Positions 1 to 64,000 of a stretch of 64,000 nucleotides of DNA are shown here, piece by piece; position 1 is the first letter of the stretch; every line of letters starts with the position of its first letter. The stretch is taken from contig LR746275.1 in assembly GCA_902729315.2 (NCBI GenBank), forward strand, positions 312,501 to 376,500. Reading direction: 5' to 3'. Source of the stretch: Spirodela intermedia. Its lineage: Eukaryota; Streptophyta; Magnoliopsida; Alismatales; Araceae. The notes below the pieces were generated by a model. That model had not been told where the DNA came from, did not search any database, and saw nothing but the letters and a program-made list of their open reading frames with translations. The position numbers and the translations under genes were made by a program.

Positions 1-1380
1 GCAGAAACAGACCCAGCTGTGGAAGATGAGAAAGAGAAGGTAGTGGAGACTGTTGTAGCTGAAGAACCAGAGGAAGAGGAGGTTGTGGAAACAGCTACAG
101 TTGAAGAATCAAAGGAAGAGAAGGTTGTGGAAACAGTGGCTGCAGAAACAGAGACAGTTGTGGAGCAAAAGGAAGAGAAGGTTGTGGAAACAGCGGCCGC
201 AGAAACAGACCCAGTTGTGGAGCAAAAGGAAAAGAACGCAGTGGAAGCAGCGCCTGTTGAAGAATCAAAGGAAGAGAAGACCACGGAGACAGCGCCAGTG
301 CAAGAACAGACGCTAGAGAGGGCCATAGAAACACTGCCAGTCGAAGAACCGAAGGAAGAGAAGACCGTGGAGACAGAGCTAGTGGAAGAACCGAAAGAAG
401 AAAAGACTGTGGAGACTGAACCAGTTGTTCCGCCAAAGGAAGTGGAGACTGTGGTGGGTGATCCGGTTTTAGAATTGGAAGAGAGAAAGGAGTCAGTCCA
501 AGAACCAGAGGAGGAGAAGACTGTGGAGACAGAGCCACCATCCGAAGAACTAAAAAAAGAGAAGACCGTGGAAACAGAGCCCACGAAAGAACCAAAGGGA
601 GAACAGACTGTGGAGACGGAGCCTGTCAAGGAAGAGAGTGCCGCAGCGACTAACCCAGTCAAGGAGCCAGAGGAGCAGATTTTAGAAAGAGAAGCTGTGG
701 AAGAGCCAGAGGAAGAGAAGGCTGCGGTGATCGAGCCAGTGGAACGAGTACCGGAAGAGAATACCCTGGAACCACAGGCAGTTGAAGAACCAGAGGAAGG
801 GAAGACTATACAGACAGTGCCACTTGAAGATTCGAAAGAGGAGACCACTGTGGAATCAAAGACGGTTGAAGAACTAAAGGAAGAGAAAACTTCAGAGCCA
901 GAGGCAGCGGTGGAGACAAAGGAAGAGAAGACCATAGAAACAGGGGCTGTGGAAACAACAACGGCAGTCACTATGACAGATGAGAGCGTGGGATTAATTA
1001 ACCCTGTGGAGGAAGTTGCCAGGATCCATACTGAAGAAGAGAAGAATTCTGAAGGCGCTGAAGAGCTTGTCAAAGTGCAGAGGGATGCGGGCTATTCTGA
1101 TTACACTGTCAAACCTGCTGAAACCCCTGCAGAGAAACAAAAGGATTCTGAATTTGGCGCAAAGCTTGCTGAGGAACCAGTAGATAAACCAGAGTCCGAG
1201 AAAACTGATGATTCCTCAAAAGACAACGCCTCTCCAGAAGCTGCGGTGGAGGTCCACAAATCAGAAATCTCTCCCAAGCCGAAGACTCTCATGTCAAAGT
1301 TGAAGCGCTCACTTGGGAAGGTGAAGAAAGCTATCACTGGGAAATCTCCAGAAGCCAGAGACGAGCCCAAAGTGAGATAG
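1..1380 (+). CDS. Glutamate/lysine-rich repeat protein, 3' part
   Basis: The reading frame is open from the first base of the window to a TAG at 1378-1380, so at least 459 C-terminal residues are present and the start lies upstream. Most of it is a degenerate repeat of about 13-16 residues built on a Val-Glu-Glu-Pro-Lys-Glu-Glu-Lys-Thr-Val-Glu-Thr-like unit, very rich in Glu, Val, Thr and Lys and likely disordered. From about 1000 the repeat fades, and the last 35 residues become basic, with MSKLKRSLGKVKKAITGKSP (about 1291-1350). An acidic repeat with a short basic Lys-rich tail of this kind is known in plant proteins that carry automatic names such as titin-like or neurofilament-like; no function is established from sequence. 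No membrane segment or catalytic motif is visible. Repeat number could vary between individuals because the DNA is itself repetitive. Confidence 0.85.
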   Translation, partial: AETDPAVEDEKEKVVETVVAEEPEEEEVVETATVEESKEEKVVETVAAETETVVEQKEEKVVETAAAETDPVVEQKEKNAVEAAPVEESKEEKTTETAPVQEQTLERAIETLPVEEPKEEKTVETELVEEPKEEKTVETEPVVPPKEVETVVGDPVLELEERKESVQEPEEEKTVETEPPSEELKKEKTVETEPTKEPKGEQTVETEPVKEESAAATNPVKEPEEQILEREAVEEPEEEKAAVIEPVERVPEENTLEPQAVEEPEEGKTIQTVPLEDSKEETTVESKTVEELKEEKTSEPEAAVETKEEKTIETGAVETTTAVTMTDESVGLINPVEEVARIHTEEEKNSEGAEELVKVQRDAGYSDYTVKPAETPAEKQKDSEFGAKLAEEPVDKPESEKTDDSSKDNASPEAAVEVHKSEISPKPKTLMSKLKRSLGKVKKAITGKSPEARDEPKVR

Positions 1381-2897
1381 AACTGTTCCAGCTTGCACCT
1401 GCCCAATGGTCTGTTGCCGTGTTGAGCACCATCCTCTGCAAAGCTTGTTGTTTGCATACCTGCATGCATTCACCAGTGTGAAAGGCTGGTTCTTCCTCTG
1501 TGTGTGTGTGTGTATTTGTGTGGTCCTGAAGCACTTGTACATAGAAGAAAGGGTCCTCCTAGCCTCTTCCGCAGGAGAAGTGTTTCATTCAGCCAATGAT
1601 TTCATTGAATGCTGCGGGATGGTGGCCCACATCTTTAAATTTTTATCATTTCATGTGATACAGTCATTACTGGGTTACTCTCTGTGAACATGTAAGTTTG
1701 TAAGAAGATTGGGTTAGGTCAGGCATTCTTTTGGTGATGTATGCATGATTTCTGGGCTATAGATTTCAACTCTTTATTGGGTTCGGAATTGCTGGTATGG
1801 AGCTGTGGATTCATCATAGATAAAAAGGAGATGCCTCTGAAGGTGTCCTTCCAGTTTCCATATCTTGCATGTAATCTTATAAGACTTTTGGATTTGCCAT
1901 CCTCACGGATAAGGGATGGCTGCGCTGCTCACGTTCATGTGCGGATGTACTTCTGGTATCATTGCATAGGCCATGCTTCCATCTTATGAATGTTTGTGGC
2001 TTTGACATCTTTAATAGAGGGTGATGATCGTGTTGGTTCATTCTAGGGTTATGATTTTCTACTCAACAGTGCTCTCAGAGAGTTGCAACTTTTGGTGGTG
2101 GCCGATGAAATTTTATTTATGTTTTTGTTTTGGAAATTGAGTTGCAGGGGATCTGATCTCGGATTGCTCAAGAAATTATGCTTATATATATTCAAAGCAT
2201 TTTATGTGTTACTTTTTTTTTTTTTTTTTCAGGATCTACGCTACAAGACAAAAGATCTTATTATAACTCTTGCCGATGTTATTATCCTATGCAATGATCG
2301 TTTCAATAAATTGTGTTCATTTTTCCAAAAAGAATTTCAATGAATCTCATGACCTCACTATACCCAAATGATCTCTCTCTTGTAATTCTTTTGTTCCTAG
2401 ATGCTTAGATTATAGCCATATCGGTCACTTTACAGAGATTTTTCTTTTCTTTAGAGGCTCTGAAATCATGAAAAAAGGCGTCGACTTGGGAAAATAAATG
2501 CATAAAAAAGTCGAGATAAACACTTGACTAGACTCAGTTTGAAGAACCAAATCCTTTGGCACCTTCCCAATCAATGCCTGTTCAGTTACTAGGGTGGGTT
2601 CACAAGTCATGAATATAATTGACCTCACAAGTCCCCCTGGACCCCAAAGACAGGTTTTGCCACATGAACACACCAACTGACTCAGACTGCAACAATAGAT
2701 TCCACACTTCAGGCATCATACCTCTAGATTTTTTACTTCATCAGCGCCATCTTTCACAGTGATGAGGACGAACTTGGTTTTACATCTCCACGGCATTCCT
2801 CTTCTTCCGGGCAACTGTTTCACGAAGAGTTCGACATTTAGATCTTCCTTAACTGAACAATGAAGAGCAGGTGGAGGATCATTGTACCTCGCAAGAA
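1381..2897. other. Convergent 3' flanks of the repeat-protein gene and CHMP7
   Basis: About 1.5 kb without a convincing coding frame lies between two genes pointing at each other. It should contain both 3' untranslated regions. There is a TG run near 1500-1513 and a 16-18-base T run before a CAG near 2215-2232, which could be a polypyrimidine tract of an untranslated intron or simply a T run. Short open frames here have no recognisable protein character. Confidence 0.5.
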
Positions 2898-5800
2898 CTA
2901 AGCGGCCGTGAGGTGGAGGTGTGAAAATGTATCAGCAAGCGAGCTGGCTGCTTCCTGGACCGAGGTGTTCTCATCTGGAGCATAATCTCCGACAATTACT
3001 TCACTTTTCGTCATCTGGGGAGCTTCCTCTGTGAGCTCCGATTCCAATCTCTTGAACTCCTCCTCCAGATATTCGTCCTCCACGTCAGTACTCTCGAGCA
3101 ATGCCAAACCTGCGAGACATGCAGTAGCTTCCTCAAGAAACAAGTGAAGGGCAAAGAGCTCGGAGCAGGGGTGGTCCCAGAAGGAGGGCAAGCAGTCACC
3201 TAGGGCTTCATCAACTTGCTTCTGGGAAGCAACGGTTTCACTGAGCTCCTGCAGACACAGATGGACCTGCTCTACGCTGATTTGCTGTTTCTTGATTGCT
3301 TGAGCTCCGAGCTGGATGGCTTCGGAGGCCTACTGGGCAAAGTTCCCCGATGGGATGGCCAAATTTAGGAACAGAAGGATCTTAGACAAGGAGGAGGAGG
3401 GAGTTCTTGATGCCTCACCTTTTTCGTTGACTCAGCCTGGTTTATGATGCCGAGAACCTCCTCCACCCGGTCAAAAAGCGACGCACACTTCTCTCTGCTG
3501 CTTGCTAGCAGCTTCGTGCGTCTGATGTGCCCATAAGCAGCGGGTCTGTTGCCAGATTTGAATGAGGCCAATGCGGACTTTCTTGATCTGGAAGAAAAAA
3601 AAGGATGAAAAGATCATTCTTTGTGTTAAGTAAGAGTGAAAAGCCGGGTGGATTTTAAAAGGATAAGGACAAGGGCTTATTTAAAATTGATGCAACTTAC
3701 TTGAAACAGAGAACCAAATCAGAATCAGAACCTCTCCATGAAATAACTCGCGAATAAACAAGCCCAATATGTAATCATAAGATCATTTATTACGGATCTA
3801 TTAAACTCACTATGATGTCTTCATCTTCGTGTAGAGTCGTTCATGATGTTCCAGACGCAATTAAAAACATTTAAACGACAAAATTATATAACGTGTGGAT
3901 CCTTTGGGCCATTCAACTCAGGATAAGTTGGTAAGAAGTGAAATAAAACCAAAGAATACAAGCTATGTTGAGTCGGCTCATTTTACTAAAATAATATTTC
4001 TTAAGGTTTCAGGCCTGCCTGAAAAATATTTAAACCACAAAGTAATACATTAACTTTTAATCATTAAAGTTTAATCAGTTTTTTAAAAAACTGACGGGCT
4101 CATTCTGTTCAAGTATGAAACAAATTCGTGAAACCAAACGACATTACTGTAGGGTCAGCTCAATCTACTAAAATAATGTTTCTTGAGTTCTCCTCACACA
4201 CGAGTTGAAAATATTTAGACCACAAAATAGAATATAATAGTCGAATCATTTGGGCTGTCCGACTCAAAATAATCTAGAAAAAAAACTCATAAGGACTCAT
4301 TTTTTTGCCAAGAGTTTTAATTTGTCTCCTTCAGCGTGGAATAATTCCACCAATCATTACGCGAAGGATAACTTTGTTCTACTCTGCCACAAGGACGGAA
4401 CAGAATACAACTCGAAATCACTTAGAAGGGAAATTTCGTTTTGAAAAACATTGGCTAAGAAAGAGAACTTACAGCTCCCAACGTTGGTCAATCATATCAA
4501 CCTGTTGCTGCATCTTCTCCATCGTCCAGATCAGATGTAGGATCTCATAATCAAGGCTTGTGAGGGACGAAACTGATGACGGCACCAGAGAAACTTTCAA
4601 CCCCTGAAAGTAAAATAAAAGAAAAAAAAAGAGAACAGAACAAAGTTGAGAATTGAGACATAAACATGCACGTAGGTGCTTGTTCAAACCGAGAAGAAGC
4701 TGTAGATAGTAACAGGACCTCCACAAAGTCTGTTTTTTTAATTGAAAGGTATTGTGCTTTCCCACATTGAACCAGATAACTCGAGATTATTGAAGCCTCA
4801 TCAGAGCCACCACAGATGCTTTCGAGCTTGCACATCGTGACAACACAGCTCGATGTCCAGTGGCTTTCAGATAGGCTCTTGATAACGTCAACAGTTTTGT
4901 CCTGGATAGTGAACATGACAGGAGGTGATTGATGTTCTTGCCTCCAAAATGGAACTCATCTATCAGTCAAAGGAAGTACAAATTTGAGACCAAGGGCCCT
5001 ACATGCCTGAAGCAATCCCCTCAGAACAAGACACTCGTCAGTGTTCTCTTCCAGAGCAGATGATTTCGAAAGCACTATCAACTGTCCAATTCTTCTAAGC
5101 AACTGGAAAATTTGCCCGCGCGCTGGATCAGTTAGATCCCTCCTCAAGAAGATGTCGCCTTCTTTATGCATCTCAATCTGTCATGAGCAGGAAAAAGATG
5201 AAATTCAAGAAACCCAAATGGAAGACATTGATATCTTGCCCCATTGAACATTACCAGCCACCATCTTCTTTTCATATTTTACCCTCGTACTTGAAAATAT
5301 TTAAAAAATTCCATCTCCTAGCTGTCTGACGTGGAAACAGTCATATCTAAGTACTCCCTCTTCCTAACAATAAAGGTTTAGATATATGTAAAAACAAAAC
5401 AGAGAGAACAGAAAACAGACCTGCCTGATAGGCAGATAAACACGACATGACAGATAAACTTCATCCCAAGGAGAATCACGTCAAGCTTAATCAGAATGTT
5501 AACGGACAGCCAATTAAAAAACGAGAGTAACGCCTATGAGTACAGATATGCTGAGAATGATAGCTTCTGGCAGCAGAATAATGGCTTTTAACAAGCTCTT
5601 GGCAGGCAGAGAAACAAGATCAAAACTGGTGCGAGAGCAAGGGCGTGGACCAGATCTGATTCAAATGTCAATGACTCGAAAAAGAAAAAGACAGAATAAT
5701 AGAGTTGACCATGGTGGGTGATCCAGTTCAGATCCAGAATTGTTGAATTCGAACCAAATTGGGATTCAAGTGTAGTGTCACTTATAGATTGTATCGGCAT

Positions 5801-6990
5801 GGTTGGTTCACTTATAGAAGAAGCCAACTTCTATCTTGCCTCTGTCTTTGTGGTGGAGTGGATTGCTACTTTCAATCAGAAAAGGAAGGAAGATTGACAT
5901 CCCCATCATCCATTCCATACATTCGGGGGTGTCAAATGCGTCAGACACTCAGAGTTGTGGTTCCCAGGAAAGAAGTGAGCTTTAAGGAGGAGTGACCATA
6001 CCACCTCCCTAACCCTTCGGCACGACAGAAATGAGCAACGATGAAATGACAAGAAACCTTCCTATGATCTTCTAGGATTATTCTATGCGATAGAACTTCT
6101 TGAGATTCCAAGAATGTGGGCTTTCCGTGGCCAATGTCAGCCACCTGCGTCCACCTTCATGCACATGGGATCTCGTCTCATTCTCCCTAGACGAAAGGTG
6201 GAAGGCAAGAACACTCTGCATCACAGGCAGTTCATTCATCTTCAAGCCATGAAATCAAAGCCATGGAATTATATTTTCTTAATGCAGATGTAGATGGTTG
6301 CCATCAGGTAGAGCTCACCAATACACGATTCATGCACAGAGGTGTCAATCCCCTTCGAGCGAACCACACATTATTTACCTGAAGAAAGCAATCATCAATA
6401 TAGCTTTTATTTCCGAGGTTGATTCATGAAACGCATACTCATCAACAAGCCATAGAGATTAAAGCAATATGCAGAACTACTGAAATCCCGTCACAAAAAA
6501 GATCCCCACCACAACTGCCGCGGGTGGGTACCAGAGATCGACCCTTCAGATAAAAAATTCTTCTCCCGAGGTTTTATTTAGCGCGAATCAACCCCGCCAC
6601 CCTTCAAAGAAAACCTGGGCCTGCTGGGGAATGGACAGGAGATGATGGAGTAGGAAGACACTGTTTGTGCTCAGAATCTGATCCTTCTGGGAATCCCAAA
6701 CTACGGAAGGTCAAAGGGTCGCGTGAGGGGGTCACACTCGAAGGTGGACGAAAGGGGAAGAAGAATTGAAGGAAATCAGACGAGGGCAGGACCTCCGAGG
6801 AACGAATAGTAAGGACTCCGAGACGTCTGGCGACCCTGATGATCAGGTCACGCCAGAAGAGGTAACGGGGGGTCCAGTCGGCACGCTGTCCGCTGAAGGC
6901 CCTGAAACGCGCCGCCCACGCCCCGTCGTCGTCCCAGTCGGGTGCCTCCGCCTTCACCGCCTCCTCCACCGCCGCTGCCGGAGGACCCAT
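2898..6990 (-). CDS. CHMP7: CHMP7, ESCRT-III/SNF7-family protein (eight exons)
   Basis: I rebuilt eight minus-strand exons: 6793-6990, 6319-6378, 5007-5177, 4719-4901, 4473-4603, 3419-3587, 3200-3329 and 2898-3109. They join in frame to 1254 nt, encoding 417 aa, close to the length of plant CHMP7. The start MGPPAAAVEEAVKAEAPDWD and the motifs FSGQRADW, VNNVWFARRGLTPLC (exon 2), SESHWTSSCVV (exon 4), QQQVDMIDQRWELSRKSAL (exons 5-6) and ESTKK (exon 6) match the plant family in order. The C-terminus is acidic and helical, ending in a LADTFSHLHL segment that resembles a MIT-interacting motif. CHMP7 acts with ESCRT-III in membrane remodelling; in animals it recruits ESCRT-III to the nuclear envelope. 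Exon 3 to 4 is best joined by a GC-AG intron. The 90-nt last intron has no stop and keeps frame, so retention would add 30 residues. The gene is divergent from ASY3. Confidence 0.9.
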
Positions 6991-7860
6991 CTACAGACTT
7001 CCCCCCGCGGCTCAATTCCACCGCCCAGCCACTGGCGCGTATATCTCGTAGATAGAAGAAGAGACGGGACGAAGGAGAGGCCGAGGCACGCTCGAAGCCT
7101 TCAGGGCCGAGGAGCGAGGAGAAGCCACCGCCCGATCCAGCGCTCGGCGTCTCCAGGTCTCTGATTTAAAAATCGGGGACTCATCGGGATTTGTTTGGTT
7201 TGCGGTAAATGGAGTCAAAATCAATTCCCGCATAACAAACCACATAAGGGGTACCAAATATCATGTTTCGTTATGCACAGTATGATCCCAAACTGCTCCA
7301 AGGATATTAAAGCAATAATATAATCCCACCCGAGTACTTGGATCAAACATTCCCCCTCGGGCATCTTCAATTACAATGGTGGTATCTGGTCAACTATAGG
7401 TCAACCAGTTGCCGAGTCAACTGATCGGGTCCCACAACACCGCGTCCAACCAATTCGGGGGGCTAAATCCCCAAGTAAATAAACATATTTATATCCATAA
7501 AAATAATCAAATCAGATATTTAATATAAATATAATTTCCAATTTATTTATCGATTAGTTTTAATACGAAGCGAAAGGTATGTACTTGAGGCGGGGCTGGG
7601 CCGAATTGTGCAAGAAAGCCCGATAATGTATTATAGCCCAAAATTGCCCGAGAAATAATCTGCGGGCTCAAATAGCCGAGGTCAACGGAGAAGGGTATTA
7701 AAGTACTTTCGCAATTTGCTCCGAGTTTTAAGGTGTAGGGATTTTCCAGTCATTTCGACATTTTCAACTTCGTCCCCCGGAAACAACCCCTTCCCGCCAA
7801 CTCGTCCCCCCCCTCCCCACTCCCTCTCTCTCTCTCTCTCTGTCTCTCGCTTGCTCCCTC
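6991..7860. promoter_or_regulatory. Divergent promoter region between CHMP7 and ASY3
   Basis: CHMP7 starts at 6990 on the minus strand and the ASY3 transcript probably starts after about 7800 on the plus strand, so this stretch should hold both promoters and the CHMP7 leader. It carries a pure CT run at about 7824-7841, typical of plant 5' leaders, and an AT-rich middle (about 7470-7570). No TATA box could be assigned with certainty. No coding frame is supported. Confidence 0.45.
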
Positions 7861-9110
7861 TCTGTGGAATCCGGCGACTGGAGTAGGAGGTTATGGCGGG
7901 GGTCTGAGAGTGGAGGAGCACCGGGGGGAGGCCGTTTGTCGATGTGATCTGAGATTTCGACATCCTCGACGTGGGAGGATTGGCGCGGCTCTAGTCTATG
8001 AGGCGCAGAGGAGGCCTCTGATCCGCTGGAAAAAGTCGTTCAACAGCCTTCTCTTTGTGAATAAATCCTTTAATTTCTCTGTCTATATCCAGGCGCGGTA
8101 TTCTGAAGCAGAGGTGTGGTTGCTCTGTTCTGCTGCCTGTGTCTTCGATTTTCAGTCTTGCTTTCTATTGCGGGATCCCCGTTCCTACAGTGACAGTCAC
8201 GTTGGTGGGAATTTCGGAAAGCAATTCATTCTTGATGAAAATTTCGTTGCGATTTTAACATTTAAAGAAACGGCAGAGATTGTTTCGTGATTGTGTCAAC
8301 TTCCTTACTCGGTTGTTATGTTATGGCTCCTAGAATCCGTTTTATATGAAGGAGCGTGCCTGAAGTTGGGGTATAATTATGCCATACTTCATGAAAGGGA
8401 TGTTCAGGATAATATGAGCTAAAAGTGAACGCACGAAACCAGGTCTCGAGACATTGGGCACCAATGGCTAGTAGAAATAAAAAGAGGATCCCTATTTTCT
8501 CTCGGTAAAGTTGTCCATTGTTCGTACATTATTTTTTGTCTACGTAGAAGTTACGTGTTCAGAGACTTCTTCGGCACATCTGATTTATGTAACTATGAAG
8601 TTCTTAATTTTTTTCTTCTACGTTTAAATCTTCTATTGGTGTTTTGGCTGTTTCCATATGATATTCATGTTAGTTACCCCCTGATTTCTACTCGCACAGG
8701 ACAATACCAGCACCATGTGCATTAATACACACAACTTTATTTCCATTGCCCAACATGACCGATTTATGCAGTTTCTGAGGATGTTCCCTCTAATCACATG
8801 CATAAAATCATTTTGTAAATCATTTAGAGGAATAAAGAACAGACGTATCACCTTGTGTACAACTTCCTTCCGTTCTCTCTTTGATATGGGCGTAGCCTTG
8901 CTGTTATCAATTCGTCTTCTATGTTTTTATTTCTTTCTTGTACAGGTTTTCTAACATTAGCTGATTTATGCTTGACTCTTCCAATCCAATCGTAAAACTC
9001 CATTATAACCATATACTTTTTCATCTAGTTCTACCTTTCTTATTTCATTACAGAAAAAATGATTCTCTCATCTTGCGTATAATTGAGGCATTCTGACGAT
9101 TGAACAGGCT
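7861..9110 (+). other. Probable 5' leader and leader intron of ASY3
   Basis: No protein-coding frame is supported here. The ASY3 start codon at 9111 lies three bases after a good splice acceptor (TTGAACAG before GCTATGATG), so the coding exon is preceded by an intron and an upstream untranslated exon must exist. The GC-rich block around 7860-8000, just after the CT run, is the most likely first exon. The 126-codon open frame at 7910-8290 does not resemble ASY3 and is probably chance. Confidence 0.45.
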
Positions 9111-12100
9111 ATGATGAGTAGCTGTCAGAGTGTAGGCAGTTTTTGTCACCCCTCACAGCGAGTACCCAAAGTTTCCATAGGCATTATGGTGGAAAACACT
9201 CCAAAGATTGGTACCACAGATGGAAAGGAAGAAGTTGTATTCAGTGTCAAGAAAAAGAAAGCAATACCTCTGTATCACAAGAAAGTTTTAGAAAAAGACA
9301 GCGAATTGGGAAGTACGAAAGCATTTGCGGAAAAGCAAGTCCTAGGCAAAGGGCAGCTCACTTCATGGGTCTCTACTAGATCCATGCATGATGAAACACC
9401 GAATGCTCAAACAAATCAGTTTCATGCCAAGGCTTCTGTACTACGGTTAGATGGTGGGTTGGTAGATAAACCGGAGAATATGACACATGAGAGGGGAGGT
9501 GACATGAATGAAAATCTGGAAAAGATTGGAGACATTGCATTTTCTACCATGCAGGAAACACATGCATTGCCTAATGTAACTGCCGAAGCAGCAGCAAAAT
9601 TTAGAGAGTGCAGAAGCGAAACTTTAAGGATGAAGCTTTGGGAGGCATTGGGAGATGCTTCGCAGAGTAGACATGTGCTGAGCCCAGTTCCAGTCAACGA
9701 GATAACGAAAAACTCAAAATGTGAGGACTACGAGGATCGCCAGATGAATGAACTTCCCAAACCTAAGCGGGACACTGATACAATAGAGAGCGATTCGGAA
9801 AATCGAAAAAAGACCGTCGAGAAAGCAAGTCCAAAGCAGACGAAGAAGAGAACTTTTACTCGTCCCTCGGGGCAAAAGAAAGAACAAGAGAGAATAAGAT
9901 CAAAGTGTCAGCTTGGTGAGAACAATGCCAAGAAGTACTTGTCCTCTTCTAGACCGGAGCCCAAAGAAAAATCTGAACAGAAGAACATTTTTGCATTTGA
10001 CGACTGTGAAAAGCGAATAGAAGGTTCAGATTTTGCTGCCAATGGCTGTTTACCAGCATCTGCTCAGAAGAAAATTAATATAAAAGGTTCGAGAGGAGAA
10101 CTGCGGAAGATATCATTCCCTAGCAGATCAGACTCTAGGAAGAGCTTGCGCAGCGACAAGAGTTTGCAGACCACTGACAAAAAACAAGTGGCGCCACCTC
10201 CAACAAATGAAGAAAACCGAAGTACAGCGCTAGAAAACCGAAAAATTCACCGTGAGGTCAAAGAGAACAGTTCGCGACAGGCAAATTCATTCTCAGTAAA
10301 GTTTGTCCATCTTTCAGCAAGTTCTCATGCAGGAAACGTAAGCAATTCATCACTGATGAGTGGGTCCGAAACACGAAAATTTGACACTCCATCGCCAGCG
10401 AGGGAACCTAAAGGATCACAGGGCAGGCCTTTTCCGATCGATGGATATCCGCCCGAAAAAGTTGGCAGTCAATCGTTGACGAGAGAAACAAAACCATTGG
10501 ATCAAGCCGTCAGCCCGACATTTGCGGTAAGTATGACTCCTCCATTTCAAAAAAGAGAATCGATGGAAGGTGGGTACCTCAGTCCTACATTATCGGAGAT
10601 GAATTCAGCCAGTAGCTCCAAATCTCCGCTGACCACCCCAAAGGCATGTTCTTCCAGATCAGATTCACAGCAGCAAGAGTCCTTGGTAATCTTATGCTTC
10701 TATTTTTCACTCGTCGAAGGTTCATTATGGGTATTTTTTTTCAGTGGTATAAATCTTCCGGTGATTGTTTGCTCAGGACGGTGCCAGAGCTCTTCAGCCG
10801 TCGCCAAACGGAGAGTCACAGGGTCTGAGAGATGATATATTAGAGGAGTGTTTTTCTCCATCTCAGGTGCGGCGGCTGTCAGGCGAAGGCTTTATGGCAG
10901 ACGAGTCTGCCCGCAAAGGTTAGGAAACACTTTTCGTCTTCCTCATGCCATGTTGGTTTTAGGTTGACAAAACATGTTTCTTTCGCCACCGCACATAATA
11001 CGTCATAACCCTTACTCTGTCTGAAAGAAAGGTAGAGGCATATGAAGGTCATGTGTTGAGACTGGCGAACGATCCCTGACTGAAAACATGCGAAGGAGAA
11101 GGTCAATTATGTTGTTGAAACTTTGGATTATGCTTCCCTCGGCCGAAAGTTTTCCTTTTTCCTAGTGGCGCTTCCTGCCCGTGAATAACAAGAGATTCTA
11201 ATGTTTTTTGTGTTCATTTTTAGGTATGCAATTCCTCACATAGACAACAAGCGTAGGGCATTCCACATTTTAGCTCGGATTCTGATCCTTTAGGTTATCT
11301 CCGGGCTTTCCGGAAGTTGAAAACAGACACGAAATCCTCCGAAATGAAAGAGAAAGCGAGGGCGTATAATCTTGGTACCAACCCAGAGCTGTATAGGACA
11401 CTCTTAGTGCTTCCTAATGTTGGTAGTCGACTCGTCTGACACAGCATTCCGCAGTGTTCCCGCATTTATTTTTGAGATTTCACCGTTTTTCACTGATAGC
11501 TGAAACAGGTTTAAGAAGTAATATTCTCTTGTACATTGCTTCAGACGCTGTTAGCGTTTCCATTATTCGCATGAATGCCGCATTAAAAATTCGACAAGGT
11601 GGACACCAGCTTCATTGTTTCTTTCTTCCTTTTCGATGGTCCTACGCTCCCTCCGTTTTTAACCTCCCCGTTAGGGTGGTAGCTACAGCACGCTTTGGTA
11701 GGGTCCTATAGTAAGGCCAATGTAGGCGCCAAATCATAGCTGACCATTTTAAGAACTCGGTAGGACGGGCCCGAAGAAGATCCAAGAAACTGAAATGCTA
11801 ATTCTCGATGCAGGCGCTGTCTCTTCTGCGGAAGTGGTGTATTTTAATCCATTTCCGCGTGTGTTGTTCCTCGGTTGATTTTCTTATTCATGATGATTCC
11901 TTTTACTAGATCGATAAGGGATGATGTGGACCGAACAAGCTTGTATTGCACAATTATCTCACGATGTTTATTAAAACGTGCACGCTTCATGCCTGTTTTG
12001 CTCATATTTTATGCGTGCCACTTTGCCCACTTAAATATATAGAAGTTACCGACTACATTCATCTTCTCAGAAGAATCTTTTCGATTTCACTAGCGCAATT

Positions 12101-14006
12101 GAATGCGACTGGAGAAAGGGAAATCTGCATGCACTTGCTTCCTCGGTGTCGAAGAGGGGCTGAGCCAAATACACCTTCCTTCTTCTTCATTTTTTGTTAA
12201 TAAACCATGCACACAGGTTTCAGACAAGCCCATGGATGGTGTTCCAGAGCAAGCAGCCCCAGTGAGTCTCCGCTGCCTCTCCATCGCAGCAAGAGGCTCC
12301 GCAGCCTCGAGGAGACGGGAGGAGCCCACCAGCCCGAACCATCGTCAACGCTTCCCTTCGACGTCTCCAGTAATTTGACCGAAACTTGTTACTCCACGTT
12401 TCTTGACATCTCCATACTCTGTAAGCTTGATCTTTCCCGCTGACCATCCTCAGCCGTTCCGATTCCTCAGGAAGTGGGGAGACCATCAGCTCCTCCCCCG
12501 GCTTTCTGAACGTGTCTCCCGATGACAACCTGGGCAGGTCGCTGACCGATCTCTGCTTCTGTTCCCTCCGCCGCCGGGACTATTTTGACCCCACCTTACC
12601 TGTCGTCTCCCCAGGGCCATTGGTCAACTGGCACTCGTCCTGGACAGGTTCAAAGGCAAGATAAGATCGTATACATCCAAGAAAGGCTCCGAGATCCTCT
12701 CCGCCGCCAGGGAAGGCGTTCGGCTGCGGCTGCGGGAGGTCGAGAACCTGATTCAGGCGGACGCGTAAGCTTTCTCCCTTTGCATCTACATGCAGACACC
12801 ACGGTCCTCTGCGTTCCATACGAACCCGGGGGAAGTTGACCATCTCCCCCGCTGCCCTCCCTACCTGCAGAGAGAAGCTCGCCAGCCACGGCAAGTCCAA
12901 GAGGAAGCGACTTGAGTCAACGTTCCTGGGTCTGTGTTTCTTTCCAGTCACACTTCGAAACATGTGGCGTTCACTTGACTGAAAGCTCTCCTTTTTTTTT
13001 TTTTCCCTTTTTTGCTGGTTTTTCTGCATCTTCCACAGAGCAACAGGAGAAGCTGAAAGTGGTGTACGTTCGGTTCAGGGAGGAGGTCGACCGGCACCTG
13101 GTCGACTGCCGGGGCAGCCTGGAGGACCTGGAAGCGTACGAGGAGGAGCTCAAAGGGAATATCGACCGCCAGAGTACGCCTCTTTCTCTCTCTCTCTCTC
13201 TCTCTCTCTTCCTCTTCTTCCTCCTCTTCTTCACCATCCTCCTCCCTTCGGCCATCATGGCCACCCATCAGAGGGCCACTACCTGTTCGACTGCGTGCTC
13301 CATAAACGATGGGGATGGGGATGGGGATGATGGGGACGGAGATGGGGACGGAGATAGGGATGGGGATGGATGTTCACCCCCCTTGCTCCGACCGTCCTGG
13401 AGGCAGTAGATTTGGGCACCACGTGTCGACACACGGCGGGGAACCGATGCTCCTCCCTGTCCGAAGATGTCGGGGTGATGGGGATGCGGCCAGTGGGCAG
13501 GCCAGGCCTCGGTAGATCCGATCCCCCCCGCGCCGTGAATGCCCCACATAGAGGTGAGGAGCCCCGAGGTGTAGAGAGAGAATGACTGACCATGTCGGAG
13601 ACAGCCATCCGTCACCGGTAAGAGTGAAATGGCCCGTCTGTACCTTTGAGAGCCGGCTCATGAGATGTCGGTGGTTGTTCTTCGAGCTGCTGATGGGCTC
13701 CTCTGCTAATAGGCTCCGCTTTGTTTCTCTCTCTAAACTCTGAGTCTTGGGCAGAGTCTGCGCATAGAAAGCTTGTACTTCAACTGGAGGAGGCCATGGA
13801 GGCCCAGCTTGCGGACGCTGAAGCCAGGGTCGCCGCCATCCAAAAGGCTCGTCCTCTCTCTCTCTCTCTCTCTCGCGATTTCCCTGAAGACGACCATGAT
13901 GTTTGGGGGTGCCTTCTCTTGCTGGCTGCAGGCAGCGAGGAAGAGGATGAACGGTCTGAAGGGCGCTCTGAGGGAGTGGTTGACTGACGACGGCGCGTCA
14001 AACTAA
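9111..14006 (+). CDS. ASY3: Meiotic axis protein ASY3 (PAIR3/Red1-like)
   Basis: Nine coding exons fit: 9111-10685, 10777-10918, 12217-12369, 12471-12537, 12615-12764, 12871-12929, 13039-13173, 13755-13850 and 13936-14006; 2448 nt, 815 aa, near the 793 aa of Arabidopsis ASY3. ASY3 is a coiled-coil axis protein that works with the HORMA protein ASY1 in synapsis and crossover formation. Family marks are an N-terminal GSFCHPSQRVPKVSIGIM block, ETLRMKLWEALG near residue 170, PKPKRDTDTIESDSEN near 220, and a C-terminal coiled coil with LGRAIGQLALVLDRFKGKI, SKRKRLESTF, EQQEKLKVVYVRFREEVDRH and AHRKLVLQLEEAMEAQLADA. Exon 2 to 3 spans a 1.3-kb intron. Two junctions are uncertain: the exon 3 to 4 splice (12369/12471; another good donor at 12421 gives a stop) and the last intron (GT donor at 13851, or a GC donor at 13845). 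The 3' exons are far richer in GC than exon 1. Confidence 0.9.
13174..13754. repeat. ASY3 intron with CT run and GGGGAT-type repeat
   Basis: This 581-bp intron begins just before a CT microsatellite (about 13183-13209) and contains an imperfect GGGGAT/GGGGAC hexanucleotide array at about 13310-13372. A CACGTG G-box lies at about 13419-13424. It interrupts the conserved coiled-coil coding region, and both flanking junctions are well fixed by homology and phase. Open frames across the repeat are artefacts of its low complexity. Confidence 0.7.
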
Positions 14007-15406
14007 TGCAACTTCTTCCGAGTGGTATTTTATTCGGGATTGTTCTCATCTCTCTCTCTCTATCTCTATCTCCTTGCAACTTGCACAGGGGACACGAAAA
14101 GATGACGCAAGAGGCTAGCCAGGACAATCCCCACAAATAAGGCTAGTAAAGACCCTACTCTTTGTCGTGTGCTGCAGAGCGACAGCCTCGTCATCATCTC
14201 TATCTCTCTCTCGCTACCAGATGCCCGGGACATCTATCATGATCAGGCAGACCTCTCTCTTCTGTGCGAGTCTCCGCCTTGCCCTCTCCGTCGGTTGGTT
14301 GTACGCAGTGGTTCGTTCACCAGGGCATGGAAGTCAGAGGCCCTGGTCTCCGTCGTCGTCTGCTTCCAGGCGCCGCCGCCGGGGGATCCGAAACTTCAAC
14401 CACGGACTTCACATTCTCAAACGGGGATCCCCGATCATCCGATCCCAATTGGAAGACCGCTCTTCCCATCCCCATTAAAGAGACTGTGCGGCTCTTTCAC
14501 GCGGCAGGGGCCTCTCCGCGGCGGGCCCCACTTTAAGTCAACGTCCTTCCTTACTCCATCTAGGTCATACTCTCTCTCCTCTCTCTCTCGCTGATAAAGT
14601 AATGGGTGGTGGGGAGGGGGAGGTGATGATAAGACTATCTCGGTGGAAACAGGCGGGGCGGGAGGGAAGTTGGGGGGCTTATCCTCTTTCCTGCCTTAAC
14701 GCTGGCGGTGCTAGGCGGCGCATCCTGGCCGTTGGTCCAGGATCTTCGATCCCCCAGCAGGTCGATCATTCCTGGGGAATTGGGGTGTCAAAGACATCGG
14801 CGGGAAGCGGGATCGGTGATAATTCCCGTAAAATATCTGGCGGCGGCCTGAGTATCTTGAGAGAGAGAGAGAGACTCTACAGAGGGCGGAGGGCCGGAGA
14901 GAGGGAGAGGAGACAAAAGAGAAGAGTGGAGAAACCACGGATACGGCTGCCGCCGTTAACCACAGTTTTTCTTCGCCCCGGGGAGAGGGGAGGAGGGGGC
15001 TGTCGTCTGATTTAACCCGTCCTCCGGCGTTTGCTGGGTGCGCCGAGCTTCAGAGGCATCTCACCTGGCGCTGTTGCACCGGCGTTTCCTCTGGCGAGGC
15101 CACCATCGGCGGGACCTCTCTCCTCCGACCATCCTCCTCTCCTCCCGTGAATGGGTTACCTTATCTGCAGGATTCGGCGTCCGCGCCGGCGGGCCTAAGT
15201 GGGCTCTCCACCAATCCCCCTTATTCTCTCCTAATTTAATCCCGAATTTCGGGTGGTGCGGCGAGTCTGCGTGCCGCCAACTGATTGATTCTACCCCCTT
15301 CGCCGGAGCCGGCGGCGCTACCGAGGGCCCTCCTCTTCACGCTCTTCTGACAGGCTAGTCGCAGACAGACGGTCCAAGATTGGGGTCTTGGGCTCCCCAC
15401 TGAGAG
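14007..15406 (+). promoter_or_regulatory. ASY3 3' flank and PIF promoter/leader
   Basis: This 1.4-kb GC-rich stretch lies between the ASY3 stop and the PIF start. It holds several CT/GA runs (about 14048-14072, 14199-14212, 14570-14590, 14860-14875) and no frame with recognisable protein content. It should contain the ASY3 3' untranslated region, then the PIF promoter and a long leader. The upstream ATGs nearer the PIF start could act as upstream open reading frames, but I cannot place the transcription start. Confidence 0.4.
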
Positions 15407-18127
15407 ATGATGCCTCTCTCTGAGGTGCTCCCGGCTGCGCGGAGGAAGCACGGGCCCTTCCAGCAGAACATGGCGGCGGCGAATTGCTCCTCCGATCTCT
15501 CACCCCTCGTGTGAGCCCCTCTCTCTCTCTCTCTCTCTCTCCCTCCTCTTTTATTTACTTGTGATTCATATTCCCGAGCCGTAGATTCATTCATTCGTTC
15601 GCCCGCTCTGCGGATCTCTGGGTTCATTGGTTTGCTCATCTGCTGCGATGGCGGCGGCTATGTGGCGTGGTCGCAGGCCGGACCAGGAGTTCGTGGAGCT
15701 GCTGTGGGAGAACGGGCAGATCGTCATGCAGGGCCAGTCCAACCGGGCGCCGAAGAGCTTCGCCGGCAAAGCCCAGGAGAGAGACGGCAGCAAGGCCGCC
15801 GGCCGACACGGATCTGCGGATTCCGCTGGCAAGGATTTCCACGCCATCGGCTCTCTTGGGCAGCTGGGTTTCGGCGGCGGCCAGCAGGACTCCGACATGG
15901 CCGCCTGGGCGAGCTACCCTATCGAGGACTATTGCCTCGAGTTCTTGTCCGAATTCTCCGCCCCCAATCCGAGCTCCTTGTCGGCAACGGTCCCGGCGGA
16001 CAGATACATCTCCTACGGCGAAGCGGCTCTACCTGGGGAGAACGGCGGCGGAGCGAGAGGAAGCGGCCCGTTCTTTTCGCCGGCGGAGGAATCTCTGCCT
16101 CTGTTCCCGAGGATCAGATCGAAGGACTCGGAGTTTTCTCCCCACCAGCTACCAGGTGGAGATCTACAGGTCGGGCGGACGCAGAGACATGAACAGGCGC
16201 CTGCCAAGGTAGCGCAGCCAATCTGCGGCCCGGGTCTTGCGAACTTCTCCCACTTCTTGAGACCATCTGCGTCCCTTGCTAAGGCGGGGGCGGCGGATCT
16301 CCCGAGCTTTGACGTGAGAGCTGGCGAGAACGCGTCCACTGCCGCGAGCAGCAATCCATTGGAGTCCACGCTGATCGATCCCGCCAGCTGTTCGAGGAGC
16401 TTCTCGCAGTTCCATGGGGAGTCGGCGCCGGGTTCCATGGCCTGGGCGGATTTGGATGCGGCGTCGGCCGAGCAGTCGGGCGGCAATGGACAGGAAGATA
16501 ATTCCAGATTCCAGAACCAGATCGCTTCCGCGAGCAATCCGAGGCTGTTGGCGGAAAGTCCAACCTGCAAGAGTTCGAGCTTCACCGGTGGCGCCGCCGC
16601 GGACAAGCGCCCCGAGCCTGTCGTCGCATCGCCTTCCGTGTGCTCCGCCAGCGGCGCCGGCGCCGCGCCGAACGACGCCCAGGGCAAAGGGAAGAGGAAG
16701 AACCAAGACGGCGAGGATTCGGAGTGCCACAGCGAGGTGAGTACAGTTGACTTTCTTCAAATCCTGGAGAAGAAGAAGAAGAAGAAGAAGAAGGAAAGCT
16801 TCCTTCTTTTCCTGTGACCCAAGTTCTTCATTTCTGCGTCGGGTTATCGACAGGATCTTGAAGATGACTCGGCCGAAGCGAAGAAGCCTTCTCCGGGAGC
16901 CAAGCGCAGCCGAGCCGCGGAGGTCCACAACCTGTCCGAGAGGGTAAGTTCTCCGTCCATCGCTGCAGCCTTCTCTGGATTGCTTATATATGAATTCATC
17001 TCTCTGAGGATTTCCAACTTCGTGAATGCGCAGAGACGGAGAGACAGGATCAACGAGAAGATGCGGGCGTTGCAGGAACTCATTCCCAACTGCAACAAGG
17101 TATGGTAATGGGATCTTACCCCATTTCCTTTCAAATTTCTCGTGTTTACCTTGCGGCGTAGAGAGACAGAGTCAAGGATAGGCGGCTCTCTCCTCCTTCG
17201 CCTTCTTCTTTTTCTGAAGTGGGACTGCTGTTCTTCTTTAAGGTAGACAAGGCCTCGGTGCTCGACGAGGCCATCGAGTACTTAAAGACCCTCCAGATGC
17301 AGCTGCAGGTACGACTAGAACTCCCCCCTCGCCGACACATCACAGCTGATTTAACCTGCTCCGTTTATGGGATCTTCTTTGACAGCACCTGCTTTTTCTC
17401 CTCTCTCTCTCTCTCTCCTCTGAGCAGGTTATGTCCATGGGCGGCGGGTTCTACATGCCTCCGATGATGGTGCCCGCCGGAATCCGAGCGCCACACATTG
17501 GCCCCTTCTCGCCCATGGGGGTCGGCATGGGTATGGGCATGGGTATGGGCATGGGGATGGGCATGGGCATGGGCATGGGCTTCGGCATGGGGATGGTCGA
17601 CGCCAACGGCTCCCCTCTGGTGCCCACCCCCCCGCCGTCGCAGTACCCTTGCGCCGCCGTCCCCACGACGGTGGGCCTGCGCGGAATGCCCGGCGCCGGA
17701 AACCTCCAGTTCTTTGGTGCTCCTCCCATGGCGATCCCCCGGCCCCACGCCTTCATCCCCATGCCCGCAGGTCTGCCCGTGAAGGTGAACTCGCCGGCGG
17801 AGATCGCGCCGGCGAAGGTGGCGGAGCCGGGTCCTCGGAGAGCGAAGGATCAGCCGCAGCAGCAGGCCCCTGGCAGCGCAACCGTCGACGACGTCCCCAT
17901 GCAGGTAGGTGTCGACGTCCCTCGACCGGGAATTCTCCGAGAACCCTAATTTCCGCTTGTCCTGGGTCATCTCCGAGTTTCCTCGTGCTATCATCCTCAG
18001 TTGTAACCGGCTCTCGCAGGCGAACAGGAGACCCTGTGGCGAGGCCCTCGGCGGCGGAGAGGACGCTTCCTCGTCCGCCATGGCGGGTGAGCTCCTGATC
18101 GAGGCGCGGGGACTTTTCCTCCTCTGA
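15407..18127 (+). CDS. PIF: Phytochrome-interacting factor (PIF), bHLH transcription factor
   Basis: Seven exons join in frame: 15407-15510, 15677-16736, 16854-16943, 17034-17099, 17243-17308, 17428-17904 and 18020-18127; about 656 aa. PIFs bind G-box DNA and repress light responses until photoactivated phytochrome binds them. The start (M)[18 protein letters not shown] is PIF-like; the alternative ATG is at 15410. The APB motif [20 protein letters not shown] (residues about 36-55) has the E-L...G-Q signature for phytochrome B binding. A second PIF block, [17 protein letters not shown], follows near 112-128. The bHLH domain spans about 405-462: [19 protein letters not shown], then [19 protein letters not shown]. 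After it come the typical [13 protein letters not shown] and a Gly-Met repeat. No phytochrome A motif is evident. The last exon is least certain: a GTGAGC donor near 18087 could be used to give a slightly different C-terminus. PIF1 or PIF3 subtype is not decided. Confidence 0.93.
17518..17592 (+). repeat. GGCATG-type hexanucleotide repeat coding for Gly-Met
   Basis: About twelve imperfect copies of GGNATG lie inside PIF exon 6 and encode an alternating Gly-Met tract after the bHLH domain. The unit is six bases long, so changes in copy number keep the reading frame and would only alter the length of this low-complexity linker. Confidence 0.85.
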
Positions 18128-18516
18128 ATTATCTTCTGGATTCGCTCGAGTGTTGACGGAAGGGCGGCGGGCCTTTCTTTTCTTGTAGGCTTGCGGCGGT
18201 CAGGTTGTTGAGATGGCGGGTCCTTCGCGCAGATGGAGAGAAGCTGAGGGGGCGGCAGGCTCCATTGAAGCCCCACCGCTGAGCTTCTGCGGTGGATTTT
18301 TGGGAGGCGAAGAAGGGAGCTCCGGGCTGTGCTTCGCTGTACAGGTGGATGAGATCTGCGGCGTGGAATGAAGGGGCGAGGAACTGCACGAATGAAGGGG
18401 TGTAGGATTTTGAAGGATGGTAAAAGGCTCCTTTTTGGTGAACAGCGCTCCTTCTAGATCTCCGTAATCAGTTTTTTGTTGTTTCTTCTTCATTGGGTCG
18501 AAGGGTGTGCTCCTCT

Positions 18517-18565
<49 letters not shown>

Positions 18566-18683
18566 GCGTAACAGGGGTTCCACTGACTGACCTACGAGGG
18601 CAAAGAGGAAGAGGTCATGGCTTTGGCGTGTTCGGGACATAGACCATGGTTGCTCTTTCTAACCCATTAGCGAGCGACGTAGC

Positions 18684-18739
<56 letters not shown>

Positions 18740-19440
18740 TTCCTTTTCTCCTTTTCCACTTCATCCTTCGGCCGCCAAATATATTGGAGATTTTCTTCTG
18801 CATCGCAAGAGTCACTGAAAATAACAAAAAGGAATCAGTAAGAAAAGGGCGAAACGGAAACTCTCGAAGGCCGATGAAGCTAGAAGAAGGGCAAGAACCT
18901 TTCAGTTGAAGTCTCCCTCCTTCCACACGCAGAAAACTTCAGCGACTTCCAATGCAAGAGGCCTGAGCTCACCCTTCTGGAAGTCGGCGTATTTACGTTC
19001 TTCAGCGTTTGATTTCGTGCAAGGTCCGGAGCATGGCTACGCCAACCAGCTGGCATGGTGAGCCTCAGCATCTGCAGTTCCCCACCCACGTCTGTGACAG
19101 AGCTCCGGGAAGAGAGATGAACTCTGCAAGGACTGGGCGTACAACCTCCCGCTTCTTGGGTCGTCTTCCGTAGTGAGACCCGAGGACGACGGAGTCTGAC
19201 GCGGTTAAACTGCAAGACGGGGAATTCAAGCGTAATCCCTCTCTCGCCTTCTCTCCCTCCGGTGGCTGACAGGCTCGCCGTCCCTTCCGTAGTATCTCCG
19301 AATGCATCTTATATACAATGAGAGGTGGAAGCGGTCGAGAACCAGGAGTTGCCTTCGCTGCTGGTATTCCTTCCCCCATTCGGCAAGCCCCATGCTTTAG
19401 ATCCACCATGCCCAGTTAAGGAGGTTATGTAAAGCCACCA
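18128..19440. other. PIF 3' flank with CT and GA microsatellites
   Basis: No convincing gene is present. A CT run of about 42 bases lies at 18520-18561 and a GA run of about 50 bases at 18687-18736. The two are reverse complements of each other about 125 bases apart, so a transcript could fold here. The minus-strand open frames of about 100-146 codons include the runs or have no recognisable features. Composition falls from GC-rich to AT-rich at about 19.4 kb, which marks the edge of the gene-dense part. Confidence 0.6.
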
Positions 19441-20251
19441 CCATTGAAGGCCATTATCAATTCAAACATTTTTCATAGAGATATTTTCTTAATTAAATTA
19501 ACGATTTTTAAGAAAAAAATAAAAAATAAAGACCTTAAAAATACGGAAATAAGGTTATTTTCTTTTAAAAGACACAATCTACGTTTGATATTACTTTATT
19601 ACAACATGCTCAAGTTCACGAATTGTGGAGAATCTCTATATGTATGGAAATAAGGCTTTTTAAGTGTCAAGAATAAAATTAAAAGATGCAACTAATCCAT
19701 GTCATTACGAAAATATGCTAATGAGATATTGAAGGAAAACATCCCTTGAGATGAGACAATTATGAAAACTTATAAATTTTGGTCTATTCACAGTACATTC
19801 AATAGGTTGTAAATGCACCAAGAACATGGAATTCGTTAGCCCACTTAATGTAGGTCACCATGACATAAATTAAATCAAACTCCAATCCAAGATACTAATA
19901 ACATTTTAGAACATTCAAGGAAAAACTCACTATCCCATTCCATCTAATCACATGAGGCCTGTGACTTACACCATAGATAAAACTTAGAACTGATAATTTA
20001 ATCCAATTTTCAACACCCTCAAGAAAATATCATCTTCAGGGGTTTTCTCTCTAATTGTACGAGTAGACATAATGTATAAGTGATGGCCAAACCAATCAAA
20101 AGGCACTCATCCTGTGACCTATATTCTTTCTATTGTACTAATTTTTCCTCTTCTCTTTTCTCAGCCTTGGCATAAAGTGTGCTCATTACATGATACTCCA
20201 ATGACTTGGCACAAAGTGTACTCTCTATCTTATTCAATATTTGTTTATTTA
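19441..20251. other. AT-rich intergenic DNA
   Basis: I see no gene, terminal repeat or domain remnant in these 0.8 kb. The stretch is AT-rich and runs up to the left LTR of the gypsy element. Confidence 0.5.
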
Positions 20252-21180
20252 GTTGTGACATAGCAAAACTAGAGAAAAGGATGACTTAGGTGAGTTGTGA
20301 TCAACTTTAGTATTGTAGGGGTCAAAGTCACATTCTAAATCCTCACAAAACATGCTTCATTTATTATCCCTTTGCCTTGAATTCACAAGTTGAAAAGGAC
20401 AAGTCCCTTGATCCAAAAGGGGATAATTATGAATCCATAGAATCAAGAATTAAGTTCTTTTAGTCCACAAGGGTCCTAGAGTTTATTTGTAGAAGAAGAA
20501 AATTTTAAGAAAAGAAACTCATGAAACTTTATTGATAGAAAATTAGGATGTCTCTAGGGCTACATAAGGTGTATTTAAATAAGTTAAAGAGTCTTTTTTT
20601 GTCAACATAAATTTCAAATAAATTTAATTTTTAAAATGAGAAATAAAATTTGAATTTAAAATAAATTTCAAATTTGAAATTTAAATTTTCAAATGAAATT
20701 TTTATTTCAAATAAAAATTTGAATTTTGGATAAAATTTGAATTTTTGATGAAATTTGAATTTCAAGTAAAAATTTGAATTTCAAGTAAAAATTTGAATTT
20801 TTAGATGAAATTTGAATTACAAATTCAAATTTAAATTTCAAATGAAATTTGAATGTGAAATTCAAATTTGAACTTCAACTGAAAATTTGAATTTCATATG
20901 AAATTTAAATTTCAAGCAAAAATTTTAATTTTAGATGAAATTTGAATTTAAAATAGAAATTTAAATTTCAGATAAAATTTAAATTTCAAATCAAAATTTG
21001 AATTTTGGATGAAATTTGTAAAAATAGTAAAATCAGAGATATGGACCTAATTTTGTAATTGGGTCAGCTTTATGAAGTGGGCTTCAAGCTACAACAATAC
21101 TAGGCTTTAGGCTGCATTAGTGTAATTGGGGCAATTTCAACTTGAAGTCAGCTTCAAGCTGCACTAGTAGTGAGCTTCAA
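20252..21180 (-). repeat. 3' LTR of a degenerate Ty3/gypsy element
   Basis: This block and 25172-25686 share a diverged direct repeat. Both begin with AAAACTAGAGAAAA near the left end and continue with GGTGAGTTGTGATCAACTTT-like and GTTGAAAAGGACAAGTCCC-like stretches. Both end with a GGGCTTCAAGCTACAA...TAGTACTAGGCTT-like segment. The internal remnants read on the minus strand, so this left copy is the 3' LTR. It is about 930 bp against about 515 bp for its partner; most of the excess is an AT-rich array. The ends are estimated, since clear TG...CA termini and a target duplication are not recognisable. Confidence 0.7.
20605..21020. repeat. AAATTTGAATTTC-type low-complexity array
   Basis: About 400 bases consist of irregular copies of AAATTTGAATTTC and its near-palindromic variants. 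The right-hand LTR has only about 100 bases of comparable sequence (25412-25515). The unit is close to its own reverse complement, so the stretch can fold on itself. It is low complexity and is not a satellite with a fixed period. Confidence 0.8.
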
Positions 21181-24100
21181 AGTACATTAGTCTCCCTTGC
21201 TTGAAAAAGACTCATCCTAGAGTCTTCTACTTTTTCTAGATAATATTTGTATAGATCTACTACATTGAATGTAGATGATATTATCATTATTACTAGTAAG
21301 TCAATGATATATGTATTATCATTAATCTTTTGAAAGACTTTAAATGATCTATCCTTCTGTGGATTGAGTTTGTGATAATTTCTTATTAGCAATCATTATT
21401 TTCTTAAATATATTATAATTGAATCACAACATCAAATATCTTCTTTCTTCTTTTTCTATCAACCTTTTTCTTATAATTTAAATTATTAGTTGTAGAATGA
21501 TCCTTCACATTCTCATATTTTATTTTGTTGTACGCTATCATGTTATTTGTAGGTATATTAATAGTAGGCTTTGTTATTACTTCAATCAAGTCAAGAGGGA
21601 CTTTTAGTAGAAAATAATAGGTAGTAAAAAATAAAAAATAATTTGTAGACTAATTTACTATAGAATTATGTACAAATTTTGTTTGAGCTAAAACAAGATC
21701 TCATTGTCTTGATTTCTTCTTAAAATACAACAAATTAAATGACCAAGTGTCCAATTAACCACTTCTATTTGACCATCAGTTTGTAGATGACTTGTAGTAC
21801 TGAATTATAAGCATTAGTCATATTTGTTCCATAGAGTATGTCATAAATAAGACAAATTTTGAGTCTATATCAAATGTAATAGTATCATGCACTCCATGCA
21901 AATGAATTATTTCTTAAAAAATAAATTTAGTACTTAAACAATATCATTAGTCTTCTTACATATAATAAAATATGTCATTTTTGAAACTCTATCTACAACC
22001 ACAATACTAATTTTCTCCTCTTCGAGTATGTGGTAATTCTAAAAACAATCTATAAAAATGTTAGTCCATGCTTTATTAAATAGATAATGTAGTGTACAGA
22101 TGTGTTTTAACACTATCTTTTAATAGCTTGACACATTTGACATCTTTGCACAAAATTCTTAATTTCTTTTTTAAATTCTGGTCAATAATAATGTTTTTCC
22201 ATCATTTTCATAGTCTTATTGTGGCTTAGGTATCTCCTAAGTCTTTTTACATATAATTCTCAAATTAACTTCTCGTATAAAGAAGTTCAAACAATACATT
22301 ATTGATTTTCTTAAAATTAGTAATCTTCAAGAATGTGAAATCCTTTGGATGATTTGTCTTATTCATACATACACTAGATTTGAGAAAGTTTTATCTCCTA
22401 TGTAGAGTTCTGTCAAATATTTAAAATGACTAATTTTATCTTGCATTGTAATCAAGAATGTTGATTTTGAGTTATGGCATTAGTCACTATATTTGATTTT
22501 CATGATTTATATTTTATTAAAAAAAGAATTTTTAATAAAATAAATTCATCTATTGCACATTATGTTGATAGTTGTCTAATGATTGATTTCAAAGCTTGAT
22601 GGTTAGTAACTAAAATAAATGATCATTAAAAATAGGTAGTGTTCTCAAGTATGTAATTCTCTAACCACAACATAAAGTTTTAATTCATATGTAATTTAAT
22701 TTCTTCTATCTTTTCTTAATTTTTCATTATAAAAAGTAATTAGATGACCTTCTTGGAATAATACAACTCTAATTCTAATAATTGAGGATCACATTTGACT
22801 TCAAATAATTTACTAAAATTTGGTAATGTTAATATAGGGGCATAACATAATTTCTTTGATTAGAATGAAACTTCTATCTACTACATTTGTCTACTAAACG
22901 TTTCCTCTTTTATGCCTTGAGTAATGAGAGTCACAACTAAACTAAAATTTCAAAAAAATGTTCTATAAAAGGATGTTAGGCCATAAAAACTAAGAACATC
23001 ATTTCTTCAGATTGATAAATGTAATCAAAACTAAACTTGAAGTAATAAATTTACATTACTTCAAATTAATAAATAGCTCAGTATGTTGTAAAACACTCAA
23101 TACAAATCTCAAATGATAAATATTTTTTTCCTTTCTACTATTGTATACTAAAATATCATCAAAATAAATAATAACGAATTTTCTAATGAAAGGCTTAAGA
23201 ACTTGATTTATCATTCACATGAAAGTACTTGGAGTATTAGGTCAGTCAAATGGCATAATCAACCATTCATATAATCTTACTTTTATCTTGAAGTTAATAA
23301 TGCAAGTATAGAGCATGGGCTCATACTTTCACAAATCAATTTATTCTCTAATAGCTCTTCAACTTGTTTTTATAGAATCTTATTCTCCTCATTACTCATT
23401 CTATAATGAAGTAAATTAGGCAAATTGGCTATAAGAATCAAGTTTATGTGATGTTGTATATTCTTGGGCAGAGAAAGATGTATAAGAAAACCTTGTGTGA
23501 TAGAAACTCATTTAATATAATGCTACCTTAAGTACAACATCAGAATAATTCACAGAAGTATTATCTTTTTTAATGAACATAAATATTCTAAAATTCTCTT
23601 TCAAAGTATGTAAGAGTTATTTTTGTTAATCATCATAACTTGCTTTTTCTTTTCTTTCATTATGTTAGAACTTTTTTTATTAGGCATAAAATAAAATTTT
23701 GACTATTTTTATAAAAAGTATAATGATTATTTCTACCCAAGTCAGTGGAATTTAAATCATATTACCATGATCTACTCAAAATTAGATGATAGGCATCCAT
23801 CTCAACAACATCACAATAAATTTAATCGAAATAATTTTTTTCGTTGAAAACTTAGTTAAACATGTCTAACTCTAGTTTCAGAATCTTTGTTTATCTACCT
23901 AATTCTGATGGGTGAAGATATTTTCCAATTTTAAGTTTTTAGTTTTGTACCATCAAAGATGAAATAATATTTTTATTATTGCCAGAATCAATAATCACAT
24001 CACATACCTTTCTATTAATAATACATTTTGCTTTGAAAATATTATGACACTAGAGAGGTTATGCCTTCTTTGTTGTACAATAAATCTTCGAATGACTAGA

Positions 24101-25171
24101 AAGTGACCAAAGTCCTCTTATTCTTCACCTTCAATAGCATTCTCTTGAATTTCTTCATGGTCTTTTCCACCCTTAATTTCATCTTCATCCATGACTTCTA
24201 TGAAAAATTCATAGCACCATGTTTTAGACAGGTACTTAATTTGTGACCTTTTTCATTACATCTATAACATTTTGAAACATAGTTAAGTACATATAAATTA
24301 TTTTGAGAAGAATTTTGCCTACTAGAAATAAATCAATTTGGCCTTGGTGCAACGAAGGTTATTGATCTTTTATTATTGGTGGTAGATGAGTTAGGCATTG
24401 GTCTTGAACTATTTGATTGAAAAGTAGTTAGACCACCTTTTCATCAATATCCCATAGAAGTTTACTTTTAAATCTTGATATTATATAAGATTCAAATTCA
24501 GTCCAATCAACTCTTAAATAAAGTTTGTAAAATTCTTCAGCATATTTTGTGATAGATCTACTTTCATATTTATAATTTTGATATTGGTGATATAAAATTT
24601 GATTTCAATAATTTCTTTATCTTATTCTAATTTTGAACTTAATCTTTTCTTGATCTTACACATGTGAATTGTAATTGATCCTACCATGTAGAGGCCCCAC
24701 CTTTGAGTTTATAGGTAATTAATTTCAGTTGTTTCTCATTAAAGATCTTTATCTATCCAAAAAATCTCTCAACTTCAAAAATCTAATTTAGAAATTCTTC
24801 TATTTTCAAATGTCTATTTAAACTAGGTAAATCAATTTCGTTTGAAAATATCTACAATCATCATAATTTTTGATCTACTTTTTAAGCTTCTTATATCATT
24901 TGACAAGTTTTTCTTTGAGGGATTAAAAAATTATTTCCCTTTTGACTAGTTTGACTATGAGATTGAGGTTCCATCTAAGTCATTCTTGTTAAGATTTGTT
25001 TCAAAGTATCAATCAAATCTTCAATTTTTTTTCATATGGTTCTTGAAATCAGCCAACTTTGGTTTTGAATTAGGACATATCTTAAAACTTTCATTGTCAT
25101 TGATGTTAATTCTTTTATCTCATAACATCTTTAGAATTCAAATCTAGAATGGTAACCCTACTTTGATTCTA
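21181..25171 (-). mobile_element. Internal region of a decayed Ty3/gypsy retrotransposon
   Basis: There is no long open frame, but translating the minus strand in short pieces gives recognisable remnants in Ty3/gypsy order. Near 24236-24285 is a gag zinc knuckle, CYRCNEKGHKL. Near 23970-24000 is a protease active-site segment, VIIDSGNN. Near 23225-23280 is the reverse transcriptase segment RLYEWLIMPFD, with a stop codon right after it, and near 23137-23190 the catalytic block FVIIYFDDILVYN. Near 21750-21790 is the integrase segment HLQTDGQIEVVNW. Protease, then reverse transcriptase, then integrase is the gypsy order; copia elements place integrase before reverse transcriptase. Stops and frameshifts throughout make the element inactive. 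Confidence 0.85.
25157..25171 (-). other. Likely tRNA primer-binding site of the gypsy element
   Basis: Directly inside the right-hand (5') LTR the minus strand reads TAGAATCAAAGTAGGG, a mutated match to TGGTATCAGAGC-type sites complementary to initiator methionine tRNA. Its position next to the LTR edge supports both the site and the minus-strand orientation of the element. Confidence 0.55.
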
Positions 25172-25686
25172 ATTGAGGTAGTAAAACTAGAGAAAAAGAT
25201 GGCTTGGGTAAGTTGTGATTAACTTTGGTGTTGTAGGGGTTGAAGTCACATCATGAATCTTCGAAAAACATGCCTCAGCTATTGCCTTTCACTTTGAATT
25301 CATCAGTTGAAGAGGACAAGTCCCTTAAATCCACAAAAGGGTGATTTTGAATCCATAGGGCTACATAAGATGCCTTTTAAATAGTCTGAAGTGTCTTATT
25401 TTGGTGCCAACATTTAAATTTTGAAGTAAAATTGAAATTTGAAATCAAATTTTTAATGAAATTTAAATTTTAGAATGAAATCTAAAATAAGAAATAAAAT
25501 TTAAAATTCAAATGAAATTCACAAAAATAGTAAAAATAGAGATATGGGCCTAATTTCAGAATTGGGTCAGCTTCAACTTGAAGTGGGCTTCAAGCTACAA
25601 TAGTACTAGGCTTAAGGTTCCATTAGTGTAATTGTGCCAACTTTTACTTAAAGTGGGCTTCAAATTGTATTAGTGGTGGGCTTTAT
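25172..25686 (-). repeat. 5' LTR of the degenerate Ty3/gypsy element
   Basis: This is the partner of the left LTR (20252-21180), in the same orientation. Shared stretches include the AAAACTAGAGAAAAAGATGG start and the GACAAGTCCC segment. The AAATTTGAA-type part is short, and the end reads GGGCTTCAAGCTACAATAGTACTAGGCTT. The two copies differ at many positions, so the insertion is old. The right edge, about 25686, is where similarity ends. Confidence 0.7.
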
Positions 25687-28600
25687 GTTGAATCGAGTTG
25701 TGCCTTAACGTCAATAATTAATTAAGTATTCCTCATATGCCTAATGAAAAATGTGACATGGAACAATTGTCAATGACTTTATTATAAAAATTCACTTTGA
25801 AAATATTTTATCATTGATTAAATTTTGTCTTCTTATCCAACAAAAAACCAATTGTCTATGATTGTAGTAGTTCCATCTTTGATGAAAACTAATTCTCTAT
25901 TTACTAACTTAGAAGACACTATTCCATGATTCTTAGATGGAAGCTAACTTTTGTTTTTATTATGTAAAGAAAATATGTGCCATGCACACAATCTGAAAAC
26001 AACTATTGCTTTTACTTTGTCATAGTTATTTGGGCCAATTAACTAGCCCAACACTTGGCATAATATTGATTAACATATAAAATTAATCACTCAAAAACAA
26101 TTCTTTTCTTTAAGGTTAATGGAACTCTAAGATTTCAACAAATTAAGAAGATTTTATTGTGTTGAGCAGCAATTAAGTCTCTTGCATTCATGCTCTCAAT
26201 ATCACTTATGGGCTTATAGATAAGTCAATTAGTCAATATCTCTCACTCCCTCTCTCTCCCTCTCTCTCTCTTCTTTCTTCAAATTGGAATGAGGTTCCAT
26301 CTATACGGATTCAAGTTGGAGTAATGGTCATCTCTAACAACTAGAAAAAAGGGACTCAACAAAATGTTCATCCATCTTGTAAATTAATTGTTGAATGAGA
26401 TAATTTAGCTTTTTTGGCATGTTTTTTTCTCTACATATATAAACCATGGGACCATTGTCCTGGATCATTCAGAATTCTCAAATTGTTGAGATTAGAACAT
26501 GTAGGCTAGATGTGAATGCTTCTAAATAGTAAAGAAATCATAAATATAAGCCATAAAGTTAGAAATATTAAACCATCCAAACTTTTATCATCACACCTAA
26601 ATATGAAAGGTTTTCCTATGACCTAGGTTTTGGAGGTTTGAACGTTATTCATTGCTTCCCAAGTATTTGTAATATATTAGAATTATATTTTTGTATGGAT
26701 TTACAGTAGTAAATTAGTACAGGCTAGAAATGTTGGCTTTAGAAGCCTTAGTTATCTTAAAATATTTTGGTGATGATAGACACACATAAGAAAAATAATT
26801 GGGCTAAAGTGTAATCTTCTATATACATCTATCACACTACTTATTCCTTGGACACATGTCGAAAATAAAATAATTTAAATTCATAGAGAATATGTCTTAA
26901 TGATGTCATGTCCAAATGATAATTAAATGATCATATTTTGTGCTCATATTTTGAATTTCAAACTTAAAATAAATGTTTCATTTAAGGTCATTACCTTAGT
27001 TACCATTGATGTTAAGTGTCAATATATATATATATATGTATCTATACAATGCCTCTAATAAGAAGTAATGATTTGGACATTGAATTTTTTGTGGGCGCTT
27101 GAAGTAAATATTAAATGAAAGCTTAAAGAGTGAACTAGATCTTCATGCCTTAAAATTATTAGTTATGATCAATTTTTATGGTGAACTAATTAGTTGAATC
27201 TTAATTTTTAAGCAATGCTCTTTAAATATTTCTAAATATAATTGAATGTAAATTAAAAACTACTTTAAAATCACTAGTGACCTAAACAATGATATCAAGT
27301 GTTTACTTCATATTTATATTCATTATGAGTCTATTTATATTTAAATTAATGTTCAAAACATTATTTATTTCAAGATAATCAGTAAAGATATTTTATCATT
27401 AAAAAAATCTTAGTGGGTTTTCCAAAACTTAAATTATGATATGTATGTTGAAGCTTAATGGCTACATTTATTTGTTGAAGCTTAAAGGATATGTTGTATT
27501 GATTTCTAAGTATTTTAGTTACTAAATATTTTTAATTTTAATCTTGAACGAGAACGAAAAATAGAGGAAACTTTTTTTAAGTATTTTAGCATAACTTAAG
27601 GTTCTATGTAAGTTTAGCTTGTCTCTAATAGATTATTACTTTCCAATAATCACCATTATTTTCTTGAAAATCTAGAGCTTTATTCTATCAATTTTTCTAA
27701 TATATTGTGTAAATTTGAGTAAATTAGAAGCTTGATTTCAAGCTAAGGGGACAGGTTTGGGGGGTGAATCTTGTAGATGCCCTTTGTTTCAAGACTTACT
27801 TTAGAATATTTATTTATGAACTAGTTTTGAACGATTTATTGATATCAATTGAATCATATATATACATCATGATAATTTACATCATAAGTGAAATTTACTT
27901 GAGAAGAATTCAATATATATATATTGCTAATGCTTGACAATATCTTATAATAATGACTTCAATGAGTTATACCTTTGAGATATATTTTTATGTCTAATTA
28001 ATGCAGCATAATATTATCATAATATAAGTATAAAACAACATGTGTCAACACATGAAATATTTCACATATATTTATGAGAAATAAAGTTACATCTAAGATT
28101 CAAATGTAACACAAGTATTGTGAAGATAAAAGTATTAAATAAATACACAATTAGACATGAGATTCAAACTTAGGATACAAGCTACATAAAAATAAAAAAA
28201 CTGATGTCCAAAATATTTGAATATCACAAAGGCCAAAAATTTAATGGGATTAAAAACTGAGATTACTGTAATAATGCCATGGGAAGTAGATCAGATATAT
28301 AGAGTAAAATCACAAGATTAATGATTGAAGGAAGATTCAATCTCGTCCTATATGATGGCTGAGTTGGACTGTTCAAATGAAGCTATCAAGTAAGCAAAAA
28401 AGTCTTGATCTTGTAACTTAATGGTGACACATTAAAATCTTATATGGAGAAAATAATCGAGCAAAACAATCAACTTCAACTCAGTCTTAAAATAAAGTAG
28501 TCGTTGAAGTTTTATGAATATCTAGAAGAAACCTTCAGAGATCATTTGTGAAAGACTTACACATTTTAAAGTAAAGAAGAACCTAATGTTAGGCTCACAC

Positions 28601-30599
28601 ACTTTAAATGATAACACATTAGTAGAGTTCAAAGAGAAAACAACAAGTTTGATAATTATGTTTGAGCTTAATCCTAAAGATAAAGATGTTTGTTGATTAG
28701 TTGAGAATCTTCAGACACATTATTCAAGGTAATCTATATGAGAACGAAAATATTTGAGCTGAAGCATGATTGAAGATTAGAAGTGCAAATTCTAGACAGT
28801 AGCTTTGAATATGTGAATGAAAACAAGCCAAACGACCACCTTTGAACATGACAATGGAAGAGAAAATATTTATTGATCCATTAAAAATCTCCAAATGAAT
28901 TATCATGGACAAGAAATGCAAGAGTAGAAAGTTTGATATTGTAAAACAAATGAAGTCACTAGTACACTAGCAGAACAATGGGAAGATTTCAAATTTATAT
29001 AATTATTCTAAAATACTAAAATGATAAATATATGTTGGATTATAAAGAGAAAAATCTGAGTTGGAGTAAAATAATAGTGACAAACTAAGTTAATACTAAA
29101 TGAAGATATTTTCAACTACATCATTCACTCATAACTTGAGAAGAAGATTCCACTCAATCTTCTATAATAAAGTAATAACACTTCTCAAAAAATATCAAAA
29201 CATTATCCTACTCCCTCATATGTAGTGATCAATGAGTCGTTAAATCAAGCTATATGTTTCTTATCTCCATCAGATCCTAAGGTCACTAAAGTGATGAGTG
29301 AAGATAGTTAGGTTAAGACATGACATGTTGAGAACAAAAATCTACTTATAGAGGGTGTTATTTTCTAAATAAAATTATGTATTGACTTAGGCATGTGACG
29401 TTGAGAGTCAAGACTTGCCCATAAGGGATGAGATCTTTGCAGAGATCAAATAAAGGTATTTGGACTATTAATCTTGTAAAATCAATTATATGTTTGGAAT
29501 TAAATGGTGAAATCTTATAGGGAGATTCTTCAAGATTTGATGTAGCCAATGAAGAATGAATCATTATAAAAATCTTTATATTCCACATAGTCATGAGTGA
29601 GAAAGAAAGAGACCAAAGTGACCTCATGATGAAAAGAGAAACATGTGTCAACACATACAAGTAGACATAATAATAAAATAAAATAGAAAAATATAAGAAA
29701 CTGATTCACCTCCCACTCTTGGTACTTCACTTAGCTACATCAAACTCAACAAAACTTAAACTAGGTTGATTTTAGTCACAACGTCTTCTACAATCAAATA
29801 ATTTCAAGATGTGAATCTTGGAGTCTAGTTTATTTGTCCCTTTATTGGATTTTATATATGATTTATTTTTTCATCAAATTTAGAAAAAATTAGTGATATA
29901 TTTTTTAACTTTTTTGTTTATACTTGTGATTAAGTTTTGAATAATGACATGGAGGAGTTGAGCCCAGGATGTAAGTTTGGCTCACCTAGAACTATTAATT
30001 GAAAAGAAAATTTAGGTGTGAAATTCTAAGATAGTTGATCCTATTAGCTTGCAATTCTAGTGAGACTCAAGAGGCCGAAAAAGCATAACATTATTACAAT
30101 GACTAGTACTTAGCTCTATGGGACTGATTAAAATTAAAAATCAAAAGAAGAGGTGAAGAAAACATAGATTAGTTAACAAAAAGTAAGAACTATGATGAGA
30201 TCAATTCAAGCCCCCTTCTTAATCTTGGTATGGGTTTAAATCCACTAATAAAGGAACTATAATAGTGATTTTTGAGAAGTCTTTACTATGAATTTTGAGA
30301 AGAATTTGCAAGAAAAAAACTGGTTTGTTTTATGTTGTACATCTAGAATCATGATAATGAAGGTAGTTACTGCAGTCCTAAAATATTGAGTTGTCATTCT
30401 TAGGTATCGATGGAACCCAATGTATGAAAATACTGAAAAGCTCATATACCTTATTTAGTAATCTCGAAATCTACCTCTAAAATTGGAACTGAGTGACATA
30501 CCTCATTTCTACAAACATCTTGATTCAAAATTTAAGATGCACTATTCTCCCAAGAGAAAACAGTTGCACTAATATCATAATAAGCTTTGTAGTAATAGG
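25687..30599. other. AT-rich DNA without recognised genes
   Basis: About 4.9 kb of AT-rich sequence holds only short open frames (up to 100 codons) of no recognisable family. There is a CT-rich patch near 26240-26280 and short TA runs near 27022-27037 and 27916-27926. It may contain further decayed transposon DNA, but I could not read any domain. Confidence 0.5.
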
Positions 30600-31999
30600 T
30601 TAAAAAATTCAATTGGTAATGAATAAAATAACCTTGTCTTTGAACTACAATTTGACTGTAATATTAAATTATTGGTAATTATTTGCCTACTTTACTTAGA
30701 TTACATCTTGAGGAAATTCCAGTTCCAAAAAAAGCATCATATATCACAATCAACAAACAGAAAATATAGTGTTTAGAATTTAACCGAATTATTTTGATCT
30801 CAGGATTATAAGATTGGGTGATCACATGATTGTATAGACTTACTATATGATCTATAGATAGAGATTAAATCTCAAGCCCATATTATATGAACATGCTATC
30901 TATCTCCAAGCAATAAATATACCATAACATATGCCATATATTCAAAGTCCCAATTAAAAAACAATATCTGCTGTCAGAATTTTACAATAATTATTTACAA
31001 CCTATACATATGTCACAACAACTCATACCATGTAAACTAGAGGGATAAGATAAACTTACGTAAGCTAGGAATGGCTGCGTATGGTAGTGTTTCCAAGTTC
31101 AACTCTGGTTAAATACTTTTTCATGTTTTTCTATTGAATATCATAAGTAAGAAATATTATTGAGAAAATATGCCTCTTAACTTATGAAATATTTTCCTTC
31201 CTACCATAAAATGTTGTACATACGTTGAAGAGGCTGAGGATTCACTTCATGGATTGTTCGGTTGGTTTGGAAATGAAGCCAAGCCCCTTCTTACTGTTAC
31301 TACCAACCTTTTGCCCGGGGGGAACTGAGGGTTGTGTTGCTACACTGCAGTTGCATGCACAAGAAGCCAGAAGATGGAGGATCAAGCTGAGTGCTCTCAA
31401 TCAGAGGCCATGCCTATCCTTATTTCGTTAGCCGGGGTACTGTTCTGTTTTCAACCAACACACCGCGGCGTATCTAGCCAGAGGGCCGCTTCGCACGGAG
31501 ATCCGTAGCTCATCATCGCCGATAGGTACCACGTGTGGGAGTCGCCAAGAGACCATACAGAGCGGGCGAGTAACAGTGCAACAGATTAACGGGAACTACC
31601 TTTGTTGATTGATCCATCGAGAGATAGACAGAGGTGTCCTCGAGAAACGGTTACTGTTGGGGATGATAAAAGGCTGAGCTGTAGACATTGACGATACTAT
31701 TGGTAGACATGGGGAGATGGTCTGCGTGACTCGCGAGGGTACTGGAGACCTCGAAACCTTCTATGTAGACCCTTCTCGGGATGAACATTCGCAGAATAAT
31801 CTGTCGGGAAGACGCTCTCTTCTGGGCATCGCCCATAACGTCGATAATTTAATGCCAACTTTATTTGGAAGAAGGGTAATGAATTCTTCCTAGCTGCTGT
31901 CCTTCATAATTGTGCCGTCAAAAGCAACAGTAGAAAACTTGACATTTCTTCTGAGAAGGCACAATTGGCCGACTTTCTTCGAGAGCTTCGCCCCTGTTA

Positions 32000-33730
32000 G
32001 AACATGGCGATTCACGCTATGAGTGCTCAACTGAAAGGAAAATACCAGTTAGGTGTCAGCCAAAAGAGATCATCACATTGAAATAGATACGTAGAAAATT
32101 AGACTAAAATTTATAAAGAAAAAGAGTTTGTACTGAAGTTCTGTTAAGGCGACAAGTTGCAACCTATCGATATACATTTATCCTCAGTTCTTTGACGTGA
32201 TATATATCACATTTCCAATGGGTGATACAGGCACTAATTTTGACATTTAATTAGTTAATTGACTGTTTGATGCAAGGGTGCGTGTATTTTTCTAAACACA
32301 TAAAGGTAATGAATGTTCCCATCAATTTCTTACCTTGTTCTTACAAATATTTTATAAAACATACAATGGGGTACATGTTCCTTCAAAACTGTCAATCGTT
32401 CATCCATTCTATAGTTCAATACTACTACTTATCTCAGCTGACCAAGTACATAGACATATAACCATCTCCAACTACTTTCATTTTTCCAGTAAAATTACTT
32501 TTAAAATATTTAATGATTAGAGAGGTAATTCCCCTGAATAATCTTCAAATATTTAAAATTATTTTTGGATGCATCCTACATTTTCATAGAAACAAGTCAT
32601 GGAAAAATCTACATTCAAGTAATAACTTATAACATAGCCAAAAGGATGAATGATTGAGGTGAGTCAAAAATTATAAGAGGGTGGGCAGGAAGAGATGAAC
32701 TATAAAGTCTGGTGAATGGGCTATGGCATTTACTGCATTGCCATTGTCTGATCAACACTATTGCATTCCCATAAATATGCAAAAAAATATAGCAATGGGC
32801 TACCTGGATTTTATACTTGCAGGTACAGGAGCTGCTAGAATAATCAATAAATTACAATCCTCACAATACTTTAAACAATGTGATTCATACACTAGGTGGG
32901 AATGTACAGTTAAAGTCCCTTTGGGATGATGTATGACCTAAGAGATGAGGTGAGTTGATAATTTTCTTGGCTATAGCGAAACCTTGCACAAATTGATTAG
33001 TTAATGGGACCAGTTCCACATCTACCACAAAATTAAGTTAAATGTGTAACATGCAAGGTATTTCAAATTTTATTTTGATTCATTTTTATGTTAGTTAGCA
33101 GTGTACCCTGGTATTCATTTACACATTTCAAATTAATTTATGTGTCTAGACCCAATAAATCTGGTATTTATTGATATCTCCATGAATTTAAAAATTAAAT
33201 TCGATCAAAATTTCAATTGAGTGCCAACATCTCCAAAAACACAGGCTGTGGGAAAAAATTGGATTAAAAGAGATATAGAGATGAGGGCTGGAAAACAACT
33301 AATATATTACTTTAGAGGTTCAAATGCAACAATCTCTAAGACAGATGATTTAAGGGACAGCCCTTGAACGTATACTTAAACATGATCAAGTGTAAACATA
33401 GTACGAAACGTTTTATAATTTGGATCTAGTATCTTTAAATCGGTCATGATTAGGCATAAATTGAAGTGGCTGATTTTCTAAAAAAAGTTGTAGGTATGTC
33501 TTTGGCTATAGAAAAATATAAAGGGAGAGTGCAGGAGAACATACCCTAATTGGGCCTGCAGTTCTTACTATCCCTCTCTCTCTCTTCGCTCACTTTTATA
33601 TTTGTTGTGCATGACACTACATTGCGTATCCTTATTCCTCTTAAAGTGTTGGAGAGAAGTTGCAGTACTCTCTCTCTTCCCTCCTAATTACCTCTCTTTC
33701 TCTCGTTCTCTCATTGTGTATCTTGTTTTC
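32000..33730. other. Left-arm DNA without recognised genes
   Basis: This is AT-rich, non-coding sequence between the 31.2-31.95-kb matched block and the Aux/IAA pseudogene. A CT-rich stretch at about 33570-33710 precedes the pseudogene, in the position of the GA-rich leader of the right-arm gene (mirror of 55700-55910). Nothing else is supported. Confidence 0.45.
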
Positions 33731-33737
33731 TCATCCA

Positions 33738-34611
33738 ATTTATGTGCTGGCATTGCTGCAATGAGAAGATAAGATTATTCCCCTTGTTCTTCTATAGACA
33801 GCAACACTCATCCTTGCCTCGCATCTATAACTCCCATCTCTCAATGGATGAAAGATCTCAGCAGCTACACTGTCCTTTCAATTCCAGGTGATACAACGAT
33901 AGCCATTTCGGCATTATAAATTGAGTCTCTTTTGCCTACAATCTTACTCATCCATTGGTTATAAGTTTTACTCTAGAATCAAACTTTATAATCCGTTGTT
34001 TCGTGAATTGTTAGCTTGAAATAGTTTTTTAATTTTCTCCTTCATTTGTGCTTTTCCTATGGACATTAGAGATTATGATTCAAGATGGGTACTGAGCAAT
34101 CCTAACCTTCAACAATGAGCGATCTTCTTTGTCATGGTCTACATAGAGAGAATTCCCATAGGCAAGGAATTAGATCTCTTTGCACAAGAGGGTTATGAGG
34201 ACTGTTTATGACCATTGTTAAATGTGAGAAAAGCTTCATGTTCCGTGGTCAGTCTGTGTCGCTATTTGAATCGCTATCCCAATTGATATATTTATGTGGT
34301 AAGTACATAAGCATGCATCAACTAACTTCTCTGTTAAATTTCATATCCTTGATCACTTAATGAAGGTCTGGATCCTGATCAAATGTTTGTCAAGAAAATC
34401 TATGTGCTGACCTATGATGATGTTGAAGGGGATTGGATGTAGGTTGGAGATGTCCCTTGGGTGTCTGATATCTGCCATCCTCCATGTATATAGGCATATA
34501 CAATTGTACTTGTACACTTCTAATTAGCAATGTTTTTTCCATCCTATCTTGGTCAGCATGTTCTTGTCATTTGTGAAGAGTTTGAATATCAGATGGGCTG
34601 ACAGACTCTAG
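33738..34611 (+). pseudogene. Aux/IAA pseudogene, mirror copy of the gene at 54768-55673
   Basis: All four exons of the right-arm Aux/IAA gene are recognisable in reverse orientation. Exon 1 (about 33738-33883) has an in-frame TAA after the AATGAGAAGA stretch and has lost the domain I segment (TELMLGLG in the other copy). Exon 2 (from about 34068) reads [16 protein letters not shown] followed by TGA, then a 22-base deletion within domain III that shifts the frame. Exon 3 (about 34367-34462) keeps a recognisable VLTYDDVEGDWM, followed by TAG, then VGDVPW. Exon 4 (about 34557-34611) reads MFLSFVKSLNIRWADRL and stop. It cannot encode a working repressor. Its sense transcript, however, would be antisense-like to the right-arm gene. 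Confidence 0.88.
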
Positions 34612-34639
34612 ATTGTCTTCTTTTCTCAAATTCTCATAT

Positions 34640-34645
34640 CTCCCT

Positions 34646-34693
<48 letters not shown>

Positions 34694-34700
34694 CTCTCTT
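34640..34700 (+). repeat. CT microsatellite
   Basis: A nearly pure CT/CCT run of about 55 bases follows the Aux/IAA pseudogene. It mirrors the short GA run at 54722-54740 beside the right-arm gene, but is longer here. Confidence 0.85.
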
Positions 34701-35109
34701 CATCTGTGTTGTGACTGGGAGCAAGAAGTAAGCATGGAAAAAAGCCACATGATTGAGATTAAGCTGAGGAATGCATCACACTTTTGATTGCCCCTCCTCA
34801 AATCGTACTGTTCAAGTAATAGTATATTGAATGGATGGACGTATACTTGGAAAATGTGTCTTCTTGATCCTTTTTTTTAGTTTCTCTATTAATAAATAGA
34901 TTATTTAATGCCTAGTACCCATGATTATCCTTTCACCAACGTCAGAAATTATTAAAATAGTTAAAATTCATTATAGTTGGCTTCACACTTCTAGTTACTC
35001 CCATTGCCCTTTGAAGGCTCTAACGAACGGGCTGTCATAGCGAGTGGGGATCCCTTTTGAAGAGGGTGTGAACCTTTTCTTTTACTCATTTATTTCCATC
35101 TCTTGACAC

Positions 35110-35760
35110 TCTCAATATCTTTAATTTCAAATATACATGTTAGAGCAATACGTCTTATATGGACTTCAACAAAAGCGATGCTTACACTGCAAAGTAAGAT
35201 AGAAAAAAAAACAACTCACAATAAGAGAAATAACATAAGGATTTTATATGGTTCGGAGGTTGGGCTCTTATGTCTACAAGCGACGATGAAAGCTTTACTA
35301 GATATGACAGTAGTACAAGAAATCACTCCTCAAAAACTTAGAGAACAAATCTCTAATCTTGACCCTTCTAAGATCTCAAAGAATAGATCCTTGATCTTAG
35401 CCCTCTAATGCACTCACCAACCAAAGAGATATTTCTTGGAAGCTCTCTCCCAAACACTCTTTCTTTATAGTAGAACAAAGGTAGAATGGAGTTGCTTTAT
35501 ATTGTCTTAAATGAGGAGAGGTGACTCTCTATTTATAGACACTTTGCGGCCACCTCGACAATTGTGCCAACATAAGGCTACAAAACCAGTGCCATGTCGA
35601 ATCGAGGGATAACGACAAAGGGAGGGGCAGGGGAGAGAGATAGAGGTGAAGTTACAAAATCATCACCAGTGTAGGCTGAAACAAAGCCCACAGGTTTCAT
35701 TAGGAAGTTCACAGGTTTAATTAGGTGAAGGGGAGACATGATCTGGAAGTCATTATATAC
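35110..35760. mobile_element. Possible solo LTR or small LTR-type insertion
   Basis: This stretch looks inserted: the mirror position in the right arm (near 54.3 kb) has no counterpart. It contains an ACATAAGGATTTTATATGGTTCGG segment near 35231-35255, of a type common inside plant LTRs, and possible TG-type start sequence near 35136. I could not find a matching second LTR, clear ends or a target duplication, so it may be another kind of repeat. The 101-codon open frame at 35103-35408 shows no domain. Confidence 0.35.
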
Positions 35761-37100
35761 AGAGCTATTGAAGTACTACCGAGTAGAGTTGCTCATGGTC
35801 CTACCGGGTAGAGTTAGGGATGGCTAGAATCTGAAATGATTGAAGTACTATTGGTAGATTGAGGAATTACAATTGTTTTTTTCTGCTCAGTAATGTTGAT
35901 GTATAGTAAAATCAAGCTACGAACTATTATTTCTCCAGCGAGGAATCAGTAATCTAATGTTTTCCATATTTGTACATGTTCCAGGCCTACAAATAATTAT
36001 TTGCGATTAAAACACAAGTATGACTATGTTCACTGTAAGCCTTGAAGGTATCCTTCCGAAGTGTGAAGTTTGGCTTTAATGAGTTGGCACCATTTTCTAG
36101 CTTCACCTAAAATTTTACCTAGATTGGCTGGACATCTTTTTAACTAGTGTTCTTTTATTTTATTTTTTCTTCATATAAGAGAAGAATCTGGCTTTCTGAC
36201 AGTATGAAAGTTTGGTCAGCACACTGAGTGATTTGTATACCAGGTAGTCTAATGATTTTTTAAGACGTTATTTGCATTAGTGCACTGGGTCCAAATTTTA
36301 CCAGGTCCCTACAATCCAGCTACTTTGAGTTCAGGGTAGGATTGAAAGTTAAATAATAAAATAAGTCACAGTAAGTTTGTCGCTTTGAGAGAGTCTTCGG
36401 ACGGGAATCTTGGTCCTACCATTTCACATCCATGTTGTCACCCTCATCATACCAATCTTTCCTCACCTAACATCATGCCTCGTGTTTCTGTCATCCCCTT
36501 GCATGCTATTTTCCCCATCTACAGACCGTTGTATTTTCTTGCATTCTGTAACATTTGCCAGTGCACTAGTCAGAAGTTTGTTTGTTGATGCACCCCGTCT
36601 GTGCACTATCCATGGCTTCCTGTGCCCCGATTTTTCACGCAAACAACTTAAGAGAATTAGGCATTGAATGCCTTTGCAAGGGTCAATGCACGTATGAAAA
36701 AGCTTACCTCGCGATCAAAATTTTCAAGGGCACAACTACAACATCAATAGGTTGAAGCACAAACCAATCCGTATTATGCTTGGTATAAGCTGCAATTAAC
36801 CTTTGGCTTAAATTGTCTTTTCACCATATATTATGCTCGACCTTTCCGTAAACTTTATTTCCTCCCTGTTAAATTAGCCAGATCCCCTCTAAACCACCCC
36901 TCCTCCCCTTAGAAAATATATATTAACTAACCTTATTTTTATATACATTGAATAGTTAATATAATATAATTAAGTATTCTATATAATATGATTCTATTAT
37001 TCTATATAGTTTAGCAAGTTTCAATAAGATGAAATGATGCGCCTGCAATCACTATTCCGCCCGCGATCTGGTTCTTGAGCCCGCTGGCTCTAGATATCTT
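35761..37100. other. Left-arm DNA, partly matched in the right arm
   Basis: No gene is supported. The part 36400-36830 matches 50950-51370 in reverse complement, for example the CATGCTATTTTC/CATCTACAGACC and GTGCACTAGTC stretches. The open frames at 36385-36667 overlap in two frames and are not conserved as protein in the other arm. Confidence 0.5.
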
Positions 37101-37560
37101 TGACTAGGCCGCCGAACATTCGCCATTGAACCCCCGCCAAATAGTAATATCCGGCAGCCGTATCCGGCTGCTGCATATTCTTCCCTGTAAAAGCTCCCTG
37201 AAGATGTACCAGAGGTTGTTCATGAACACAGTTCTACAAAATATGTTTGAAAAAAAGATATTTCGGTTTATATCTGTTCACGCTCTTGATTTAATCCGGT
37301 CCTACCTTTCAGTGCCACATCGAGCCCATAGCTCATTATTTGTCATCCAATATCGTATATATCACAGTTGTTCTTATCGAAAATTTAAGAGGTTTGGTGC
37401 GCGGCTCTGAGCGGCAGAAAAACTCGACGAGGCTCCGACGACTCCACCGTTCCAACCTTTAACAGCAAGCCACTGACGGACCTTGGACCCTTGCCAAAGG
37501 TTGATCAGAGATTTCCGGGAGAACTTTATCAGAGAGCTCCACAAAAGACGAGCAGGCATA
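37101..37560 (-). other. Mirror block with partly conserved reading frames (left copy)
   Basis: On the minus strand, 37374-37559 encodes 61 residues starting MPARLLWSSLIKF and containing SKVRQWLAVKGW. The mirror block at 49581-49775 encodes MPARFPNDLWSSLVRF and SKVRQWLVVKGW. A second piece near 37100-37240 pairs with 49940-50120 (left reading FMNNLWYIFREL, right VMNSLSYIFREL). These could be exon remnants of one gene. However, substitutions between the copies are not concentrated at third codon positions, and no known family is recognised. I treat this as an unexplained conserved block and not as a gene. Confidence 0.3.
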
Positions 37561-38390
37561 AATGCTTGCCAACATGTCGCTGGAGGAATGAAATCAGGAT
37601 AAAAGCGGCAATGGAGTCACAACGGCACCTAGTCTATTGTTATTATCATTGCTTTATTATTTATTATTATTCTCATTAACGTCGTCATCAGAATTTTGGA
37701 TTAAGTCACTAATCAGAGAAAGGTATGCGTGTCAAACAAGGTATTCAATTATCTTATCATTATGGCTACGCCTGATATTACTGTTCTTTCATGCAAGTAG
37801 CACCATTGATCAACTTTTGTCTATGAACGGTGTTTATAGCGACTTTCCTTAAACGAGCTAGTGGAGTAGGTTGTGGCTTTTGTGTGTCAAGAGGCTAGGA
37901 GTAAAACTCAAATAAATTCAAATAAATGACACTAGAAAGATCACATTCGAGTTGTCTCACTTCCGCTATGGAAGTAAACTATTTGAAGAAAATGCACAAC
38001 AAAGTAAATTCCATCTAGATTTCTTTCCGACCAACAGTGCAAAGATACACCTGCACATTCCTTCAACGACACCAATTTAAATTCCTAAAATTCGTCAAGC
38101 ACACACCATGGTGTCTTTTAGAAACTCATCCTTCCCCAATAAAAAAATAAAAAATAAATTTAAATTATTTATTTCCCATGACATAAAAAATGAAATAAAT
38201 TATGTATTCTACATAGTATCCTTCTGTAATTCATGTTACTTAGGATAATGACCAAATCTTGCTAATTTTCAGTAAGATTATTTCTGGAAATTTCTGTGGT
38301 TTTTTACCTCACATTCAAATTGTGTATAATTAGATTGTATGTCGCTTAACAAGTTGCTTTATTAAATATTTTTAGCCACTATGTCAAGTT

Positions 38391-38750
38391 TCTCATTATG
38401 CCAGAAAAATTAACTATTGAAAATATTTTCGTTTGGTATGTCTCTTACAGCCATGAATCTAACTTGGCTCAAAGTACACCCTTAAAAAAAGTGTTTATAG
38501 TTAGAAAGTGTTCCCGATTTTAGAGTTTGAATTCATGGACACCATCTACATGTAAGCAGACATATCACATGTGTTACTGTCATATCACGCATCAACCAAT
38601 CTCAAATATATGAAGACTCTGGATCTTCTAAAGAGGACACGTTAATAATCTATTCCTTGTCGGAGCGTTGGTGAAAGCCATGGAACCTGAGAGTAAAAAT
38701 AAAATTTCCTCGGATAGACATAAATATGAATGAGGGATCAACATGCTCCA
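38391..38750. repeat. Near-identical inverted island, left copy
   Basis: The reverse complement of 48139-48497 matches this 360-bp stretch with only three substitutions and no gap that I can see. Sequence just outside is clearly more diverged: the block at 39138-39305 has 11 differences in about 165 bases, and 38750-39010 has more differences and an indel. The island is AT-rich and non-coding in all frames I checked. Confidence 0.88.
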
Positions 38751-39110
38751 GGGTTCAACTACTCCATCGCCTGGAATGGAGCTCTAACTCCCCTTCGCGG
38801 TGTATGGAATCCCAACGTGATCCTGAGAGCAGTGGAGATCGTTCACTGCGCCGGAACTTTCACTCCCGGCCTACTGCCGGTGAGAGAGTCCGGCACTCTG
38901 GAAGCTCTTTGACGGGATGCCGGCGGCTCTTCGTTGGCTCCAACGGGCAAGAAAATTCTGAACAGTCGATTACTGTTGGACCTCCACCACAGCGGGAGGG
39001 TGGGTGAGCAGAGGCGGTCAAGTCGAGTAGTTCCGTGGTCTCCTCTCGTCGTCCGGAAAGATTCAGAAGCAGGTGCCTGTCGACGGGAACTCCCCGATTA
39101 ATTAGCATCA
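38726..39110 (+). other. Mirror block with overlapping open frames (left copy)
   Basis: The left copy is open in two overlapping frames (MNEGSTCSRVQLLHRL... and MRDQHAPGFNYSIAWN...), and the mirror at 47878-48162 is open in the equivalent first frame. A one-base indel near 38845 shifts the two copies relative to one another, so a segment reading VHCAGTFTPGLLP lies in different overall frames. No family is recognised. Coding potential is unproven. Confidence 0.3.
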
Positions 39111-39618
39111 CTGGTATTTACACCTGGTCATTAATTAATGTTGCCACCATCTTCATATAATTATTTCTCGAAGGAGAAAATGGTAATCTGGTTCGAAAAA
39201 TATTTTTCGATTCTTAGGAATATTATTACAATTGATCATATTGGTTCTCGTTCCATCCATCTTAAGCCATCTGAGAATTATTTCAACAAAGAAAGAGCTA
39301 TAAAATATGTAGAAAAATTGAAAATGAGATTGATTTATAGAATTATACGAATGAGGAACTAAAACTCAGGTCAAAATGTAGGTAAATATATCAGGGAGCC
39401 AAAATATACGCAAGAGTGTAGAAACCCGATTGTCGCATGTAGCCTCGAAGGCCCCTGCGTCTTGAGTAGCCTTTAATCTGTCTCTTTCTCATTTTCTCAT
39501 TCCCGTCAGATTGTTGCAAGCGAGAGAGGGAGTGGTTTTCAACCCTTAAGTTGTTAGCGCTCTACCACTTATCCAGATAGGAGCCACTGCATATCTTCCA
39601 TCACCATGGACTTCCATA

Positions 39619-39621
<3 letters not shown>

Positions 39622-39658
<37 letters not shown>
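39622..39658. repeat. AG microsatellite
   Basis: A pure AG run of about 37 bases lies in the left arm. The mirror region near 47.34 kb holds only a short CT run, so it expanded after the duplication or contracted in the other arm. Confidence 0.85.
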
Positions 39659-39660
<2 letters not shown>

Positions 39661-40553
39661 TAATCTAGAGGCCTTACGTTACTAATGTAATAAATATAAT
39701 CAGTAGTTTAAATCACCAAAACGTCGAATATAACTATTTTTAGAGGCCTTCAACTCCAGCTGAAGAACGAAAGGGCTTGTTTATGATTCAGTAGGTTTGT
39801 AGACTTTTAAAACTGAATAATCTATTTTTCTTATTAGTACATCAAAATAAATTACGAGGAGGTTTTCATTTCTCTATCTATGGAAGTAGATAGTCTTTCC
39901 GAATATATTATCAAATATTGGATTGAGTAGTATGTTGTATGCTGAATGAATCGTCATCCTGGGTGTACGCCGTTGGAGAGGTAGGGGTCGCAATCTCATA
40001 TTGCATTCCTCTGTGAACTTTGCCCAAAAGCATTGATCAATCTAGTCGGATATGCGCAATCTGAGTTATTAAAAATGGGGGGGAGTAGAGAGAGGATTAT
40101 GATTATGGACGATAGAGAACGACAGACTGCCCATATTACGAGAGAGAATGGGAAGACATGGTTCAATTTTCGAACTGCTTATTTTCTCTCGTGCAGCTTG
40201 TCGGCTGCTTGCTAGTCTCCCTAGGATGCACTTATTTTCTTGAAGAAGATTCGTAGCGGCGGACAAAGAACGGCCACCTCCCCTTCAAACGGGATTCCAC
40301 TCCGCCCTCTAGCTTCCTACCTATGGAGATCTTTTACCCTGCAGCTTCTCCCAGACCAACCCCCCTCCACAACCAATCCTCCTCCGCCCCCTCGCATTCA
40401 CAGGAGTATTCAACTCTGAATGAACCGGCCTTTTGAAACACTTTACCTCCCTCTCTAGCTCAAAAGTACAAAGAGGCTGTGGGTCTTTCAGCCTTCTCTT
40501 CAGAATCTGGACAGGATTTGACAGCATGTAGATTCTGAACAGCAATACTACTC

Positions 40554-40763
40554 TTGAGGCTATATCATCGCCGCAGGGGGATGGGAGACACCAAGAACAA
40601 CCGATTCATTGAGCTCCTCTCATGGTGCGGAAAATGCACTCGTTGGAAAGGTCCAGATCTGCGCCGCCTCCACAGTGACGCGACTGAAAGATTTGGACCT
40701 CTTTCCCGCCAACTTGGTACATCAGTCCGTAATAGCGTTCCTGAACTCCAATGGACAGAATAA
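40554..40763 (+). other. Mirror block, possible small unknown ORF (left copy)
   Basis: The frame encodes 69 residues, MRLYHRRRGMGDTKNNRFIE and onward with SWCGKCTRWKGPDL. The mirror copy at 45395-45601 (minus) encodes 68 residues with the same plan (GDTKNNRFIE, SWCGNCTRWKAPDL). In the first 60 aligned bases from GGAGACACC, five of six substitutions fall at third positions of this frame, which mildly favours coding. Further on the pattern is lost. I do not recognise the family, and neither copy shows an obvious full gene around it. Confidence 0.3.
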
Positions 40764-41150
40764 GCTTTATAAAGGTCGGAAGGGTCTAGGGCTGTAGGGT
40801 CGTTTGAACAATGTTGGACTACAGCGGCAAAACGGTAATGCTGAGGAGGGGAAGAAAAATGAGAGATTATCCTTGGGCAATGAGAGTCATTTTATGAAGG
40901 TCCGCCGTCCTCCCTCGGTGTTACATTCCGCGCTATGGAGGAAGAGAGAACTTCGTCTTGACAAGTGACTCTTCGGAGAAGGAGGATGGGTACTGCCGCT
41001 GGGTGCACAGCCTCGGATGAAGTAGTGCAAGGGGGGAAGGCCAGTGGAGTTCGTATAGAGAGGAAACTCTAACCTTACCAGCTCCGGGAAAGTCATTTTA
41101 ATTCTCATTGAATAGGGTACGTTAGTATTTTCTCAGCATGGAAGCGCAAT

Positions 41151-43431
41151 GTTTACAATTACTAGCCATAATTCCGCATGATTCCTTTTCGCTTTGATGT
41201 AGCTCGCAGTTCCGGTCTGTGCTGTCATTAGATTAACATCATTACGGCGACGTGATAAAAAATTGACCTGAGAAACCTTTATCTCTTACTAGTGATCAGT
41301 GCACGCTAATACCAAGGATCTTTTTCTCGATGTTTTTCTCCTGGTTAAGGCTTAGGATGTGGATGCTGCGTTTTACCTGGGGTAGCACTCGACCCGTATA
41401 GTACATGTATAATTCCAACCTCAGGGGCTCATTACAAGTAGTTCTTCGAAAATATGACCTACAATTCTCCTCTTCTTTTGCGAGCCTTGTCGAGGATTCT
41501 TCTTCGATTCTCTCCTTTTTCTCCTCAGTGGTACTGAAGAGACTCGAAATTTTGGATGAAAATTGATATTTTTCTCATGCTGGCTATTTTTCGTGTAAAT
41601 CCCATGTGGAAAGCTTCGTCCATATTTATTATAATTTACGTTTTGGTCCCTGACGTGGTGTCAAATGACTTCCCTCTTGATTCGTCCGTTACACGAGAAG
41701 AATCATAATTTTGTTGGAGCGTCTTTCCAAATGCCGTGGAAGCCATAGGACGATCTAACGAGAGAAAGAAACAGGGATAGATGTGTCTACATGTACGCGT
41801 ACATATTAATATATAGGTGAGAGGGAGGGGGGAGAGGCAATGATATTTGCACATGTACGTACATCAACATAGGGTGGAGACAGAGAAGTGATTTACACAT
41901 TATTATTTGGCAGCCTACGATTTAGTGCAGTCGACGACACCGACAAACCAGAGAATATACAAGCAAAGAGATCAAGTCTTCGCGACAGCCTATGGGGTAA
42001 TCCATGCACGAGGGGCTCGGTTTTTCATAGGTTCTAAAGAGCAAACGCTCGTTGGGTCTGTATTAGTGGCTCCATCGAGCTGGACGATGAACTCCCCTCC
42101 TTCCTGTTGATGTCGGGCACGCCGACCCAGTACCGCCGGTACTCATTCCTCCCTCCCCTTCCACAGTTGCCATTCCCATTTTCCTCTCAACCATAATGGC
42201 GTGAGCTCAGGAAGTGATTGGAGGGAATGGAGACGGTGTCCTGAGAGAATAGCAAGTCTTCCCTGCACATATGTTAAGCACAAAGGTTTGTCCTGATATA
42301 TTTGCCTTTCCGCTCTCCAAAGCAGTTGGATCCAAATGAACGGTGAAGATTGATTTAACGGACATGACAACACTAGAACGACAACTGTCATATTCTCAGG
42401 AAATAAATAATAAAAGCTTTATATTAACCAAAAGGCATTATTTTCAAGGCAGAGCACAAGTTCTTTTCCTATGAAAATATAATTCCAAACACAGCCTACG
42501 TTTATTGTCCTAAGGACAAAGCAAATATTTAGTCAGCACACCAGTGGTGTTCTGGAATAGCTCTACATCAGTTACTGAAAGACATCTATGTGACGATAAA
42601 TAAAAGGTTACCCCATTAATCGTCAAGTATTTCACTAAGAGATGGGTTATTCAGTGAACCTAGAGGAGTGTAGTCGAGAAATAAATTGACCGTAGCAGGA
42701 TTTTTAATCCTCTTTCAATAAGTTTGAAAGAAAACTTTAAGTGAGGTTTTCCAGAGTATATTTAGTTCCACTTCCAGATTTTATTTTACCGCACTGAATT
42801 GCTAATGTAATTTTATGGATTACCAAGACGTAAGCAGGAACCAGCCCATAAAACGTGCATTAATATGAGATACCTTCCTCACAGCTAGAGGAAAATAAGG
42901 AGAAGATACCGTTGCTGCATCTCCGTCTCCTAACCATGTCTAAGGACAACTGGGGACTCGTATAAAATTTGAATGTCTACCATCGGGTCTGATCTCTGCA
43001 GGTAGATTTAGCCTGGAACTCCTAGGATTTTCTTCCTCTTTATCTCAGTTGGGTGAAACATGCACGCCATGAATGCCATCAAGCATAGCTTTGATCCCTT
43101 TAAATCTCCTTTTAAGGAAATATATTAGAGATCTACAGATATATGTGCTCGTATGTAGATATAACAGACACTTTATTATGTATATAAATATATACATATA
43201 TATATATCATAAAAAAAAAGGGAGAGGGAGAGAGAGATATATTAGATAGCAGTGGCGACAACAGGGACGATGATGAATCAAGGAGTCCATTATTTCTTAT
43301 ACTAATCTGCAACACATTAGGAAAAGGGGAAAGGACAATTTATTCTAATGAGGGGGCCGGCTTGCATGGGGAGCAGAATCAGGAACTTAACGTAGAAGCC
43401 AGGTGACGAGCAGAAGGGCGAAGCAAACGGA
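41151..43431. other. Left half of the spacer between the inverted arms
   Basis: Mirror similarity was not detectable here. Apart from the DUF761-like fragment at 42050-42160, no gene is supported; a TA-rich, GA-rich stretch lies at 43180-43240. It is the part of the duplication nearest the centre and may be unique sequence. Confidence 0.5.
42050..42160 (-). pseudogene. Broken DUF761-like fragment
   Basis: On the minus strand this reads RNEYRRYWVGVPDINRKE and then, after a one-base shift, EFIVQLDGA. That resembles the tail of the gene at 43432-43701 (RERWVGEPDIDWKATEFIAR). The frame change and the absence of a matching N-terminus mark it as a fragment. It has the same orientation as the intact gene 1.4 kb away, so this pair is a direct duplication, not part of the mirror symmetry. 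Confidence 0.65.
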
Positions 43432-43701
43432 CTAGGAAAGTACTGCGAGGATCTGGCTCTCCAAATCGGCGACTCGGTTCCTGTTGTAGAATCTGGCGAT
43501 GAACTCGGTGGCCTTCCAGTCAATGTCTGGCTCGCCGACCCACCGCTCCCTGTCTTCGTCGCTTATCCATACCCTCTCTCTCTTCATCGGCTCCGCCTCC
43601 TCCGCTTCCCTCCGCTGTCCCGGCCTCCTCAAGCGGAGCTTGAAGAAGATTGAGAAGAAGAACCTCGCAGAAGAAGGCTTGCTACATCTCTTACCTCCCA
43701 T
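43432..43701 (-). CDS. Small DUF761-type plant protein, 89 aa
   Basis: A single-exon frame starts at 43701 and ends with TAG at 43432-43434. The N-terminus MGGKRCSKPSSARFFFSIFF is followed by a basic stretch, then an acidic to aromatic segment, VWISDEDRERWVGEPDIDWK, and the C-terminal block ATEFIARFYNRNRVADLESQ. A terminal Glu-Phe-Ile-Ala-Arg-Phe block of this kind is typical of plant DUF761 proteins, whose biochemical role is not established. A good TATA box on the minus strand (CTATAAATA, 43818-43826) lies about 120 bases upstream of the ATG. A 5'-truncated, frameshifted relative is at 42050-42160. The gene sits in the centre of the large inverted duplication. Confidence 0.75.
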   Translation of the reverse strand: MGGKRCSKPSSARFFFSIFFKLRLRRPGQRREAEEAEPMKRERVWISDEDRERWVGEPDIDWKATEFIARFYNRNRVADLESQILAVLS

Positions 43702-43817
43702 CGCTCTCCACGACGTACTCCTGTACCTTACCTACTCTTCTCAAAACAGATGTCTGTTCGTTTGGAACAACACGAGGAGAAACCAGAGTTCTTGCTTCAT
43801 TCAATCGAAAACTCTGT

Positions 43818-43826
43818 TATTTATAG
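43818..43826 (-). promoter_or_regulatory. TATA box of the DUF761-type gene
   Basis: The minus strand reads CTATAAATA about 117-125 bases upstream of the ATG at 43701, a usual distance for a plant core promoter with a short leader. Confidence 0.55.
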
Positions 43827-44969
43827 CGACGTCGGAACACTGTGCATGGTCATGAAGAGTTGGAACCCGTCGCTTTCTCTCCCTCTCTCTCCCTCTCTCT
43901 TCCCATTTGCTTTTGACCGAGACTACCTTTCTTCATCACCAACTCATAGTGACAGTTGATTCGCAGTGGACCTTCCTCTTTCGTCCTGATATTTTTTTTC
44001 TTTCTGGAGGAATCAAAGGGCCTGTTTCTTCCTTCTCCTCTATAGCTAACATATCCCAACGTACACACTCTACGGAGTCGATTTGGAGAATTATCTGTGT
44101 CCATCTCTGCACATCTCCCCCCCTCCCTAATTCTCTCTCCATCTTTCTTGCTCGCTCCCTCACTCCTGCTCTCTCGTTGGCTCAGACGATGCACGGTCTT
44201 AGATGATGGCATGATATCCCTCTCGCTAGGTTCGTCCTCGATTTCTTTCGCAATCATCTAGTGATTATTTTGCAATTCACACCTCTTTGGATAGTTTACA
44301 GCGAAGAATATGATGTATGACAAAATTGACGCTCCATCGATTATGGATATGCGACACCATCTCGCTCCACCCCACCCGTCCTCCCTCTCTCTCTCATCAC
44401 CCAGGAAGCCTAATGGGCCTCCAAATGCCATGCTATCCATGGGACATCCACGGGACCCATTGGCCGCTTCACAGTTCAGATTCCCAATGAGATCTATAGA
44501 TGAATGGATGAGCGTTCGAATTGTAACGTTCTTTCCCTCTCTCCCTTCTTTCGAGCTGCAATTTTAGGTAGAATCTCGTTTCTATGTACCAGGCCGTCAG
44601 CACGGGAAGTTCAGCCCCCATTTATACAGCGGAGTCATCGTCCGGAGCGCAGAAGGATTCCATGCCTCGCGATTTTTTTATGGGCGAAATGCAAATTTTC
44701 GACATTTAATCGAATGATCGATAAATGGGATCGTCGATGGGCCAAGCTGGACCTGTCAGGAATCCCATCGCCGAACCGAGAAGAGAGAGATACATAGACG
44801 GAGACAGACGAAAAAAGTGTTGAAAGAAAAAGATGAGAGAATCTAAGATATACGGCAAGGGAAAGGGAGAAAAGAGGAAGACAGACAGAGCGAAAAGAAC
44901 AAAGAAGGAGAGACGAAGAAAGAGAACAGTAAAGAGAGACGATTTCTTATTAGTAGTAAGCTAACAAAG
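43827..44969. other. Right half of the spacer between the inverted arms
   Basis: No gene is supported. The stretch has several CT-rich tracts (43870-43900, 44380-44400) and a purine-rich tract at 44780-44940 of GA-type sequence. Open frames of up to 135 codons cross these tracts on either strand and have no recognisable features. Confidence 0.5.
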
Positions 44970-45023
44970 ATTTCGCTTCAATGCTGAGAAAATACTAGCG
45001 TATCCGATTCAACGAAAATTGAA

Positions 45024-45601
45024 AATGGCTTTCCGGGAGCTGGTAAGATTAGAGTTTATGCTCCATACGAACCCCACTGGCCTTCCTCCCCTCAACTATT
45101 TCATCGGAGGCTGCGCACTCAGCGGCACCACCCATCCTTCTTCTCCGTAGGGTCACTTGTCAACACGAAGTTCTGTCATCTTTCTCCATGGCGCGGAAGC
45201 CAACACAGACGGAGGACAGCAGACCTTCATAAAATGACTCTCGTTGCCCAAGGAGACTCTCATCTTTGTTCCCCCTCTCAGCTCTACGTTTTGCCACTGC
45301 AGTTCACCATTGCTCAAGGAACGCTGCAACCCTATGCCAGAAACCCGAAACGCCTTCCCTCCGCCTCGCCCCACTCTACAGATCTTTCTAAAGCTTATCC
45401 AGTCCAATGCAGCTGAGGAACGCTCCTACCGACAGATCTACCAAGTTGGCGACGAGATCCAAATCTTTCAGCCGCGACCCTGTGGAGAAGGGGAAGATCT
45501 GGAGCTTTCCAGCGAGTGCAATTTCCGCACCACGAGGGGAGCTCGATGAACCGGTTGTTCTTGGTGTCTCCTATCCCACTACGGTGGTGGTATAGCCTCA
45601 A
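45024..45601. other. Mirror block, possible small unknown ORFs (right copy)
   Basis: The minus strand at 45395-45601 encodes 68 residues homologous to the left-arm frame at 40554-40763 (GDTKNNRFIE, SWCGNCTRW). A different minus frame at 45153-45407 continues for 84 codons with GIGLQRSLSNGELQWQNVEL, but the left arm lacks most of this segment. On the plus strand, 45024-45149 (MAFRELVRLEF, GLPPLNYFIGGC) pairs with the minus-strand frame 40887-41108 of the left arm. No family is recognised. Confidence 0.3.
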
Positions 45602-45620
45602 CAGTAGTATTACTGTTGAG
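45599..45620. repeat. Perfect short hairpin CTCAACAGTA/TACTGTTGAG
   Basis: Ten-base arms separated by GTAT form a perfect inverted repeat, starting at about 45597. The left-arm counterpart near 40540 is degraded. The half-site CAACAGTA recurs several times within the large inverted duplication. Confidence 0.7.
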
Positions 45621-45699
45621 AATCTTAAATGCTGTCAAATCCTGTCCAGATTCTGAAGAGAAGGCTTAAAGGTCAGCAGCCTCATTCAGAGTCCGATTG

Positions 45700-47300
45700 A
45701 CGTGGGACAAATGGACGAGAATGCACAAGTACAGATAAAAGTCTAGCAATTTATGACTAGAAGAGTCGTTTAATTAAAGGGAAAAGGTCTTCAAATAGCT
45801 AAAAATCACTAGCGAATAGAAATGTCTAATCGATCGATTTAAGAAAACTATTGATGTAGCATACTACTCGACGTATCAGAGATCAGTTATCACGTAGTTA
45901 TGATCGTCGACATATGCAATAAAATGGCTACTTCGCTGATCTCTCGGCGGTGATTGCAAGAAGATATATTAAAGAAACAAGTAATAAAAGTATGAGAGCG
46001 AGCGAAAGTGTCTGTGATGGGGGAAGAGATGTCGACACGACAGAATATTCGTTCGCAGGCTTCGACAGGCAGTCGTGTCGCAGGCTTCGACACGGCAAAC
46101 CACAGGGTCGACACAGTGGGGGGAAAACGATGGAGGAGGTGAGGAGGGTGGATGGTGGCGATACTGGGGCTCCAACCGGGCAACTTGGTCCTCACAACCA
46201 ACTCCTACCGGCAGCGACAGGGTTCTCTCAACCAACTCCAACCGGGACGACAGGATCTGAAATCTCAATCAAAATGCACTGACTCGAAAGGTAGGGTTTG
46301 AAGCCTTTCAAGGTCCTTACAGTTCCGAAATAAAGATAAAAATAATGGACAATTAATATTAGAAGAAGTCGTCAAAATCAGGACGATTGCGACGACGACG
46401 GAACGGCGGTGGGACTTCGCATCCTCCTCTGGCTGAGGAACTTGCGCCGCTTGGTATTCAACGGATTCAGGAAGTTGCTGGACGGCTCCGGAATTCCAGC
46501 AATCTGTGAGCGAGGCGCTTTGGATCCAAGCTGCGGGACATCCAAAATTCCTGCAAAGGTGGCTGAGTCTACAAGGGGCTCCGATCCTCCATCAGCGATA
46601 CTACTGTCGTTAGTGGGGGCAAGAGGTGGGGGTTGTGTGTGTCAAAGATCTCGACAGGTAGGAAGCTAAATCGCAGAATCTTATCGGTAGGAGAGGTGGC
46701 CATTCTTCATCCGCTATGAAGTTTCTTCAAGAAGGAGATAAGTGCAAATGAGAGAGACCAGGAGGCAGCCGACGAGCTGCATCAAAGAAAATAGGGAAAT
46801 TTGAATCTTGAAGCATGTATCTCCATGGCGTGTCCAACTGTGGCCATATGTCGTCCCAATCCTCCATAATCAAACCAGCTATTTTCTCTCTACTCTCCAC
46901 ATTTTGAATAGTTCAACCTGCGCGAGGCACAATCCTTTAATAATTCTTTGATGCATGTCTGACTAGATTGCTCAATTCTTTTGGGCGAGGCTCACAGCAG
47001 AATATAAGAGATTCCAGACTATGCCTATGCGACGGAGTGCAAAAAGCTACTTAATCCAATATTTGATATATATTATAGAAAAATAATCTATTTTCATACA
47101 TATTCAAGTAGAAAATTCCACATTTTGTTGTACCATCGATGAAGTAGGAAGCAATCATTTTGTTTCAAAACTCTACAACCCTACGGAATCATCGATGAGG
47201 GCTTTTAGTCTTCAACTGGACTTGAAGATCTCAAAAAATCATTATATTCGTTGATTTTTCATTGAAACTATCGATTATATTTAATATACAATTTACCTAA
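45700..47300. other. Right-arm DNA without a left-arm match
   Basis: About 1.6 kb has no visible counterpart in the left arm. It contains a local direct repeat of CAGGCTTCGACA (about 46056 and 46081). Open frames of 86-110 codons on both strands near 45890-46670 overlap one another and are not recognisable. It is either an insertion in this arm or a deletion from the other. Confidence 0.45.
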
Positions 47301-47566
47301 GAACAAGTATATGGTATGAATAATTACATTCTCTCTTCCCCTCTCTCTCTCTCTACAATCTGACGGGAACGATATAATGTGAAGCGAGAGACAGAGATAA
47401 ATGACTACTCGAGACGCAGGGGCCTTCTAGGCTACATACCACAACCGGGCTTCTACACTCTTGCGTATATTTTGGCTCCCCTGCAATATTTTACCACATT
47501 TTGGCCTCAGAATTTTAGTTCCCCATGCGTATAATTCTATAAATCAATCTCAGGAAAACTTAATGA

Positions 47567-48162
47567 TTAATAAACTTTCAATTTTTCTACATATCTTATA
47601 GCTCTTTCTTTGTTGACATAATTCTCAGATGGCTTAAGACGGATGGAACGAGAACCAATATGATCAATTGTAATAATATTCTTAAGAATCGAAAAATATC
47701 TTTCGGACCAGGTTACCCTTTTCCCCTTCGAGAAATTATTATACGAAGATGGTGGCAACCTTAATTAATGACCAGGTGCCGATACCAATGATGCTAATTA
47801 ATCGGGGACTTCCCGTTGACAACCCCCTGCTTCTGAATCTTCCCGGGCGACGAGGGGAGCCCACGGAACCAATCGACCTAACCATCCCTGCTCACCCTCC
47901 CTCTGTGGTGGTCCAACAGTAATAGACTGTTCAGAATCTTCTTGCCCGTTGGTGCCAATGAAGAGCTGCCGGTATCCCGTCCAAGAGCTTCCAGAGTGTC
48001 GGACGCTCTCAGCGGCAGTAGGCCAGGAGTGAAAGTTCCGGCGCAGTGAACGTCTCCACTGCTACAGGGTCGAGGGGATTCCATCCACCCCGAATGGGTG
48101 TTGGGGCTCCATCCCAGGCCATGAAGCGGTTGAACCTTGGAGCATGTTGATCCCTCATTCAT
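47567..48162 (-). other. Mirror blocks with open frames (right copy)
   Basis: The frame 47878-48162 (94 codons, MNEGSTCSKVQPLHGLGW) mirrors 38726-39007. The frame 47567-47758 (63 codons, MPPSSYNNFSKGKRVTWS) mirrors 39138-39362. The second pair is about 93% identical, but substitutions fall mainly on second codon positions of this frame, which argues against coding. Nothing here is recognised as a protein family. Confidence 0.3.
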
Positions 48163-48497
48163 ATTTATGTCTATCCGAGGAAATTTTATTTTTACGCTCA
48201 GGTTCCATGGTTTTCACCAACGCTCCGACAAGGAATAGATTATTAACGTGTCCTCTTTAGAAGATCCAGAGTCTTCATATATTTGAGATTGGTCGATGCG
48301 TGATATGACAGTAACACATGTGATATGTCTGCTTACATGTAGATGGTGTCCATGAATTCAAACTCTAAAATCGGGAACACTTTCTAACTATAAACACTTT
48401 TTTTAAGGGTGTACTTTGAGCCAAGTTAGATTCATGGCTGTAAGAGACATACCAAACGAAAATATTTTCAATAGTTAATTTTTCTGGCATAATGAGA
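48139..48497. repeat. Near-identical inverted island, right copy
   Basis: Reverse-complement partner of 38391-38750 with three substitutions. The three differences lie near 48265, 48211 and 48197; the rest is identical. It begins at the GGAGCATGTTGATCCCTC stretch and ends at the GGCATAATGAGAAA stretch. Confidence 0.88.
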
Positions 48498-49580
48498 AAT
48501 TTGATGTAGTGGCTAAAATATTTAATAAAGCAACTTCTTGAGCGACATACGATCTAATTATTTACAATTTGAATGTCCGGTAATGAAGCACCGAAAATTT
48601 GTCAAATAATCTTATTGAAAGGCCGAAACATTTGGTAAATTTGCTCAGCAGAATGAAATATACAATTGATACTATAGAAGTATAAATTAGTACCATTTTT
48701 TCATCCGCTTAATAATTATTTAGTAATAAAAGCCAAAGTGGTTAAGATAAACGAATCACAAACTAATGCACAGATTTCTAAATTATTTTGAACGCACATC
48801 TTTTTCTTAATGGGGGCAAGTATGAGTTTCTGAAATTCACCAGGTCGTGTATTTATACAATTTTAAAAACTTAAAGTGATATCATTGAAGACAAGCACAA
48901 GTGTATTAAAATGATAGCAATTTTTGCATTCTTAGTTGGAAGGGAACCAATTGAGGATTTATTTCTTTTTGCATTTTTTCCAAATTGCTTAGTTGCTTAG
49001 TGACCTCTAAACCTTAATGGAAAGTTATACAACTTAAGTATATCATTTTAATCTCATTTATTTTATAGCTAGCGTCTTCATACTCCAAAGGGAGTACTCA
49101 TCTGCTTTATAAGCTCTATCTCTTGATATGTATCCACCATAGGGCAGGCCTCCGAATTTTAGCAGGATTACTTTCATACTCTAGTGCATTTTTACCAACA
49201 TATGAAAGATGGTTATCATACAGCAAGGAACACGATACTCTTGAGTAACATTCAAAGCATGTTTAGGTTTAGGGGAATTCCATTATAGATATTTATATTT
49301 TATCTGGCATGTTTATGTAAAATCGCTATAAATGTCATTCACAGACAAAAGTTGATCAATGGTCGTACGTCCACGAAATCACAATATGACTAGATGTTGC
49401 GAGTACTGGGATAATTGAATACCTTGTTCGAAAGGCTCACCCTTTTTCTGATCGGTAACTTTACCAGAAATTATGATGAGGATAATAAAATGATAATAAA
49501 AATAGGCTAGGGATCATTATGATTCCATTGCAACTTGTTATCCTGATTCCGTTCATCCAGCAACTTGCTGGAGAGCATTT

Positions 49581-50390
49581 ATGCCTGCTCGTTTTCCGAA
49601 CGATTTGTGGAGCTCGTTGGTAAGGTTCTCCCAGAAACCTCTGATCAACCTCTGGCCAGCGTCCAAGGTCCGACAGTGGCTTGTTGTTAAAGGTTGGACG
49701 GATTACGGGAAAGCGGCAGAGTCGTCGGAGCCACGTCGAGTTTTTCTGTCGCTCAGAACCGCAGCCGGGATATGAGGGCATCTGAACGCCTATATTTTCA
49801 AAATGAACACCTGTGAAATATACGATAATAGATGAGGAATAATAAGGCGAAGCTATGGGCTTCGAAAAATATCTCATGTGGGTCTGAAAGGTAGGACCGG
49901 ATTAAATCAGAGATATTTCATTCAGACATCTTATCCTGCAGAACTCACTGGTCATGAACAGCCTCTCCTACATTTTCAGGGAACTTTTTGCAGGAAACAA
50001 TATTCACCAGTCGAATACTCCTGCTGGCTGGGATAAAAAGAGGAAATTCTATGGGGAAGTCAAATATCCCATGGCCAGCGGAGTCAAGGACCTGATCGTG
50101 GGTGGAATACACCCCGCAGGAAGGGTAGGCATGCTTTCTTCATCGTGAGAATCTTCGTCAAGAAGACCAGGACATGCTGGGCCCCATGGGTCAACTGGTC
50201 GGGGCCGAAGACAGAAGGTTTAATCTTAGAAGACGTTGATCCCTTATGTCGTATCCATGGCTTTCCCGAGAAGGTTGTATTCTACCTCCTGCGTGATATT
50301 GGACGTACAACTCCGGGATTATGGACTGTTTGGCTCGAGAGAGGCAAGATCGTTTTGAACTATTGGGCCAGTCTGGTTGCCAGGTAAGCC
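49581..50390 (+). other. Mirror block with partly conserved reading frames (right copy)
   Basis: Three consecutive plus-strand frames could be exons of one broken or unknown gene. They are 49581-49775 (MPARFPNDLWSSLVRF, SKVRQWLVVKGW), 49954-50148 (MNSLSYIFRELFAGNN, VKYPMASGVKDLIVGG) and 50145-50387 (LEDVDPLCRIHGFPEKVV, WTVWLERGKIVL). A CCTGCAG acceptor-like site precedes the second, and a GTAGGC donor-like site follows AGGAAG in it. The left arm keeps degraded versions of the first two. I do not recognise the protein. Confidence 0.3.
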
Positions 50391-51399
50391 CCGGAACAAT
50401 GTTAGATGTAGGAGTAGAACGACGGACGTTGCCGACCGAACAGTATGTTTTCTAATCAAATATTTCATGAAAAACTTGGATTCGGTAGTTTTTAGAATAT
50501 GTATAACTATAATAAGGTGTTATCAGAGGATTCGTCAGATGAAATCGCAAATACATGGATAATACAATACTATCCACCCTAAATCTAAATAAAATTTCGT
50601 GGAATATAAGTTCAGAGATACACCTTATTCCTTCTTAGACCCATGGATTAACGAATCAGTTAATAATGATGTTTCGAATTGGTGATTATTGGAGCATCAT
50701 GTCATGTCACTTATAATTTATCAAGAAACCTACACAAAATTAGATGACAAATCCAATAAATATCACACATATTCATTGAATAGATTGAGTAGTTGGAAGC
50801 ATATTTTATTCGTTATTAAGAATTTAGGCGGGTTAAATTTATGAATGGGGAGGAGAGGAGTTTTAGAGGTAATCTAGCTAACCTAATATGAAAAAAAATT
50901 GTAAAACTTAGCTCATGTGAAATTCAACTGTAATACATTGGGAAAAGACAGTTTACGCAAAGGTTAAATACAGCTTATACCAAAGACAATTGGGATTGGC
51001 TTGTACTTCATCCTACTGATGTTGAACATGTGTCCTTGAAAATTTTGATCTCGAGGTAAGCGTCTTCATACCTGTATTAACCCCTGCAAGGGCATCATGA
51101 TCTAATTCTATTAAGTTGTATGGATGAAAAAATGGGCCACAGGCAGGCATGGATGGTGCACAGGCGAGGTGCTTCAATGAATAGACTTGTGACTAGTGCA
51201 CTGCCAAATGTTACAGCATGCGAGAAAATATAATGATCTGTAGATGGTAAAATCAGGCAAGAAGATGACAGCTAGATAAGGCATAATGTTTAGGATAGGA
51301 AAGATTGGTAGATGGGGGGACTACATCGATGTGAAAATGGTAGGACAAAGATTCCTTTCTCAAGACTGTCTTAAAGCGACAATGCTATTATCAGTCCTA

Positions 51400-53600
51400 G
51401 TCTGAATATTTTCCTTTGATTGATTCTTAAGCGAACTTTACATTGTTTAACTTGTGTTCACCCAAAAGAAGTAAAAATCCAACAAAACAATGAAATTGAT
51501 AAGTATTAGGCTATAACAAGACTAAGAGGTTTGATTACTCAAGGAAAACATCATGAAATGTTTTTAAAATTATGAGAAATAGCAAGAAGAAACAAAAATC
51601 AACAGATCTTGTTTTCCAACTTACTAGCTCATTATGACAGCCCTCCAATAGAGGTGATGAACCATAGGGATCCCATAACAGGGGTTCAGCCTTGTATCCC
51701 CATTACGTATTAACTGTTTTGTTGATTAACATGAACCAATGAATGGGTAATTGTTCATCCTAGATACTTGTCCGAGAACATATGAGAAATTTTGTTAGGT
51801 AAAATTCTCTCTTTCATTTTATCCTTTTAAGTCGTAATCCTACCATGAAGCGAAATATTGATAAAATTCTACTAAACGTAGAAAAGAATACAGTCAATAA
51901 CAGAGATCGACTGCATAAAAAATGCATACACAAAATAAAATCATAAGAGCAAGCATCAGTCTCAGCTTGCACATGGAGTTTGTAGTGATTTGGTAAAATT
52001 TGGATCAAGTGCATTTATTTGAAGGAAAATAACATATTTGACAGATTAAAACCGATAATGAACATCGTGATCATGGGAATTAATGAAAGAATAAATCAAT
52101 ATGCTGACCGGTGTTCACCACCGGAGGGCAAAAGTTTCAATAATTTGGTTTCTAACTCTCTGTTGAAGAAAAACTAGGAGCCGTATTTGACGAATGAGGT
52201 GGAGCGGAATCAAATGTGTTACGTGAGTGATGCTTTTTCAGCAGGCCTCAGCGCTTCGACCCTCGATGGGTCGCTTCCCATACGCCAATCAGAGTGTTGT
52301 CAATACTGAGTGATTCACGAAGGGTAGGGGCACGGTGGGCATGAGGATGGATCCATGGAGGGTTAACCGGCGAAGCAGTGTTGGAGGGGCTGGAAAGGAG
52401 GCAGGACCTGACAGGAGTAGCGGTGGAGAAGGAAAAAAAATCATATAGGAGGAAGTGAGAAGTGGAGAGAAAAGTTGTAAAAAATGCAAAACGAAGAAGA
52501 GGAGAACGAAAGGGAAGAGCCAACTGATAAAAGAGAGACGCACAATGGCTGATGGTTCAATAGGAGAGTCGACAAGCACTGGAGACGAGCTAGAGAGAGA
52601 AGGTAACCGTGGCCAAATAGGCAGAGAGATTGAGACTAAAGCGAACCACTCAGTCGTCTAAAGCTAACCCTTAATGTGGTTCTTATCTCTCTATTGACCA
52701 CTCTGACATGTAAGTGCTAGGAGTAGAATTAAACTAGTTCATCCACTAGTCAGACAAGAATCTTAATTAAAGTTGAGATGTGTGGCATCCCAGATCAACA
52801 ATATTATAAATGTTCAGAGAATTATGGACAATTAGGTCTTTTGTCTCTAGATGGCGTCCTAAACCCAGATTACAAATAGGGGGTGACCCCGACTTTCGCA
52901 AGTGTAGTGAAGGATGAGCGACATTCTCCCCTCTGCGGCTGAGGGTCTGCCCAGGAAGTAAACTTGGGTCCAATCCTCTACAATTACATTACCTCCATCA
53001 CTTCAAGCATTTCCAATCTTCGATTTTGATTATTAGCTGCCCTTCGTCTCCAACTATGACATTTTGTAGGCTGTGCCTCAATACATTTAAGTTAATCCAT
53101 ACAAAAAATTTATCTCATAAATACCTCTTCACAAGTAGTGCTTCTTATCAACCAAGATTTGTCACTGTTAAGATCAACCTCTTACCCCCCAAAACACACA
53201 CACAAACATGAAAAGCATGAAAGAGTACTGAATCCTCGCAGTTCAATTTTAGGAATAAATCGACATTACTAATTTTAAGCAGAAATAATCATTTGAAATT
53301 CCTCAATCTGTCTAATGTACCTCTATCATTTCATATTCTAGCCGTCCCCAATTCCACTCCTGTAGCACAATAAGCAAAGAGATGGGGCCGAAACACGATT
53401 CTCTTGTCATTAGGTTACGCCTGCATTTGAGTGCTTCGAAATGGCTCTGTAGGAAATTCCTTCCAGACAATGAATGCTGGAGGCTTCTTAATGAAACCTG
53501 TACCCTCTGTTTCTGCTTGAGCTGGTCCAGTTTTCGTACCTCCAAGTTAGCATTGAACTGGCCCTCCTCAGCCCATTCACACCGTCAGCGCCTAATTGAA
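51400..53600. other. Right-arm DNA without recognised genes
   Basis: No left-arm match and no gene is visible. The minus-strand frames at 52248-52579 (91-96 codons, CT-rich on that strand) overlap in two frames and look like chance frames in purine-rich DNA. Confidence 0.45.
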
Positions 53601-53626
53601 TTGTGGGATAGAACTGGTACTACAGT

Positions 53627-53966
53627 CTTCCCCCTCTCTCCCTCTCTCTCTCTCTCGTTCTCTCTTCTTCCTACCACTCTCTCTCTCTCTCTCTCTCTCG
53701 TTCTCTCTTCTTCCTACCACTCTCTCTCTCTCTCGTTCTCTCTTCTTCCTACAACTCTCTCTCTCCCCCTCGTTCTCTCTTCTTCCTACAACTCTCTCTC
53801 TCTCTCTCTCCCCCTCGTTCTCTCTTCTTCCTACAACTCTCTCTCTCTCTCTCCCCCTCGTTCTCTCTTCTTCCTACAACTCTCTCTCTCTCTCTCTCCC
53901 CTCGTTCTCTCTTCTTCCTACAACTCTCTCTCTCCCCCTTCTCTTTCTTCCTCTCTCCTCTCTCTC

Positions 53967-54016
<50 letters not shown>

Positions 54017-54260
54017 CTCCTCTCTCCCTCTCTCTCTCCTCTCTCCTCTCTCCCTCTTTCTCTCTCTTGTCCCTCTCTCTCTCTCCTCTCTCCCTCTCTC
54101 TCTCTCCTCTCTCGCTCTCTCTCTCCTCTCTCCCTCTCTCTCTCTCTCCTCTCTCCCTCTCTCTCTCTCTCTCTCTCGCTCTCTCTTCCTTTTTTCCTAC
54201 CACTGTCTCTCTCTCTCTCCTCTCTCTTCCTTCCTTTCTTCCTTCCTTCCTTCCTTCCTA
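53627..54260 (+). repeat. 630-bp CT-rich compound microsatellite
   Basis: The tract is almost entirely C and T on the plus strand. Its first half is a nested minisatellite: about seven copies of a unit of roughly 35-45 bases containing CGTTCTCTCTTCTTCCTAC and a CT run of variable length (53655-53935). The second half is CTCTCTCC-type repeats, ending in a TTCC run (about 54226-54258). The 310- and 231-codon plus-strand frames and the 109-codon minus-strand frame across it encode only Ser-Leu or Arg-Glu repeats and are not genes. Confidence 0.92.
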
Positions 54261-54767
54261 CCCCTGTGTATATTGGGAGGCAAGGAGATGAAGAATGTCA
54301 GGAGTTGGAAATAAGAGAGGAAAAGACAAGGTTCACCCTCACCTCGAAAGGGTTTCTGAGGCTTACTATTTCTCCTTGCCATCCCGACTCGCCGTGATCG
54401 GCCATAGAGATTTCGAAGGGCAACGGGAACAACCAGAAGTGTGATGCCGACTATAATGATTTTTTACTATTTAATCATTTTCGATGTGTATGAGAGGACA
54501 ATCATGGTTACTAGGCGTTAAATAATCTAGTTACTAATAGAGAAAATGATATAGAAATGAATTAAGAAAGCTCGCATTTTCTAGGTATACGTCCATCTAT
54601 TCAATACATTATTATTTGAAGATTAAAATGGGAAGGGGGACGATCAGAAGTTCGATGCATTCCTCAGCTTATTGTCAATCATATGCTTCTTGCTCCCTAG
54701 GATAAAAGTTGCAACATAGACGAGAGAGAGAGAGAGAGACGACGAGAATTTCGGAAAAGAAGACAAC

Positions 54768-55673
54768 CTAGAGTCTGTCGGCCCTCCTGATCTTCAACCT
54801 CATCACAGATGACAAGAACATGCTGGCCAAAACATTGATAATCAGAAGGGCAGCAAATAAGTATGCGTATGATTATAACGTATAATCAGATATATGCCGA
54901 TTTATATGCAGGAAGACAGAGATATCTTACTCCCAGGGGGCATCTCCAACCAGCATCCAATCCCCTTCTTTATCTTGATACGTTAGCACAAGGGTTTTCT
55001 TGGTAGATACTTGATCAGGATCTAGACCTTCATTAAGTGATCAAGGCAATGAAATCGAACGGAGAAGTTAGTTGATGCATGCATACGTACTTACCGCATA
55101 AATATATCGATTGAGATGGCGACTCAGGCTGCACGACCGAGGGACATGAAGCTTTTCTCACATTTAATGGTGGTCGCAAACAGTCCTTTGACGGTTATAA
55201 TAAGGTCCTTATAACCGTTTTGTGCAAAGAGATCTAATTTCCTGCCTATGAGGCTTCCCTCCATGTACACCTTGACAAAGAAGGTAGCCCGTTGCTGAAG
55301 GTTAGGATTGCTCGGCACCCATCTTGAATCGTAATCTCTGATGTCCACAGAAAAAGCGCGAATGAAGGAGAAAAAGTAAGAAAACCTTTCAAGTTAACAT
55401 TTCACCGAACAAGACTGAGTTTCTAATTCCGAAATGTCTACCGTTGTATTACCTGGAACTGAAATGGCAGTACTGCTGCTGATTTGGAGAGCCTGGGGAC
55501 ATGCCGAGTCCCAACATCAACTCTGTGCTGAGATCCTTCTTCCGTTGTGAGATGGGAGTTATGGATGCGAGGTAAGGATGACTGCTGCTGTCAATAGAAG
55601 AACAAGGGGAATCATCTTTTCTTCTCATTGGGGCAACACCCACGCATAAATTGGACGAGAGAAGAAGATCCAC
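54768..55673 (-). CDS. Aux/IAA auxin-response repressor without degron, 182 aa
   Basis: Four minus-strand exons join in frame: 55453-55673, 55162-55337, 54931-55027 and 54768-54822 (549 nt, 182 aa). Aux/IAA proteins bind ARF transcription factors and recruit TOPLESS to repress auxin genes. Domain I is seen as [13 protein letters not shown] (EAR-like). Domain III is [20 protein letters not shown] with [10 protein letters not shown]. Domain IV is [20 protein letters not shown], then [17 protein letters not shown] and stop. The VGWPP degron of domain II is absent, as in non-canonical members that are not degraded by auxin in the usual way. The end of exon 2 is the weak point. A GTGAGA donor at 55161 keeps the frame. 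A stronger GTAAGT donor at about 55094 is separated by a TGA, seemingly because of an 8-base length difference relative to the left-arm copy. A GA-rich leader precedes the gene. Confidence 0.82.
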
Positions 55674-55799
55674 AATAGGATAGAACGAGAGAAAGAGAGG
55701 GAATTTGGGTGAGAGAAACTCAACTTCTCTCCAACACTTTAAGAGGAAATAAAGATATGCAATGTAGGGTCATGCACAATGGATAGCGATAGAGAATGA

Positions 55800-55912
55800 C
55801 TGAGAGAGAGAGAGAGAGAGCGAGAGAGAGAAGAGAGAGAAGAGAGAGAGAGAGGATAAAAAGGGGAGAAAAGGGGAGAGAGAGAGGAGTGAGAGGAGAG
55901 AGAGAAGAGAGA
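55800..55912 (-). repeat. GA-rich tract upstream of the Aux/IAA gene
   Basis: On the plus strand this is AG-rich with several pure AG runs; on the sense strand of the Aux/IAA gene it is a CT-rich stretch 127-240 bases upstream of the ATG, the usual position of a CT-rich plant leader. The left-arm pseudogene has a corresponding CT-rich stretch at 33570-33710. Confidence 0.75.
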
Positions 55913-55999
55913 GCTGGCATGATTCAAGAACAGCGGGCCTAGCCTTGGTATGTTCTCCTGTGCTTTCCCTGCACAGATTTCTCTAGCCACAAACATACC

Positions 56000-57600
56000 C
56001 GAAGCTTTTTAACAAAATCAGTCACTACAATTTCGGTCTAATCGTGACCGATTGCAAGGTACTAGGTCCATATTACCCTTGAGGAAATTTTAGCCAAATG
56101 TCATAGGGTTTTCCCTTGAATCATCTGTCTTGGAGAGGCAAGTGCATTCGAACCTGTAAAGTAGCATATCAGTTCCTTCTTCCCTTATGTTTCTCTCTTT
56201 CTCCTCTTATTTATCGCCAAAACCTGCAATGATGGAGCTGTTGACCCTGTAGTGTCGAAACTTTCATCGCAACATAATTTTTGCAGTCATGAGGATGTGT
56301 ATCAAATAGCAGTTTTAATTACTTTAGATATTTAAATTCACTTGAAATGTCAAGTAGATGTGTGCGTTAATCTCATCAATGTTAACAGGTTGATAATCTT
56401 AAGATATCATGAAAACTAATAAATGGTTCGCTATTGAATTAATACTACGGTGTGCAATAAACTAAAATAAAATTAATTCACAAGGAAATTGGAAATAAGT
56501 TACGTGTTACACATTTAATATATATTTTTTGTGGATATGGAACTTACCTCTTTATCTTATCGGTTTGTTCAAGGTTTTACTTAGAAATTACCAATTCACC
56601 TGATCCGTTAAATATGTGCCCAATGTGATGCTAATTCGTTTAATATACTTGCTTTAACTAACAGTGAGATATTCAATTTATTGATTATTCAACAAGCTCC
56701 TATATATGTTATTCTCAATTTCCAGGCCGCCTATTACTGTCATATTTCTATATTGTGGGCACAACATGTAGCTGAAATAATGTTGCTATAGTATATCTTA
56801 TAGCTCATTGACCAGGCTTGTACAGTTGATATCTTTCGGAACACCCTCTTCTCTTAATCTACTCTCAATCATTTATTATTGCAGCTAAAGTATTGAAAAA
56901 CATTTATTTAAGTATTAGTGTTAATTGAATGTAGATTTGTTCAAGAAAAAACTTGGCTTGGTGATGATGTAATATTAAATGTAGAATGGATTCCAAAATA
57001 CTTTTGAATATTTCAAGATCATTCAGGAGAATCATCGCTATAATCAGTAATTATTTTTAAAATTGGAAATATATAATTACTTTGAGATGATTATATGCAT
57101 ATGTACTTGGTAATAATGGAAACAATGATACTCGGATGAACAATCATTGACAATGCTGAAAGAAGGAACAAGTGCCCCATTATAAGTTTGACGAAATATT
57201 TGTAAGGCCTAACAAGCCAATGTGAACAATCATTATTTTTATAGGTTTCGAAAAATAGAAGAGCCCCTGTACCAAATAGCCAATAAATTAATTAACTGTC
57301 ACAACCTATGATGGCATCAGGCATTTGAGATGTGATATCATAATGGATATATATATGACGCGTTACACCAGATTACATAATCAAGGTGTTATTACTGAAC
57401 TGAGTCTAAAAATAATATTGATGGGTTGCATCTTGCATCCTAAACAGGAGTTCAACTCAAAGAAACTTATTTATAACTTTTGGTCAAAGTTTGATGTTTA
57501 TCTTTTCAATGTGATGATATCTTTTGGCAGACGACTAGTTGGCATTTTACTTTCGAGTTGAGAGCTGACATCGTAAATCACCTTGTTCTAACTGGAGCTG
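56000..57600. other. Right-arm AT-rich DNA without recognised genes
   Basis: No gene is supported. The 78-codon plus-strand frame at 57325-57561 has no recognisable domain. Mirror similarity to 32.0-33.5 kb is weak or absent. Confidence 0.45.
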
Positions 57601-57619
57601 AATTCACAAAGAAAGTTGG

Positions 57620-58350
57620 CCTTCTCAGAATGAAAGTCCATTCGTCTACAGTCGCCTTTGACGGCGCAATTATGAAGGACAGCAGCTGGGAGAATTGATT
57701 AGCCTTCCTCCAATAAAGTTGGCATTAACCTATCGACATGATGGGCAATTCCCGGAAGAGGGTACCGACCCGCCGACAGATTATTCTGTGAATGTTCATC
57801 CCGAGGAAGGGTCTACATAGAAATTTTGAGGTCTCCAGTACCCTCCTGGTTCACGCAGGCCATCTCCCCGTGGCCATCAACAGTACTGTCGATGGCTGCA
57901 GCTAAGCCTTTTCTCCTCCCCAACAGTAGTTTAAACTAATAAAGTTTGGCTCTTTGATGCGGTGCACAGGACAGCGCTCTTTCTCTCAATCTCTCTTAAA
58001 CGATCAATCGATATATCGATCAAGAAACGCAGTTCCAGTTACTCTGTTTCACTAGGACTCGGCCGGCCTGTAAGGTCTCATTGGAGACTCCTAGGACCGC
58101 CGGGGATAGCTGTCGGCGATGATGAGCTGGCCTAGGGATCTTCGTGGAGGCAGCCCTTCGGCTGAGGCCGAGGGCTGTCGGTTGAAAGGTGGACAGTAGC
58201 CCGGCCGAGGAAAGACGGTAGGCATGGCCTCTGGCTAAGACCTCTCAACAGCTAGTTCCTCCATTTTCGAGGCTTCTTGTGCATGAAACCGCAGCGCAGT
58301 AACGCAACCCTCGGGCCCCCTATGGAAAAGGTTGGTGGGACCAGTGAGAG
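57620..58350. repeat. Outer matched block of the right arm
   Basis: This block pairs in reverse complement with about 31240-31960. Shared stretches include CAGATTATTCTGTGAATGTTC with CATCCCGAGGAAGGGTCTAC (57778-57820), GACGGCGCAATTATGAAGGACAGCAGC (57661-57687) and GAGGCTTCTTGTGCATG (58268-58284). GC is higher than in the flanks. No coding frame is conserved between the two copies. Confidence 0.8.
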
Positions 58351-59330
58351 AAGGACGTGCATTAAACCGCAGCGAAGTAACCGCACGTCGTTTCCTAGCC
58401 AACGGAACAATCTATGAAGCAAATCCTCAGCGTCATCAACCTTCTAAACGGAGCTTCCGATACTTGGGATATTTTCAAGAGCCTTAAGGATGATATTCAC
58501 ACATTCCGAGCCGGGGATGTGATCCGTCATTTTCCCAATGGATGATCCAGTAGATGTCATTGATGCGTCGACCCTTCGGATCTACTTTTCCCTATATTTT
58601 TCTTCATCTTTCTTTTGTCCATCACTCAAGAGGTGTTAGCATGTTTAAAATCCGATTTCACTTGGTTCTAAACTCATAAAGGAATTTTTTTGGGGTCTCC
58701 ATTCTTGTCTACGTCATTTTATGATAGGAAGGACAATATTTGATAAGGCAAGAGACATGTGTCCTCAATAATCTTTTAACTATGATATTCATTAAAAAAA
58801 GAAAGGCTTTAACCATAGCTGAACTGTAAAATACTAACCTATGCAGCCATTGCTTGCCGAAGTAGAGTATTATTATCTCCCTTTTTCAACTGATCATTTT
58901 TATGGCTACATATTATAGGTTGTGCAGTGTTGTGCCCTGCTGCATTGCGTTTTGATAAACTAAGAAAATGATCTGTTCCAAATATTTATTGTAAATCCTC
59001 TGGCAAGGAAAATTGTTCTCTGAACTACGACTTTAAATAGATTACATACACTACGTTATATTCAGTTCTTAGAGATAGATAATATGATCACATGACAAGG
59101 CCTTAACTCTGTGCTATCATGTAATCGTCTAATCCTATACTAAATGATTTCATTAAATTTCAAAACACTATTTTTCTATCAATTGATTGAGATATATGAC
59201 GGATGCTTTGTTTGCAATTGGAATTTTCCCAAGATAGAAGTAGAGAGAAATGGGCTTAAATAATTATCTATTTCAATTTGACTTTTGAAATTTTAGTGCC
59301 ATGGTTCAAATGGCTGAAAAAATAGTACAT

Positions 59331-62300
59331 TGTTATAGAAATTTAAATATCAAATTATATGAATAAAATATTAAAATTAATTAAATATATATATATATAT
59401 ATAAATTCTCCTGAAACCAGTCTATTGAATGATTTGAAACTTCGAAAGCAAAACAGTTTATATTTAAGACTTGCCCTTATACTTTTGTCCAATGAATGGA
59501 TATAATCATGCTTTCTGCTTATTATGCTTCATATATTATAAACCAAAGTAATGGTGTAAATATCCAAATAGGAATTCAAAAAAAATATTTTTTAACCTAC
59601 AATGTTAACTTCCAGAATTTGGTGATTTTCCTCTGTGAAATTATTGCTTTCATATTACTTCAGGAATGATAAACATTTATATAAATTGACACTATGAAAA
59701 AGTAATAATTGCAACATTACAACGAAAAATAATTCTTGAAGTAAGATATCAGTATGAAATCTTACTTTATCTACCAAATACTCATGATGCTAAATCATTA
59801 ATTTTTCAATGATCCTGATATAGAATTTAATTGACTGAAGTCAAATTTCTAGTATTAGCACTCAAGATTTTCTAATTATTGAAAAGTGATTTTGAATTAT
59901 TTAATATCTTTGAAGATAAGATTTTACATACTGAGATCATGATTCAATGTGTTTAAGTGACTTTCGTAATTTTATGTGAAGCAATCGTTAAAATTTTTGA
60001 TCATGAAAGTATTACTTTGTTATGAAATGTATTATCAGTTCTCTTTTAACAAAATAGGTCCCTATAAAACTTGTTTGAGCCTATAACCCTTGAATAAATA
60101 TATTACTTTTTAACAATCATGTGTATTGGTTTATCTTAAATGATATCCAAACCCTAAAAGGGGATGTTCAAATTTATAAATAATTTTAAATTTTAAACAT
60201 TGAGAGATTGTAGAAAGTAAAAGAGGCTTTGGAAATTGATATCTTTATAAATTCAGTGCCTTTCTAGCATCTAATCTATTGTAAACAACTATCTCTAACC
60301 CATTTACCATCTCAACAGGTTTTGCCAACATTTTCTACAGATAATTCTATGTGATTTTGAGTGTTCTATGCCATATGACGAAGGCAGCCTGTCTAGGAAC
60401 AATATTCAAGTCTTATGTGATCTTTCTTGACCAGATTGAATGGCAACATCTTCAACAGTCACCAAACTTCTCAATGAGAAGAGCACAGCAAAATAAAGTT
60501 GCAATTCATCATTCTCTTCATCAATTTTTCAGATGTACATCAATGCAATGCCATCATCCAAAAAATACTTGTGGAGAAATCCTTCCTTATCCTTGTCGGA
60601 AACACCTTTGATCAAAATTCTGATTTAGTCACTCAAGGGAGTTGAACCTTGTAGTCAGTTGTTGGTCTCCTAGAGCTATAAAGCTAGAAGAGATTTTTAT
60701 GGAAAATTATATAGGAGTTGACCTTGGTAACAACAGGTTTTGGAAATCTTAGGTGTTTTTATAATGATCACAGCATACACAGGGTAGCTTAGTCATTCAC
60801 TTATGGATTTGTATAACTTGATAGCATGAAGATCTTAAATATTTTTGTGTGCGGTTGATAGGATGCAAATATTCAAGCATCTATGTTTGAACATTGGCTG
60901 TCAAATGATAGTCTGGAGTATTCTTGTATTTTATCTTGCTTCAGTTCAACTAAAAACCTCACAAATAAGCAAAAGCAAAGGTTATTGGGCCTAAGTCCAA
61001 GGTATAATGTAATATGGTTATTCGAGCTAAATTTATGACATAATGGATCTAGCTATTTGGTGTAAATCTAAGGCATAATGATCCTTGTTATTTTGTATAA
61101 ATCAAAACATAATAGGACTCGTTACTGAGCGTCAATCAATGATGATAATTGTTGAGCCTAACTCATTATGAGTCTATTTTCAAGCATATTGGATTTGGTT
61201 TTTAGATGCAGGTTAAAAGGTTTCATATTGCGTAACAACCTAGTGAACGAATTTACCTGTCATGCTATTCAGACCCAGATCGTCAAAGTCTTACAAAGAG
61301 GTGGGTATTTGGGTAAGAGGATATCCCTTATATTTCTTCGCATCTATGATGAGATAAGACACGAACAGTTGTCTGATCATTAGAAATGACTTGCTTCCAA
61401 CCCAATGAAACTGCAGGTACATATATGGTGATAAATTCATAATAAAATCCAAATCATTGAATTCTTTAAGGTTAATCATGAAGAAGAATAAAAGAAAATG
61501 GGGGGAGAGCAGAATACTCAATCCAGATCACCATATCTCCTGATTTTGACCCTGATCATACTTGAAATGGAAAGAGAAGATCCTCTAATTCAGCACTTCA
61601 CCATCTCCCTAAAACGTGTAGAATAGAAGAGTAAGAAAATGTAGTAATATGACTCATATCTCAACTACGCTCTACACAGCAGACTGTTCAAGGTTCGGTA
61701 GGTTGTGCAACGGCCCAACATAAGAAGAGTGGGAAGCTCCGAACACGACATGCCTTTCAGAAATTTTAAAGGGACATTTCTATAACTCTCTTGTGATAAT
61801 AACGGGATATAAACAGTAATTTTGGATCCCAGTTCAGGGAAATCGAATTAGACTTGGTGTTCTCATTTTCCCCTCCTTTGTGTGTTGTCTATTTTGGGAG
61901 GTTCTCGCCTCCATCCCTTCTCTTGGACAGTAGGATTTTGTTGTCTCCTCTTGCAAAATTACAAAACAGATCAGCTGGAGTGATGTTTTTCTATGAGGTA
62001 CCTGAAGCAGGAGCTTGACTATCTTGAAAGAATAGTGAAAGAAATTGGAGCTTGGCTATTTTTGGAAGAACAACAAAGGAGATCCATGGACGGTCAAATC
62101 ACTGAAGTTAAAAAGAAGAGGTGAAGAGGTAGGAACATCACAAATCATATTAGCCGGATTTCGGTACCCAAGTCAGTTAAATTTTTCACACCAACATTTA
62201 TTTCTCATTTTCAAATCCATTTGTTTCTTACTGGATATTATTATTTCACTTTTATATCTCCAAAGATTCAACATAATAGCAGAGATCATCTCAACCAAAC

Positions 62301-64000
62301 ACCACTACCTCTGGCAACCATTTACAAAAGAAAAGAGGAAGAGGTTAATATAATCATCTCAACCAAGCTTGAAACCTCCAGAATGAACCCACATAAGAAA
62401 AGATGAAAAAAATAGTCAAGATTATCTCAACCAAGCACCACGTTACTGCATCATCCTTGTCTGTTAATCAATGTAAAATGATAATAAATGTTTCATTAAC
62501 CAATGTCACATATAATAAAATAAAATTAAAATTTTTTAAATAATAATCTTTAATTCATTTCATAAATTTCTGGTTCAATGTTCATATTATTTTTGAAAAT
62601 TTTCTACTTGAACTTCTAATTTATGTCCAACATGATTTTCCTATGTTAATAACCTTGAAGGTTTTATTTTATAATTTAATAAAGTATTATTAAATTAATA
62701 ATTTAATATAATTAGATAACCAATCATAGAGACCACATCATCCAAGGTATATCTTCTAAGCTTCATCAATGTAGTATGTGCATGGAAACTTGTTAGATGT
62801 CACTATTGGGTTTTGGCCCACATTGAGATTAAGGAGGGGGTGATCTATTTCTAAATCTCTTTACTGATAAAGTTTATTCTATTGAATATACATTTTCTTT
62901 TCTCTAGATGGTTTATATAATCTCTCTAACTAAACAGAGATAAGGCTATTAAATTTTATAGTGGTTCAGCATACCTCCTATGTTCACTCTCCAAAAACAA
63001 CCTTGTCATTGGGTTGTACTAACTATGATTATCCAATCATATACCGCAAAAATTTACCCGAAATGTTCCTTCTAGATTCACAGTTTAAGGAGGTCACACC
63101 GCTATTAATAGGGGCAACCCTCATTCATGACAAAGAATAATTTAAGTATCACATTTATCCCATAATAAATAATAAAGATGCCACCATGGGATGATTTTCA
63201 AAAGATCATGTTGACTTAGAGTGCATCCAAAATAATTTAAGTATCATGATTGATGTCTTGAATTTTTTGCCAGCTTCTCATTGGCTTGCTAGTTGTGAAT
63301 TTGAGACTCTTTCTGCTTCATCAAACAAATGAAGAAGGATCTTTCAATGCTCTAATTGTCTCCTCTAGTTAATGCCTTTGTGTAGTTTTACTTGCCAATA
63401 TTGTTCATTAAGAGGGAAAGTATAATTTTTTTGAATTAATGTGGTAATTGGAAATCATTAGAATTTATAGTCAAATCTTTTACAAAAATTTCCATAGATT
63501 TCTATGATTTTTCCAATTACTATTTTCTCTAAAATAAGATTAATTCAAATATATGAGAAACCAATGTGATGTCCTTTAGGAAGTACAAATATCCTCAGGT
63601 GTAACCAATATAAGATTATTTTATCACTGAATGTTCATTCTGATTTGTATCAAATCATATTTGATCTATTAAGTATTTGATAGTCATAATAATAAAGCTA
63701 ATAAATGTGTCTCATTTGAAGCATGATAAAATGCTCAAAACTTATCAAAATCATCCTAAAGAAAATGCATTCTCCAAGAAAATATTTTGACCAACGATCC
63801 TAGTATACTATATCACGACTTTAGTGATTCATATAATAAACACAATTTTCAGTTTGCATATGATATTGTTCAAAACCTCCTATTTGACATAGGTAAATGG
63901 TATGAATCTACTCTATTAATTCAAACTCAAAACCATTTGAAACTTATGATTTAAAATCATAGATCCATAAAAGATTAATTAAAATTCCATAACCATATTG
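59331..64000. other. AT-rich DNA without recognised genes
   Basis: About 4.7 kb beyond the right arm has only short open frames. The longest, 62045-62353 (102 codons) and 60351-60611 (86 codons), show no domains. A TA run lies at 59384-59402. Confidence 0.5.
62800..63130. mobile_element. Possible fragment of an LTR retrotransposon
   Basis: A segment near 62940-63000 reads TTTTATAGTGGTTCAGC and then CCTCCTATGTTCACTCTC, similar to a sequence that recurs in LTRs of many plant retrotransposons. No second LTR, protein remnant or boundary was found, so this is only a possible fragment. Confidence 0.3.

Follow-up and report, generated by a model that had tools for sequence, protein, structure and literature searches.

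The window, a stretch of 64,000 nucleotides of Spirodela intermedia DNA, carries an old, locus-specific inverted duplication that is not a transposon. Its two mirror-image arms (positions 30,705-41,154 and 44,966-59,235) are reverse-complement copies flanking an unpaired core. Each arm contains one non-canonical AUX/IAA gene without the degron motif; both genes point toward the core, 20 kb apart, and only the right copy retains an intact reading frame. The two arms are strongly diverged over most of their length, and a short tract downstream of the genes is nearly identical in both of them, probably as the result of copying from one arm to the other.

Results

Extent and architecture of the inverted duplication

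When the window was compared with itself by blastn, 11 gapped inverted blocks were obtained between 31.0-41.15 and 44.97-58.88 kb, many short simple-repeat matches being left out of this count. A twelfth block (30,705-30,815 paired with 59,235-59,123, E=1.4e-14) was recovered by a wider search of 20.0-31.3 against 58.6-74.0 kb, which reached 10 kb past the right end of the window. In this search, no homology was detected outside the arm ends, the next best match having an E value of 0.15. With these 12 inverted collinear blocks, the left arm (plus strand) measures 10,450 bp and the right arm (minus strand) 14,270 bp.

On the minus strand, the left arm matched the right arm in 11 places (8,451 aligned bp, 5,079 bits), and no match was observed on the plus strand or on either strand of a right arm reversed without complementing. 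All 12 blocks were found in strict mirror order. Together with the clean strand controls, this order bore out the inverted duplication with an off-centre core that had been proposed in a first-pass annotation of the same DNA. That annotation had also counted at least seventeen blocks in strict mirror order; the order was recovered but the count was not, a difference that finer cutting may explain. The midpoints of the paired blocks moved from 43,078 on the core side to 44,970 on the outer side, in agreement with the drift from about 43.05 to about 44.9 kb noted previously, and they did so unevenly (43,443 then 43,494; 44,695 then 44,704).

The core, or spacer (41,155-44,965; 3,811 bp), showed inverted self-matches that were short and weak, the best of them being 19 bp long, and the identity between the arms dropped to 41-45% beyond 41.2 kb, at the core boundary. 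Over the whole arms, the identity was 76.9% across 8,709 columns, from which those of 35,100-36,350 had been dropped because the arms align poorly there. In this poorly aligning part (35.1 to about 36.35 kb), values of 30-69% per 100 bases were recorded, with a single step at 80%; in most of both arms, the identity lay between 60 and 90% per 100 bases and gaps were numerous.

Copy number and repeats

Four queries (31.0-41.2, 44.9-53.5, 54.25-59.24 and 38.30-39.52 kb) were searched against the Spirodela intermedia genome by a procedure that skips simple and very common sequence; the strips 30,705-30,999 and 53,501-54,249 lay outside the queries. The candidates scored were 39 of 75, 3 of 3, 40 of 451 and 2 of 2, respectively. 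No second copy of an arm was present among the matches listed for the four queries. Besides both arms, these matches comprised simple repeats, places of a single dispersed repeat and a match of 155 bp, the last of these (73% identity) being the single outside match of the 44.9-53.5 kb query. As the listing for 31.0-41.2 kb omits the query's own place, uniqueness rests more on the other three queries. The segment 38,300-39,520 alone, for which all candidates were scored, occurred at two places in the genome, both of them the arms. A transposable element of the inverted-repeat type was considered and rejected, since multiple dispersed copies were not present among the matches listed; the exclusion of an ordinary transposon in the first-pass annotation is upheld by the lack of any transposon sign and of a second listed arm copy.

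The dispersed repeat is confined to the left arm (35,138-35,573, ends approximate, about 436 bp) and was found at 35 or more other places with 74-82% identity, while the right arm contains a CT array of 594 bp. The midpoint drift had been regarded as expected if insertions gathered mostly in the right arm. This remains conjectural: no dispersed repeat was listed for 44.9-53.5 kb, and the clearest repeat insertion belongs to the left arm. Losses of sequence from the left arm, next to the dead gene, may equally well account for the remaining difference in arm length.

One intact and one dead AUX/IAA gene

The right copy (54,768-55,628, minus strand) corresponds to a four-exon model (55,628-55,453, 55,337-55,162, 55,027-54,931 and 54,822-54,768) with GT/AG introns and a full frame of 167 amino acids, and is apparently intact. 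A public Spirodela intermedia protein, P0001 (158 amino acids), derives from this gene by a somewhat different choice of exons. The right-arm protein matched PF02309 over residues 73-163 (E=7.7e-25, 88.4 bits for a cut-off of 22.7), so the AUX/IAA PB1 region (domains III-IV) is present. By arm, PF02309 matches were located at 34,392-34,460 (plus strand, with one TAG) and at 54,927-55,001 and 55,160-55,294 (minus strand). With respect to the domain II degron (GWPPV), no GWPP occurs in the right-arm protein, and this motif was carried by only one of the 28 relatives used for the tree (Amborella). The protein also contains LMLGLG, an LxLxL-like stretch that it shares with the IAA20/IAA30/IAA31 type.

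Six solved AUX/IAA or ARF sequences matched the right-arm protein, the best being IAA4 (2m1m). Among its protein relatives (the best 120 of 267 listed), all carried PF02309, and their names included IAA20, IAA30 and IAA31 and very often IAA4 or IAA4-like. In a tree of 29 rows, built with 28 of these 120 relatives and without a canonical outgroup, the partner of the right-arm protein was a Colocasia protein (92/77); the end branch leading to the right-arm protein is long, at 0.75 for a median of 0.19, which makes its placement unsure. A second Spirodela intermedia gene of the non-canonical type paired with another Colocasia protein (96/93).

The left copy (33,761-34,611, plus strand) is a pseudogene with 49-bp and 22-bp gaps in its exon sequence and three in-frame stops, which fall at codons 4, 75 and 143 in the frame of the right copy (142 of the 167 codons being gapless). 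The comparison of conserved positions was restricted to 76 codons, each of them free of gaps in the two copies and conserved in 80% or more of 17 relatives; all other codons were dropped. Of these, 48 were unchanged, 13 were changed in the left copy only, 3 in the right copy only and 12 in both (9 to the same residue), so that the right gene departs from 15 of the 76 conserved residues. Three residues that the relatives conserve (lysine 81, arginine 91 and lysine 92) are kept in the right copy and altered in the left. Between the copies, pS was 0.246 and pN 0.140. The identity amounted to 82-84% in introns 1 and 2, 62% in intron 3 and 78-87% in the exons; conservation is not clearly higher in the exons than in the introns, as expected with one copy free to drift. 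These data suggest that the gene was already divergent at the time of the duplication and that the right copy subsequently remained constrained, despite its own 15 departures.

Other reading frames and RNA genes

An 89-codon frame in the core (43,432-43,701, minus strand) is weakly DUF761-like (PF05553, 17.3 bits, E=0.0035, below the cut-off of 22), and a related frame is found on contig C1. A second coding gene in the arms was rejected as a candidate: the conserved blocks listed align in several frames and carry 1-bp and 7-bp gaps, and the pieces 44,988-45,416 and 49,461-49,901 gave no Pfam match at E<=0.1. A search for tRNA or RNA genes yielded none. Within the window, no Rfam family attained its gathering score, and four weaker matches all fell outside the near-identical tract.

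A near-identical tract and uneven divergence

Positions 38,389-38,750 of the left arm pair with 48,138-48,499 of the right arm with 3 mismatches in 362 bp. This tract is part of a wider zone of 92% identity (38,311-39,469 and 47,405-48,576; 92 mismatches in 1,147 columns, tract counted in). Neither the gene content of the arms nor the 99% tract appeared in the first-pass annotation. In both arms, the tract is situated downstream of the AUX/IAA copy and does not adjoin the core, and its left edge is sharp.

K2P distances were calculated for 11 stretches, whose limits were set by eye after the profile had been viewed. Outside the zone, they were 0.22 for the gene, 0.33 for 31.3-33.1 kb, 0.25 for 36.4-36.9 kb, 0.24 for 37.2-37.9 kb and 0.18 for 40.5-41.2 kb. 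In or near the zone, values of 0.16 (38,290-38,387), 0.019 (38,388-38,762), 0.15 (38,763-39,110), 0.080 (39,111-39,350) and 0.155 (39,351-39,515) were obtained. The most diverged stretch counted (39,633-40,337, K2P 0.39) is closer to the core than the tract, which argues against conversion. Thus nine stretches ranged from 0.15 to 0.39, the exceptions being 39,111-39,350 and 38,388-38,762, and the step at the latter was about eight-fold or more relative to nine of the ten other stretches.

The longest identical run was 205 bp, compared with at most 57 in 1000 shuffles, and the best-segment score was 92, compared with at most 15 in 300 shuffles. These shuffles, which assume independent sites, establish that the tract is not due to chance; they do not choose between conversion and constraint. 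The seven differences in 38,388-38,762 comprised six transitions and one transversion, compared with transition-to-transversion ratios between 0.75 and 2 for the ten other stretches; over seven sites, this excess is weakly in keeping with young neutral differences.

A 41-codon frame inside the tract is intact in both arms. For this frame and for a 75-codon frame in the adjoining 92.5% stretch, no protein relatives were found by searches whose reach is limited for such short queries. In the left copy of the tract, no unusual RNA fold was detected (z -0.41 and +1.33).

Discussion

Taken together, the results point to a probable history in which one inverted duplication included the AUX/IAA gene, the left copy decayed and the tract was later converted from arm to arm. 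A non-canonical AUX/IAA gene and the sequence flanking it would have been copied once, in the duckweed lineage, into an adjacent inverted position; the resulting arms would be separated by the 3.8-kb core, with the two genes facing each other. The right copy would then have stayed under continued selection, while the left reading frame was lost and the non-coding sequence of the arms for the most part drifted. As the arms are still homologous and lie close together, break repair in one of them could sometimes have been templated by the other. In this way, ectopic gene conversion may recently have overwritten at least 362 bp (38,389-38,750 with 48,499-48,138); parts of the 1.1 kb around this tract may have been overwritten at an earlier time. 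With even substitution rates, the age of the most recent conversion would be roughly one tenth, or less, of that of the older stretches. We propose no calendar age, since the Spirodela rate is low and uncertain; a very low mutation rate has been measured in the other species of the genus (PMC6423293).

The step in identity must reflect later copying or else strong constraint, and with one species and two copies these leave nearly identical traces. The tract could be a strongly constrained non-coding element, an enhancer or a non-coding RNA, kept since the duplication without any conversion. The near identity, the 205-bp unchanged run, the sharp left edge, the location downstream of a gene copy in each arm and the intact 41-codon frame would all be compatible with this explanation, which we nevertheless consider unlikely: the left gene supposedly served is dead, no Rfam family or unusual fold was associated with the tract, neither short frame gave a protein relative within the reach of the search, and no further genomic copy of the zone was listed. 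Conversion is preferred, without being overwhelmingly favoured, since we judge it unlikely that a plant would maintain constraint over this length next to a dead gene. That the tract should be a previously undescribed, almost immutable regulatory or RNA element acting on its own, even beside a dead gene, seems doubtful. As to the arrangement itself, the copies might first have arisen in tandem or by transposition, an inversion having later turned them toward each other; the present arrangement alone does not distinguish this from an inverted duplication. Such a course is improbable, for it calls for one more event, whose breakpoints would have to fall near the ends of the arms, and the mirror order is complete across the 12 blocks.

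Two further explanations concern the palindrome as a whole. Inverted copies of one gene facing each other on the same molecule could, by read-through across the core, give double-stranded RNA and with it silencing of the AUX/IAA gene, and long hairpin RNA had indeed been anticipated in the earlier annotation. The arms, gappy and mostly 60-90% identical, are too diverged for long perfect duplexes except in the tract, where at best a duplex of about 362 bp, closed by a loop of more than 9 kb, would form; in addition, the gene copies are 20 kb apart and no microRNA family reached its gathering score. As judged from the sequence, a functional hairpin-RNA locus is therefore very improbable. Palindromes are also a known artefact of long-read assembly, and a false palindrome or a chimeric join would be expected to have near-identical arms. 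The 77% identity observed in 8,709 aligned columns, the numerous gaps, the lesions in one gene copy and the repeat confined to one arm make an artefact scarcely credible. In the genome report (PMC7645714), long-read assemblies of two clones are described together with FISH checks using BACs, which are not specific to the palindrome locus.

The main text of that report contains no occurrence of "palindrom", "inverted", "gene conversion" or "auxin". In a limited literature search, no dedicated treatment of the AUX/IAA genes of Spirodela intermedia was found, and none of the articles listed for palindromes in plants, for ectopic conversion and for conserved non-coding sequence described a comparable locus in its title or the start of its abstract. 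According to PMC7645714, Spirodela comprises two species and propagates mainly asexually. The locus is a candidate converting palindrome without known sex linkage, in a mainly asexual genus. If conversion were confirmed, it would be a natural case in which copying between arms homogenises no more than a patch, and this patch would sit beside intact and dead copies of an auxin-response gene 20 kb apart.

Like proteins of the IAA20/IAA30/IAA31 type, as presented in PMC5796205 and PMC12247088, the right-arm protein combines an AUX/IAA PB1 region with the absence of the domain II degron; it differs from them by its long branch and by its inverted pseudogene partner. With regard to palindromes, gene conversion has been reported on a plant sex chromosome: in the study on the W of Salix purpurea (PMC7023750), palindrome W.P1 is about 42.7 kb long with a spacer of 2.6 kb. 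The likeness lies in a plant inverted repeat with a spacer and in conversion confined to part of the arms. In Salix, however, a 20-kb sequence is on average more than 99% identical among four arms, compared with 77% between the Spirodela arms; the palindromes belong to a sex-determination region, whereas the Spirodela locus has no known sex linkage; and conversion is supported there with a second species, while here it is deduced from one. The palindromes of mammalian sex chromosomes, as described in PMC8981503, likewise have large inverted arms and arm-to-arm conversion. At the Spirodela locus, inverted arms around a spacer are present without the arm-wide identity above 99% of a converting palindrome: the mammalian arms keep this identity, whereas in Spirodela only about 0.4 kb does.

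Other sequence features of the window

Within the right arm of the inverted duplication, a CT microsatellite array of 594 bp (53,634-54,227) was observed downstream of the intact AUX/IAA gene, at a distance of about 0.5-1.1 kb, and the corresponding position of the left arm showed no clear counterpart of this array. At 35,138-35,573 the left arm contains a dispersed repeat, about 430 bp long, for which at least 35 other places in the genome, with identities of 74-82%, were present among the matches listed; at least four of these listed places are adjoined by CT/GA microsatellite matches.

Outside the arms, an AT-rich minisatellite with AAATTTG-like units was detected at 20,608-21,018, in a 10-kb stretch whose GC content is 25-29%, and related sequence was also present at 25.2-25.7 kb. 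At the window start, the first part of a 459-codon open frame (1-1,377) contains degenerate acidic repeats of 14-19 residues each; no match to this frame was obtained in Pfam. Reading frames of high GC content occupy 15,585-17,950. When two pieces of them were searched against Pfam, no match was returned; by their motifs, the frames may resemble a PIF-type bHLH factor.

Finally, the unpaired core carries a frame of 89 codons on the minus strand (43,432-43,701), to which a related frame is found on another contig (C1), and which is weakly DUF761-like.
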